A stretch of 46,514 nt of DNA from an uncultured Prevotellaceae bacterium (GTDB taxonomy: Bacteria; Bacteroidota; Bacteroidia; Bacteroidales; Bacteroidaceae): NCBI GenBank assembly GCA_900313705.1, contig OMSJ01000003.1, positions 1 through 46,514 of the forward strand, given 5' to 3'. A model generated the notes under the pieces. The model was not told the origin of the DNA, searched no databases, and saw only the letters and a list, made by a program, of their open reading frames with translations. The position numbers and the translations under genes are program-made. This document shows positions 1 to 46,514 of this stretch, in pieces. Numbering within the stretch: the stretch's first letter is position 1; every line of letters begins with the position of its first letter.

Positions 1-34
1 CGATGTTTACACATTGATACTACGTAAGTTACAC

Positions 35-332
35 TATGTAGGTTGCCTACATAACTCGAACCATTCCGCCATTTCACCTATTTTGACCTAAAACTCCACT
101 AATTTCGAGGCATGAAATGTGTGCCGACATGTGGTTTAACATCAGACTACATGCTAAAACGAGTTCTTTCCCTTGAGAAAAAATTATTTTCCCTGGGGAA
201 AATAATTTTTTCGCATTTGGAATGTTAAACGAAAACCGCAGTAATACAATGAGATAGGATGTTATAACCATAGAAATACAATAAAAACAGACCGATTTAT
301 GTAGGTTGCCTTCAATTTATGTAGGTTACATA
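35..332. repeat. Dispersed TATGTAGGTT direct repeats
   Basis: TATGTAGGTT occurs at 35-44, 298-307 and 318-327. The first two copies continue as TATGTAGGTTGCC. The first forms an 8-bp inverted repeat, TATGTAGG / CCTACATA (35-42 and 46-53). A degenerate double copy (ATGTAGGTATGTAGGTAT) follows at about 375-392. The function is unknown; a protein-binding site cluster or the remains of a repeat element are both possible. Confidence 0.5.
177..212. repeat. Perfect 36-bp palindrome (17-bp arms, 2-bp centre)
   Basis: Arms 177-193 and 196-212 are exact reverse complements, each an A/T-rich block closed by CCC/GGG around a TG centre. It would extrude as a cruciform or fold as a long RNA hairpin. It lies about 750 bp past the rho stop codon and so is unlikely to be rho's own terminator. 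Confidence 0.75.
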
Positions 333-584
333 CATAGTATAACACTCTGCCTTTCAGTTAGCTATATTGTAAAATGTAGGTATGTAGGTATAATTCAAAA
401 TTTTTTTGTGAAAGATTTTGTTTGTTCCGAAAATGGATAGTGCCATATCGCAAAAAAGGGGGTTTTGAAGAGGCTATGATGTTAAAGTACCCCTGAAAAC
501 GTGTGATTCTGGAATAGTGAGTTTCGGAAAAACCTTAACATGATTGTTGCTTTTCCCGTGGACAACAATGATAATTATTATCGG

Positions 585-883
585 CTAGGGAGTAGAGGAG
601 GAGGGGGTGTTTCGCTGGCGAAACATTTACTCCTTAACTCCTTGACTCCTTAGAGATTTATTTGCTTCCGCAGAGGTTGTTGTCTAGGGAGTAGAGGAGT
701 TATTTCGCCAGCGAAACATTCTCTCCTTTGACTCCTTGACTCCTTAGAATTATTATCGTCTAGGGAGTAGAGGAGGAGGGGGCGTTACGCTGGCGAAACA
801 TTTACTCCTTAACTCCTTGACTCCTTAGAGATTTATTTGCCTACGCAGAGGTTGGTGTCTAAGGAGTTTAGGAGGAAAGGAGT
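585..883. repeat. Palindromic repeat cluster with 175-bp direct repeat
   Basis: Three units (585-653, 684-747, 760-828) each run from CTAGGGAGTAGAGGAG to a mirrored ACTCCTTGACTCCTTAG around a small inner hairpin, TTTCGCTGGCGAAA or its complement. A fourth half-unit lies at 859-883. Units 1 and 3, with the sequence after them, are near-identical direct repeats 175 bp apart. The inner loop of unit 2 is inverted relative to units 1 and 3. The cluster starts about 80 bp past the rho stop, so its hairpins may end or protect the rho transcript. It resembles an interspersed palindromic (REP-like) family. Confidence 0.7.
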
Positions 884-960
884 TATTTCTTGGTTGGCTC
901 TTAAGAGAGTAAGTAACAAAAATTGTGAGACGTTCTCTTGTCTCTTGTCTGAATGTGTCG

Positions 961-2769
961 TTACGAGTTCATGCTGAGGAGGAATTCCTCGTTGCTGTCG
1001 GTGTTCTCGAGGCGGGACTTGACTTCGTTCATGGCTTCGAGGGAAGTCATGTCGGCCAGGAACTTGCGGAGTATCCACATGCGGTCGAGGGTCATCTTGT
1101 CTTGCAGCAGGTCGTCGCGGCGTGTGCTGCTGGCGATGATGTTGACGGCGGGGAAGATGCGCTTGTTGGAGAGCACTCGGTCGAGCTGCAGCTCCATGTT
1201 GCCCGTGCCCTTGAACTCCTCGAAGATGACTTCGTCCATCTTGCTGCCCGTGTCGATGAGGGCTGTGGCGATGATGGTCAGACTGCCGCCGTTCTCGATG
1301 TTACGTGCTGCGCCGAAGAAGCGTTTGGGCTTGTGCAGGGCATTGGCATCGACGCCACCGCTCAGCACCTTTCCGCTGGCGGGCGAGACGGTGTTGTAGG
1401 CTCGGGCCAGACGTGTGATGGAGTCGAGGAAGATGACCACATCGTGACCGCATTCCACCATGCGCTTTGCCTTTTCGAGCACGATGCCGGCTATCTTGAC
1501 GTGACGCTCGGCAGGCTCGTCGAAGGTGCTGGCTATGACCTCAGCCTTGACGGTGCGGGCCATGTCGGTCACCTCCTCGGGGCGCTCGTCGATGAGCAGC
1601 ATCATAAGGTATGCCTCGGGGTGATTGGCAGCGATGGCGTTAGCTATGTCCTTCATCAAGAGCGTCTTACCCGTCTTTGGCTGTGCCACGATGAGGGCAC
1701 GCTGACCCTTGCCGATGGGAGCGAAGAGGTCCACCACGCGGGCTGAGAGCGAGTCGCCTTTGCCAGAGCAGAGCTTGAACTTCTCGTCGGGGAAGAGCGG
1801 TGTAAGGTTCTCGAAGGGGCTGCGGTCGCGAACCGTGTCGGGGTTGCAGCCGTTGATGCGTTCCACGCGAATCAGCGGGAAGAACTTCTCGCCGTGCAGC
1901 GGCGGACGGACAGGTCCTTCCACCACGTCGCCGGTCTTCAGTCCGAACTGCTTAATCATCTGCTGGGTGACGTAGATGTCGTCGGGACTGCTCAAGTAGT
2001 TGTAGTCGCTGCTGCGCAGGAAACCGAATCCTTCGGGCATGACCTCGAGCACACCTTCGCCACGGATGTTGTCGCCGAAGTTGTACTGTCCGGCGCCAGT
2101 CTCGTTTCGTGGAGCGGGGGTTTTCTTGATAACCTCCTCCTCGGCGGAAGGGGTGGGAGAAGGTGCCAGCTCTCTTGCCTGTTCCTCGGCAGAGGGGATG
2201 TCCTGGATGATGATGAAGTCCGGTTGGTCGGACACGGAGGGGCTATCGTCGGGCTCTTCAATCTCCTCCATGACGGGTACGTCAACATCCGTCTTCTCTT
2301 CTTTCTCAAAGGTGAGAACAGGTGAGGGGTCTTCAGCCTTCGCCTCGCCGATGCGCTTGCGGCGCTTCTTGGACGCAGGTGCAGCCTCCTCGGCGGCGTT
2401 GGCTTTCTCTACCTCGGCAGGTGCAGCCTCTGAGGTAGCCTTGTCTTGGACTTGTTCTGCTGCCATGGAAGCGGCAGCTTCGGCTTCCTTTTCCGCTTTC
2501 GACTTGCGTCCACGCTTCTTGGGCGCGGGGGCAGCCTCACCCTCCTCGGATACGGTTGTGGAGGGGCTTTCTACTTCAGATGGGGTGGGAGCGGCTTTGG
2601 CTTTCCTGCCTCGCTTTTTGGGGGCTGGTTCTGCTGAAGCCTTCAGGGACTGGGCATCCAGTATGTTGTAGATGAGTGTTGTCTGGTCGTTGCTAAGTTC
2701 CGCACCGAGTTCTCCGGCAAGCGCAGTAAGCTCCGCCAGTGTCATTCCTTCAAGTTCACTTTTGTGCAT
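961..2769 (-). CDS. rho: Transcription termination factor Rho
   Basis: Rho is the hexameric RNA helicase that ends transcription at C-rich untranslated RNA. The 602-residue protein has a Rho_N domain (about 1-42), a long insert (about 45-225) rich in Ala, Glu and Lys with repeated KKRGRK/KKRRK blocks, a cold-shock-like RNA-binding domain (about 236-305), and a RecA-type ATPase. The Walker A is QPKTGKT (about 363-369) and the Walker B region contains [17 protein letters not shown]. coli Rho is about 419 residues; the extra length is the insert, which is usual in Bacteroidetes. I chose the ATG at 2769 over the in-frame TTG two codons upstream. A TACCTTTG promoter lies about 95 bp upstream, divergent from the ABC-F gene. 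Confidence 0.97.
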
Positions 2770-2864
2770 AGTCAAGTATGCTTAATATAATATATAATGT
2801 ATATAAGGGGAAATATCGAACTGTCGGAAAGAGGCCGACAGCCTTATCTCTGATAAATGTGACG

Positions 2865-2872
2865 CAAAGGTA
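2865..2872 (-). promoter_or_regulatory. Bacteroidetes-type promoter (-7 box) for rho
   Basis: On the minus strand this reads TACCTTTG, a full match to TAnnTTTG. TTTC lies 19 bp upstream, one mismatch from the TTTG -33 box. The leader to the rho start is about 90 nt. Confidence 0.7.
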
Positions 2873-2880
2873 CGACAAAA

Positions 2881-2912
2881 AAGTGAAAAGTGAAAAGCGA
2901 AAAGAGAAAAAT
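2881..2912. repeat. AAGTGAAAAG-type low-complexity tract
   Basis: Repeated GTGAAAAG/GCGAAAAG units lie between the divergent rho and ABC-F promoters. They match the low-complexity motif that recurs between genes and inside genes elsewhere in the window (for example 6045-6130, 16222-16260 and 45556-45598). Confidence 0.5.
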
Positions 2913-2913
2913 C

Positions 2914-2944
2914 TTTGTTTATTCTTCTTTTTTTCGTACTTTTG
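2914..2944 (+). promoter_or_regulatory. Bacteroidetes-type promoter for the ABC-F gene
   Basis: TTTG (2914-2917) and TACTTTTG (2937-2944) are 19 bp apart, a complete -33/-7 consensus pair for the Bacteroidetes primary sigma factor. The coding start is 47 bp downstream. Confidence 0.8.
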
Positions 2945-2991
2945 TGGCCTAAATCGTCAATTGTAAATAGTAAAATCGAAAATATCAGAGG

Positions 2992-4890
2992 GTGGTATCA
3001 TACTTACAGGCACAGAATCTGACGCGAAGCGTTGGTGACAAGACGCTTTTCCGTAATCTCTCATTCAGCATAGGCGAGGGACAGAAAGTGGGGCTCATCG
3101 CCAAGAACGGCACGGGCAAGAGTACGCTGCTGAACATCCTTGGCGGCAAGGACCAGGCAGACGAGGGGCAGGTCATCTTCCGGAATGACCTTCGCGTCGG
3201 CTACCTGGAGCAGACTCCCGACTATCCCCTTGACCTGACCGTCATCGAGGCTTGCTTCTGGCACGGCAACGAGACGACGAACCTCATCCGCGAGTACGAG
3301 ACCTGCATGGCATCCTCCAGTCAGGAGGGCTTGCAGGACATCCTGGACCGCATGGAGCAGCAGAAGGCCTGGGACTACGAGAACCGTGCCAAGACCATCC
3401 TCTCGCAGCTCTTCATCTCGGAGTTCGACAAGCCTCTCTCTCAGCTTTCCGGCGGACAGTTGAAGCGCGTGGCTCTTGCCAACACGCTCATCATGGAGCC
3501 CGACCTGCTCATCCTCGACGAGCCGACGAACCACCTCGACCTGCAGATGATAGAGTGGCTCGAGAACTACCTCTCGCGCTCCAACGTCACGTTGCTCATG
3601 GTGACGCACGACCGCTACTTCCTCGACCGCGTCTGCTCTGTCATCCTTGAGCTCGACGAAGAGTCCATCTATACCTATCATGGCAACTATGCCTATTACC
3701 TCGAGAAGCGTGCCCAACGCCTGGAGGTGGCGCGGGCAGAAGTGGCTCGGGCGACGAATCTCTACCGTACCGAGCTCGACTGGATGCGCCGTATGCCGCA
3801 GGCTCGCGGTCACAAGGCAAGGTATCGCGAGGAAGCTTTCTATGAACTGGAGAAGCAGGCTCATCGCCGCCTCGAGGAGCAGCAGGTGAAGCTCGAGATG
3901 AAGTCAGCCTACATCGGCAGCAAGATATTTGAGGCAGAGTATGTGAGCAAGGCCTACGGCGACCACATCCTGCTCAAGAACTTCTACTACAACTTCTCGC
4001 GTTACGAGAAGCTCGGCATCGTGGGCAATAACGGCACAGGCAAGAGCACTTTCGTCAAGATGCTGCTGGGGCTGGTGAAGCCCGACAGCGGACGCTTCGT
4101 CGTGGGCGAGACCGTCCGCTTCGGCTATTACAGTCAGGAGGGGATGCAGTTCGACGAGCAGATGAAGGTCATCGATGCTGTTCGCCGGACAGCGGAATAT
4201 GTTGACCTGGGCGGCGGGCAGAAGCTTTCGGCCATGCAGTTCCTGCAGCATTTCATGTTCTCGCCCCAGCAACAGCAGAACTACATCTACAAGCTTTCGG
4301 GCGGCGAGAAGCGGCGGCTCTACCTTTGCACCGTGCTGATGCAGAGCCCCAACTTCCTTGTCCTCGACGAGCCGACCAACGACCTCGACATCACCTCCCT
4401 GCAGATACTGGAGCAGTACCTTCAGGACTTCCGTGGCTGCGTCATCATCATCAGCCACGACCGTTACTTCATGGACAAGGTGGTTGACCATCTCTTTGTC
4501 TTCAAGGGCGACGGCGAAGTGAAAGACTTTCCCGGAAACTACACGCAGTACAGAAGCCTCACCCCCGACCCCTCTCCGAGGCGAGGGGAGAGTTCTCAGA
4601 AAACTCAGAATTCTCAGAAAACTCAGAATAATCAGAATATTCCGAACACTCCGAGCACTCAGAGAGAAAGGAAGCGCAAGCTCTCTTTCCGCGAGAAGCA
4701 GGAGTTCGAAGCTTTAGGAAAGGAGATAGATGAGCTTGAGCAGGAGAAGTCCGACATCGAGGCCGCCCTCAGCAGCGGCACCATTTCGACGCAGGAAATC
4801 ATCGACCTGAGCAAACGACTGCCCGTCGTCAACGACCTCCTCGATGAGAAGTCCATGCGTTGGCTTGAACTGAGCGAAATAGAGGGCTAA
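2992..4890 (+). CDS. ABC-F family ATPase, Uup-like, with C-terminal coiled coil
   Basis: This is a soluble protein with two ABC cassettes and no membrane segments, as in ABC-F factors that act on ribosomes or, for Uup, on DNA intermediates and ribosomes. Cassette 1 has Walker A GLIAKNGTGKST (about 34-45), signature LSGGQ (152-156) and DLLILDEPTNHLD. Cassette 2 has GIVGNNGTGKST, LSGGEKRR and NFLVLDEPTNDLD. A Lys/Glu-rich coiled coil (about 565-625) closes the protein, as in Uup. The start is GTG at 2992, preceded by AGAGG. The linker before the coiled coil (about 523-558) is a low-complexity segment, starting SLTPDPSPRRGES, encoded by an interspersed DNA repeat. The exact ABC-F subgroup is not certain. 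Confidence 0.9.
   Translation: MVSYLQAQNLTRSVGDKTLFRNLSFSIGEGQKVGLIAKNGTGKSTLLNILGGKDQADEGQVIFRNDLRVGYLEQTPDYPLDLTVIEACFWHGNETTNLIREYETCMASSSQEGLQDILDRMEQQKAWDYENRAKTILSQLFISEFDKPLSQLSGGQLKRVALANTLIMEPDLLILDEPTNHLDLQMIEWLENYLSRSNVTLLMVTHDRYFLDRVCSVILELDEESIYTYHGNYAYYLEKRAQRLEVARAEVARATNLYRTELDWMRRMPQARGHKARYREEAFYELEKQAHRRLEEQQVKLEMKSAYIGSKIFEAEYVSKAYGDHILLKNFYYNFSRYEKLGIVGNNGTGKSTFVKMLLGLVKPDSGRFVVGETVRFGYYSQEGMQFDEQMKVIDAVRRTAEYVDLGGGQKLSAMQFLQHFMFSPQQQQNYIYKLSGGEKRRLYLCTVLMQSPNFLVLDEPTNDLDITSLQILEQYLQDFRGCVIIISHDRYFMDKVVDHLFVFKGDGEVKDFPGNYTQYRSLTPDPSPRRGESSQKTQNSQKTQNNQNIPNTPSTQRERKRKLSFREKQEFEALGKEIDELEQEKSDIEAALSSGTISTQEIIDLSKRLPVVNDLLDEKSMRWLELSEIEG
4558..4665 (+). repeat. Interspersed repeat inside the ABC-F gene, in frame
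   Basis: The first part is a C-rich/G-rich hairpin (CCCCTCTCC ... GGCGAGGGGAG) that translates as LTPDPSPRRGE. The second is a run of ACTCAGAA-like units encoding a Gln/Asn/Thr-rich stretch. Both are typical of non-coding repeats, yet the frame stays open across them and the cassette and coiled coil on either side remain intact. Confidence 0.75.
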
Positions 4891-4934
4891 ATGAGAGAAA
4901 AGGATGAATTTTGCAACTTTTCTCCCTTTTCTTG

Positions 4935-4965
4935 TTGACATATTGAAATAAAAGTCCTACCTTTG
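4935..4965 (+). promoter_or_regulatory. Bacteroidetes-type promoter for asnA
   Basis: TACCTTTG at 4958-4965 matches the -7 consensus. A TTGTTGACA stretch about 20 bp upstream partly matches the -33 box. The leader to the asnA start is about 40 nt. Confidence 0.7.
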
Positions 4966-5006
4966 CATGAAAATTTGAAAGTATTACTGTCAAAACAAGG
5001 TAAACT

Positions 5007-6044
5007 ATGAGCAAACTTATGAAGCCTGCGGGATACACGGCGCTCTTGGACTTGAGCCAGACGGAGCAGGCGATTAAGAAGATCAAGGACTTCTTCCTTT
5101 GCAGCCTCAGTACCGAACTGCGTTTGAGCCGCGTCACAGCGCCGCTTTTCGTGTTGCGAGGCTTAGGCATCAACGACGACCTCAATGGCGTGGAGCGTCC
5201 CGTCTCGTTCCCCATCAAGGACATGAACGATGCCGTGGCCGAGGTGGTACACTCCTTGGCAAAGTGGAAGCGCCTGACGCTTGCCGAGTACAAGACGAAA
5301 CCAGGCTTCGGCATCGTCACCGACATGAATGCCATCCGTGCTGACGAAGAGCTCGACAACCTGCATAGCCTCTATGTCGATCAATGGGACTGGGAGCGTG
5401 TGCTCTTGGCCGAGAACCGCAACGAGGCATACCTGCGTCGCATCGTACAGAAGATATACAGCGCCATCCTTCGCACAGAGTTCTATATCTGCGAGACCTA
5501 TGCACAGCTCAAACCTATCCTGCCCGAGGACATCCACTTCATCCACAGTGAGGAGTTGCTGAAGATGTACCCCGACAAGACAGCCAAGGAGCGTGAGCAC
5601 CTCATCTGCCAGAAGTACGGAGCCGTCTTCATCATCGGCATTGGCGGCAAGCTGAGCAATGGCGAGGTGCACGACAACCGAGCTCCTGACTACGACGACT
5701 GGAGCACACCCAACGAGAGCGGCTTCATGGGGCTCAACGGCGACCTGCTTGTCTGGTATCCGATGCTGGGCCGCAGCATAGAACTCAGTTCTATGGGCAT
5801 CCGCGTCGATAAGGAAGCGCTGCTCCGCCAGCTTGCCATACAGGGCAAAGAGGAGCGCAAGGAGCTCTACTTCCACCAGCGCCTTCTTTCCGACCAGTTG
5901 CCTCTGACCATCGGCGGCGGCATCGGACAGAGCCGTCTCTGCATGGTGCTCCTCCACAAAGCCCACATCGGCGAGACACAGGCCAGCATCTGGCCCGAAG
6001 CCATGAGAAAGGAGTGTCACGAAGCAGGAATGACGCTGATATAA
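5007..6044 (+). CDS. asnA: Aspartate--ammonia ligase (asparagine synthetase A)
   Basis: AsnA makes asparagine from aspartate, ammonia and ATP, releasing AMP and pyrophosphate, in the cytoplasm. The 345-residue length is close to the E. coli enzyme (330). The sequence follows the family throughout: LSTELRLSRVTAPLFV near the N terminus, DDLNGVERPV, VHSLAKWKRLTL, DQWDWERV, and LPLTIGGGIGQSRLCM near the C terminus, which resembles motif 3 of class II aminoacyl-tRNA synthetases, the fold AsnA shares. It has its own promoter. A repeat element begins at its stop codon. The identification is firm. Confidence 0.96.
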   Translation: MSKLMKPAGYTALLDLSQTEQAIKKIKDFFLCSLSTELRLSRVTAPLFVLRGLGINDDLNGVERPVSFPIKDMNDAVAEVVHSLAKWKRLTLAEYKTKPGFGIVTDMNAIRADEELDNLHSLYVDQWDWERVLLAENRNEAYLRRIVQKIYSAILRTEFYICETYAQLKPILPEDIHFIHSEELLKMYPDKTAKEREHLICQKYGAVFIIGIGGKLSNGEVHDNRAPDYDDWSTPNESGFMGLNGDLLVWYPMLGRSIELSSMGIRVDKEALLRQLAIQGKEERKELYFHQRLLSDQLPLTIGGGIGQSRLCMVLLHKAHIGETQASIWPEAMRKECHEAGMTLI

Positions 6045-6130
6045 GTGAAGAGTGAAAAGTGAAGAATAATAGTAACCAACCAGACAAAAGTAACTTTGAT
6101 TCTTCACTCTTCGTTCTTCACTCTTCACTT
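6045..6130. repeat. Intergenic hairpin-type interspersed repeat (GTGAAGAGTGAAAAG type)
   Basis: The element starts with GTGAAGAGTGAAAAGTGAAG and ends with the mirrored TTCTTCACTCTTCACTT, giving a long imperfect hairpin around an AGTAAC-containing centre. A related copy lies inside the next gene (7083-7175): both share GAAGAATAA, AGTAAC and ATTCTTCAC blocks in the same order. It occupies almost the whole gap between asnA and the receptor gene. Confidence 0.75.
6091..6098 (+). promoter_or_regulatory. Possible -7 promoter box carried by the repeat
   Basis: TAACTTTG fits TAnnTTTG and lies 55 bp before the receptor start codon, inside the repeat element. No TTTG is found at the expected -33 distance, so this is a weak call. 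Confidence 0.4.
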
Positions 6131-6153
6131 AATTATTTATAATTAATTAATCA

Positions 6154-8340
6154 ATGTACAACAAACATCAGGACAGGCCAGCCGTCTTCACTTGGAGGCA
6201 ATTCTCCAACAAGGGTTACAGCGCCTTCGCCAGTCTTCATCGTCAGGTACGCATCGGCATCCTCAGCGCCGCTACGCTCGCCGTGGCAGCTCAGGCTCAT
6301 GCTCGGCTCAACGACAGCGTCGTTGTCCCTGCCGACGAGAAGGAGACCATCGACGAGAAGGACTTGGCGGAAGTGACTGTGAGCGGCACGATGGCCCCGC
6401 TGACGCAGTTGCAGTCAGCACGTATCGTGAGTGTACTTAGCCGTCAGGACATCGAGCAGGCGGCGGTGCAAAGTATCAACGACCTCTTTAAGTTAGTCAC
6501 CGGCGTGGACGTCCGGCAGCGCGGTGGCTTTGGTATTCAGACGGACATCAGCATCGATGGCGGCACCTTCGACCAGGTCACCCTCCTGCTCAACGGCATC
6601 GACATCGGCAATCCCCAGACAGGACACTTATCGGCAGACTTCCCCGTCAGCATCGGCGACATCGAGCGCATCGAGGTGCTCGAGGGCGCGGCCAGTCGCG
6701 TCTATGGCGGGCAGAGCTTCGGCGGCGCCATCAACATCGTCACGCGGCACGAAGCAGACCACAGCATCGAACTTGCTGCCAAGGGCGGTTCCTTCGGCAC
6801 AGCAGAGGGCGAGGCTCGTTTTTCTCTCACGACAGGCAAGTTCTCGAACCGCATCAGCGGCGGAGGCGGCAGGAGCGACGGAGGCACACAGAACAGCTCT
6901 TGGGGCAAAGGGCAGCTCTACTATCAGGGCGACTACGAAGACGACGGCTTGCGGCTCGACTGGCAGTTCGGCTTCTCGAAGAAGAGCTACGGAGCCAACA
7001 CGTTCTACAGCGCCAGCTACCCCGACCAGTACGAGCGCAACCAGCGCCTCATGGCAAGCGTCGATGCTGAGTATAAAGTATGGAGTGAAGAACGAAGAGA
7101 GAAGAATAAAAGTAACTATATGAAGGACGAAACAAACTCTAATTCTTCACGCTTCACTCTTCACTCTTCACTCTTTTGGAACCGTTCCAACGATAACTTC
7201 GAGCTCATCCACGGCCAGACTTTCGGCGAGAACTTCCACCGCTCGGACGTCTTCGGCATCAAAGCAGGAGGCCACTTCGACTGGGTTGCCGGCAGGACAG
7301 CAGTTTCGGCAATCATGCGCCACGAGAACATCCTCAGCACAAACCTTGGCTGCAATCGCCGACCGGAAGGAAGCTTTTACACGTGGAGCGACAACCGAAC
7401 CACCACTTCCTTCTCGGTCGAGCACAACATCCTGCTGAGGCATTGGACCATCTCGGCAGGCCTCATGGCAAGCATGACTTCGGCCATCGACCACCGCTTC
7501 CGCCTCTATCCCGGCATCGACATAGCCTGGCGACCTGCTTCCCGCTGGAAGCTGCTCTTCTCCTACAACAAAGGCTTCCGTCTGCCCACCTTCACCGAAC
7601 TCTACTACAAAAGCCCGACGCATGAAGGCAACCGCAGCCTCAAACCTGAGCACAACCACACCTTCTCGCTCGGCGGGCAGTACGTTGCACCTGGCCTGAG
7701 CGCATCCATCAGAGGCTTCTACCACCACGGCACGCAGATGATAGACTGGGTGATGTATGCGCCCGACGACATCTTCCACACCGCTTCCTTCCGGCTCGAC
7801 AACCTCGGCCTTCAGGTTCAGGGCAAAGCCTCCTTCGCTCAGCTCCTCGGGCACGACACCTGGGTGCAGACCGCCAGCATAGGCTATACGTACATCCATC
7901 AGGACAAGCACGATGCCGAGGGCGTCTGGAAGAGCAACTATGCCATGGAATACCTGCGCCACAAGTTCGTGGCGAGCCTAACGCATCGCATAATAAAAAG
8001 TAAAAGGGTAAAAAGGTTAAAAGGTGAAAAAGAAAAAGGCTGTGCGAAGCTTTTTCAATTTTTCAACGTTTCACCTTTTCAACTTTCAATGACCTGGGAC
8101 TTTCGTTGGCAGCAGCGCATAGGCAGCTACGTGAGTGGCGGCGAGCTCATCCCTTATCATCCCTATGCCATCCTCGACGCTAAACTTATGTGGGACGCAC
8201 CGCGCTACCAACTTTACGTGCAGGCATCCAACCTCACCAATCATCGCTACCGCGACCTCGGCTCAGTTCCCCAGCCCGGCCTCTGGGTCATGGCAGGAGC
8301 AAAGGTGAAGATGGAAATAGGAAATAGGAAACGCAGATAA
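6154..8340 (+). CDS. TonB-dependent outer-membrane receptor, BtuB-like
   Basis: This is an outer-membrane beta-barrel that takes up a scarce ligand using TonB energy. After a long signal region (about 1-50), a short stretch with EVTVSGT leads into the plug domain (about 75-195: ARIVSVLSRQDIEQAAVQS, DLFKLVTGVDVRQRGGFG, ERIEVLEGAASRVYG, GAINIVT), followed by a barrel with RWKLLFSYNKGFRLPTFTEL and a C-terminal strand region. The plug and the FxRWSNKxY-like leader resemble Bacteroidetes cobalamin-type (BtuB-like) receptors, but no ligand can be assigned and no B12 genes or riboswitch are visible. Two stretches (about 310-341 and 613-645) are encoded by interspersed DNA repeats and lie between barrel strands. 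Confidence 0.88.
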   Translation: MYNKHQDRPAVFTWRQFSNKGYSAFASLHRQVRIGILSAATLAVAAQAHARLNDSVVVPADEKETIDEKDLAEVTVSGTMAPLTQLQSARIVSVLSRQDIEQAAVQSINDLFKLVTGVDVRQRGGFGIQTDISIDGGTFDQVTLLLNGIDIGNPQTGHLSADFPVSIGDIERIEVLEGAASRVYGGQSFGGAINIVTRHEADHSIELAAKGGSFGTAEGEARFSLTTGKFSNRISGGGGRSDGGTQNSSWGKGQLYYQGDYEDDGLRLDWQFGFSKKSYGANTFYSASYPDQYERNQRLMASVDAEYKVWSEERREKNKSNYMKDETNSNSSRFTLHSSLFWNRSNDNFELIHGQTFGENFHRSDVFGIKAGGHFDWVAGRTAVSAIMRHENILSTNLGCNRRPEGSFYTWSDNRTTTSFSVEHNILLRHWTISAGLMASMTSAIDHRFRLYPGIDIAWRPASRWKLLFSYNKGFRLPTFTELYYKSPTHEGNRSLKPEHNHTFSLGGQYVAPGLSASIRGFYHHGTQMIDWVMYAPDDIFHTASFRLDNLGLQVQGKASFAQLLGHDTWVQTASIGYTYIHQDKHDAEGVWKSNYAMEYLRHKFVASLTHRIIKSKRVKRLKGEKEKGCAKLFQFFNVSPFQLSMTWDFRWQQRIGSYVSGGELIPYHPYAILDAKLMWDAPRYQLYVQASNLTNHRYRDLGSVPQPGLWVMAGAKVKMEIGNRKRR
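7083..7175 (+). repeat. Interspersed repeat inside the TonB receptor gene, first site
   Basis: GAGTGAAGAACGAAGAG to CACTCTTCACTCTT forms the same inverted arrangement as the intergenic element at 6045-6130 and shares its GAAGAATAA, AGTAAC and ATTCTTCAC blocks. It is translated in frame as a Lys/Ser/Asn-rich stretch between two predicted barrel strands. Confidence 0.8.
7991..8089 (+). repeat. Interspersed repeat inside the TonB receptor gene, second site
   Basis: The left half repeats AAAAGGTTAAAAGGTGAAAA and the right half mirrors it (TTTCACCTTTTCAACTTTC). It resembles the intergenic tract at 14474-14553. It is translated as KSKRVKRLKGEKEKG and what follows, between strands ending in LTHRI and beginning with MTWDFRWQQRIG. 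Confidence 0.75.
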
Positions 8341-8456
8341 CTCTGCTTTCTGTGGGCTCCGCCTGCAGCAAGGCATTCACCATCTGCCGTGGGCAAGACA
8401 CCCGCGTACCATGTTTACAAGTTCCGCTTGCGACAGATACTTTTGCCGAATGGCGT

Positions 8457-8560
8457 GCTTAGAAATTATTTTCAAGGCTTGAAAATATATAATCAAGCCT
8501 TGAAAATATATAACCAAACCTTGAAAATATATTTTCAAGCCTTGAAAATAATTTCTAAGC
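8457..8560. repeat. Tandem palindromic array, 21-22-bp period (CAAGCCTTGAAAATATAT)
   Basis: Four units start at 8473, 8494, 8515 and 8537, each with a CAAGGCTTG-like palindromic core followed by AAAATATAT. The outer 21 bp are perfect inverted repeats (8457-8477 and 8540-8560), so the whole array could fold into one hairpin. It fills the middle of the 357-bp gap between the receptor gene and the amidase gene. No gene is recognised in the rest of the gap. Confidence 0.8.
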
Positions 8561-8658
8561 GTGTTGCTTCGGGTTACGCAAATGGGCAAAAAGAGTTTCT
8601 TCCCTTGCCTTTTTTCATTTTTCATACTTTTATTCTTTCATACTTTCTTTTTTCTTTG

Positions 8659-8666
8659 TACCTTTG
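8659..8666 (+). promoter_or_regulatory. Bacteroidetes-type promoter for the amidase gene
   Basis: TACCTTTG lies 31 bp before the chosen ATG, with TTTC 19 bp upstream (one mismatch from TTTG). It supports starting the gene at 8698 and not at in-frame codons further upstream inside the repeat array. Confidence 0.7.
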
Positions 8667-8697
8667 CACTCGGAAATCAATCTTTAGAATCCCTGAC

Positions 8698-9435
8698 ATG
8701 AAACGATACCTTACCACGGTTCTTCTCACGCTATGCTGCCTGACGGCCTTGCCCTTCACGCTTGTCATCGATGCAGGGCACGGGGGAAAAGACCCTGGGG
8801 CTCAATGCCGAACAGCAAAGGAGAAGAACATCAACCTGGCCGTGGCACTTGCGCTGGGCAAACTGGTGGAGCAGAACTGCAAGGACGTGAAGGTGGTCTA
8901 TACGCGCAAGACGGATGTCTTCGTCGAACTGGACGAGCGTGCCAACATCGCCAACCGCGCCAAGGCCGACCTCTTCATCAGCATCCACACGAATGCTACT
9001 GCTGCCAAGGTGGGGCCTCGCGGCGCTGAGACCTACACCCTCGGTATGCACCGTGCTGCCGATAACCTCGCTGTGGCCAAGCGCGAGAACTCCGTCATCA
9101 CCCTGGAGAGCAACTATGAGCAGCGCTATGAGGGCTTCGACCCGAACTCCAGCGAGAGCTACATCATCTTCGAACTCATGCAGGACAAGAACATGGAGAG
9201 CAGCGTCAAGCTGGCCGGACTCATACAGAAGCAGTTCCGCACCACGGCGGGCCGCGTGGACAAGGGCGTGCACCAGGCAGGCTTCCTCGTGCTCCGCGCC
9301 ACCAGTATGCCAAGCGTCCTGGTGGAGCTCGGCTACATCAACAACCCCAGCGATGTGACTTACCTCACCTCGACGGCTGGCGTGAATGCCCTCGCCAAGA
9401 GCATCTACAACGCTTTCGTGGCGTACAGGAAGTGA
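8698..9435 (+). CDS. N-acetylmuramoyl-L-alanine amidase (Amidase_3)
   Basis: This is a zinc amidase that cleaves the bond between MurNAc and the peptide stem in peptidoglycan, as in daughter-cell separation. The 245-residue protein has a short hydrophobic signal (about 1-19), then VIDAGHGGKDPGA (first zinc His about 28), a Glu in the TAKEKNINLA region as second ligand, LFISIHTNAT (third ligand) and VLVELGYINN with the catalytic Glu. It is one catalytic domain without SPOR or LysM modules. The frame stays open upstream to 8389, but that part is repeat array and promoter, so the ATG at 8698 is preferred. The MCE gene follows after 37 bp and may share the transcript. Confidence 0.92.
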   Translation: MKRYLTTVLLTLCCLTALPFTLVIDAGHGGKDPGAQCRTAKEKNINLAVALALGKLVEQNCKDVKVVYTRKTDVFVELDERANIANRAKADLFISIHTNATAAKVGPRGAETYTLGMHRAADNLAVAKRENSVITLESNYEQRYEGFDPNSSESYIIFELMQDKNMESSVKLAGLIQKQFRTTAGRVDKGVHQAGFLVLRATSMPSVLVELGYINNPSDVTYLTSTAGVNALAKSIYNAFVAYRK

Positions 9436-9472
9436 ACGGTAAATGGTTAAATGATTAAAAGGTAAATGTGAG

Positions 9473-10360
9473 GTGAAAACAGAAGTAAAGATAGGACTCA
9501 TGGGCGTCATAGCCCTTGTAGCACTCTTCCTCGGCATCAACTTCCTGAAGGGCGTCAACCTCTTCAAGTCCAGCGAAGTGTACTACATCACGTTCAGCAA
9601 CACCAAGGGGCTGTCGAAGAGCAGTTCCGTCTATGCCGACGGCTATAAGGTAGGCATCGTCAGCAACATCGAGTACGACTTCAACCATCCGGGCGAGGTG
9701 ATAGTAGAAATCAGCGCAGACAAGGGACTTCGCATCCCCAAGGGCAGTTCGGCACAGCTCGACGAGGCGGTGCTGGGCGGCTGTACGCTCAACATGCTGC
9801 TTGCCACAAATCCCAGCGAGGCCTATCAGCCGGGCGACACCATCAAGGGAAACGACGTCAGCGGACTGATGGCGAAGGTGGGAGGCATGGTGCCGCAACT
9901 GGAACAGGTCGTGGCAAAGGTGGACACCCTCGTCGCTACGCTCAATGCGCTGGTTTCCAATCCTAATCTGCCCCTCATCATAGAGAACGCCGAGCTCGTC
10001 ACCGAGAACCTCAACAAGAGCACCGAACAGCTCAACCAACTCCTTCGCAACGACATTCCGCAGATGACGGGCACCTTCACGAAGGCTGGCGACAACGTGG
10101 CCCAACTGACTGACAAGATGAACCGGCTCGACCTGCAGGCAACGCTCGACAGCGTCAACCAAACCATCAGCAGCGTGCACCGCATGATGGAGCAGATGCA
10201 GAGCCCGGACGGTACGCTGGGCAAGCTGATGAACGACCCGTCAATCTACGACAACCTCAACCATACGGTACAGAGCGCCGACAGCCTCGTCACGGACCTC
10301 AAGGCACATCCCAAGCGCTACGTGCACTTCTCCGTCTTCGGAAAGAAGGAGGGCAAGTAG
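9473..10360 (+). CDS. MlaD/MCE-domain protein, lipid transport
   Basis: MCE-domain proteins form periplasmic rings or tubes that bind phospholipids for ABC-driven transport between inner and outer membrane. The 295-residue protein has one N-terminal membrane anchor (about 7-26, IGLMGVIALVALFLGINFL), then the MCE core (about 38-115) with FSNTKGLSKSSSVYADGYKVG and the family-like GCTLNMLL, and a long helical C-terminal part (about 130-270) rich in Leu, Asn and Gln heptads. The start is GTG at 9473; there is no ATG with better spacing. The MlaE permease and MlaF ATPase are not next to it here. Confidence 0.9.
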   Translation: MKTEVKIGLMGVIALVALFLGINFLKGVNLFKSSEVYYITFSNTKGLSKSSSVYADGYKVGIVSNIEYDFNHPGEVIVEISADKGLRIPKGSSAQLDEAVLGGCTLNMLLATNPSEAYQPGDTIKGNDVSGLMAKVGGMVPQLEQVVAKVDTLVATLNALVSNPNLPLIIENAELVTENLNKSTEQLNQLLRNDIPQMTGTFTKAGDNVAQLTDKMNRLDLQATLDSVNQTISSVHRMMEQMQSPDGTLGKLMNDPSIYDNLNHTVQSADSLVTDLKAHPKRYVHFSVFGKKEGK

Positions 10361-10383
10361 CTCCAGAACTTCAGATATAAAAA

Positions 10384-10448
10384 AACGGATTGAACGGATT
10401 TACGTTTTACTCTGATTGCCAGAGTCGCGTAAATCCGTTCAATCCGTT
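10384..10448. terminator. 21-bp perfect inverted repeat between convergent genes
   Basis: Arms 10384-10404 and 10428-10448 are exact complements (core AACGGATTGAACGG / CCGTTCAATCCGTT) around a 23-nt loop. It lies in the 104-bp gap where the MCE gene and the glutaminase-like gene converge and is preceded by an A-run. It may end both transcripts, but it may also be a copy of an interspersed repeat. Confidence 0.6.
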
Positions 10449-10464
10449 GTTGCTTATGTGACTG

Positions 10465-13011
10465 TTACTGCGCCTTGAGCGTCTTGTTCATCAGCACACG
10501 CATCCAGTATCCGCCGATGACGCTGCGGGCCTTGAAGCCTGTCATGCGGCCGGTTATCGTGTCGTGCCAGTCGGAGATGGGTACGCGGCTCTCCGTCTCG
10601 TTGATGTACTTGTAGAGGGGGTCAACGAAGGCCTGGAAGTCTTTGTCAGTCTCGGCCATTGCAGCCGACCACATGATCCAGTCGCTCTTCGTGTAGTCCT
10701 TGCGGCAGTCGAGCGGCAAGCCGTACTCGTTCTGCTTCTGTAGGTAGTACTTCAGCTCGGTCTGCATGGCATTGTTGGGAATGATGCCTGTCTGCCAGAG
10801 CTTGTCCCACACCATGTTGTACTTCTGGCTCCAAGTGTCGGCTCCTGCGCCGTATGCCAGCTCATAGTGGTCGCCCACGTTGGTCTCGCTTTCCCATGCG
10901 GCAGCCATCTCTTTGGCCTTTGCGTTGTACTTGGCATAGACATCGTCGAGGCCTTTCATCTTAGCGATTTCGGCATAGCCGGCAACGCCCATGATGGCTT
11001 TGATGGCAAGGTTGCAGTTGCCAGCCCAGTGGCCGGCGAAGTCATCGGTGCAGAGCTGGTTGGCAGGGTGCAAGCCGTTCTCCACGAGGTAGTCAGCCCA
11101 AGTGGTCATGATGTCGAAGTACTTATCGACGTACTTCGTGTTGCCTTCCTGCTTGCAGATTTGAGCAGCCAGGGTAATCATGTTGCCGGCTTCTTCGAGA
11201 GGCATGTCGCCGCCATAGACCTGACCGTTTGCCTTGGGGTACTGTCCGAGGTCGTGCGCAGCGAAAGGTTTCGTCCAGCGTCCGGAGAGGCTGTAGTCGA
11301 AGATGGAGGTCATCATGCCCTTCTGCAGTTCGGGGTTATAGCAGAGGTAGAGTGGAGCCTCGGGGTAGGTGAGGTCCACGGTGTTGACGCAGCCGTTGGA
11401 GTTGTTCTCCTTCGAGAAGAAGAGCACGTTGCCCTCGTCGTCGCGGAAGAGTTTGTGGGCTGCATTGACGTGGCGGTAGGAGCCGCTGAGAATCTCGGCG
11501 TACTTCGTGCCACCTGCACTGAAGGCATCGTCGTAGATGGTCTGGTCCATCTGGCGGCAGCGCTGCATGATGTCGGTGTAGCCAGCCTTCATGCGGTCGA
11601 ACATGTCGAAGATGCTGACGCTACCTTCGTGTGCCCAGTAGCCTTTATAGCGCTTGAAGAAGTACTCGATGTCCCAAATCTCGTCGTAGCCAATCATGGC
11701 GAAGCTGCTGCCATTGTCCGTCGTGCCGAAGTCGTGGACGTAGGCCAGCGTTGGCAGAGATGCCTGCTTCTGGCAGACGACCTCTTGCTCACCTTCAGGC
11801 AAAGTGCCATCGGAGAGGAACTGCGTCTTGATGTCGCCGTCGGAAGCGAGGGAAAGCTGTCCGTTTGCACCAGAGAGGTAGAGGTAGCCCCAGTCGATGC
11901 AGATGCCGTCGCCGGTCTTGGCAAGGATGGGCTGCTGGATGGTGCCTGCCTTGAGGTAGCGGGTACCGTTTTCCTCTTCAACGGTAGAGACGGTGGGCTG
12001 CTGGATTTTGTTCACAGCCATCTGGGGTGTGGTGGAGAGGTAGAACTGCACGTCGTGCTCCTGTCCGTCGGTAGCGCGAACCTGATAGGAGATGTAGTTG
12101 ATGGGAGCAGACAGCAGGTCGAGGTCGTCGATGATGTGGGGTGCGGTGAATACGACATCCAGCTCCACGGGACCGCAAGCGAAAGTGTAGTAGGTGTTGC
12201 AGGCCAGCACATCGACGCTCTTCTGTCCAGCCGTTACGATCTTGTCGTTACCCTTGGCAATGTTGCGGAAGATGCCGAAATCGACGAGCGCACCGCCCGT
12301 CTTGTTGTAGCAATGGAAACCAAAGACGTTGCTGCCCTCCTTGAGCAGGTTGGCCTTCTCACCGTCCAGGCGAACCACGACGCCATCGACGTAGTCCATG
12401 ATGCCCGTTGCAGCCTTCTCGCCGTTGATGTAGATTTCGCAGGCATCGTCGTGCGAGAAGATGAGGTAAAGGTCGCCCTGCAGTTGTTCGGAAGTGAGGT
12501 CAACGGTACGGCGAACCCAGATGTGGTCGTCCTCCCTGGTCCAAGGTGTACGGATGTTGTCGTAGTTGTCGGAGCCGAAGGCACCCTTGCCACTCTTCCA
12601 GGCAGAGGCATTGAAGTCAGGCTTCATCCAGTTGTCAGCAGGCTTCTGGTCGGTGTATTGTGCCTCCCACTCGGCCTCATTGGACATGGGGATGACGCTC
12701 TCCATGAGTGTGCGCTGAGCAGCACCCATCCAGCGGTAGGTCGTGCCATCCACCCGAAGCAGACCTTCCAAGGGCTTCTCGTCGTTGGTCCAATGGCGAG
12801 TACTGCCATCGGTCAGGCGGTCGTAGGGACTCCATACGGAGAAGTATGGGTCGCTGACAACAAGTGGAACACTGGGCAGACGCAGGTCCGTCTGCTTGTA
12901 GGGCTTGAAGAAGCTCTGATCGACATCCGTGGTGGAAGTCAACTTGGCACTCTGATTACAGCCCGTCATGCAGATTGCAGCAAGGGCAATCGAAAGAACA
13001 ATCTTTTTCAT
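10465..13011 (-). CDS. Glutaminase A-like lipoprotein (DUF4964/DUF5127/DUF4965/DUF1793 type)
   Basis: This large exported protein of 848 residues has a lipoprotein signal (KKIVLSIALAAICMTGC, cleavage before Cys18). After it come an N-terminal LRLPSVPLVVSDPYFSVWSP segment typical of DUF4964, a beta-sandwich insert (about 130-250) with IWVRRTVDL and CEIYINGEKAA like a galactose-binding fold, then DUF5127/DUF4965-like regions and a C-terminal helical region with GHWAGNCNLAIKAIMGVAGYAE and WIMWSAAMAE typical of the fungal glutaminase A (GtaA) family. Family names derive from fungal glutaminase; in Bacteroidetes the substrate is unproven and a glycan-related role is possible. It is leftward, 40 bp after the WcaJ-type gene, and may be read from the same transcript. 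Confidence 0.85.
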   Translation of the reverse strand: MKKIVLSIALAAICMTGCNQSAKLTSTTDVDQSFFKPYKQTDLRLPSVPLVVSDPYFSVWSPYDRLTDGSTRHWTNDEKPLEGLLRVDGTTYRWMGAAQRTLMESVIPMSNEAEWEAQYTDQKPADNWMKPDFNASAWKSGKGAFGSDNYDNIRTPWTREDDHIWVRRTVDLTSEQLQGDLYLIFSHDDACEIYINGEKAATGIMDYVDGVVVRLDGEKANLLKEGSNVFGFHCYNKTGGALVDFGIFRNIAKGNDKIVTAGQKSVDVLACNTYYTFACGPVELDVVFTAPHIIDDLDLLSAPINYISYQVRATDGQEHDVQFYLSTTPQMAVNKIQQPTVSTVEEENGTRYLKAGTIQQPILAKTGDGICIDWGYLYLSGANGQLSLASDGDIKTQFLSDGTLPEGEQEVVCQKQASLPTLAYVHDFGTTDNGSSFAMIGYDEIWDIEYFFKRYKGYWAHEGSVSIFDMFDRMKAGYTDIMQRCRQMDQTIYDDAFSAGGTKYAEILSGSYRHVNAAHKLFRDDEGNVLFFSKENNSNGCVNTVDLTYPEAPLYLCYNPELQKGMMTSIFDYSLSGRWTKPFAAHDLGQYPKANGQVYGGDMPLEEAGNMITLAAQICKQEGNTKYVDKYFDIMTTWADYLVENGLHPANQLCTDDFAGHWAGNCNLAIKAIMGVAGYAEIAKMKGLDDVYAKYNAKAKEMAAAWESETNVGDHYELAYGAGADTWSQKYNMVWDKLWQTGIIPNNAMQTELKYYLQKQNEYGLPLDCRKDYTKSDWIMWSAAMAETDKDFQAFVDPLYKYINETESRVPISDWHDTITGRMTGFKARSVIGGYWMRVLMNKTLKAQ

Positions 13012-13051
13012 CCTTATAATTATAAATTGTTAATTGTGAATATGTCTTGCT

Positions 13052-14452
13052 TCAGTAAGCATTCTCTTCGCCGTGGATGGCATTGTATATCGTCTTCCAT
13101 ATGATGAAGAGGTCGAGGGAAAAACTCCAGTGCTCGATGTACCAGATGTCCTTCTGGACACGTCCCTCCATCTGCCAGAGCTCCTGTGTCTCTCCGCGGA
13201 AGCCTGTCACCTGAGCATAGCCCGTAATGCCAGGCTTGGCAAAGTGGCGCACCATGTAACTGGCGATGAGTTCGCTGTACTGCTCCGTATGTTTGAGCAT
13301 GTGCGGGCGTGGGCCAACGATGCTCATCTCGCCCAACCAAACGTTGATGAACTGTGGCAGTTCGTCGATGCTGGTGCGGCGCATGAACTCACCGATGCGT
13401 GTCTTGCGAGGGTCGTCCTTCGTGGCTTGAACGGTATCGCTGTCCACATTGACGCGCATGGAGCGGAACTTATAGCAGTAGAAGTCCTTGCCGTTCAATC
13501 CCGAGCGCTTCTGCTTGAAGAATATGGGGCCAGGGGAACTCATCTTGATGAGTATGCCGAAGATAATATAAACCCACGGGAAGATGGTGATAAGGAAAAT
13601 GCTGGAGCTAATGAAATCGAAAGTACGCTTGACCATTCGGTTCCCCAGGAACGAAAGCGGCTCGTAGTGCAAACGGAAGACAGGAGTGCCGCCCATCAGG
13701 CTGAAGGCCATCGTATGCCGCTGGTAGTTGAAGGCATCGGGTATGTGGTTGTAGCGCACCATATTCCTGGCGCATGTCTGCATAATCTTGTTTATCAGCT
13801 CGTTTTGCGAGGAAGGAAGCATGCAATAGACATTGTGCAGCGTGTGCTCCTCGATGTAGGCAAGTACTTCTTCCGGCTTGCCGAGGTAGTTCTTTTCCGT
13901 CACTTTCGTGCGTGGTTCATCGGAAAAGTAGCCCAAGACTTTGAAGCCGGTTGTCGGGTCGTTCTCCATTATCCTGTAAAGCTCGCTGGCAATGTTGATA
14001 TTTCCGATGAAGATAACGCTCATGCTGTTGCGTCCCCTTTTACGGTACCACTTGATGCATTGCCTCATTATCCAACGGTAGAGGTAGATGAATACGATGA
14101 TAAAGCCGTAGAATGGAAGCATGAAGTTCCAGGTCATCAAAGGCCAGCGGAAGACCCACATCACCATGAGGCTAAGCACAACAAAGAGTGTCGTACTCCG
14201 CATAAGGCCTCGCAACAATTGGTCACCGCGAACGAAGCGGTCGTAGATATGGTGGTGGCTTTGCAGGTCACAAAGAATATACACCAGCGTCATGAGCATC
14301 ATCAGGCGCTTGTAGTGCGGCGTGGTGACGTTGCCCATGATTCTTGTGTACACATACGACATTACCAGCAGAGCCGCATTAAGTGCCAGCAACTCACCTG
14401 CCAGTATCATCCAACGTATGCTGTTGTCAGAAGTCTTATTGTCTTTTACCAT
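13052..14452 (-). CDS. Undecaprenyl-phosphate sugar phosphotransferase, WcaJ-type
   Basis: This enzyme starts repeat-unit synthesis by moving a hexose-1-phosphate from a nucleotide sugar to undecaprenyl phosphate in the inner membrane. The 466-residue protein has four N-terminal membrane helices (about 10-135), a CoA-binding-like cytoplasmic domain (about 145-260, with VIFIGNINIASELYRI) and a membrane-associated catalytic domain starting KRTFDFISSS. The hallmarks are PGPIFFKQKRSGLNGK, YKFRSM, RRTSIDELPQFINV and GEMSIVGPRPHM. It is the probable first enzyme of the polysaccharide built by the genes to its right, though it sits at the far 3' end of the locus, behind its own upstream promoter at 15656-15663. 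Confidence 0.94.
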   Translation of the reverse strand: MVKDNKTSDNSIRWMILAGELLALNAALLVMSYVYTRIMGNVTTPHYKRLMMLMTLVYILCDLQSHHHIYDRFVRGDQLLRGLMRSTTLFVVLSLMVMWVFRWPLMTWNFMLPFYGFIIVFIYLYRWIMRQCIKWYRKRGRNSMSVIFIGNINIASELYRIMENDPTTGFKVLGYFSDEPRTKVTEKNYLGKPEEVLAYIEEHTLHNVYCMLPSSQNELINKIMQTCARNMVRYNHIPDAFNYQRHTMAFSLMGGTPVFRLHYEPLSFLGNRMVKRTFDFISSSIFLITIFPWVYIIFGILIKMSSPGPIFFKQKRSGLNGKDFYCYKFRSMRVNVDSDTVQATKDDPRKTRIGEFMRRTSIDELPQFINVWLGEMSIVGPRPHMLKHTEQYSELIASYMVRHFAKPGITGYAQVTGFRGETQELWQMEGRVQKDIWYIEHWSFSLDLFIIWKTIYNAIHGEENAY

Positions 14453-14473
14453 CTTCCTTGTTTACGATACGAT

Positions 14474-14553
14474 GATTAACGATTTACTTTTTTACTCTTT
14501 CACCTTTTCACCTTTTTACCTTTTCACTTTTTTACCTTTTCACCTTTTTACAG
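14474..14553. repeat. TTTTCACCTTTTTACC-type low-complexity tract
   Basis: About ten imperfect units of TTTTCACC/TTTTTACC fill the gap between two leftward genes. On the minus strand the TAA stop of the upstream gene is directly followed by AAAGGTGAAAAGG. Related sequence is found inside the TonB receptor gene at 7991-8089. Confidence 0.7.
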
Positions 14554-15627
14554 GTATCCGTTATAAAGTCTCCAGATGTATTGTGATATTCGGTAGTAAG
14601 GATGCCAGAACACTTCGCGGGGATACTGCCTAATGAGACGCCAGCTCCAGCGTGTGCCCCAAGTGAATCGTTCCCAACGACTCATCTCTGCCCAGTTGCC
14701 TACGCGGTCGTCAGCATGACCGAAATTGCCGGCGCGCATCACCTCGCTCAGAAGGAAGCGACCGCGCTTCTCATCAGGTTCAGTCAACATGTGTTCAGTA
14801 GGCATATAGAATACCTCGCCCAGTACCCACATCAATGCACGGCAGAATTTCATCAAACCGAGGTCGTTGATGACAGAGAGAACCTTTTTCCTCAATGCCT
14901 CGTTGCCGGGAGTGATGATAGTGGTGCATAGATAGTAGTAGTCCATCAACTGTCTAAGTCCGATGCCTTCGTAGAAGAGATGACGGTAAATGTGGCTCAA
15001 CTGGAATACCAGATTCATTTCGTCGTTATGGACATTGATGACTCCCTCGCCAGGCAGTTCCACTTGTTTGGTGGTGGCAAGTTGCTGGCGGAAGTAGCGT
15101 TGCATCTTGCGGTTCTTGAAGGGGTCGTAGAGCATACTGGGCAAGAAGTGAATCTCGATGGGAGTATCCTTGCGTACAGGGAACTCCATCTCGATGCGTG
15201 TCACCTCCAGCTTCGGGAAATGGCTACGGACATAATTGACGATCTTTCGTCGGTCGCCATCAAGCCAGATGTCAATGTCACCAGGAATGCGCAACATCGG
15301 GTCCGGGTAGAGTAGGGCATTGCCCTGACCTTTCAGGATGACGTTCCGGTAGCCAAGTTTCTCCCATCGCTGGCTCACCCAGACGGCATCGTGATTGAAG
15401 CGCTTGTTATCGCAGATGATTTTCTGAACTGTAGCGTGCCAGTTGATGAGCATTTGCCGTGGCGGCTTCTGGTCGGCAGAGAGACGACACAACCCCTCGT
15501 AGAGCACACCCACGAGCGTCTGCTGCTTTGCCTCAGTAAACAGTTCGTGCCACTCCTCGTCGGAAGGCGTATGACTTAGCGTTTCCTGTCTGCCCAGCGC
15601 TATGCGAATAAGTTCGAAGAAGAGCAT
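14548..15627 (-). CDS. Nucleotidyltransferase-like protein (NTP_transf_5 family)
   Basis: The 359-residue protein contains VILKGQGNALLYPDPMLR followed by a GDIDIWL motif whose paired Asp residues match the metal-binding site of the nucleotidyltransferase fold (Pfam NTP_transf_5). Members of this family are common in polysaccharide loci, but no reaction has been established that I can name. No signal peptide or membrane segment is seen. It follows a Bacteroidetes-type promoter at 15656-15663 and precedes the WcaJ-type gene after 95 bp, so the two are probably co-transcribed. Confidence 0.8.
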   Translation of the reverse strand: MLFFELIRIALGRQETLSHTPSDEEWHELFTEAKQQTLVGVLYEGLCRLSADQKPPRQMLINWHATVQKIICDNKRFNHDAVWVSQRWEKLGYRNVILKGQGNALLYPDPMLRIPGDIDIWLDGDRRKIVNYVRSHFPKLEVTRIEMEFPVRKDTPIEIHFLPSMLYDPFKNRKMQRYFRQQLATTKQVELPGEGVINVHNDEMNLVFQLSHIYRHLFYEGIGLRQLMDYYYLCTTIITPGNEALRKKVLSVINDLGLMKFCRALMWVLGEVFYMPTEHMLTEPDEKRGRFLLSEVMRAGNFGHADDRVGNWAEMSRWERFTWGTRWSWRLIRQYPREVFWHPYYRISQYIWRLYNGYL

Positions 15628-15655
15628 CGTTACATCTTTTCTTTTAATGGCGTTG

Positions 15656-15687
15656 CAAAGTTAATCCTTTTAGGATTATTTTCCAAA
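15656..15687 (-). promoter_or_regulatory. Promoter within the polysaccharide locus
   Basis: On the minus strand TAACTTTG (15663-15656) with TTTG (15687-15684) 20 bp upstream gives a full -33/-7 pair, 28 bp before the nucleotidyltransferase start. A 7-bp inverted repeat (TAATCCT / AGGATTA, 15662-15678) abuts the -7 box and could be an operator or the terminator of the genes upstream. Confidence 0.75.
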
Positions 15688-15777
15688 TAAATCCATTAAA
15701 ATTCATTCCTTTATCGCGATGCTCAGTCTATATGCAGATGGTTTATCAGTAAAAAACAATAAGAAGCTTCCTTTTTA

Positions 15778-16527
15778 TCACTCTCTATATTCCTTATATA
15801 TATAATAGAGGAACTTCGCGTTGCCGATGATGTACCGCCGCCACATGCGTTGCGGTTCCATCAGCAGGCGATAGAGCCATTCCAGCGAGTTCCTCTGCCA
15901 ACCAAGCGGTGCCCGCTTCACTGTGCCGGCATAGAAGTCGAACACCGCACCGATGGTCCCGCAGTGACAGTGGATGTTGAGCTCGTCCCAATGGCTGTAG
16001 GTCCACTTCTCCTGCTTAGGAGCCGTCATGCCTATCCACAGCAGGTCCGGATCAGCATTGTTGATGGCCTTTATCATAGCTTGGTTGTCCTCGTCGGAGA
16101 ATTCCGGCTTGTAGGGTGGTGAGTAAGTAACTACCTCCAGGTTAGGGTAATCAACCGCAGCCCGTTCTCTTATCAGCGACAGCACCTTCTCGCTCGAACC
16201 CATGAACATCACTATAAGACATTTTTCACTCTTCACTCTTAATTCTTCACTTTTCCTTTCGAGAACATTCATCTCAAAAGAAAACAAATCCCATCCTGCA
16301 ATCCTCTCCTTCGGCCGGCTCTTTGCCTTCAGCCACCGGCACGCCTTGACGATTGACGTGCCATCGGGAATCAGGTAGTCCCCCTTGCTGAGGGCTTCAG
16401 CAAACGCCTCGTCCCTCTGCGCCGTATTGTAGGAGTGCGCATTGATGGTATTGATGAGCACCTTGCCTTCAGGGATGTTTCCAAGTTCTGCCTGCGAACA
16501 TACGATGTTCAGATTATTGAGTTTCAT
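15778..16527 (-). CDS. WecG/TagA/CpsF family glycosyltransferase
   Basis: Enzymes of this family (GT26) move N-acetylmannosamine-type sugars onto a lipid-linked acceptor during cell-surface glycan assembly. The 249-residue protein carries the family marks: INTINAHSYNTAQRDEAF near the N terminus, LIPDGTSIVKACRWL, a middle GSSEKVLSLIRERA and DPDLLWIGMTAPKQEKW. Its start overlaps the upstream GT4 stop by one base (TAATG). Residues about 91-102 (RKSEELRVKSEK), between ERIAGWDLF and CLIVMFMGSSEK, are encoded by a copy of the GTGAAGAGTGAAAA repeat; family members usually go nearly directly from one to the other here. Confidence 0.92.
   Translation of the reverse strand: MKLNNLNIVCSQAELGNIPEGKVLINTINAHSYNTAQRDEAFAEALSKGDYLIPDGTSIVKACRWLKAKSRPKERIAGWDLFSFEMNVLERKSEELRVKSEKCLIVMFMGSSEKVLSLIRERAAVDYPNLEVVTYSPPYKPEFSDEDNQAMIKAINNADPDLLWIGMTAPKQEKWTYSHWDELNIHCHCGTIGAVFDFYAGTVKRAPLGWQRNSLEWLYRLLMEPQRMWRRYIIGNAKFLYYIYKEYRE
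16222..16260 (-). repeat. Interspersed repeat inside the WecG/TagA gene
   Basis: On the minus strand this is a run of AAGTGAAGAATTAAGAGTGAAGAG-like units, the same motif as the asnA-receptor intergenic element. It encodes about 12 charged residues and keeps the reading frame. Confidence 0.75.
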
Positions 16528-17654
16528 TAGCTTTCGGAATATAAGTTAAAGATGATTGTGTATGCCTCAATCAATCTATTATAAACAATATCTTCTGTAT
16601 ATTCACTTTGTATTCTTTGGTAAGCTTGTTTTGACAACTCAGGAATCTTTCCACTATCGATAATTAGGGAGATCGCAGTAGCAAATGATTCTGGCAATAG
16701 CTGCTCAATAATTAGTGTGTTATTACCAACAATAGTACGATTAAAGCCCATATCTGTTGCTATGGGAATAAGGCCCCATGACATAGCCTCTGTAAGGGCG
16801 TTGCTATGTCCTTCACGCGGTTCTGTTGTCGGGAATACATAGAAGTGTTTGTCTGCCAGGTGTTCCTTTAGCATATTATGGTTGCATGCAGGATACACTG
16901 TAATTTTATCCGAGTATGCCGAGTCTTCTATACGTCGATTTATTTCTTCGGCATATGCTGGTTCAGTGCAGTTGCCGACAATGTCTAAATATATGTTGTT
17001 GTATTTTTCCGACAGCAAGTTGAACGTTTCAACAACGATTTCAACATTCTTTTGCTTTGATATGCGACCAAAGTAGAGCAAATTAATTCGATTGATTGGC
17101 TTGTTCGGATAAATGTCAGGACAGAAATCGTGCATTACACAATTTGGATAATAGAAGAAATGCTTCTTCGGTGCAATGCTTTCAATCAAGGGCTTGTTTT
17201 CTTGTCCCTGACTAAAAATGTAGTCTGCCTGCCTGATAACAGCAGCAAAGAAACGCTTGTAAAGATAGGAACCTTCATTATAATGAAAAGTTGCTCCACC
17301 GCCTCGCATCTCATATATGGTACGATATCCTAACATGTGGGAGATGCCGACGAGGATGCGCTCGAAGTATATGGTGGAGCCATAGAAACCAACAATATGG
17401 ACAAGGCTATTCTTTCGCCTGCCGAAAAGTAGAACACAAAAGAACTTGATAATGGTCCACATCATCAGGCAAATGATAATAATGGTGTCCGTCCACGTAT
17501 GCTTGAACACCCGATTGTATTTCTCAATCAAGTGTACATCATACCCAGCCCTTAGCATCATCTGGAGTGTACGACGATTCCCAATTTCGCCACCTCCATA
17601 TGGCTGCCGCTTCCAGTTACCAAAATTTGCAAAGAAATATATACGTGATGTCAT
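16527..17654 (-). CDS. Glycosyltransferase family 4
   Basis: The 375-residue protein has the GT-B fold pattern of GT4: an N-terminal domain starting [16 protein letters not shown] with [12 protein letters not shown], then [20 protein letters not shown] (start of the C-terminal domain), and the nucleotide-sugar site region [20 protein letters not shown] with the E-x7-E-like pattern. An in-frame start lies 15 codons upstream, but the ATG at 17654 forms an ATGA overlap with the stop of the acyltransferase gene and is preferred. The acceptor and donor cannot be told. It is markedly AT-richer than the genes at the ends of the window. Confidence 0.88.
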
Positions 17655-18202
17655 TCCTTGTATTTTATAATTCTTGCTGGCACACCACCAACGATACAAT
17701 TGTCCGGAATATCCTTGTTCACAACAGCCCCAGCTCCTATTGTAACATTATTTCCGATAGTAACTGGTCCCAATATAGTAACTCCAGTACTTATGTAGCA
17801 ATTGTCCCCAATCAAAACATCTGCTTTTCCCCCAGGCTCTTTCCTACCTATGAGTACGTTGGGAAGGATTGTACAGTTTTTCCCGATATGGGAGAAAACT
17901 CCAATCCGCCTAAAACCGGGATGAATCAAGTGAAGACCTTCATCGATAGTGTTAGGGAAGAGCATAATTCCAGTTTTAATTCTTAACCTGCGGAAATTCC
18001 ACCTATACCATGTGTATGGGATAATATTGAAGACATTTCTCTTTTGATTCAAATAGAATTCATATTTGCGAAGACATTTAACCAAAAGCATGGGGAGATA
18101 ATCGTCCGAACATGTAATCCATTTAATGAACATATTGGAACCTGTCATTGTCTGGGAGTCGGCTCGATTAAATTGTATTAGTTCTTTTCTTGTTTTTATC
18201 AT
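17651..18202 (-). CDS. Left-handed beta-helix acyltransferase (serine acetyltransferase-like)
   Basis: The C-terminal half (about 85-180 of 183) is made of hexapeptide repeats, with [39 protein letters not shown] and [19 protein letters not shown], ending in [10 protein letters not shown], which is the mark of LbH O- or N-acetyltransferases using acetyl-CoA. The N-terminal part is short and helical, as in capsule acetyltransferases of the CysE-like branch. It probably acetylates the glycan or a sugar precursor. I chose the ATG at 18202 because it forms an ATGA overlap with the upstream GT4 stop and follows AAGGA; a start at 18241 is also open. Confidence 0.85.
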
Positions 18203-19290
18203 ATCCTTGATAGAAAAGCTTGTATGTATTGATTTGCGCAATGTTTCATCGAGTAGTTCTCTTGGAAATGTTCGATGAGTTTTTCTCGGTTAAAGTATTC
18301 TGATGTCTCGAGTGCATCGATGATAGTCCTATAGAAGTCCTCTTCGTCCATGTTTGGGGATAGATAGCCTAAGCTTTTGTCCTTTATTACATCAGGTATT
18401 CCTCCAGCAGGTGTACAAATGGGAATAATTCCTATAGAAATCGCTTCCAATAGTGAAATTGGTAGTCCTTCCCATTTTGAAGAGAGAATGAAGAAGTCGC
18501 TGTTTATAAGATAATCACAAACGTTATTTTTTAAACCAAGCCAATGTATATTAGGTGTTGCGTCCTCTAATAGGTGTTTATACTCAGGAGAATCGTAGTT
18601 TGCGCCAATGACCAATAGAATACAATCTTTGTCCTCCTTATATAGCCTGCAGAATGTCTTGAAGAGTAATGGCTCATTTTTGGGCTCACTACATCTTGCT
18701 ACATGAACAAATACCTTTGTCTGATCAGTTTTACGATAGTTCTTTATCTCTTCTTCTACAGACTTGAGATTTTTTGAAGGCTTTATTTGTGAGCGTCCAT
18801 TATCTATCTGTATCGCGTTGTTCAAGTGATAGAGTTCAGTGTAGGACTGTTTGCATATTTTTGAAATACAGATTGCATTAATATGAGATTTATAGAAATG
18901 TTGATAGATGGGTGTGAGCCATGATTTATATTGCCTTTTCTCTGCCAAACTGTGTATGGTATGAAAGTATTTTGCCTTTTTATATAATAGCGATGGCAAC
19001 CAAAGATTAAGAGCATCAGTATGAGCATGAACAATATCGGGCTTAATCTCCTTGATAACCTTGTAGAGGCGTACAAAGCCTCTTGTATCCATTCCGCTTA
19101 TGCATTTCAAATTTATATATTGGACAGCAGGGAACAATTCTGTCTTATAGTATGATTTTCCAGGAAGAGTGTCATCAACAAGAGTGCAGAGATAGACTTC
19201 ATGTTTCACTGACAATTCATTACAGAGATCAACGACAAACCTTTCTGCACCAGCCCATGCTGTAGAATAATGAACTTCAAGAATTCTCAT
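18199..19290 (-). CDS. Glycosyltransferase family 4
   Basis: A second GT4 enzyme, 363 residues, begins [19 protein letters not shown], a typical GT4 N terminus with a Gly-Ala-Glu loop. It contains [36 protein letters not shown] at the domain boundary and [18 protein letters not shown], the E-x7-E donor-site region, followed by [16 protein letters not shown]. It is cytoplasmic and presumably adds one sugar of the repeat unit. The start overlaps the end of the deacetylase gene by 14 bases and the end overlaps the acyltransferase start by 4, so the three are tightly coupled. Confidence 0.9.
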
Positions 19291-20200
19291 GCTTTTGTAT
19301 GAATGTATTATAATACTCTTTTAAAGTATATCCTATAAATCCCCGTTCTTTCATATATTTGAATAGCTTGTCCATATCTTTGAATGCATTGTCAATATCT
19401 TTTTCTGTTTGAAAATAAGGACTTCCATTTGGCATTACTTCAGAGGAATGAATCATAAATTCGATATAGTCAACACCATCTTTTTCTGCAATTTCTATGG
19501 TTTTCTTCATTCCTGCAACAGAACTTAATGCAGGACGCATCCATACATATTCGCCTTTTATCATTGATTTCAAACGATGTTTAAATGACCCGTTAAGACA
19601 ATTTCGGAACTTCCTAATCGTGACAGGGACTTCTAAAACATTTCCAATATAGTGTGCGTTGTGAGGCACCTGTGAATAATCAATACCTCCTCTGTTAATT
19701 CCTTTGGCTTTATTCCAATTAATACCTGGAGTATATGAGCAGTCTACAGTTATGCTAAACTCTTCCAAAATTCTAAAATAACGCTCATCCATTGCCCATC
19801 GTCCAGCTCTATGTGAGACAGGTTTTATTCCAATCTTTTCAACTATCAGATTATATATCTCTCTAAACTTGTCTCGCATTATATCTTCTGGATATTCAAT
19901 AAGATAAGGATTACCTTTATATGGTCCTTTCAATGGAAATAATGGAGGATTGTTCCAAGCATGGAGGTGTACTCCAATCTCACAAGTTCCCCTGGCAATC
20001 CATTCCTTTGCCTTTTCAATAAAGACGGAACAATTTGCCATCTCATAGTTTGTGAGATAGACGGGCTTAAAACCATATCTCTCACACAGTGTCTGGAAGC
20101 GAGGAAGATAATATGCGTTGTTAACCTCAATCGGGGTGCCTTTTTTATGTTTCCAGAGATTATCTCCTTCTGTGTCAACGGTAATAATAAATGCTTTCAT
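19277..20200 (-). CDS. Polysaccharide deacetylase-like protein
   Basis: The 307-residue protein starts MKAFIITVDTEGDN, where the TVDTEGD stretch matches the first metal/catalytic motif of carbohydrate esterase family 4 relatives. It continues with CEIGVHLHAW (a possible His-x-His metal pair) and VSHRAGRWAMDERY, the motif that often follows in this family. No signal peptide is seen, so it may act on a lipid-linked or nucleotide-linked sugar in the cytoplasm. It begins on the base after the WbsX stop codon (TAAATG). The substrate is not known. Confidence 0.82.
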   Translation of the reverse strand: MKAFIITVDTEGDNLWKHKKGTPIEVNNAYYLPRFQTLCERYGFKPVYLTNYEMANCSVFIEKAKEWIARGTCEIGVHLHAWNNPPLFPLKGPYKGNPYLIEYPEDIMRDKFREIYNLIVEKIGIKPVSHRAGRWAMDERYFRILEEFSITVDCSYTPGINWNKAKGINRGGIDYSQVPHNAHYIGNVLEVPVTIRKFRNCLNGSFKHRLKSMIKGEYVWMRPALSSVAGMKKTIEIAEKDGVDYIEFMIHSSEVMPNGSPYFQTEKDIDNAFKDMDKLFKYMKERGFIGYTLKEYYNTFIQKHENS

Positions 20201-21307
20201 TTATTGTTCGGTAAGTGCCTCGTGTAATGCGTTAATGTATCCCAGGCCATATCTCAAGTCAGGTTCCATGTAGTTGCCTTCTGCCCACTCGTTCCATGAA
20301 CGAAGAATTAAAATCCGATGTTCGGGAGATTTTTTTTCAACAACCTTAATTGCATCTTGTACATGCTTTTTGAATAGTTCTGGCGTAGACCCTGTGTAGA
20401 TAACACCACGCCTGCCACTTCTTGGTGATCTGTCCCAATTAGGATATATCATTGGGTATACGTTCTCTTTATAATCTTCCGGTGTAAACAGATACTTAAT
20501 GATATCTTTATATTTAAATGTTTTCAGAGGAGCAATCCGAGGAAAAAACTTCCCCAATTTTTCCATAATTATTCTTGTGTATGTCCCCTTGAGATGTGAT
20601 TCAGCAATCCACTGATTACCTGTGCATACTGCATCTAAGCCTAGTTCATATATTTTTGCTTGCTTTTCTTGGCTTCCTCCAGTCAAACCGACAAAATGAA
20701 ATCCAGCTAATCCATGTTCATTGGCTAATTTGTTCCATAGTTGAAAAAATCTTTTTACGTCAGGAATACTTGCAGGATCCCATATTAGGAAAAAGAGTTT
20801 ACCATCTACTGTAATATAACGTTTATCCTTAAAAGCAGGAAGTAATGAATTGAAATGTTGAATGTGGTCTTCTTCTCCTGGGTATAATTGTTCAAAAATG
20901 AAGGGTGATTTCTCTAATTTTGAAGTTGCGTCTTGCCATTGGTCATTTCGCCAGGAGTGATTGCCCCATCCAATACAAAATGGGAAATCAGGCTCTCCAG
21001 ATGAAACTACTTCATTAAACGGTCTTTCTAGGGCCTGCTTACCATTCCCAAACCAATAGTGCCAATACATAAAACCTTCAACCCCAGCTTCACGAGCCAT
21101 TTCTGCTTGTTCTTTCCTGATTTCTGGCAACCTTAAATCGTAATAACCGAGATCTGCAGGAACGCGAGGCTGGTAATGGCCTTTGAAGAGAGGTTTGGCC
21201 CTACCGACATTAGTCCATTCTGTAAACCCTTTCCCCCACACTTTATCGTTTTCAGGAATTGGATGATATTGGGGGAGGTACATTGCTATTACACGTGCTT
21301 TATTCAT
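20201..21307 (-). CDS. WbsX-like glycoside hydrolase-related protein (GH99-like)
   Basis: The 368-residue protein opens with the family signature ARVIAMYLPQYHPIPEND and KGFTEWTNVGRAKPLFKGH, followed by DLGYYDLRLPEIRKEQAEMA and GFMYWHYWFGNGK, with RSWNEWAEGNYMEPD near the end. This is the Glyco_tran_WbsX (GH99-like) family found in O-antigen and capsule loci, sometimes as a domain of glycosyltransferases. GH99 enzymes are endo-mannosidases, but the biosynthetic role of WbsX proteins is not settled. No signal peptide is visible, arguing for a cytoplasmic role in synthesis. The start overlaps the pyruvyl transferase stop (ATGA). Confidence 0.88.
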   Translation of the reverse strand: MNKARVIAMYLPQYHPIPENDKVWGKGFTEWTNVGRAKPLFKGHYQPRVPADLGYYDLRLPEIRKEQAEMAREAGVEGFMYWHYWFGNGKQALERPFNEVVSSGEPDFPFCIGWGNHSWRNDQWQDATSKLEKSPFIFEQLYPGEEDHIQHFNSLLPAFKDKRYITVDGKLFFLIWDPASIPDVKRFFQLWNKLANEHGLAGFHFVGLTGGSQEKQAKIYELGLDAVCTGNQWIAESHLKGTYTRIIMEKLGKFFPRIAPLKTFKYKDIIKYLFTPEDYKENVYPMIYPNWDRSPRSGRRGVIYTGSTPELFKKHVQDAIKVVEKKSPEHRILILRSWNEWAEGNYMEPDLRYGLGYINALHEALTEQ

Positions 21308-22452
21308 TGTTTATGTTTTATGCTACAATAGAAATCATCAATCCTTGCTATATAATTCTCTATTTCCCCTGACTTTAGATTGTTAATCATTGCTGTCTGC
21401 GTCTTGCCATCAAGTCCATTGGCGTTGAATGCTCCTTCGAACTTATAGCTGTATGCCATGCCGAAGACAGGAACTCCCGTATAAATAGCAGCGAAGTTGG
21501 CATGCATGCGAGCTCCCATGAAGAACGTCATCTGGCTGATGAGGTATTTGATTTGCGGTGAGATTAGGTCACGGTCTATGAGTACCACATTGCTCTTGTC
21601 GCTAAGTCTGCGATAGGCTTCACGGCAGGCAAGCATGTCATCATCGGCAATAGGCTTATTGTAGCCATAGGAATGTGGAATAAGATAGACGGTGCATCCT
21701 TTTGCGCGGAAGTGGTCGATGATGCGTTCAATAAGTTCGGGATATGCATTAAATTGTCCTGCCAGTCCATTGAAAGTGTTGGTGTAGGCTAGACCGCTCA
21801 CGTTAAGACCTATGGCATTGGGCTTTATCTCAATGTCCCAAGGTTCGGGCACCATAAAGGAGGAAAGGTCAGGGGTCTGGGTGTACTTTAATCCTAGTTC
21901 TTTAAGCTTTTGCGTGAACTTGTCATCGCGCACATATATTTCCTTGGCACTGCGAAGTAATCCGACGGCAACCTCATAGTTCTTATTGTCTTTGAAAGGA
22001 CCAATGGTTTGAGGTAAAAACATTAGGGGTACTCCAGCCCTGCGGAGAATCCATGTCTGGTTCATGCGGTTCATGAAGATGCGTGTACCATATATGTCAG
22101 AAAAGCCATCACCGCCATTAATGGCAGCTTCTAATTCCACCTGTTTCACATATTTGCCAAACTTGGTGAAAGGAAGTACGATACCCAGCTTTTGAACCAG
22201 TCGGTATTCTATGTCGTGAATGGGAACAATAGTTCTTTTATATGTTTTGCCGTTAATTCGAAGATCTTCATGCAGGACTTTTGTGTTTGATGACTTCCAA
22301 AACTTTCTGTAACGATGGAACATAATCAGTTGTTGCCCATTCTTAAGATAGCCCTTTGACTCAAGAAAAGGGATGGAACCATAGCCTAGAGCAGCTGTAC
22401 CACGATTGCTGTCAGATAGGTTAAAACTAGATATGTCAATGTATTTCTTCAT
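21304..22452 (-). CDS. Polysaccharide pyruvyl transferase family protein
   Basis: Enzymes of this family add a pyruvate ketal from phosphoenolpyruvate to sugars of surface glycans, adding negative charge. The 382-residue protein shows the family pattern: GGDGFSDIYG in the N-terminal domain, LRRAGVPLMFLPQTIGPFKD, IYVRDDKFTQKLKELG, and late YLIPHSYG and FFMGARMHANFAAIYTGVPVFGMAYSYKF, where RMHANFAA is the most conserved part. It ends 4 bases into the WbsX gene and starts 9 bp after the FrhB-like gene. Pyruvylation is inferred from family membership only. Confidence 0.9.
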   Translation of the reverse strand: MKKYIDISSFNLSDSNRGTAALGYGSIPFLESKGYLKNGQQLIMFHRYRKFWKSSNTKVLHEDLRINGKTYKRTIVPIHDIEYRLVQKLGIVLPFTKFGKYVKQVELEAAINGGDGFSDIYGTRIFMNRMNQTWILRRAGVPLMFLPQTIGPFKDNKNYEVAVGLLRSAKEIYVRDDKFTQKLKELGLKYTQTPDLSSFMVPEPWDIEIKPNAIGLNVSGLAYTNTFNGLAGQFNAYPELIERIIDHFRAKGCTVYLIPHSYGYNKPIADDDMLACREAYRRLSDKSNVVLIDRDLISPQIKYLISQMTFFMGARMHANFAAIYTGVPVFGMAYSYKFEGAFNANGLDGKTQTAMINNLKSGEIENYIARIDDFYCSIKHKQ

Positions 22453-22461
22453 AATAAGAGG

Positions 22462-23406
22462 CTATAGCTTAAATCGGAGCTTATGGAATAATCGCATCAT
22501 AAAAATATTGTTTGAAAACAAATGTCTAATGAATGAGTTGTTAGTGAACCTCGAAATTCTTTTAAGTCGTTTCTTTTGATTATGAACATAGATTTTTTTT
22601 AAGAGGTTGTTTTCTTGAGCGGTTCTATATATATCACTGCTAATTTCTTCATATGAAATGATATCGGAAGTTTTTAATTGTTTTATAGTTTTCTGTCCGA
22701 GTGTAGTGTTTATAACAAATAAAGTATTACCTTCGTTGTCATACCTCTTATAATTTTCAAGCCATGGATCTGCCAATGATATATCTGCAGTATAGCTTGT
22801 GTCAAATATGCAGAAAAAACATCTTTTGGGGCGGTAGAGCCAAGAAGTATGTATTGCTTTCCAAGGGTTCGTGTAGTTATCGTGATAAATCTTAGTCCCA
22901 TCTTTGAGCCATATCTGGATGCCACTTGGCCAACCATTCCCGCGATACTGCATGTTTACTACATCTTCTTTCTTGATGCCGAGCAACTCATAGTATTTCC
23001 ATGTTCCTTCAATTGTGGTTTGTCCCGAACAGCAGAATGAAATGATAAAGCATGGAATGCCTTCTTTGTTGAGCATATTGCGGATGGCTGTCACTTGGCA
23101 TGGCGGGCATGAAACAACAATGCCATTGGAGATTTCCTTGATATGGTCACGGACGAATTGGGCGATGTTGATGTCCTGGTATATGCTGCCGCAGATATTT
23201 ACTTCTTCTGCCGTATGAATCAGCTTGGCTTCGTACATGCATCTCTTGGCATTGAATTGGAAAGTAATGCTTGTGCTATATTGTCCGGTGGAAAGCAAAT
23301 GCTTTTGGAGCATTGTGCCGATTCCTCCAGATGATGCCTTGTAACGATGCTCGGAATCGTTAACATGGCCAATGAAGTAGCCGAGTGGTTTCCTTTGTTC
23401 AGCCAT
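22462..23406 (-). CDS. FrhB/FdhB-like (coenzyme F420 hydrogenase beta-subunit family) protein
   Basis: The 314-residue protein has YKASSGGIGTMLQKHLL near its N terminus, GIVVSCPPCQVTAIRNML and IISFCCSGQTT in the middle, and KRCFFCIFDTSYTADISLADPWL, with cysteines spaced as in FrhB/FdhB Fe-S flavoproteins. Bacteroidetes do not use F420; members of this family commonly lie beside pyruvyl transferases in capsule loci, where they may carry out a flavin-dependent redox step on a sugar or a lipid carrier. That role is inference. It has no membrane segment. It overlaps the flippase end by 8 bases. Confidence 0.84.
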   Translation of the reverse strand: MAEQRKPLGYFIGHVNDSEHRYKASSGGIGTMLQKHLLSTGQYSTSITFQFNAKRCMYEAKLIHTAEEVNICGSIYQDINIAQFVRDHIKEISNGIVVSCPPCQVTAIRNMLNKEGIPCFIISFCCSGQTTIEGTWKYYELLGIKKEDVVNMQYRGNGWPSGIQIWLKDGTKIYHDNYTNPWKAIHTSWLYRPKRCFFCIFDTSYTADISLADPWLENYKRYDNEGNTLFVINTTLGQKTIKQLKTSDIISYEEISSDIYRTAQENNLLKKIYVHNQKKRLKRISRFTNNSFIRHLFSNNIFMMRLFHKLRFKL

Positions 23407-24943
23407 GTCGCAGTCTGTATATTCTGTTTTGAAGAAATACGATACATTTCTTCCGTTCTACTTTCGATAATCCAAGTGTCCAGATGGAAACACCCGTCAG
23501 CGCGAAACATCCCAAAGATTCTGTTGTGAATGTAAGCAAAGAGACATGCTCTACCAGAGTGTGCATGTAGTATGTGATGAGAAGAACGGGAATTATTGAG
23601 CAGATAATAGGCAACAAGGCTTCTATGCAGAATCTCTTTGTTGAGAAGTCAGGCAAGATTTCGCATAACAATTTTAGACGAGCGAATAGACACACGACTG
23701 AGAATATAATCATTGCCCAGTATCCCCATGAAGCAGGTAGGCCTAAAAGGAAGAATATATAGGCGGCAGGAAATGCCAATATACTCAGCCCGCCCACGAC
23801 AATCTGGTATTTTTTTATATTCCCGCTTGCCAACATTGTGCGATAAAGACACTGGGAAAGGGTTTGGCACATGCTGAATATAATCCCAAGTCGTACGAAT
23901 TCCGCTGTATGTTGGGGCACTTCTTTAAGCCATATTCCGAGTATGTATTCTGCATTTAGGCAGACAGGAAGGCTTATAATCCATAGAAGGAAGAAACTGT
24001 ATTTTGTTCCTGCAATGTTAATGCGATTGATGTAATTGTAGTCTTTTGCGGCATAGGATTTCGTGATTTGGGGAGTAATCGCCATCAAGAAGTTGTTGAC
24101 AAATGTGTTGATGGCATTGTCTATTTGAGTGGCTATGCCACGCGCTGCATTGAGCGCCACACCGAAGAATAGGTTCGTAAGTATGTTAATGCCATGTCCG
24201 TTTAGATTTGCAGCGATAGACCCGATGAAGTTCCATCCCGAGAATGTTAGCATCTCATGGAAAGTGTTTCTGTCAAACGAGAAATTATAGCGGCACTTGG
24301 GAAAATGGGAATGACAGTAGAGTCCATAAATCATACATAAGATGACGGCTATGAACATCATGAATATGGCATAGACAATAAGAGAGTCGAATGCAATAAT
24401 GAAGAGGGCATAGACACATCCTAATTTCGCTACGACTTCGAAAATACTGATATATGCGAAAGCTGCCATCTTTTCGTAGGCGATGATGGCTGCATTGTAA
24501 GGAATACAAATCAAATTAAAGCAAAAGGTGAGTACGGAACATTGGTAAACCCAATTAGCTGCAGCCATGCGTTCTGCAGCGATATTCATCTTGTAATTGA
24601 GGAACCAAAGACCTAACGTTTCAAGCAAGATGAGAATGAGCGCAGCAAGCAGAAGATGAACGGAAATAGTTGTGGAGAATACCTTTTCTACGTCTGGGTC
24701 TGGCTTTCCCAACTCAAAAGCAATAAATCGCTGGCTGGCTGCCACTAATGTTCCGCTTAGCATGGAGAACATAGCAACAAAGCCACCCACGGCATTGTAT
24801 ATGCCATAGTCATCGATGCCCAACGCATCCAATACGATTCGGCTGGTAAAAATGGAGATGACCATAACAAACATGGTACGAAGATACAGATAAATGGTGT
24901 TCTTCGCTACTTGTTTGTTGTTATGATGTATTGTCGTACTCAT
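23399..24943 (-). CDS. Wzx-type flippase (polysaccharide transporter)
   Basis: This is an integral membrane protein of 514 residues with about 12-14 hydrophobic segments, beginning with KNTIYLYLRTMFVMVISIFTSRIVLDALGIDDYGIYNAVGGF, the usual start of O-antigen flippases of the MATE-like (MVF) superfamily. It moves lipid-linked repeat units across the inner membrane. The region around GIATQIDNAINTFVNNFLMAITPQITKSYA is also typical. It ends in FrhB (8-base overlap) and starts in Wzy (ATGA overlap), forming a Wzy-Wzx pair as expected for a Wzy-dependent pathway. Confidence 0.92.
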   Translation of the reverse strand: MSTTIHHNNKQVAKNTIYLYLRTMFVMVISIFTSRIVLDALGIDDYGIYNAVGGFVAMFSMLSGTLVAASQRFIAFELGKPDPDVEKVFSTTISVHLLLAALILILLETLGLWFLNYKMNIAAERMAAANWVYQCSVLTFCFNLICIPYNAAIIAYEKMAAFAYISIFEVVAKLGCVYALFIIAFDSLIVYAIFMMFIAVILCMIYGLYCHSHFPKCRYNFSFDRNTFHEMLTFSGWNFIGSIAANLNGHGINILTNLFFGVALNAARGIATQIDNAINTFVNNFLMAITPQITKSYAAKDYNYINRINIAGTKYSFFLLWIISLPVCLNAEYILGIWLKEVPQHTAEFVRLGIIFSMCQTLSQCLYRTMLASGNIKKYQIVVGGLSILAFPAAYIFFLLGLPASWGYWAMIIFSVVCLFARLKLLCEILPDFSTKRFCIEALLPIICSIIPVLLITYYMHTLVEHVSLLTFTTESLGCFALTGVSIWTLGLSKVERKKCIVFLQNRIYRLRHG

Positions 24944-26313
24944 TGTTGAATGTCTTCTAATGCGGTTTCTTCATCACATGAATTGTCATTATCCATATAC
25001 AGGTCTTCACCAAGCATTAGGACATAGAAGAGTATGAAGTACTGCATGTAGCCATATTCTCCGGTGATGCAGGCGTATGCAATATAAAAGACGAACATGG
25101 AATTAAGCAAAGCAGCAATGGGACGCTCACTCCAATTATTGTATAATACAATCAGTAGGGACATGATAATCCATAGAACTACACCGATAATCCCAGAATT
25201 GCAAAGGATTACATATATTAGACTTTCAAAATATAAGATAGTTGGATGTTCACCGTTTTGAGAGATATAGTAACCTGTCCAACCAAAGCCTTTGCCTTCG
25301 AGGAGTGAATCCTTGATTTCAAGAAAACAACCTTCCATCTGTGACAGACGCATATTTATGGATGAACCATTTGTATGTGAGGATTGGGTGTCAATAATGG
25401 ACCCCAGGTAATCTTGCAATGATGGAATATACGAAACGAGAACCCATAGAAAGCCTCCACCTAATATCATCACAAAGAATAGCTTGAAGTTACGTGATTG
25501 AATCAACAAGAATAAAATGGCGATGAATATGGCACCTATAGCTGAGCGGACTCCACAGACAATGATGTCTGTCAGTATGAAAAGTGACATAGCATACAGT
25601 AACCAAATAGAAATATTCTGTTTGTTCCGATATAGAAATAATAAAGCAAAGCCAAGAAACAGACCGAATGTCATAGGATGACCAAATACGGAAGATATTC
25701 TACCAAAGAGCCGTCCTTCATGAAGTGTTGTGTCATCACTCAGTCCTGCGTTTCCTGCCGCGTAAGCCAAATTGAACTCTTCGCCATTGGCAATGGAGAT
25801 AGCAATCATATATGGATTGAGGCCTGGTATTGTGGTTAAGTACAGTCCATATAGAACCGCTATAACTATACAAACGATTGTTACATTGCGATATAGTTTC
25901 AGGGAATCATAGCTGACCCGTATGTCGTTCCATAGGACGAAGGGCAATATGAGGTATTTCATGGCTTGCATTCGCCATGCGTTTATGGCTTCGCTGAAGG
26001 GGATGCCATCTTGAACTGGCATGAGGAGAAGTGAGACTCCGAAATAGATGAAGAAGGGGAGCAGCGGTCGCCAGTCGTATTTGAAGTCCATGTCGTAGCT
26101 TTCTTGCCTGTGGAGGAAGAAGGCTATCAGCAGGATGATGTTGATGAGATTCCATTGGAGGGTGAATCCTCCGATGTCGATTCTCATGTATGGAACCAGA
26201 AATATGTATGCCAAGTACCCTGCTACGCCGATTCGGAACTTCCAGAATAGCATGATCACTATGAAGAATACCCATAGTGATTGGAGTGCTTGTATGATGG
26301 TCAGTAAATCCAT
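24940..26313 (-). CDS. Wzy-type O-antigen/capsule polymerase candidate
   Basis: The 457-residue protein has about 10-12 membrane segments and a long extracytoplasmic loop after SLQDYLGSIIDTQSSH. The loop contains RLSQMEGCFLEIKDSLLEGKG and WTGYY, a pattern seen in Wzy/WaaL-type O-antigen ligase/polymerase proteins. Such proteins are recognised more by topology and place than by motifs. The location next to the flippase and within the glycan operon argues for Wzy, the polymerase joining lipid-linked repeat units on the outer face of the inner membrane. A C-terminal Asp/Glu-rich tail (MDNDNSCDEETALEDIQQ) is unremarkable. Confidence 0.85.
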   Translation of the reverse strand: MDLLTIIQALQSLWVFFIVIMLFWKFRIGVAGYLAYIFLVPYMRIDIGGFTLQWNLINIILLIAFFLHRQESYDMDFKYDWRPLLPFFIYFGVSLLLMPVQDGIPFSEAINAWRMQAMKYLILPFVLWNDIRVSYDSLKLYRNVTIVCIVIAVLYGLYLTTIPGLNPYMIAISIANGEEFNLAYAAGNAGLSDDTTLHEGRLFGRISSVFGHPMTFGLFLGFALLFLYRNKQNISIWLLYAMSLFILTDIIVCGVRSAIGAIFIAILFLLIQSRNFKLFFVMILGGGFLWVLVSYIPSLQDYLGSIIDTQSSHTNGSSINMRLSQMEGCFLEIKDSLLEGKGFGWTGYYISQNGEHPTILYFESLIYVILCNSGIIGVVLWIIMSLLIVLYNNWSERPIAALLNSMFVFYIAYACITGEYGYMQYFILFYVLMLGEDLYMDNDNSCDEETALEDIQQ

Positions 26314-26322
26314 TACTACGTT

Positions 26323-27396
26323 TTATCGAATAGAGTCGCCTGTTCCGTAGTACTCTGCGTACCACTGGGCGAAGGCGCGGAGGCCTTGGCGGAGGGGGGT
26401 GGAGGGGCGGAAGCCGAAGTCCTGTTCGAGGGGTGTGGTGTCGGCATAGGTGACGGGTACGTCGCCGGGCTGCATGGGGACGAGTTCTTTGTGTGACTCG
26501 AAGTCGTAGTCTGCGGGGAGGACTTCTGCTGCGATGAGCTCTTCCTGGAGGATGGTGACGAAGTCGAGGAGGTTCTCGGGTGAGTTGTTGCCTATGTTAT
26601 AGACTTTATATGGGGGAACGGGCAGGCCGTCTTCGCCTGTCTGTTTCTCGGGCGCATGTTGCATGACGCGGACTACGCCTTCTACGATGTCATCGACGAA
26701 GGTGAAGTCTCGTTTGCAGTTGCCGTAGTTGAAGATTTGGATGGTCTTGCCTTCGCGGAGCTTGTTGGTGAAGCCGAAGTAGGCCATATCTGGGCGTCCT
26801 GCGGGACCATAGACGGTGAAGAAGCGCAGGCCGGTGCTGGGGATGTCGTAGAGCTTGCTGTAGGCATGGGCCAGCAGCTCGTTGCTCTTCTTCGTAGCGG
26901 CGTAGAGGCTGACGGGGTTATCCACTTTGTCGTCGGTGGAGTAGGGCACTTTCTTGTTCGAACCATATACGCTGCTGCTGCTGGCATAGACGAGGTGCTC
27001 GACGCTGTGGTGGCGGCAAGCTTCGAGTATGTTATAGAAGCCGATGAGGTTGCTCTCTATGTAGGCATCGGGATTGGTGATGCTGTAGCGCACGCCAGCT
27101 TGTGCTGCGAGGTTGACGACAACGGCGGGTTTGTATTCTGTGAAGAGGCTTTCGATGCATTCTTTGTCGGCTATGGAGCCTTTGATGAATGTCCAGTCGC
27201 GACCGAGGGCGTTTATCTTTTCCAGACGTTCCTTTTTGAGGTTGACGTCGTAGTAGTCTGTAATGGAGTCGATGCCAATAACCTTGATGTCTTTGAAGTC
27301 CTTGAAGAGACGGACGACGAGGTTGCTGCCGATGAAGCCGGCTGCACCTGTGACGAGAACGGTTTTACCCTCGAGTGATATATTGTAGTTTACCAC
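26323..27396 (-). CDS. UDP-glucuronate 4-epimerase-like SDR enzyme
   Basis: This extended short-chain dehydrogenase of 357 residues interconverts UDP-glucuronate and UDP-galacturonate in most close families, with bound NAD. It shows VTGAAGFIGSNLVVRLF (Rossmann fingerprint), GIDSITDYYDVNLKKERL (strongly like UDP-GlcA epimerases), NLAAQAGVRYS, SSSVYG and SLYAATKKSNE with the catalytic Tyr-x3-Lys. It is the first gene of the polysaccharide operon, 9 bp before the Wzy gene, and is preceded by a promoter and a hairpin leader. The exact sugar cannot be read from sequence alone; a UDP-galactose-type epimerase is less likely. Confidence 0.9.
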   Translation of the reverse strand: MVNYNISLEGKTVLVTGAAGFIGSNLVVRLFKDFKDIKVIGIDSITDYYDVNLKKERLEKINALGRDWTFIKGSIADKECIESLFTEYKPAVVVNLAAQAGVRYSITNPDAYIESNLIGFYNILEACRHHSVEHLVYASSSSVYGSNKKVPYSTDDKVDNPVSLYAATKKSNELLAHAYSKLYDIPSTGLRFFTVYGPAGRPDMAYFGFTNKLREGKTIQIFNYGNCKRDFTFVDDIVEGVVRVMQHAPEKQTGEDGLPVPPYKVYNIGNNSPENLLDFVTILQEELIAAEVLPADYDFESHKELVPMQPGDVPVTYADTTPLEQDFGFRPSTPLRQGLRAFAQWYAEYYGTGDSIR

Positions 27397-27412
27397 AGTT
27401 ATTCTTTATATA

Positions 27413-27438
27413 TATGCGCGTGTATATACGTGCGCATA
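27413..27438. promoter_or_regulatory. Imperfect 26-bp palindrome in the polysaccharide operon leader
   Basis: TATGCGCG ... TGCGCATA is nearly self-complementary, with G-T pairs allowed, and lies between the -7 box (27449-27456) and the epimerase start. In the RNA it would be a hairpin near the 5' end. It could stabilise the mRNA or bind a regulator. Confidence 0.45.
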
Positions 27439-27448
27439 GATTGGTCTG

Positions 27449-27480
27449 CAAAGATACGACTTTTTATGGTAATCTACAAG
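27449..27480 (-). promoter_or_regulatory. Promoter of the surface-polysaccharide operon
   Basis: On the minus strand TATCTTTG (27456-27449) matches TAnnTTTG. CTTG (27480-27477) lies 20 bp upstream, one mismatch from the -33 box. The start codon is about 52 bp downstream. No long inverted repeats flank it, so I see no sign of an invertible promoter of the Bacteroides capsule kind. Confidence 0.7.
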
Positions 27481-27555
27481 TATTTGTGTGATTAAAACCT
27501 GAAATAGGGGGAACTTGACATGCCTGACTGTCAAAAGCGACGTGCCTGGTTTGAC

Positions 27556-27687
27556 AACTACGTGGACTTGTTTGAATAACTACGTGTACTTATTGAGCTA
27601 ACTACGTGTACTTATTGAGCTAACTACGTGTACTTATTGGGCCAAGTACGTGTACCTATTTGGCCAAGTAGCTCTGTACTTGTTTTG
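27556..27687. repeat. Tandem array of six 22-bp units (AACTACGTGTACTTATTGAGCT)
   Basis: Units start at 27556, 27578, 27600, 27622, 27644 and 27666, exactly 22 bp apart. The middle copies are near-identical and the outer ones diverge. The core AAGTACGTGTACTT (seen as AACTACGTGTACTT in most units) is nearly palindromic and is shared, in the opposite orientation, with the array at 39749-39836. The array lies upstream of the polysaccharide promoter and downstream of the GH16 gene. No gene was seen in this 343-bp gap. Confidence 0.85.
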
Positions 27688-27739
27688 ATGTGGCCTGAGT
27701 CCTTGGGCGTCAGGGACTTGCTCGGAATGGGAAGAGGGC

Positions 27740-28549
27740 CTATTCTTTTTGCCAGACACGGACGTAATCGACTTCCATGGTGAGGGGCAAAGCTGATTCG
27801 TCGATGCCCTTATAACCGCCCCAGTCGCCGCCCCATGCTACGTTGAGGATGGGGTAGAAGGCTTTGTCGAAGGGCCAGGTGTCGTTGTTGCCCTGGTGGT
27901 CGTTCTCGAAGTAGAGTTGCTCTTTGCCGTCAACGTAGGTGCGGATGTAGTCTTTTGTCCATTCCAGGGCATAGACGTGGAAGCTCTCTTCTGCTCCTTC
28001 GCAGTAGAGGTGGTGTGTCTTCTGCGTTTTGGCCGGATGGTTGTAGGCGGCGCAATGGATGCTGCTGGAAACGTCGTTGGCATCGACGCCGACTTCTTCC
28101 ATGATGTCTATCTCGCCGCATGAGGGCCAGCGGCCTCCGTTTACTGGCATCATCCACCATGCCGGCCAGGTGCCTTTGCCTTTCGGCAGCTTGATGCGAG
28201 CCTCGATGTAGCCGTACTTGAAGCCCACTTGACGGTTCCCATAGAGGCGGCCACTATAGACTTTGTCGTCTTCCTTGAATGTATATATCCTCAGCGTGCC
28301 TTTCTTGCATTCTGCCACTTTTCTCCCTTTGGGGCTTTGTCCCTTGACGTAGGTCTGCAGTTCGTGGTTGACCCATCCGGCCCGTGCTTCCTGAAAGACC
28401 CAACGGGAAGAATCGACGTTGGACTTCGAGAATTCGTCGTTCCAAACGAGTTTGTAGCCAGGCAGAGGGCATGAGTTTATCTTCTTGCCTTGAGCTGCAA
28501 ACGAGAGGGCGCAGAGTATGATGAGGAAGAGACTTCTGTACTTGTTCAT
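27740..28549 (-). CDS. Glycoside hydrolase family 16 (endo-beta-glucanase type)
   Basis: This is a secreted retaining endo-glycosidase of 269 residues. It has a signal peptide (about 1-21), then YKLVWNDEFSKSNVDSSRW, a typical GH16 beginning. The catalytic block is EIDIMEEVG, with Glu146 (nucleophile), Asp148 and Glu151 (acid/base) in the ExDxxE pattern. WPAWWMMPVNG and FHVYALEWTKDYIRTYVDG agree with laminarinase-like members. It probably cuts beta-1,3 or mixed-linkage glucan, although GH16 also covers other substrates. It lies 33 bp downstream of mrp on the same strand and may be read with it. Confidence 0.92.
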   Translation of the reverse strand: MNKYRSLFLIILCALSFAAQGKKINSCPLPGYKLVWNDEFSKSNVDSSRWVFQEARAGWVNHELQTYVKGQSPKGRKVAECKKGTLRIYTFKEDDKVYSGRLYGNRQVGFKYGYIEARIKLPKGKGTWPAWWMMPVNGGRWPSCGEIDIMEEVGVDANDVSSSIHCAAYNHPAKTQKTHHLYCEGAEESFHVYALEWTKDYIRTYVDGKEQLYFENDHQGNNDTWPFDKAFYPILNVAWGGDWGGYKGIDESALPLTMEVDYVRVWQKE

Positions 28550-28582
28550 GTTGCTGTAAACGTGTGGTTTGTATTAACAGTA

Positions 28583-29683
28583 TTAGCTTTTCACTTCAAC
28601 TATCTTCGTAGGCGGTAGCTCAGCTTTTCGCTTGTCGTTTTCTGTGACGATGCGGGCGGCAAGTTGCATGAAGGCCTGCCCTGTCATGCCTGCCGGGTCG
28701 GTGGCTGCCGGGATACCTTCGTCGCCACTCTGACAGATGTCCTGAACGACGGGAATCTGTGCCAGGAGCGGCACCTGCATCTGCTCCGCCAGCTCCTTTA
28801 CTCCTTCTTTGCCGAAGAGGTAGTAACGTTCCTCTGGATGCTGGGCAGGTGTGAACCAGGCCATGTTCTCGACGAGTCCGAGGATAGGCACGTTCACTTT
28901 CTCGTTCTGGTACATGTCTATGCCCTTCCTTGCGTCGGCCAGAGCCACCTGCTGTGGGGTGCTCACGATGACCGCACCTGTGATGGGAAGTGTCTGTACG
29001 AGTGTCAGATGGATGTCTGAGGTGCCTGGTGGTGTGTCGAGTATGAAGTAGTCGAGCTCGCCCCAGTTGGCGTCGCCGATAAGCTGTTTGAGGGCGTTGC
29101 TTGCCATTCCTCCTCGCCACATGATGCCTTGCTCCGGGTTGACGAAGAACCCGATGCTGAGCATCTTCACGCCGTACTTTTCTACGGGCATGATGAGGTC
29201 TCTGCCATCGATGCTTTCGCTGTAGGGCCGGGCATTCTCCATCTGGAACATCTTGGGCACAGAGGGTCCGAAGATGTCGCAGTCAAGCAGTCCGACGCGC
29301 ATTCCCATTCTTGCCAGCGCCACAGCCAGGTTGACAGCGACGGTGCTCTTGCCTACGCCACCTTTGCCGCTGGAGACGGCGATGATGTTCCTGACGCCTG
29401 GCAGCAGGTCTGGCAGGTCTGGCCTGGGTGCTTGCAAGGCGCGAGTCTTGATTTCCACCTCTGCGTCCTTGCTGGCATAGGCGTGGATGGCAGCCTCGGC
29501 AGCTTTCACTATGCTGCGCATGAAGGGGTCGGTGGGCTTGTCGAAGATGAGGGTGAAGGAGACGCTGAGTCCGGCGATGCGCATATCGTCATCGACCATC
29601 TTCATCTCCACGATGTTCTTGCCCGTCCCGGGATAGCGGACGGTGGCAAGGGCGTCGAGTATGAGTTGAGGGTAAAGGGACAT
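28583..29683 (-). CDS. mrp: Mrp/ApbC-type P-loop ATPase (iron-sulfur carrier family)
   Basis: This is a MinD-like ATPase of 366 residues that carries Fe-S clusters to apoproteins. It has an N-terminal FeS-assembly (MIP18-like) domain (about 1-85), then the deviant Walker A SSGKGGVGKSTVAVNLA (about 104-120), GLLDCDIFGPSVPKMF, and YFILDTPPGTSDIHLTL. The usual C-terminal CxxC cluster-binding motif is missing: in its place (about 272-286) the protein reads ENMAWFTPAQHPEE. This is probably characteristic of the Bacteroidetes branch, so how the cluster is held is unclear. It has its own promoter at 29763-29794. Confidence 0.93.
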   Translation of the reverse strand: MSLYPQLILDALATVRYPGTGKNIVEMKMVDDDMRIAGLSVSFTLIFDKPTDPFMRSIVKAAEAAIHAYASKDAEVEIKTRALQAPRPDLPDLLPGVRNIIAVSSGKGGVGKSTVAVNLAVALARMGMRVGLLDCDIFGPSVPKMFQMENARPYSESIDGRDLIMPVEKYGVKMLSIGFFVNPEQGIMWRGGMASNALKQLIGDANWGELDYFILDTPPGTSDIHLTLVQTLPITGAVIVSTPQQVALADARKGIDMYQNEKVNVPILGLVENMAWFTPAQHPEERYYLFGKEGVKELAEQMQVPLLAQIPVVQDICQSGDEGIPAATDPAGMTGQAFMQLAARIVTENDKRKAELPPTKIVEVKS

Positions 29684-29762
29684 TCGTAAGTTGGAAATTG
29701 AAAGTTGTAGGATGTTTGTTTCGTTTGTCTGTCTGAGGCTATTCCTTTATGAAAAGCCGATG

Positions 29763-29794
29763 CAAAGTTAGGCAAAAGAAGAAACATGTGCAAG
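29763..29794 (-). promoter_or_regulatory. Promoter for mrp
   Basis: On the minus strand TAACTTTG (29770-29763) with CTTG (29794-29791) 20 bp upstream. The leader is about 75 nt. The 178-bp gap around it holds no gene. Confidence 0.65.
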
Positions 29795-29861
29795 AGAAAG
29801 CGTGAAAAAGTTCCTGCTTTTAGGGGATAACAGGCCAGAGTAGGCGTTGCCCTTGCAGAAG

Positions 29862-30908
29862 TCAGGGCAGAAGTAGAACCTTGATGTAGTCTTTCAGGTG
29901 AAAGAAGGCGTTGCCGGTACGGTTCTGCGAGTCGGCAATAAGGAGGATGGTCTGTCTGCCATTGGCAAGTGTTGGTCCCAGACACATCCCTTCGTAGTTG
30001 GCATAGTTCTTCTTGCCGATAAGGTGTATCTTCGTGCTGAAAGCGTAAAGCAGTCTCTTCTGTAGGAACCCGCTTCTGTCCCTATCGCTGAGCGGAAGAG
30101 AAGGGTCTGCGATGGCCTGGTCTGCTTGCAGGGTGACGATGAACAGGCGTATGTTGCATCTGGCGCGGTTGTAGTGTTTGGGGACGTTGAGCTCGCGCTC
30201 CATCACCAGCAGGGTTGTGTCGTCAAGGGCTAACAGCTCGGGTACGCCAAAGGCGAAGTATCGCGGCTTTCGGGCCGTGGCTGGTGCCTCCGTCATGTAG
30301 GCAAACTGCTGTCGGGGTTGCAGGTCCATGCCGAAAGACTGCAGGCGCAGCAGGGTAGGCATGGGCGAATCGTGAGTGGTAAGTCTTGCCACATCCGACT
30401 TCAGACCTTGCTCTGTCGTCGTCCAGAAGATGCCTTGCCGAGCATCGTATGTCAGGGCTTCGAATCCATTGTTATGGAAGATGTTGGCGGGCTTGAAGCA
30501 TGGCGGAACAGCAAGGCTTCGGCCTGTCGGCGCACCATCCATGTTGAGTTCCAGAATCTGCTGGTCGTTCTCGGCGCTGACGAAGAATCCTTGTCTCGGA
30601 ATGTATGCTATGCCCTCGCTGTCGCGTGCCCGTCCTTGTGTCCGGACATCAAAGTGGTGGGCGATGAACTGCATCTTGCCTATGTCTCCCGAGGGAAGGA
30701 TGCTGATGCTCACCTCCGTCCATCCGTCGGCTTCCTGCTTGTCGCTGATGAGCGCATAGCGGTCGCCCTCTATGTGCGCGATGCCGCTGTAGTTCCCGGC
30801 AGGTATGCCCCACTTCTTCATGTCGTGTTGCTTGAAGCTTTGCACCTCTTGCGTCCAAAGGGCAGAGGTCAGCAGCAGTGCAAGTAAGGAAGCGAGCAGT
30901 CTCTTCAT
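29862..30908 (-). CDS. Phytase-like (esterase-like activity of phytase) family protein
   Basis: This exported protein of 348 residues has an N-terminal signal (about 1-19, KRLLASLLALLLTSALW) and a beta-propeller-like fold. NYSGIAHIEGDRYALISDKQ and RDSEGIAYIPRQGFFVSAEND are typical of the phytase-like domain Pfam PF13449. FEALTYDARQGIFWTTTEQ, and YEGMCLGPTLANGRQTILLIADSQN near the end, repeat the blade pattern. The activity in Bacteroidetes is unproven. It begins 10 bp after the sulfatase stop, suggesting one transcript. Confidence 0.85.
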   Translation of the reverse strand: MKRLLASLLALLLTSALWTQEVQSFKQHDMKKWGIPAGNYSGIAHIEGDRYALISDKQEADGWTEVSISILPSGDIGKMQFIAHHFDVRTQGRARDSEGIAYIPRQGFFVSAENDQQILELNMDGAPTGRSLAVPPCFKPANIFHNNGFEALTYDARQGIFWTTTEQGLKSDVARLTTHDSPMPTLLRLQSFGMDLQPRQQFAYMTEAPATARKPRYFAFGVPELLALDDTTLLVMERELNVPKHYNRARCNIRLFIVTLQADQAIADPSLPLSDRDRSGFLQKRLLYAFSTKIHLIGKKNYANYEGMCLGPTLANGRQTILLIADSQNRTGNAFFHLKDYIKVLLLP

Positions 30909-30918
30909 GTTGTTCGCT

Positions 30919-32502
30919 TCACTTTGAGATGGGAGAAGTGTAGGTAGAACCCTTCGCGCGTTCCTTTTCTATATAGGATTGCAGCTCGAAGACGACACGC
31001 GGCTGCTGAAGGGCGACGTTCTCCTGCTCAAATGGTTGCTTCATGTCGTACAGTTGAGGCTCGCGGGCATATCCGCTTTCCATGTTGGGGCCTGAGATAA
31101 TGGCAGGTCCTTGACTGGGAGGAATGTACTTCCAGTCTTTTGTCCGGACGGAAAGTGCGTGGTTGGCTGCCTGTTCCAAGACGTATGTACGGTCCTGACG
31201 GTCTTCTCCTAAGAGGGTGCTGAGGTGGTTCTGGCTGTCTATGGCGCCACCTTTGGGGATGCGAGCCCCTATCAGGGCGCTGAGAGAAGCCAGCCAGTCA
31301 ATCTGCGAAACGAGGGCATCCGACTCCTGACCGGCAGCAATCTTCTTTGGCCAGGAGACGATGGCCGGGACAATCGTGCCGCCCTCGAAAGTGCTGTACT
31401 TGCCTGCACGATAAGGACCAGCAGGCCGGTGGTCGCCAAGAAGCTCTACGGCTCGGTCCTGATAGCCGTCGTCCACCACGGGACCGTTGTCGCTGCTGAG
31501 CACGATGAGCGTGTTCTCTCGCAGGCCGAGGCGTTCCAACTCAGAAAGGACTTGCCCTACCGTCCAGTCGAACTGTGCGATGGCATCGCCCCTGAAGCCC
31601 ATTGGGTTCTTTCCTCGGAAGCGCTCGTGGGGGAAGCGCGGCACGTGCACATCGTTGGTTGCCAGGTACATGAAGAAGGGCTCTTGTTGGTGCTTCTGTA
31701 TGAAGCGGGTGGCGTGTGCTGCTATGCTGTCGGCGATGTTCTCGTCTTTCCATAACGCCTTCCCGCCACCTTTCATGTACCCGATGCGGCCTATCCCGTT
31801 GACGATGCTCTGGTTGTGACCGTGACTGGCCTTGAGGTTATAGAGTAGTTCCGGATTCTCCTTGCCTGTCGGTTCGCCGGGGAAGTTCTCTTCGTAGCTT
31901 ACCAGAATGGGGGCCGACTCATCGTAGTTGGCAACATGCCCCTGCTCGATGAAGACGCATGGCGTGCGGTCGGCAGTTGCTGCCATGATGTAGTGGTAGT
32001 CGAACCCGATGTCGCCAGGGTGCATGGGTAGCTGAGCATTCCAGTCCTGCTCAGCGTCCTTGTCTCCGAGTCCTAAGTGCCACTTGCCTATGGCGGCAGT
32101 AGCGTAGCCTGCATTCTTGAAGGCATCGGCTATGGTGAACTGCTCGGGGCGGATAATCATGCCTGCATTACCTCGTGCAATGTCCGTTCCGGGATGCCGG
32201 AAAGCGTACTCGCCTGTGAGCAGGCCGTAGCGCGATGGGGTGCTTGTGGCTGCAATGGCATGAACGTTGGTAAAGCGGATGCCGCTCTGGGCCAGGGCGT
32301 TAACGTTGGGAGTCTGGACACGGCTGGCACCGAAGCATTCCAAGTCACCATATCCGAGGTCATCTGCTAGGATGACAATGACGTTGGGTTGCTGACGGTT
32401 ATCGATAGCGGGATTCCCCTTCTTGGTCTTGGCACAAGCGGGGATGACGGGCAGCAAGGCAGAAGCCAAAGTGCCGTAACGGAGCAGGTCTTCTTTCTTC
32501 AT
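30919..32502 (-). CDS. Serine-type sulfatase
   Basis: This exported sulfatase of 527 residues has a hydrophobic N terminus ending in LLPVIPAC (possible lipoprotein Cys23). The metal site begins VIVILADDLGYGDLECFG (Asp47, Asp48). The active site is S-T-P-S-R at 87-91, so Ser87 would become formylglycine, the form matured by the radical SAM enzyme anSME in anaerobes. NDVHVPRFPHERF and LSSDNGPVVDDGYQD are further family motifs. I chose the ATG at 32502; an in-frame start 10 codons upstream would lie within or before the promoter. The substrate cannot be assigned. It is probably co-transcribed with the phytase-like gene. Confidence 0.93.
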   Translation of the reverse strand: MKKEDLLRYGTLASALLPVIPACAKTKKGNPAIDNRQQPNVIVILADDLGYGDLECFGASRVQTPNVNALAQSGIRFTNVHAIAATSTPSRYGLLTGEYAFRHPGTDIARGNAGMIIRPEQFTIADAFKNAGYATAAIGKWHLGLGDKDAEQDWNAQLPMHPGDIGFDYHYIMAATADRTPCVFIEQGHVANYDESAPILVSYEENFPGEPTGKENPELLYNLKASHGHNQSIVNGIGRIGYMKGGGKALWKDENIADSIAAHATRFIQKHQQEPFFMYLATNDVHVPRFPHERFRGKNPMGFRGDAIAQFDWTVGQVLSELERLGLRENTLIVLSSDNGPVVDDGYQDRAVELLGDHRPAGPYRAGKYSTFEGGTIVPAIVSWPKKIAAGQESDALVSQIDWLASLSALIGARIPKGGAIDSQNHLSTLLGEDRQDRTYVLEQAANHALSVRTKDWKYIPPSQGPAIISGPNMESGYAREPQLYDMKQPFEQENVALQQPRVVFELQSYIEKERAKGSTYTSPISK

Positions 32503-32509
32503 ACTGCTG

Positions 32510-32517
32510 CAAAGGTA
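32510..32517 (-). promoter_or_regulatory. -7 promoter box abutting the sulfatase start
   Basis: Minus-strand TACCTTTG lies only 7 nt before the chosen ATG. Transcription from it would start at or next to the start codon, giving a leaderless or nearly leaderless mRNA. No -33 box at standard spacing is seen. Confidence 0.5.
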
Positions 32518-32612
32518 CGAATAAACCTGCAAATACCTAAGCTTTTTGCCTGCTAATTAAATAAAAATGTGTGAATTTGCACGCAACGATACCTTTATGA
32601 CAACAAAACACG

Positions 32613-32741
32613 ATGAAACGTTATTGCCAGACATTGACACTCGTTGATGACGAGGAACTGAATGCTCTGAGGCGACACCTCAGATGCTGTTCTGAGGTTC
32701 ACCACTCAGGAAGGCTGCCACGTTGCTGGTGGCGATGCTGA
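32613..32741 (+). pseudogene. Remnant of an L-rhamnose mutarotase-like (DUF718) gene
   Basis: The frame from ATG 32613 reads MKRYCQTLTLVDDEELNALR, which closely resembles the N terminus of Bacteroidetes DUF718/L-rhamnose mutarotase proteins (usually about 100-115 residues). After about 20 residues the similarity ends, and the frame runs into the 3' end of the 2-hydroxyacid dehydrogenase gene on the other strand and stops at 42 codons. A degenerate TACCTTTA box lies upstream. It looks like the broken 5' end of a gene lost by deletion or rearrangement. It is short, so the match should be treated with care. Confidence 0.55.
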
Positions 32742-33636
32742 CGAGGCGGCGACGTGCTGCTGCTGAAGCCCAGGCGATGTGTGGGGTGATGTAGCAGCGG
32801 GGAGCCGTGATGAGCGGGCTGCCCTTACGGGGAGGCTCTTCGGTCAGCACATCAACGCCGACGGCATAGAGACGCCCTTCTGTTAGTGCGTCGGCAACTG
32901 CCTGTTCGTCGAGGAGAGGACCACGGCCCGTGTTGATGAGGATAGCCGTGGGCTTCATCAGCGCAAGCCGTTCACGGTTCACGAGATGGCGCGTCTCGTC
33001 GGTCAGCGGACAATGCAGGCTCACTACGTCTGCCTCGCTGAACAGTTGTTCGTAGCCTGATGCCTTACGAATTCCGAGCGGACGGAGCATCTCTTCCGTC
33101 TTGCTGCTGACGGCCATTACCTGCATCCCCATTGCCTGTGCCATCCGTGCTGTGGCAGAGCCTGTGTTGCCGAGTCCCACAATGCCCAGTGTCAGGCCGT
33201 CAAGCTCGATGAGGGGCGACTTTGTGAACGAGAAGTCGGGACACTCTTGCCATTCGCCTCTGCGGACGGATTCGGCATGAAGTGCCACCTGGTTCGTAAT
33301 GTTCAGCAGGTGCGCCATCACCATCTGTGCGACAGACATCGTGCTGTAGGCCGGTATGTTCGTCACGACGATGCCTCTCCTGTGAGCTTCTGCGATGTCA
33401 ACAACATTGTAGCCGGTCGCCAGCACTCCGATGTAGCGGAGACAGGGTAGGGCAGCCATCGCCTTAGCATCGATGATGACTTTGTTTGTCAGTATCACCT
33501 CGGCACCTTCGGCCCGGCTGAGCAGCTCTGCCGGAGCGGTACGGTCATAGACCTCAAGCTCACCATACTCTCTAAGCCCATCCCAGGACAAATCGCCCGG
33601 ATTGGCTGTGTGTCCGTCTAATATAACTATCTTCAT
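32680..33636 (-). CDS. D-isomer-specific 2-hydroxyacid dehydrogenase (glycerate dehydrogenase-like)
   Basis: This is an NAD-dependent enzyme of 318 residues converting 2-keto acids such as hydroxypyruvate to D-2-hydroxyacids in the cytoplasm. It shows TLGIVGLGNTGSATARMA (GxGxxG), LINTGRGPLLDEQAVADAL with the catalytic Arg, GVDVLTEEPP with the Glu and CYITPHIAWAS with the His. The start is the ATG at 33636 (MKIVILDGHTANPGDLSW); frames open further upstream give an unlikely N terminus. The PGDLSW/TNKVIIDA features resemble glycerate dehydrogenases (HprA-like). Its 3' end overlaps the rhamnose mutarotase remnant on the opposite strand. No promoter of standard form is seen; it follows rprY by 150 bp. 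Confidence 0.93.
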   Translation of the reverse strand: MKIVILDGHTANPGDLSWDGLREYGELEVYDRTAPAELLSRAEGAEVILTNKVIIDAKAMAALPCLRYIGVLATGYNVVDIAEAHRRGIVVTNIPAYSTMSVAQMVMAHLLNITNQVALHAESVRRGEWQECPDFSFTKSPLIELDGLTLGIVGLGNTGSATARMAQAMGMQVMAVSSKTEEMLRPLGIRKASGYEQLFSEADVVSLHCPLTDETRHLVNRERLALMKPTAILINTGRGPLLDEQAVADALTEGRLYAVGVDVLTEEPPRKGSPLITAPRCYITPHIAWASAAARRRLVSIATSNVAAFLSGEPQNSI

Positions 33637-33704
33637 TTTCTTTGTTTGGGAAAGGATTGTGATTAGCCGAAACCGAACCACGATTCCGAAAGCAAGCAGG
33701 GATG

Positions 33705-33755
33705 CCGGAAAACGCAACGTGTCGCGTTGCTCAACGAGTCACGTTGCGTTTCCGG
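33705..33755. repeat. Long hairpin-forming inverted repeat between rprY and the dehydrogenase gene
   Basis: Arms 33705-33721 and 33740-33755 (CCGGAAAACGCAACGTG / CACGTTGCGTTTCCGG) match except for one extra A, with an inner CGTTG/CAACG pair. No T-run follows on either strand, so it is not a clear terminator. It may be an interspersed palindrome or an mRNA-processing hairpin. Confidence 0.65.
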
Positions 33756-33786
33756 AGCCACCTCTCCCCATAGCAGGGATTGGCTG

Positions 33787-34494
33787 TCAGTCCTCCTGCA
33801 TCATGTTGGGCACGATGAGACGATAGCCTCTGCCGTGCACGTTGTTGATTTCAATCTCAGGGTCTGCCTTGAGCAGCTTGCGGAGCTTGGTGATATAGAC
33901 ATCCATGCTGCGGGCGTTGAAGTAGTTGTCGTCCATCCAGATGGTCTTGAGTGCAAGGTCACGCTCCAGGACATCGTTGACGTGAATGCAGAGCAATGTG
34001 AGCAGCTCGCTCTCCTTCGTAGTGAGCTTTGTCTGTTCTTCGCCGAGGATGAGCACTTGGCGCTGGGTGTCGAAGACGAACTTGCCGAGCTGGAAGCGTG
34101 TGATGTTCTTCTGCTCCTTCGACTTCACGCGTCGCAGGATGGCTTCCATGCGATAGACCAACTCGTCCATAGAGAAGGGCTTGGTCAGGTAGTCGTCGGC
34201 TCCAAGCTTGAAGCCTTCCAGGATGTCCTCCTTCAGGTTCTTGGCTGTCAGGAAGATGATGGGCACTTCCGTGTTGACCAGACGGATTTCCTTAGCCAGT
34301 GCGAAGCCGTCCATCTTAGGCATCATTACGTCGAGCAGACACATGTCGAACTTCCTTTTCATAAAGGCGCGATAACCAGCCTCGCCGTCGAGGAAGAGCT
34401 CAGCATCATAACCTTTAGCTTCGAGGTACTCGCGAACAAGCATACCGAGGCTCTCTTCGTCCTCGCATAGCAGAATGTGCAGTTTCTGTTCCAT
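33787..34494 (-). CDS. rprY: Response regulator RprY (OmpR/PhoB family)
   Basis: This DNA-binding response regulator of 235 residues closely follows the RprY proteins of Bacteroides and Porphyromonas. The receiver domain (about 1-120) has ILLCEDEESLGMLVREYL with the acidic pocket, phospho-acceptor Asp55 in MCLLDVMMPKMDG, and LTAKNLKEDILEGFKLGADDY with Lys in YLTKPFS. The winged-helix effector domain (about 132-230) has LTTKESELLTLLC and SMDVYITKLRKLL with GRGYRLIVP. It is downstream of rprX on the same strand, 116 bp apart, with a tandem 8-bp repeat in the gap. RprY is known to link to envelope, oxidative and tetracycline-related responses. Confidence 0.94.
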   Translation of the reverse strand: MEQKLHILLCEDEESLGMLVREYLEAKGYDAELFLDGEAGYRAFMKRKFDMCLLDVMMPKMDGFALAKEIRLVNTEVPIIFLTAKNLKEDILEGFKLGADDYLTKPFSMDELVYRMEAILRRVKSKEQKNITRFQLGKFVFDTQRQVLILGEEQTKLTTKESELLTLLCIHVNDVLERDLALKTIWMDDNYFNARSMDVYITKLRKLLKADPEIEINNVHGRGYRLIVPNMMQED

Positions 34495-34550
34495 AATGTA
34501 AGATTATTAAGTTAGTGAATGTAATGTTGTCTCTTTACTTCTTTTAATGA

Positions 34551-34598
34551 CGTTATATCGTTATCACGTTATATCGTTATTTCGTTATCACGTTGTCA
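34551..34598. repeat. Six 8-bp tandem repeats (CGTTATAT/CGTTATCA) between rprX and rprY
   Basis: CGTTATAT, CGTTATCA, CGTTATAT, CGTTATTT, CGTTATCA and CGTTGTCA follow one another without interruption, starting at 34551. They lie in the untranslated gap upstream of rprY on the minus strand. Repeat-number change could alter spacing, or the units may be sites for a regulator. Confidence 0.75.
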
Positions 34599-34610
34599 CG
34601 GCCAGGTTAT

Positions 34611-36110
34611 TTATAGTGACAGCGGCAGCGTTATGGTGAACTTCGTCCCCTTGCCGAGCTCGCTGGTAGCCTTGATGGTGCCGTGGTGCAGTTCAACCAT
34701 CTTTTGGACGTAAGCCAGGCCCAGTCCGAAGCCCTTCACGTTGTGCTGGTCGCCGGTGTGCACGCGATAGAACTTGTCGAAGATGCGCTTCAGGTTGTCC
34801 TTCGCAATGCCGATGCCGTTGTCGGAAATGCTGATGCAGAAATGCGTCTCGCCCTGATTGTAGGTGTGCACGACGATGGCCAGCGGCTCATCCTCGCGGC
34901 GATACTTGAAGGCATTGTCCAGCAGGTTGAAGATGATGTTCGTGAAGTGCATCTCGTCGGCATTGATGAAGGGGTTGTAAGCTTCGACCTTCATGTCCAG
35001 CGTGCCCCCGCTTTGTGTCACCTTGAGCGAGAAGGTATCCACCACGTTTCCGATAATCTCGTTGGCATCCAGTTCCTGCATCTTCAAGGCAATGTTGTTG
35101 TTGTCGAACAGACTCATCTGCAGCACCTTCTCCACCTGATAGCGCAGGCGTCGTGTCTCGCTTGTGATGACGCCGCCCAGACGCTCGTAGGTCTCCTCGC
35201 TCTTGTTCACAGTCTTGTCGGCAAGCATCTGTGCTGCAATGGAGATGGTGGAGATGGGCGTCTTGAATTCGTGCGTCATGTTGTGGATGAAGTCCTTCTT
35301 CATCTCGCTGATGCGTTTCTGCCGGACCACAAGGTAGATGGTGATAAGGAAGGTGATGAGCAGGATGATGGTGAACCCCATGGCTGGCGCCACGTAGTTG
35401 GCCACACCTCGGATGTAGCGTGCCTGGTCAGGGAAATGTATGATGACGGTGCCCATCTGTCCCGTCGGGTCGCTGCGGAAGAGCGTCTGCTGATAGTTCG
35501 GGTTGTTGCCTTCCTCTGTGTAGTCCTCGCAACGATATACTTCACGTCCGTCGCTCGTATAGACAATGAAGTGGAAGGGTAGGGAGATTCCATTGGCTTG
35601 CAAGGCATTGCGCAGGCAACCATCTAAGACAGAGGGATTCAAGCGGTCCTGAAAGCGCTGCTCGCTGGCTGTGTACATGACTTGAAAGATGACTTCGTCA
35701 AGCACTCCTTGCTCATAGATGAATGCTTCGCGGACATGCTTCTGCAATTTACTGATGGTCTCAGCCACGCGGTTGTATCTGTTCACTGTGAGCGACCCCA
35801 GCGACATGCGTGTCGTGTTGCGGGTGAGCGTGTCGAGTGGCAGAGTGAAGTCTGTGATGAAGAAACTGTCGGGAAGTGCAGCGCCCCGTTTCTTCATCTC
35901 GTGTTGGGTGATGATGGTTTGCAGGTAACGGTAGGTTTCAGCCTTTTCCAGTTCGCGCGATGCCTGGTCAAGGCTGCGCAAGACGTTCTCGTCGAACTGC
36001 TCCTGGCGCATCCTGATCATTTCCTTAGCATAGCGTCCCTGCAAGTAGAGCAGCGAGATGAAGGCGATGCAGACGAAAGCGCATATAATCCAGATGTAAC
36101 TCCTTTTCAT
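34611..36110 (-). CDS. rprX: Sensor histidine kinase RprX
   Basis: This is an inner-membrane sensor kinase of 499 residues. Membrane segments lie at about 5-24 and 241-262, with a periplasmic sensor region of about 215 residues between. His280 in FIHNMTHEFKTPISTIS is the phospho-donor. The kinase domain has NIIFNLLDNAFKYRRED (N box), ISDNGIGIAKDNLKRIFDKF and VKGFGLGLAYVQKMVELHHG. It matches RprX of Bacteroides, including its paired regulator RprY downstream. A TACCTTTG box ends 4 nt before its start codon. Confidence 0.94.
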   Translation of the reverse strand: MKRSYIWIICAFVCIAFISLLYLQGRYAKEMIRMRQEQFDENVLRSLDQASRELEKAETYRYLQTIITQHEMKKRGAALPDSFFITDFTLPLDTLTRNTTRMSLGSLTVNRYNRVAETISKLQKHVREAFIYEQGVLDEVIFQVMYTASEQRFQDRLNPSVLDGCLRNALQANGISLPFHFIVYTSDGREVYRCEDYTEEGNNPNYQQTLFRSDPTGQMGTVIIHFPDQARYIRGVANYVAPAMGFTIILLITFLITIYLVVRQKRISEMKKDFIHNMTHEFKTPISTISIAAQMLADKTVNKSEETYERLGGVITSETRRLRYQVEKVLQMSLFDNNNIALKMQELDANEIIGNVVDTFSLKVTQSGGTLDMKVEAYNPFINADEMHFTNIIFNLLDNAFKYRREDEPLAIVVHTYNQGETHFCISISDNGIGIAKDNLKRIFDKFYRVHTGDQHNVKGFGLGLAYVQKMVELHHGTIKATSELGKGTKFTITLPLSL

Positions 36111-36114
36111 ACTG

Positions 36115-36122
36115 CAAAGGTA
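36115..36122 (-). promoter_or_regulatory. -7 promoter box directly before rprX
   Basis: Minus-strand TACCTTTG ends only 4 nt before the rprX ATG. Initiation a few bases past this box would put the mRNA start at or next to the start codon. The ATG could not easily be moved upstream. No -33 TTTG is seen at standard spacing. Confidence 0.5.
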
Positions 36123-36147
36123 TTACCTTATGTTAAAAGGAAACGAA

Positions 36148-36175
36148 AAACGCCAGCACTTTCATGCTGGCGTTT
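36148..36175 (-). terminator. Rho-independent terminator of the EF-G2 gene
   Basis: A perfect 11-bp stem (AAACGCCAGCA / TGCTGGCGTTT) with a 6-nt loop is followed on the minus strand by a T-run and more T-rich sequence. It lies 58 bp past the fusA2 stop codon and upstream of the rprX promoter box. Confidence 0.85.
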
Positions 36176-36232
36176 AACTTATTTAAGAATATAGGCTTTT
36201 GTTGATTGCCTTTTCGTGAACTAAGCGATGAC

Positions 36233-38389
36233 TTATTCTTCCTTAAGCGTTGCCTGATATTCTGCCACGAGCTTCTGCTGAACGTCAGCAGGTACGAGTT
36301 CGTAGCTTGAGAACTTGGTGTTGAAGCTTGCGCGTCCACCAGTGAGGCTGCTCAGTGCGGTGCTGTAGCTCGACATCTCCTTCAGCGGAGCCTTGGCTGT
36401 GAGCTTTTCGTAACCGCTTTCGCTGCTCATACCCATAATCATGGCACGGCGTCCCTGCAGGTCGCTCATCACGTCGCCCATCTTGTCGCTCGGTACGAGT
36501 ACCTCTACATCGTAGATAGGTTCCAGAATCTTCGGACCTGCCTCCTTGAAGGCTTGTGCAAAGGCCTGACGACCAGCGAGCATGAAGGAAAGTTCGTTGG
36601 AGTCAACCGGGTGCATCTTGCCGTCATAGACGATGACGCGGACGTCGCGGGCATAGCAACCCGTCAGAGGACCCTGTTCCATGCGCTGCATTACGCCCTT
36701 CAGAATGGCTGGCATGAAGCGTGCGTCGATTGCACCACCCACAACGCTGTTGATGAAGACGAGCTTGCCGCCCCATTCCAGGTCGATGACTTCCTCGCTC
36801 TTGGCGTTGATGCGGAACTCCTGGTTGCCGAAGCGATAGACTTCCTGTGTAGGAGTACCTTCCACATAAGGTTCAACGATAAGATGTACTTCACCAAACT
36901 GACCTGCACCGCCTGACTGCTTCTTGTGACGATAGTCGGCACGGGCAGCCTTTGTGATGGTCTCGCGGTAAGGAATCTTGGGTTCGTCGAAGGCAATCTG
37001 AATCTTCTCGTTGTTCTCCATGCGCCACTTGAGAGTGCGGAGGTGGAATTCACCCTGACCATGTACGAGAATCTGACGGAGCTCCTTGCTCTGCTCTATC
37101 TGCCATGTGGGATCTTCCTCACGCATCTTCTGCAGGGCGTTCATCATCTTCTCTGTCTCGCTTTCGTTGACAGCACGAATGGCACGGGAATACTTGGAAT
37201 TGGGATACTTGATGAAGTTGAAGCGGTTGTCGCAGTCCTTACCGTTGAGGGTGTTGCCTGTCTTGACGTCCTTGAGCTTCACGCTGCAACCGATATCGCC
37301 TGCCGTGAGTTCCTCCACCTTGATACGTGTAGCACCTGCACAGACAAACATCTGGGCAATGCGTTCCTTACTGCCTCGGTCGGCATTGGTGAGGTCGTCG
37401 CCTTCCTTGACTGTGCCACTCATTACCTTGAAGTACTGCACCTCGCCGATATGGGGCTCGACAGCAGTCTTGAAGAAGAAGAGGCTGGTGGGGCCTGCTG
37501 GGTCGAGAGCAACCTCATCGCCGTTAGTGTTGGACACCTTAGGCATTTCGTCAACGAAAGGAACGACGTTGCCGAGGAACTCCATGAGGCGGCGTACGCC
37601 CATGTCCTTGACAGCATCTACGCAGAAGACGGGGAACATGCCTCGGCTGATGAGGCCTTTGCGGATGCCTTCGCGCATCTCGTCTTCCGTCAGGTCTTCG
37701 CTCTCGAAGAACTTCTCCATGAGAGTCTCGTCATGCTCAGCGGCAGCCTCGATGAGTGCCTTGTGCATTTCCATTGCCTTGTCCATCTGGTCGGCAGGAA
37801 TATCTTCGATGGTAGGAGCGCCGCCATCGGGTCCCCATGAGTACTTCTTCATAAGGAGCACGTCGATGAGAGAGTTGAAGTTGGGACCTGTCTCTAAAGG
37901 ATACTGGATGGGCACAACTTTAGGACCGTAGATGCTGGTGAGCTGTTCCATGAGCTGGTCGAAGTCGCAGTTCTCGTCGTCAAGCTGGTTGATGAGGAAG
38001 ATGACGGGCTTGCCAAGCTTCTCCGTGTAACGGAAGTGGTTCTGTGTGCCTACTTCGACGCCTGCTGCTCCCTTGATGAGGAGAATAGCGGTATCGGTAA
38101 CGTTGAGGGCAGTGAGTGCTGCACCTGCGAAGTCATCACTGCCCGGGCAGTCGATGAAGTTAATCTTCTTGCCGTTCCACTCTACGTGGCATACGGTTGA
38201 GAATACAGAATAGCCATATTCATGCTCTACGGGGAAGTAGTCGCTGACGGTGGTGTGCAGACTGACTCTGCCGCGACGCTTGATGATGCCGGCCTCGTAG
38301 AGCATGGCTTCAGTCAGGGTTGTCTTGCCTGCTCCATCATTGCCAAGAAGGGCAATGTTTTTGATTTCATTTGTCTTGTAAGTCTTCAT
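36233..38389 (-). CDS. fusA2: Elongation factor G paralogue (EF-G2), altered GTPase site
   Basis: The 718-residue protein has EF-G domain order throughout, including IAQMFVCAGATRIKVEELTAGDIG in domain II and GQFGEVHLIVEPY and YDGKMHPVDSNELSFMLAGR in domain IV. Several GTPase motifs differ from canonical EF-G: the P-loop is GNDGAGKTT (about 16-24; canonical begins with a His); switch I RGIT is YGYS; the catalytic PGH is PGS (DCPGSDDF, Ser84); and NKxD is NQLD (134-137). This matches the Bacteroides EF-G2 that has been reported to lack GTPase activity and to help translation under carbon starvation. Leader and neighbours (hemW upstream, rprX downstream, own terminator) suggest it is a single-gene unit. 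It is not the housekeeping fusA. Confidence 0.92.
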   Translation of the reverse strand: MKTYKTNEIKNIALLGNDGAGKTTLTEAMLYEAGIIKRRGRVSLHTTVSDYFPVEHEYGYSVFSTVCHVEWNGKKINFIDCPGSDDFAGAALTALNVTDTAILLIKGAAGVEVGTQNHFRYTEKLGKPVIFLINQLDDENCDFDQLMEQLTSIYGPKVVPIQYPLETGPNFNSLIDVLLMKKYSWGPDGGAPTIEDIPADQMDKAMEMHKALIEAAAEHDETLMEKFFESEDLTEDEMREGIRKGLISRGMFPVFCVDAVKDMGVRRLMEFLGNVVPFVDEMPKVSNTNGDEVALDPAGPTSLFFFKTAVEPHIGEVQYFKVMSGTVKEGDDLTNADRGSKERIAQMFVCAGATRIKVEELTAGDIGCSVKLKDVKTGNTLNGKDCDNRFNFIKYPNSKYSRAIRAVNESETEKMMNALQKMREEDPTWQIEQSKELRQILVHGQGEFHLRTLKWRMENNEKIQIAFDEPKIPYRETITKAARADYRHKKQSGGAGQFGEVHLIVEPYVEGTPTQEVYRFGNQEFRINAKSEEVIDLEWGGKLVFINSVVGGAIDARFMPAILKGVMQRMEQGPLTGCYARDVRVIVYDGKMHPVDSNELSFMLAGRQAFAQAFKEAGPKILEPIYDVEVLVPSDKMGDVMSDLQGRRAMIMGMSSESGYEKLTAKAPLKEMSSYSTALSSLTGGRASFNTKFSSYELVPADVQQKLVAEYQATLKEE

Positions 38390-38510
38390 GACAGTTATTG
38401 TTTTTGTTGATTAATACATAATTTCGGGCATAAAGTTACTATTATTTCCCGTAATGGCAAGGGCTTACAAGTATGTTAAACAGCATAAAGCCGTTTTGCT
38501 GTCTGATAAA

Positions 38511-38529
38511 TTCCCTTTTGCGAAGGGAA
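38511..38529 (-). terminator. Weak hairpin downstream of hemW
   Basis: TTCCCTT / AAGGGAA, a 7-bp stem with a 5-nt loop, lies 37 bp after the hemW stop codon and is followed by T-rich sequence on the minus strand. It could end the hemW transcript. The rest of the 176-bp gap to EF-G2 shows only a weak -7 box (TAACTTTA, one mismatch) near 38438. Confidence 0.45.
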
Positions 38530-38565
38530 AATGGTTTATCTTCGATACGTTGGACAGCCTAATTC

Positions 38566-39687
38566 TTAGCTTTCAACTTTCAAAAGGTCGCTGATGATGT
38601 CGTTTGAGGTGAAGATGCCTTCCTTTGTGAGACAGAGGTGCTCATCCCGGATGCAAAGCAGGTTCTGTCCGAGGTGTGGTGCAGCCAGAGAAAGACAATA
38701 CTGGAGGTCTTCGGGCGAGAGTTCGTTGAGCGGGATGCCGCCTGAGGTGCGCAGTCTCGTCATGATGAATTCGTTGTACAGTTCCTCTGTGCTGAGTTCT
38801 TCTGTTTCATGTGGGACATCTTCGGTCGCATCGATGTATGCTCTTACGTCAGGCAGGTTGGCGCGTCTGGTATGTTGTCCGTCATAAGAGTGTGCTCCTG
38901 CACCGAGTCCCAGATAAGGTACACCTTGCCAGTAGCAACTGTTGTGGCGCGAGTGATAGCCGGGGAGGGCGAAGTTGGAGATTTCATAATGGAGGAAGCC
39001 TGCCTTTTCTGTAGCAGACAGCAGATGGTCGTACATCTGCAGGGAAAGCTCTTCGTCTGTTTCGCTGACGAGCCCTTTTCGGAGCATGGTGTCGAGTCGG
39101 GTTCCTTCCTCATAGGAGAGGGCATAGGCGCTGAGATGTTTGATGTCGAGGCTGATGGCTGTCTCCACGTCTCGTTGCCAAGTGTTCATCGTCTGTCCGG
39201 GTAGTCCATAAATGAGGTCGAGGCTGATGTTGGTGATGCCAGCTTCCTGGCAGGCCTTTACGGCATTTGCCGTTTGGACGGCATTGTGGCGACGACCGAG
39301 GAAGGTGAGTAGCTGGTCGTCGAATGTCTGGGCACCCATGCTGATGCGGTTGATGGGTGTGTCGGACAGGCCTTCTATCCACTGCGGTGTGACATCGTCT
39401 GGATTTGCCTCGATGGTTACCTCTGCATCAGGCGCAAGTGTGAAATGGCAATCAATGGCAGCAAAGATTTCTTTCAGAACATCAAGAGGCAGTAGGCTGG
39501 GTGTTCCGCCACCTATATATATAGTATGTATGCGCGTACATTTTATATATTGTCTGCGCAGGCGCATTTCACGTTCAAGGGCTTTGGCATAGGCAGCCAT
39601 TATGTCCTTGCCGAAGGTGGTGGAGTAGAAGTCGCAATAGATGCATCGCGACTTGCAGAATGGAATGTGAAGGTATAATGAATTCAT
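38566..39687 (-). CDS. hemW: HemW, radical SAM heme chaperone-like protein
   Basis: This 373-residue radical SAM protein was formerly annotated as an oxygen-independent coproporphyrinogen oxidase, but HemW acts as a heme chaperone. HIPFCKSRCIYCDFYS carries the CxxxCxxC cluster motif (Cys11, Cys15, Cys18). IYIGGGTPSLLP, INRISMGAQTFDD, ISLDLIYGLPGQTMNTW and HLSAYALSYEEGTRL are family motifs, and HNSCYWQGVPYLGLGAGAHSY lies in the HemW-specific C-terminal part. The protein lacks the extra cysteine and long N terminus of HemN, so HemW is the better name. Its promoter is at 39710-39717 and a 22-bp repeat array lies just upstream of that. Confidence 0.92.
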   Translation of the reverse strand: MNSLYLHIPFCKSRCIYCDFYSTTFGKDIMAAYAKALEREMRLRRQYIKCTRIHTIYIGGGTPSLLPLDVLKEIFAAIDCHFTLAPDAEVTIEANPDDVTPQWIEGLSDTPINRISMGAQTFDDQLLTFLGRRHNAVQTANAVKACQEAGITNISLDLIYGLPGQTMNTWQRDVETAISLDIKHLSAYALSYEEGTRLDTMLRKGLVSETDEELSLQMYDHLLSATEKAGFLHYEISNFALPGYHSRHNSCYWQGVPYLGLGAGAHSYDGQHTRRANLPDVRAYIDATEDVPHETEELSTEELYNEFIMTRLRTSGGIPLNELSPEDLQYCLSLAAPHLGQNLLCIRDEHLCLTKEGIFTSNDIISDLLKVES

Positions 39688-39709
39688 GATTATTTATTAT
39701 GATAATCCG

Positions 39710-39717
39710 CAAAAGTA
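39710..39717 (-). promoter_or_regulatory. -7 promoter box for hemW
   Basis: Minus-strand TACTTTTG fits TAnnTTTG, 22 bp before the hemW start. No TTTG is present at the -33 position; the 22-bp array begins about 32 bp upstream of this box. Confidence 0.6.
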
Positions 39718-39748
39718 CCCCTTGCTCCCTTCTCTGGGAAGGGGTTAG

Positions 39749-39836
39749 ATAAGTACCCGTACTTATGGGGATAAGTACACGTACTTACGTGGATAAGTAC
39801 ACGTACTTATGGCGACAAGTACACGTACTTTTTTCC
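39749..39836. repeat. Tandem array of four 22-bp units (AAGTACACGTACTT core)
   Basis: Units start at 39749, 39771, 39793 and 39815, exactly 22 bp apart. Each contains AAGTAC-nn-GTACTT, a perfect 6-bp palindrome with a 2-bp centre. The same core (read as AAGTACGTGTACTT on the other strand) and the same 22-bp period occur at 27556-27687. The array lies between the DUF4827 gene and the hemW promoter. It is not a CRISPR array: there are no distinct spacers. Confidence 0.85.
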
Positions 39837-39873
39837 ATAGGGTAATTTAGCGGATTATCATATTGTACTGGCA

Positions 39874-40581
39874 CTAGTCTCTCATCTTCTGGAAGGTAAG
39901 TTCGTAGAAGCATGGATAGACGTTGCTCGTGGCATTTACCTGGCCTTCGCTGTGCGGCACGATGAGTCGTACCTTTGCGATGCCTTCTTCCGGGCTGTCC
40001 TGCCGGCCTATGTTGATGTAGGAGAATGGGACGAGCCAGCCGCTGGGTACGCTGGTGCTGCCGTAACGAAGGTACATGGCACCGCCGCCGTTGATTTCCG
40101 TGTCGAAGTTGGCTGTGAAGCTGCCTGAATTGTTGGAGATCTTCATGATGTCTGGCTTAGGATGCCAGACGTTGACATCGCTGCGGAGTTGTATGCTGTC
40201 GCCCAGGATGTTGAACTCAATGAAACGGCAGATGACTCGTGCCGTCTTCCCTCTCTCCAACTTCTCGCCTGTCCCCATTCGTCTTATCTGCATATAGACA
40301 CCGGTATTGTTGAACAGGACGTATTCGTTCTTGGTCGTGTCGGTAGTATAGCCTTGATTCTGGAATTGCTCTTCGCTGATGGTTACAATCTTGCCTACTT
40401 TGCAGACCTCAAAGCCATCGGCATCGCGCACGGTGATGTCGCGGTCCGTGAAGGAGGAAATGGCTTTGCTTTCCTTCTCCTTCTGTTCGGCGTAGGTTTC
40501 CTGGTTGTTGCACGAAAGGAGCAACATGGAGCATGGAGCAATAATCAAGAAAAGATAAAGTATGAATGGAGATTTCTTCAT
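39874..40581 (-). CDS. DUF4827 family lipoprotein
   Basis: This exported lipoprotein of 235 residues has a signal peptide ending in SMLLLSC (Cys24) and a charged stretch, then KAISSFTDRDITVRD and VLFNNTGVYMQIRRMGTGEKL, which resemble the DUF4827 family of Bacteroidetes. Later parts (SGWLVPFSYINIGRQDS, AKVRLIVPHSEG, VYPCFYELTFQKM) resemble the FKBP-type peptidyl-prolyl isomerase fold, to which DUF4827 proteins appear related, but I see no proof of activity. Its promoter, with a complete -33/-7 pair, lies at 40604-40634. Confidence 0.82.
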   Translation of the reverse strand: MKKSPFILYLFLIIAPCSMLLLSCNNQETYAEQKEKESKAISSFTDRDITVRDADGFEVCKVGKIVTISEEQFQNQGYTTDTTKNEYVLFNNTGVYMQIRRMGTGEKLERGKTARVICRFIEFNILGDSIQLRSDVNVWHPKPDIMKISNNSGSFTANFDTEINGGGAMYLRYGSTSVPSGWLVPFSYINIGRQDSPEEGIAKVRLIVPHSEGQVNATSNVYPCFYELTFQKMRD

Positions 40582-40603
40582 GTGTGATTCTTTGTTTCGA
40601 CGG

Positions 40604-40634
40604 CAAAGGTACGACTATTAATTCATATTTCAAA
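40604..40634 (-). promoter_or_regulatory. Promoter for the DUF4827 gene
   Basis: Minus-strand TACCTTTG (40611-40604) and TTTG (40634-40631) are 19 bp apart, a full consensus pair. The -33 box overlaps the last codons of the GH76 gene upstream. The leader is about 20 nt. Confidence 0.8.
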
Positions 40635-43600
40635 ACTTAATCACAATCTTCTTTCCTTTTACGATGTTGATTCCTCTCATCGGTTTGTTTAGACGCTGAC
40701 CGGAGAGGTTATAATACGGACTATCTGCTGCCGGCAACAGATTGTCTTCCTGTGAGAAGGTTGGGGTGAGGCTGATTCCTGTCGGGTCAACGGGCTCCAT
40801 GGAGAGCAGTTGTACTTCTCCTATCTGAATTTGATTGGCCCCGCATGTTGCAGTAATGGTGAGGCGGTAGGTGGTGAACTGGTCGTTGGCCATCGACCAT
40901 AAGCCGTTTGGCATGTAGAACTGAGTGGCATAGCGGTTAGAGAAGCTCTGCCCCTGTCGGCTGTCGAGTGGTGTCCATGTGTTGCCATCGTTGCTGCCTT
41001 CGAGTATCCAGTCTGCAGGGTCGCGTGTTGGCTCGTTCTTGCTCGCGGTGATGCTGTATGCGTTGATGCTGACGGGCTGATTGTAAGTGAAGGTGATGCT
41101 GACAGGCTCGGTGAAGGCTGCTCGATAGCAAGTGGTGCGGCTGCCGTCGTTGATGCGACCTATGAGCTCTGTGTTTGAGAGCCCGACAGCCGTGGCATCG
41201 ACGGTAGCAGGTGCGACGAGGCTCTGGTCATCCGTCTCAGCAATGGCTGTTCCGTAGAGTTCGAAGTCTGCAAGGCGTACGCCTGCTTCTGCATCATTAT
41301 TTACTTGAAGCTTGAAGCGCTTGAAGAGTTTCACAGATGATGTCGTATAGGTAAGACGGGAACCGCGGGCGGGGAAGGCTGTTGCTTTGGTGGAAAGCAG
41401 GATTTCTGTACCGTCCTCTTCATAGCCGTATAGTGTAATGTCCTGCGGGTCAAGTTCTGCATCGTTTGCGCTAAGGAGAGAGTAGCCAATCACCCTGACG
41501 GGCAATGGTGTGCCGAAGTCCCAATAGCGATTGCTGCCATTGATGGTGGCGTAGGTAGTTCCGTCGTCGTCTATGAGAGGTAAAGCATCGCTGCCGTCGC
41601 CGGATACGATGGTGGCAATGCCTGTAATGTCGGCATAGAATGTACCGAAGTCAGGCTTGCCGAAGAGCTGCCACTGAGTGGTTTCTGCCCCTTCGTCGTT
41701 AACCGTAAGGCGATAATGGAGGTAGGACGTGCCCGGGTTGATAAGATAGACGTTTGTGGAGTTGTCGTATGGGAAGACGGCTTCGGTCTGTTGGTCGATG
41801 AGCTTCCATGTCGTGCCGTTTGCCGAGCCTTCAAGCTTCCATGATGCGGGGGCCTTTGATGCTTCGCTTATGGAAATGCTATAGGCAGAAAGCATGTAGT
41901 TGCCTGCGGGATTGTAGGTGACGGAGAATGGGGTGGTGAGAGATGTCGTGCCGACGTGGTCGATGAGTGCTTGGAGAGCGTCGTCCTGAGAGGGACTGAC
42001 AAGACTTCCGCCGTCTGCGGTCAGGTCGAAGTCATCAATGCAGCGGCCCAGCAACTGCCATTCGGAGACAGAGAGCTTTGTCTGTGTCTCGTAGCAGTCG
42101 AAGAGCATACGGTAGTGGGTGTAGGCTTTTGTGGGTTGAATCAGGGCGCTGTAGCGTTCAGCGTGAACGGTGAAGGTCGTATCGGGTTCCTCGTGAAGCG
42201 TTTCCCATTCCTTGCCGTCGTCAGAGCCTTGAAGCTTCCAGCCTTTCGGGTCGCTGTTGTCAGCGTTGCCGGAGAAGAACTGGTAGCCATAGAGAAGCAT
42301 GGGTGAAGGACTGTTGTATTGTATCCATGTCTCGGTGCCAGTTTCAATGTCAGCAGTTACAGCCGTGGTCAGGTCATCGTCTGTTAGGGCAGAGGCATCG
42401 TCAGCAGTAAAGGAAGTGGTGAGGGTTCCTCCGCCATTGGTGAGGTCGGCATAGACAGGGTTGAGACTATGGAACTGCCACCAGTTGATATTGGTTTTCC
42501 CTGTGCCTGCGGAGACAAAATAGATATTGTGAATGCCTGTGACGGGCTGGTTAATCATCTTGCGGATGGTTCCCCAGGTCTTGAGTCCGTCCAGTTCGTT
42601 GCCTTTGACGGAGCAGAGTAGGATGCCGTCTTTGGTGTTCGGCTGGTCAAGGAATACATTGATGCCTGTCGTGTTGAGGGTAATGTTCAGACGCATATCG
42701 ATGTGTGAGGCGGGTTTGTTGCCGAAGTCAACACGTCGGTAGCCGATGTAGTTGGTGTTCTTCATTGGGCCGACCATGCCGCCTCCATTTTCGTCGGTGC
42801 AGGCATCGTAGGTGACAGGGGCATTGCGTACGAAGTTGAAGTCCTCAGCCTCGTTCATGGCGTATGCGTCGTGGCTTTCGACGGCTCCCAGATGACAGTT
42901 GAAGGCAGCCGAGACGCATGTCATGTTGCCGTCGTTGCCAAAGTTCTTGTATTCGTCGCCCTCTTTGTGCTTGAAGTCCTCTTCTGCTTTTGTGAGCCAT
43001 GCAGATGACGTAATGCCGGCAGAGTTACGGTTGTTCCAGGCATGGTAGGCATTCTTGGCAATCCATGCGTAATGCGATGGGGCGTTGAAGCTTTCGGCAT
43101 ACATGCGAATGTAGCGTAGCATGATGCCTTTGAAATTGGTGAGGTCACCCGAGACGGTCTGGCAGACGTGTATGATGCCTTTCGAGTTTGCCATGTTTGC
43201 TTCGGACCATTTGAGGATGGCATCAGCATCGTCCTTGAACATCTGCTCTCCGTAGTGATTGTAGAGCATAATGGCAGCTCCGAGGTTTGTCCCCTGGTTG
43301 TATGTTGAGCACCACTTGTTGTAGTTGCCGCTGTTCTGGTCGTAGCTGTCCCAGACAGCGCCTGTTGGCTTGCCGTTGGACATTTCGAAGAGTGTGCTGC
43401 GTTCAGCCATGTATGTCTTGCGTGCTTTCTGGTAGTAGCTTGTGTCAGCTTGGGCGATGGCGAGGTAGCAGGCGCAGACAGCAGCCGGTCCGTTGATGCA
43501 TGAGGTAGTGCCTTTCCCGCTGTTGTGCTTCCACTGCAGGAGGTCGTTGCCGTAGCAGTCGGCGCGTTTGAACATGCCGTCGAAGTTCTTCTTGGCTGTT

Positions 43601-44448
43601 GTCTTGTACTTTGCGACGCCAGTCAGCAGATAGGCACGGACGCAAGCGATGCACATCCATGCGATGTCGTCGTTGTATTCGTTGTAGCCGCTGACGCCTT
43701 GCTGATACCATGTATCCTTGTTGCGTGCGATGAAGTTCGTGTAGAGGTTCTCGAACATGGTGGCATATTGTTGGTCGCCTGTTGTCTCGAGTGCATCAAG
43801 GACCACCTCGAACATCTCTGCATCGCCCCACCATCCGCCGTTGCCGATGACGTAGCCCGTGCTTGCTTTCTTGTAGGCGCGAGCCTTCCATTTCTCCATC
43901 ATGTCGTCGCGCTTGTCCTTCGTGAACTCGCGTGCCATAGGCTCTACTACTTCTACGGTCCACGTGATGCGTGCAGGGTCGAGGTTAGTCGCAGTGGCGG
44001 TATTGACGATGGTCAGCTTGCCGCCGTCTGTGGACTCTGCTGGAGCGGCAAGGGCGTACTTGCGTGTTGTGCCTTGATAGATATAGTACTGATTGTCGGT
44101 ACCTTCGACGGGGACAAATTCCCAAGAGCCTTTGCTGTTGGCTCCTGTCCTGTTTGTCTGGCCGACGTTGCCCGAAGAGCCAGAGGTGAGGCCGGCGAGG
44201 TAGAAGCCGGTGTAGTCGTTGGAGAGGAGGAAGGTGCCGTTGGTCTTTGCATTAAGCGTCCAGCGCTGTGCGTTGACGTTGGTTTCCGTCCAGAGAACAG
44301 CATTCTTGTTCTCGTCGAGCGATGAGTTTTCCACGAAGACTGACTTCCCGTTGTTGATGAGGCGAATGGTTTGCTCTGCCTCGAGTGCATAAGCGGAGAA
44401 GGTCGGTGCCAGTAAAGTAAAAGTGAGAAGAAGACGAGTTAGCTTCAT
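40630..44448 (-). CDS. Multidomain GH76 protein (alpha-1,6-mannanase type) with carbohydrate-binding domains
   Basis: This secreted enzyme of 1272 residues has a signal peptide (about 1-21). A ricin-like beta-trefoil follows (about 25-168), then the GH76 domain (about 175-535) with the paired catalytic aspartates Asp260-Asp261 in GYNEYNDDIAWM. Next come a CBM6-like domain (about 533-665, starting NEAEDFNF) and four discoidin (F5/8 type C, CBM32-like) repeats (about 668-1215) with recurring WKLQGS, WKLEGS and WILEGS motifs. It ends in YNLSGQRLNKPMRGINIVKG, the Prevotella-type C-terminal tail seen in many secreted proteins. GH76 enzymes cleave alpha-1,6-mannan, as in fungal cell walls. A complete promoter lies upstream. 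Confidence 0.9.
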   Translation of the reverse strand: MKLTRLLLTFTLLAPTFSAYALEAEQTIRLINNGKSVFVENSSLDENKNAVLWTETNVNAQRWTLNAKTNGTFLLSNDYTGFYLAGLTSGSSGNVGQTNRTGANSKGSWEFVPVEGTDNQYYIYQGTTRKYALAAPAESTDGGKLTIVNTATATNLDPARITWTVEVVEPMAREFTKDKRDDMMEKWKARAYKKASTGYVIGNGGWWGDAEMFEVVLDALETTGDQQYATMFENLYTNFIARNKDTWYQQGVSGYNEYNDDIAWMCIACVRAYLLTGVAKYKTTAKKNFDGMFKRADCYGNDLLQWKHNSGKGTTSCINGPAAVCACYLAIAQADTSYYQKARKTYMAERSTLFEMSNGKPTGAVWDSYDQNSGNYNKWCSTYNQGTNLGAAIMLYNHYGEQMFKDDADAILKWSEANMANSKGIIHVCQTVSGDLTNFKGIMLRYIRMYAESFNAPSHYAWIAKNAYHAWNNRNSAGITSSAWLTKAEEDFKHKEGDEYKNFGNDGNMTCVSAAFNCHLGAVESHDAYAMNEAEDFNFVRNAPVTYDACTDENGGGMVGPMKNTNYIGYRRVDFGNKPASHIDMRLNITLNTTGINVFLDQPNTKDGILLCSVKGNELDGLKTWGTIRKMINQPVTGIHNIYFVSAGTGKTNINWWQFHSLNPVYADLTNGGGTLTTSFTADDASALTDDDLTTAVTADIETGTETWIQYNSPSPMLLYGYQFFSGNADNSDPKGWKLQGSDDGKEWETLHEEPDTTFTVHAERYSALIQPTKAYTHYRMLFDCYETQTKLSVSEWQLLGRCIDDFDLTADGGSLVSPSQDDALQALIDHVGTTSLTTPFSVTYNPAGNYMLSAYSISISEASKAPASWKLEGSANGTTWKLIDQQTEAVFPYDNSTNVYLINPGTSYLHYRLTVNDEGAETTQWQLFGKPDFGTFYADITGIATIVSGDGSDALPLIDDDGTTYATINGSNRYWDFGTPLPVRVIGYSLLSANDAELDPQDITLYGYEEDGTEILLSTKATAFPARGSRLTYTTSSVKLFKRFKLQVNNDAEAGVRLADFELYGTAIAETDDQSLVAPATVDATAVGLSNTELIGRINDGSRTTCYRAAFTEPVSITFTYNQPVSINAYSITASKNEPTRDPADWILEGSNDGNTWTPLDSRQGQSFSNRYATQFYMPNGLWSMANDQFTTYRLTITATCGANQIQIGEVQLLSMEPVDPTGISLTPTFSQEDNLLPAADSPYYNLSGQRLNKPMRGINIVKGKKIVIKF

Positions 44449-44477
44449 ATTGTTATTGAATTAAGTGTAAGACAGGA

Positions 44478-44508
44478 CAAAGTTAATGCTTTTTTGCCGT
44501 AATCCAAA
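44478..44508 (-). promoter_or_regulatory. Promoter for the GH76 gene
   Basis: Minus-strand TAACTTTG (44485-44478) with TTTG (44508-44505) exactly 19 bp upstream. The leader is about 30 nt. Confidence 0.8.
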
Positions 44509-44523
44509 GGATTGGACATAATT

Positions 44524-45450
44524 TTATGTGTTTTCTGCTCCGCAATGTGGACATTTGCCCAGGCTTTGCATTCTTTTGCCGCAGGAACCGCAGATGTATC
44601 GTGCCCTTGAATGGCGGAAATAGCGCAGGAGGAGGATAAGGACGAAGAGTGCATAGAGGATGTAGCTGGCTCCCGGACTGAGGGCAGCCAGGGTGAAGAG
44701 CAGATAGCAGAGGATGCAGCAGCCGAGCAGGGACAGCAGATACATGAAGCCTTCCCCCGTGGGAATTTGCCTGAGGACTTCATCTATTGTGGCAATAGCC
44801 AGGACCAGGAGTAGCCAGACGGAGCACAGGAACAGGCTAAGGATAAGTGGAAGTCCGAAGGGGTTGAGCGTAGGGTGGTAGTAATAGAGCACCCACGTTT
44901 CGGGTACATAGTGCTGGATGCCTGCGTAGAGGAGAGCGGAAGCGGCAAGGGTGATGAGCAGGAAGGTGGGGTAGGGCGAGAGAATGTCGCGCAGGAAGAA
45001 GACGTGTGGCCGTTTGCTGCTAAACACCTGCCAAAGCAAGACTATCAGCGACAAGGCAAAGATGATGGCAAAGACTAAGAGATGCCGAACGCTGAAGAGG
45101 TGAATGAACTGCGATATGGGGTCGTCGGGCACAACGCTTTCGAGGAAGGTGCGTTGGTGAGTCCAGCCCATCGTGAACTGGTCGCGAGCCAGCTTTACCC
45201 ATACGCTGTCCACGGAGTCTTCGGGAATGATGAGCGTTTCAGCCACAACCAGTGGGTTGCCCAGATAGACGTTCATCTGTTCGCATGTGGTGTCGATGGG
45301 CTGGTTGTGCAGAGGCTGGCTGCTTTGCAAAGAGAGGCTATCGACACATAGCTCAAAGTTGTCTCCTACTGCATAGAGCGTGGCGTCCTTGTCCTGATAG
45401 TAGCAGGAGGCGAGGATAAACGTGAGTGGGAGTAGCCAGAGAGCTTTCAT
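44524..45450 (-). CDS. Membrane lipoprotein with C-terminal zinc ribbon
   Basis: The 308-residue protein has a lipoprotein-like signal (MKALWLLPLTFILASC, Cys16), an extracytoplasmic N-terminal domain (about 17-115, perhaps SH3-like around VWVKLARDQFTMGWTHQRT), four to six hydrophobic segments (about 120-285) and a C-terminal zinc ribbon CGSCGKRMQSLGKCPHCG. No function can be assigned; this architecture is seen in Prevotella relatives. I chose the ATG at 45450, 5 bases after the stop of the U32 gene, over a start 13 codons upstream which would overlap that gene and hide the signal. Confidence 0.75.
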   Translation of the reverse strand: MKALWLLPLTFILASCYYQDKDATLYAVGDNFELCVDSLSLQSSQPLHNQPIDTTCEQMNVYLGNPLVVAETLIIPEDSVDSVWVKLARDQFTMGWTHQRTFLESVVPDDPISQFIHLFSVRHLLVFAIIFALSLIVLLWQVFSSKRPHVFFLRDILSPYPTFLLITLAASALLYAGIQHYVPETWVLYYYHPTLNPFGLPLILSLFLCSVWLLLVLAIATIDEVLRQIPTGEGFMYLLSLLGCCILCYLLFTLAALSPGASYILYALFVLILLLRYFRHSRARYICGSCGKRMQSLGKCPHCGAENT

Positions 45451-45455
45451 GTCAG

Positions 45456-46514
45456 TCAGTCTTCTATTGCCTTTACTTTCATTTCGCATTTCTTGCAGTC
45501 GAATGCAAGGCGGAAGCGTCTGCCATCACCAAGAACAAGAAAGAGAGGCTCCCTCCATTTTTCGCTTTTCGCTTTTAACTTTTCACTTTCTCTAAGGCAT
45601 TGCCCCCAGGCATGTCTGAGGCAGAAGCGGCAGGTCATTAAGGGAGATTGAAGATTGAAGATTGAAGATTGAAAAGTGGCACGTTTATATAAGACGGGAT
45701 TATCTAAAGGCTTAGAAGAACTTTCAATTTTCAATTTTAAATTTTCAATTAGACTTCTTCTCCACTCGGCCAGCGTGCTGCGAGGAATGAACCAGGGCTG
45801 AGAGAAGCGCACTTCGACGTCTGTGCAGACGTAGGGCGTATCGCCAAGTTTGCTGAGGACTTCCTTTGTCGGGCCTGTTTGGTCGGTGCGGGCTGGTTGA
45901 TGCTCTGCGGGGAAGTCCTTGCTGCACGAGGTGCCGTCGTCGGCTGTGAAAGTCAGGCGGAATCCTTGTTCTGTCTCTTCGAGCAGGAAGCGGGCAGGGA
46001 TGCGTCGCTCTGCCGTTTTGCTGGCCATGAGGTCTTCCCATTGTTTGTCGTAGCTTCGCCAAAGCCGGTCGCCCTTTCTGGGTGAAGAGTGAGGCGTGAG
46101 GGGTGAAGAGTTAAAGTAGAGGTGGTTCCCTTCGGCACGGTTCACGCGGAAGCCCTGCAGATGGCCTTCCGCGTCGAAGAAGCAAAGCCCGTCGCCGTTG
46201 CTGAACACTTCTGTGGAGCTGACGATGATGCAGTCTCGCCGAACCTCTTTGACGTGTCCCACTTCGCGGCCTCTGCTCTTGGGTGTGTCGGGCGAGGCGA
46301 GGTCGTTTGTCCTGCCGTCGAGGAAGTACTCTGTGCTGCCCCTGGAGAAGCTGCGGGAGAGGTCGGGTGTGAAGTTGTAGGTGGAAGTGCCGTAGGAGGA
46401 GCGGACGAACTCTGTCCTTCTCTCCAGGATGGCATCGATGGCTTGCCGGTATGCGGCGGTCACGTTCTTGACGTAGCCTATGTCCTTCAGTCTTCCTTCT
46501 ATCTTGAAGCTTCT
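45456..46514 (-). CDS. U32-family peptidase-like protein (RlhA/PrtC type), C-terminal part, cut at window edge
   Basis: The frame is open to the last base of the window, giving 352 residues of a larger protein. The first residues, SFKIEGRLKDIGYVKNV, match the U32 family signature that precedes the C-terminal domain. Near the C terminus, cysteines in MTCRFCLRHAWGQC and FDCKKCEMKV form a likely metal site, and EPLFLVLGDGRRFRL lies between them. Family members include PrtC and RlhA (tRNA/rRNA hydroxylation); the precise role here is open. Three stretches are encoded by interspersed DNA repeats (45556-45598, 45645-45752, 46081-46117), all in frame. The N-terminal catalytic half lies outside the window. 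Confidence 0.85.
   Translation of the reverse strand, partial: RSFKIEGRLKDIGYVKNVTAAYRQAIDAILERRTEFVRSSYGTSTYNFTPDLSRSFSRGSTEYFLDGRTNDLASPDTPKSRGREVGHVKEVRRDCIIVSSTEVFSNGDGLCFFDAEGHLQGFRVNRAEGNHLYFNSSPLTPHSSPRKGDRLWRSYDKQWEDLMASKTAERRIPARFLLEETEQGFRLTFTADDGTSCSKDFPAEHQPARTDQTGPTKEVLSKLGDTPYVCTDVEVRFSQPWFIPRSTLAEWRRSLIENLKLKIESSSKPLDNPVLYKRATFQSSIFNLQSPLMTCRFCLRHAWGQCLRESEKLKAKSEKWREPLFLVLGDGRRFRLAFDCKKCEMKVKAIED
45556..45598 (-). repeat. Interspersed repeat inside the U32 gene, site 1
   Basis: The minus strand reads AAAGTGAAAAGTTAAAAGCG and similar units, encoding ESEKLKAKSEK between the Cys of GQC and EPLFLVLGDG. The tract matches the intergenic motif at 2881-2912. Confidence 0.7.
45645..45752 (-). 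repeat. Interspersed repeat inside the U32 gene, site 2
   Basis: Four GATTGAA(A) units at 45645-45675 face TTTCAATTTTCAATTTTAAA at 45722-45750, forming an inverted repeat around about 45 bases. The translation is a Lys/Leu/Ser-rich stretch between WRRSLIEN and PLMTCRFC. No frameshift results. Confidence 0.75.
46081..46117 (-). repeat. Interspersed repeat inside the U32 gene, site 3
   Basis: GGTGAAGAGTGAGGCGTGAG and its relatives encode SSPLTPHSSPRKG between HLYFN and DRLW. The DNA resembles the GTGAAGAGTGAAAAG family. Confidence 0.7.

Follow-up and report, generated by a model that had tools for sequence, protein, structure and literature searches.

Tandem-repeat hairpins in frame in protein genes of a gut Prevotellaceae bacterium share their ends with a PF05635 gene element

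Introduction

Rickettsia palindromic elements (RPEs), 105-146 bp long, are found between genes as well as within conserved genes, where they keep the frame (19 reading frames reported), and the sections cited here report translation of the insert in a working enzyme for one gene, gmk (PMC2229807). ERIC and other bacterial MITEs, as covered in those sections, are likewise small non-autonomous elements that can be read as protein (PMC2229807). For the 23S rRNA intervening sequence (IVS) of Coxiella, the cited part of one study describes tandem heptamers ahead of an S23p ORF, calls the role of an rRNA IVS carrying such an ORF unclear and cites the idea that the ORF serves mobility (PMC4990558). 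TAACTGA heptamer repeats are described, in the part of the source cited, from Beggiatoaceae, Cyanobacteria and five Bacteroidetes (PMC4679880). REP/RAYT systems combine dispersed palindromes with a linked gene. The STRR sequences of cyanobacteria are heptamer direct repeats.

Here we analyse the window, a 46,514-nucleotide stretch from an uncultured Prevotellaceae bacterium, which lives in the gut and has relatives among rumen Prevotellaceae. What is new is that the ends of hairpins in this genome also flank a PF05635 gene between pta and ackA; our search of the open-access literature, mostly with narrow phrases, found no paper that connects PF05635 with heptad arrays in Bacteroidota or that names the insert peptides.

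Results

The original prediction placed low-complexity elements between genes and, with the host frames kept open, at seven sites inside four genes. All of these sites (three intergenic, seven in-gene) are present in the window (Table 1), and every host frame is open and carries its Pfam domain; the U32 ORF is truncated by the contig end. The further claim of a single hairpin family did not hold: the WecG site and the U32 sites at 45559 and 46080 are single arrays, and among the seven in-gene sites inverted pairs are confined to three, TonB 1, TonB 2 and U32 45645-45750. The repeats of the window fall into several families rather than one, since they differ in unit, period and loop and the C-rich ABC-F element stands apart. 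The prediction as a whole is partly supported.

Table 1. Repeat sites of the window and their positions
Feature	Position	Strand	Remarks
Intergenic heptad array, GTGAAAA-type	2879..2910	+	TRF period 7, score 50
C-rich element (4557-4591) and 9-bp array (4595-4663), SLTPDPSPRRGE..	4557..4663	+	ABC-F linker
Family-A hairpin, inverted 7-bp arrays	6044..6129	+	Between asnA and TonB receptor gene
Diverged family-A hairpin, in frame in TonB receptor (site 1)	7073..7175	+	Net insert ~residues 309-331
8-bp (AAAAGGTG-type) hairpin, in frame in TonB receptor (site 2)	7994..8089	+	~residues 616-642
Intergenic hairpin, 9-bp units (AACGGATTG)	10371..10461	.	Type found around some PDDEXK_3 genes
Intergenic 8-bp array (TTTACCTT)	14483..14551	+	TRF 8.6 copies
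Lone heptad array, in frame in WecG	16225..16255	-	KSEELRVKSEK
Lone heptad array, in frame in U32 peptidase	45559..45589	-	SEKLKAKSEK
AGATTGA/TTTCAAT heptads, inverted pair, in frame in U32 peptidase	45645..45750	-	
Lone pyrimidine heptad array, in frame in U32	46080..46114	-	NSSPLTPHSSP

The hairpin at 6044 starts directly after the asnA stop, retains TGA in the coding-frame slot and has the loop AATAATAGTAAC..AAAGTAACTTTGATT. Compared with shuffled sequences, predicted RNA folds were well below for 6042-6131 (z -6.9) and TonB site 1 (z -5.1), moderate for TonB site 2 (z -3.0) and weak for the U32 pair (z -1.8), with z -10.6 for the 10371..10461 hairpin; an Rfam search of the window gave 0 matches.

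Across the genome (G000), the repeat motifs are far above chance expectation. The 21-nt heptad pattern has 276 places at ≤3 mismatches (105 for the reversed pattern), the C-rich ABC-F element 18 at the same threshold (reversed control, 0) and the 9-bp unit pair of 10371..10461 has 55 (control, 0). TRF reported 183 period-7 and 65 period-8 rows in 593 kb, as against none of either in a first-order Markov control, these array densities being high estimates because the first 20 G000 stretches were drawn from contigs with heptad matches. An inverted partner lay ≤140 bp away for 73 of 232 arrays, as against 1 of 232 with shuffled flanks.

We compared the in-gene sites with relatives, those named being Bacteroidales MAGs. 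At TonB site 1, diverged copies occur in L039, L040 and L045 and another short insert in L056, and the insert is absent in the remaining 22 of 26 loci; the site falls between two predicted beta strands, with pLDDT <50 at residues 313-331. Site 2 is present in L039, L040 and L043, other short inserts occupy it in L044, L047, L056 and L064, and the insert is absent in the remaining 18 of the 25 loci that cover the site. The site-2 segment and that of L043 are 98/99 identical with flanks at 0.77-0.81, which may reflect short-tract recombination or re-insertion at one site; no other copy of the loop that might have been its source was found in G000. The ABC-F linker varies among relatives, as does the WecG segment in four aligned relatives (shorter in L055, different in sequence in L160, L046 and L043). 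In U32, the loop at 45559 is variable (L067 and L068 have different tandem units there, e.g., NGKWLNGKW), and at 46080 relatives have NSSLFTLHSS (L068), NSNLIKSNFK (L067) or a short PAEMPD-type loop. Among the sequences in hand, the U32 loop gave no convincing match except itself, and neither it nor the TonB site-2 loop matched an end of the PF05635 elements described below. The expectation that such segments are dispersed in the genome and missing from homologues was borne out: the elements have many copies, coding and intergenic, most TonB homologues are without the segments and have intact flanks, species differ by multiples of three, and we saw neither segments conserved in distant homologues nor motifs lacking other genomic copies.

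Family A takes in the intergenic 6044 element and, in diverged form, TonB site 1. Sixteen of the 32 distinct places examined in G000 (30 loci, of 42 places counted) lie within ORFs, which were called as greedy longest ORFs rather than by a gene finder. Host ORFs include IleRS, PheT, UvrA, PolA, PrmC and HisH; several host family names come from ORFs truncated at the end of the locus and score below the curated cut-off. The hosts of in-frame hairpins include enzymes of protein synthesis and DNA repair, the genes being unrelated. In all 7 cases with an orthologue in hand, the in-gene copy is absent from the genome G035. The inserts substitute a few residues rather than landing cleanly, and their junctions are blurred, which runs counter to the model set out below.

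All 16 in-ORF copies of G000 share one orientation and one frame, and so do six of seven in-ORF places in G020 (20 stretches, 25 distinct places, of 33 counted), the seventh being a mirror match of the L261 hairpin. Elsewhere the frames are mixed: L234, L237, L240 and L256 obey the rule, L235 is read from the other strand, and L242, which is half an element, uses a different frame. With G000 and G020 pooled, TGA is absent from the in-frame slot of coding copies (0 of 34 units) but present in 12 of 20 units of non-coding ones, and the other phases of the coding copies keep TGA in 66 of 77. The single frame as a sign of design is weakened, since the 16 G000 coding copies have only three further open frames over the element body, so that survival alone can explain the rule.

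Between pta and ackA (G000 contig C84), family-A ends flank an ORF that matches PF05635 (E 1e-21). This family is the 23S-rRNA intervening-sequence protein (IVP), a four-helix bundle for which we know of no catalytic role. The ends are GAGTGAAGAATCAAAGTAACC and GGTAACTCTGATTCTTCACTC; the right one is identical to the right end of the hairpin, and the left one is 1 base off AATAAAAGTAAC, a sequence found unchanged in the orthologous G008 element. The pta-ackA site is filled in G000, G008, G020 and G030; in G035 it is shorter by 467 bp. Eight G000 IVP sites were looked up (8 of 12 PF05635 matches); four have a counterpart in G035, where each of them is shorter, by 444-549 bp. In these elements the PF05635 ORF is enclosed by terminal inverted repeats, the short hairpins having no such ORF, and the four G000 elements read in context sit between protein genes, outside 23S rRNA. 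No target duplication was evident by eye at the junctions inspected, where flanks are replaced and arm lengths vary.

G035 provides a replicate, in that a different hairpin family shares ends with that genome's own IVP gene (L327) and has in-frame copies in MetH, an AIRS protein and an AcrB-type protein. A search at ≤4 mismatches in 21 gave 26 matches, mirror pairs counted; the copies L193, L170, L147 and L146 are in long ORFs with the expected peptide read, and in L189 the open stretches, of 79 and 192 codons, are in a different frame. Ends common to hairpin and IVP element are established for these two families only.

Inverted flanking arms occur at 39 of 46 PF05635 loci (37 of 44 distinct, G008 C46 and G036 C119 having been taken twice), as against 5 of 313 size-matched ORFs. 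The locus sets were the best matches of 30 genomes and 20 more picked by hand, among them G036 C6, G008 C58 and G030 C6 and likewise G000 C84, chosen because a family-A end adjoined; arms were scored for 51 of 52 loci in one run, and the 46 are those with full flanks in the controlled count. The best period of the upstream arm was 7 or 8 in 37 of 42 aligned pairs. Seven of the 46 had no arms at threshold, among them L321, whose arms, visible by eye, were hidden by its open frame. Outside the genus, arms were found at 4 of 8 PF05635 loci; phylum-wide, 8 of 27 had inverted flanks and 19 had none at threshold (3 of 30 dropped for short flanks), versus 9 of 702 swapped pairs. PF05635 was matched in 75 of the 99 Bacteroidota genomes drawn.

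Could the arrays instead be slippage microsatellites, born of a 7-8-bp polymerase habit without mobility, with template switching at the array as the source of the hairpins, and with IVP genes simply tolerant of them? Many different units share one period, 1-6-bp units are almost absent, the leading unit is not the same in G000 and G035, and coding arms step by 21 bp (e.g., L196), all of which would suit slippage. Yet dispersed family-A copies have a conserved loop sequence, hairpin ends are common to the IVP gene element, sites stand empty by 444-549 bp, and inverted flanks occur in only 8 of 316 small ORFs, four of the eight being IVP or PDDEXK_3 genes; we therefore consider slippage unlikely.

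The IVP gene is co-directional with both neighbours at 34 of 42 loci (control, 125 of 305), a bias that may reflect only a need for read-through transcription, and IVP genes or arrays lie between co-directional genes at pta-ackA, ychF-lgt, pheT-yebC and tkt-rpiB. Such siting would also be expected if intergenic arrays were regulatory RNA hairpins for operon balance and in-gene copies were accidental, but a relative with the same gene order has an empty site and the in-gene copies are numerous and follow a frame rule, making this account very unlikely.

A similar layout surrounds PF13366 genes (the PDDEXK_3, or GxxExxY, nuclease). Inverted flanks were found at 20 of 27 such loci (3 of 30 dropped for short flanks), as against 22 of 702 in the control. 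Both arms had 9 as their best period at 13 of these 20 loci, including some with weak repetition. Arms like those of the 10371..10461 hairpin flank PF13366 genes in L374, L376 and L377, L373 falling under threshold. Given this likeness of layout, IVP may be a passenger. The nuclease might even be the mobility enzyme of all tandem-arm elements, with IVP as cargo or RNA-binding helper, a view that the flank counts and the plausibility of a homing function for a nuclease would fit. We hold this to be distinctly unlikely, as IVP arms are mostly of period 7 or 8, not 9, PF13366 was matched in 35 of 61 genomes against 50 of 61 for PF05635, and G035 has IVP genes and hairpins and no PF13366 match.

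A RAYT or IS200-type Y1 transposase was also considered as a REP-like mover of the hairpins. Y1_Tnp matches exist in G000 (L225 and, weakly, L226) and in the G035 sample (L143), but both genes examined, L225 and L143, have GC-rich flanking palindromes of their own rather than heptad arrays. The transposase was rejected as the driver, and we consider this origin very unlikely.

Discussion

We propose that family-A hairpins are probably internally deleted, non-autonomous copies of a PF05635 element that varies in presence and absence, and that they are translated where they lie in genes. It is the ends common to family A and the IVP gene element that suggest this source. In its full form the element has two 7-8-bp tandem arrays, inverted relative to each other, on either side of an IVP gene, and it lies mostly in sense between co-directional genes. 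If the gene were lost, an arm-loop-arm hairpin would remain, and if one arm were lost, a solo array. The purine arm, GTGAARA, brings a TGA once per 21 bp into every frame, because 7 is 1 modulo 3, and the pyrimidine arm (FTLHSSL) brings none, so that an in-gene copy would survive in one orientation and frame only (VKSEELRVKNKSN..NSDSSLFTLHSSL), with the in-frame TGA replaced. Descent would run from IVP element to hairpin, IVP may act in mobility, and insertion may proceed via RNA or single-stranded DNA. Presence and absence at orthologous sites suggest that the elements are mobile, and the open frames, the replaced stops and the homology to either side suggest that in-gene inserts are translated as extra protein loops, presumably with near-neutral effect on the host protein.

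The likeness to RPEs drawn in the original prediction stands as regards mode of working: these elements, like RPEs and the Wolbachia protein-coding palindromes, are palindromes in frame in unrelated protein genes and absent from homologues. They differ in phylum, in having 7-8-bp tandem arrays as arms and in having ends common to an IVP gene; to our knowledge, RPEs have no such ends. The 23S rRNA IVS, in the part of the study cited, likewise has a PF05635-type gene between terminal inverted repeats and in the same sense as the host transcript (PMC4990558), whereas the elements here lie outside rRNA (four read in context), have many copies per genome and leave gene-less derivatives in protein genes. 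TAACTGA repeats, as the cited part describes them, are also built of 7-bp units that place a stop in all three frames of one strand (PMC4679880), but are mostly intergenic direct repeats, in contrast to our inverted pairs with a loop or gene. Unlike in ERIC and other MITEs, a TA target or target duplication is not evident, and the arms are tandem arrays; as regards ends common with an autonomous element, two families share those of the IVP element, whose autonomy is putative. From REP/RAYT they differ in that the two Y1 genes examined carry other palindromes.

More tentatively, and with somewhat less than even confidence, we suggest that these are a new, phylum-wide class of small Bacteroidota mobile element, in which either a four-helix-bundle IVP gene is framed by 7-8-bp arms or a GxxExxY nuclease gene by 9-bp arms. 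Such elements would insert in sense into transcribed regions via an RNA or single-strand step, have both arms refreshed in concert, and leave copies without the gene that persist as permanent parts of housekeeping enzymes.

Since these genomes offer both numerous copies and empty sites, the idea that the IVS ORF serves mobility is now testable. The hairpins would also be a natural experiment in which essential enzymes take up foreign loops of ~20-50 residues, and would explain odd low-complexity inserts in this group's proteins (KSEELRVK, SSLFTLHSSL, NEEFATA) that might otherwise be mistaken for native sequence.

Tandem arrays and an in-frame hairpin family

The original prediction described hairpin-type repeats lying in frame in several unrelated genes of the window, and its motifs were confirmed at their positions in an ABC-F protein, a TonB-dependent receptor (two sites), WecG and a U32 peptidase with DUF3656 (three sites). 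The window is one entire contig of a 2.83 Mb genome (G000; 185 contigs, 80.5% complete). The named genomes reached through its TonB protein are MAGs with the labels Bacteroidaceae, Prevotellaceae or Bacteroidales, and several appear to be rumen-derived. The motifs belong to a load of tandem arrays that extends across the genome. TRF returned 183, 65, 69 and 60 rows at periods 7, 8, 9 and 22 over 593 kb (Markov control: 0, 0, 3 and 0), and two rows in total at 1-6 bp. When 262 merged arrays were scored against greedy ORF calls, 117 lay between ORFs, 73 at ORF edges and 72 inside ORFs. The sister species, G035, has identical array periods with AAGAATG as its leading unit versus AAGAGTG in G000, so units turn over by species.

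Coordinates of repeat features in the window and in fetched loci
Feature	Position	Description
Direct duplication	window 573-699 / 748-874	127 nt, 93% identity; contains ACTCCTTA-type 8-bp arrays
Intergenic element	window 6044	family-A member
TonB site 1	residues 309-331	in-frame insert; 26 named loci compared
TonB site 2	residues 616-642 (window 7994-8089)	in-frame insert; 25 covering loci compared
Period-21 array	window 8452-8560	past the TonB receptor gene; strong inner inverted symmetry (TCAAGCCTTGAAAATATATAA)
Gene-less hairpin	window 10371-10461	strong; 9-bp units (AACGGATTG), two of 55 genomic places for the unit
Two period-22 arrays	window 27555-27667, 39748-39830	near-palindromic units (AAGTACACGTACTT), mutually inverted across 12 kb
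Y1 (IS200-like) transposase gene	L225:1380-2040	GCCCTGAAAGGGC palindromes on flanks
MetH with in-frame hairpin (G035)	L193:6047-9784	family differs from that in G000 MetH (L214)

In one hairpin family, family A, a purine heptad arm is followed by a loop (GAATAAAAGTAAC..GTAACTCTGATTC) and then by a pyrimidine arm. The family-A right end occurs at 31 places in G000 with up to 3 mismatches (reversed pattern, 0) and a shorter probe at 42; the latter matched 25 of 101 genomes (G000 included), every one in the same genus, and 0 of 40 genomes outside it. Among 32 distinct places in G000 with loci in hand, 16 lie within ORFs, each open for at least 60 codons on either side. By their top NCBIfam or Pfam match, the host proteins comprise an RsmF-like methyltransferase, an AddB-like protein, a family-2 glycosyltransferase with DUF4922 (holding two family-A copies), DNA polymerase I, CobT, a 7TM-HD protein, aspartate-semialdehyde dehydrogenase, IleRS, HisH, PheT, MetH, a second ABC-F protein (other than the window's), aspartokinase-homoserine dehydrogenase, PrmC and UvrA. 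In-gene inserts were missing from G035 in all seven cases with an orthologue in hand (TonB site 1, IleRS, UvrA, PheT, AddB-like and, twice, the glycosyltransferase).

A reading-frame rule and its stop slot

All 16 in-ORF copies in G000 share one orientation and frame, VKSEELRVKNKSN..NSDSSLFTLHSSL. The same holds for 6 of 7 copies in G020, the seventh being the mirror image of a match already among the six, and mostly for single loci in other genomes, with two exceptions (L235 and L242). The rule follows from 7 being 1 modulo 3, because an unbroken GTGAARA arm puts one TGA in every frame per 21 bp; the pyrimidine arm has TGA in no frame. In G000 and G020, 0 of the 34 slots that coding copies read as a codon were TGA (TTA 17, CTA 10, CGA 3, others 4), the remaining two phases kept TGA in 66 of 77 and non-coding copies kept it in 12 of 20 (Fisher tests on TGA retention, 4e-7 and 2e-19), counts to be read knowing that ORFs exclude in-frame stops by definition. 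The weight therefore rests on homology flanking the inserts on both sides, which shows the host genes to be real and continuous.

Elements carrying an IVP gene

On contig C84 of G000, two inverted family-A right ends ~457 bp apart enclose an ORF of PF05635 (23S-rRNA intervening-sequence, four-helix-bundle; hereafter IVP gene), whose protein is related to solved structure 2rld. In G008, the orthologous element shows the loop start of the short hairpins, AATAAAAGTAAC, without a mismatch; the G000 element is one base off. Elements of this kind are the probable source of the family-A hairpins. PF05635 matched 50 of 61 genomes, among them G000, which has 12 matches. Aligning upstream flanks to the reverse complement of downstream flanks (score of at least 20) revealed inverted flanks at 39 of 46 PF05635 loci (37 of 44 distinct), comprising 35/38 in the genus and 4/8 in other families of the order. 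Size-matched control ORFs passed in 8 of 316 cases: three IVP genes, a PDDEXK_3 gene, a Y1 transposase, a MutS-domain stretch, UPF0227 and one family-less ORF. The arm unit varies from locus to locus and is common to both arms; of 42 aligned pairs, 26 had a best upstream-arm period of 7 and 11 one of 8. Phylum-wide, 8 of 27 loci passed versus 9 of 702 swapped pairs, so the inverted-arm layout extends beyond the genus, yet falls short of universal at the sensitivity used.

The element at pta-ackA was found in four genomes, G000, G008, G020 and G030. G035 is shorter at this site by 467 bp, and likewise at ychF-lgt (466 bp), pheT-yebC (549 bp) and transketolase-rpiB (444 bp). Of the other four G000 IVP sites compared, one held an element in G008, and for three there was no counterpart among the loci compared. 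At the four sites read in context the arms start at or a few bases past the upstream stop codon (one arm contains the stop) and end directly before the next start codon. No target duplication was evident by eye at the junctions inspected, where flanks are replaced and arm lengths vary. The empty pta-ackA spacer of G035 retains ACTCTTCACT, either an old target or a footprint.

In G035, an IVP gene (L327) is bordered by ends that match GAATGAAGAATTTGCTACCGC with up to 4 mismatches. Such ends, 43-79 bp apart, lie in frame in MetH, an AIRS-domain protein and an AcrB-type protein, and a one-ended copy lies inside a long ORF without family. This second family repeats the pattern of family A and its IVP gene.

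PF13366 (PDDEXK_3) genes present a parallel, having inverted flanks at 20 of 27 loci versus 22 of 702 in the control. Period 9 was best on both arms in 13 of these 20 (units such as AACGGATTA), some of these arms being weakly repetitive; other PF13366 flanks look like plain inverted repeats. Arms similar to those of the window's gene-less hairpin border some PDDEXK_3 nuclease genes in relatives. Given this parallel, the reading of the IVP gene as a passenger of its element is a serious one. The IVP gene may move the element, stabilise its RNA or ride along. In 34 of 42 cases, IVP genes ran in the same direction as the genes on either side (control, 125/305; PDDEXK_3, 12/26). As for the Y1 transposase gene, preceded by a putative trpB, the palindromes are likely its own REP elements.

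Relation to known systems

Published accounts describe, in Coxiella, a 23S-rRNA intervening sequence bounded by terminal inverted repeats and holding a sense-oriented S23p ORF, ahead of which lie tandem GACAGAT heptamers of varying number, and cite the idea that this ORF served mobility (PMC4990558). They also report in-frame palindromes in Rickettsia and Wolbachia, along with ERIC fusions (PMC2229807), and direct repeats of heptamers that place a stop in every frame in Beggiatoaceae, Cyanobacteria and five Bacteroidetes (PMC4679880). Open-access searches, mostly with narrow phrases, found no literature joining heptad arrays to PF05635 in Bacteroidota, and the combination of these three themes appears to be new.

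Protein turns as possible landing places

At TonB site 1, the copies in L039, L040 and L045 are diverged and show 3- and 6-nt indels, L056 has a different short insert, and 22 of 26 loci have none; one of these 22, L064, has heptad-like sequence with zero net gain. At site 2, the insert occurs in L039, L040 and L043, others occur in L044, L047, L056 and L064, and 18 of 25 loci have none. The two sites are distributed separately, L043 having only site 2 and L045 only site 1. In an AlphaFold2 model of the receptor (39 homologues; mean pLDDT 74.7, below 50 at 313-331, 621-627 and 630-638), both inserts are predicted to sit between adjacent beta strands as poorly ordered turns.

The site-2 insert is identical to that of L043 at 98 of 99 positions (flanking coding sequence, 0.77-0.81), pointing to a putative recent transfer or re-insertion at one spot. 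Among the IVP ends in hand, none matched the TonB site-2 or U32 loops; the solo arrays of WecG and U32 and the TonB octad hairpin would fit an origin from IVP elements in unit and layout only. What fills the U32 loops, the WecG loop and the ABC-F linker differs in many relatives. Across TonB loci L039-L064 and U32 loci L066-L094, the same loops hold tandem-unit families that differ between species, so certain turns of the protein may be places where elements land repeatedly.
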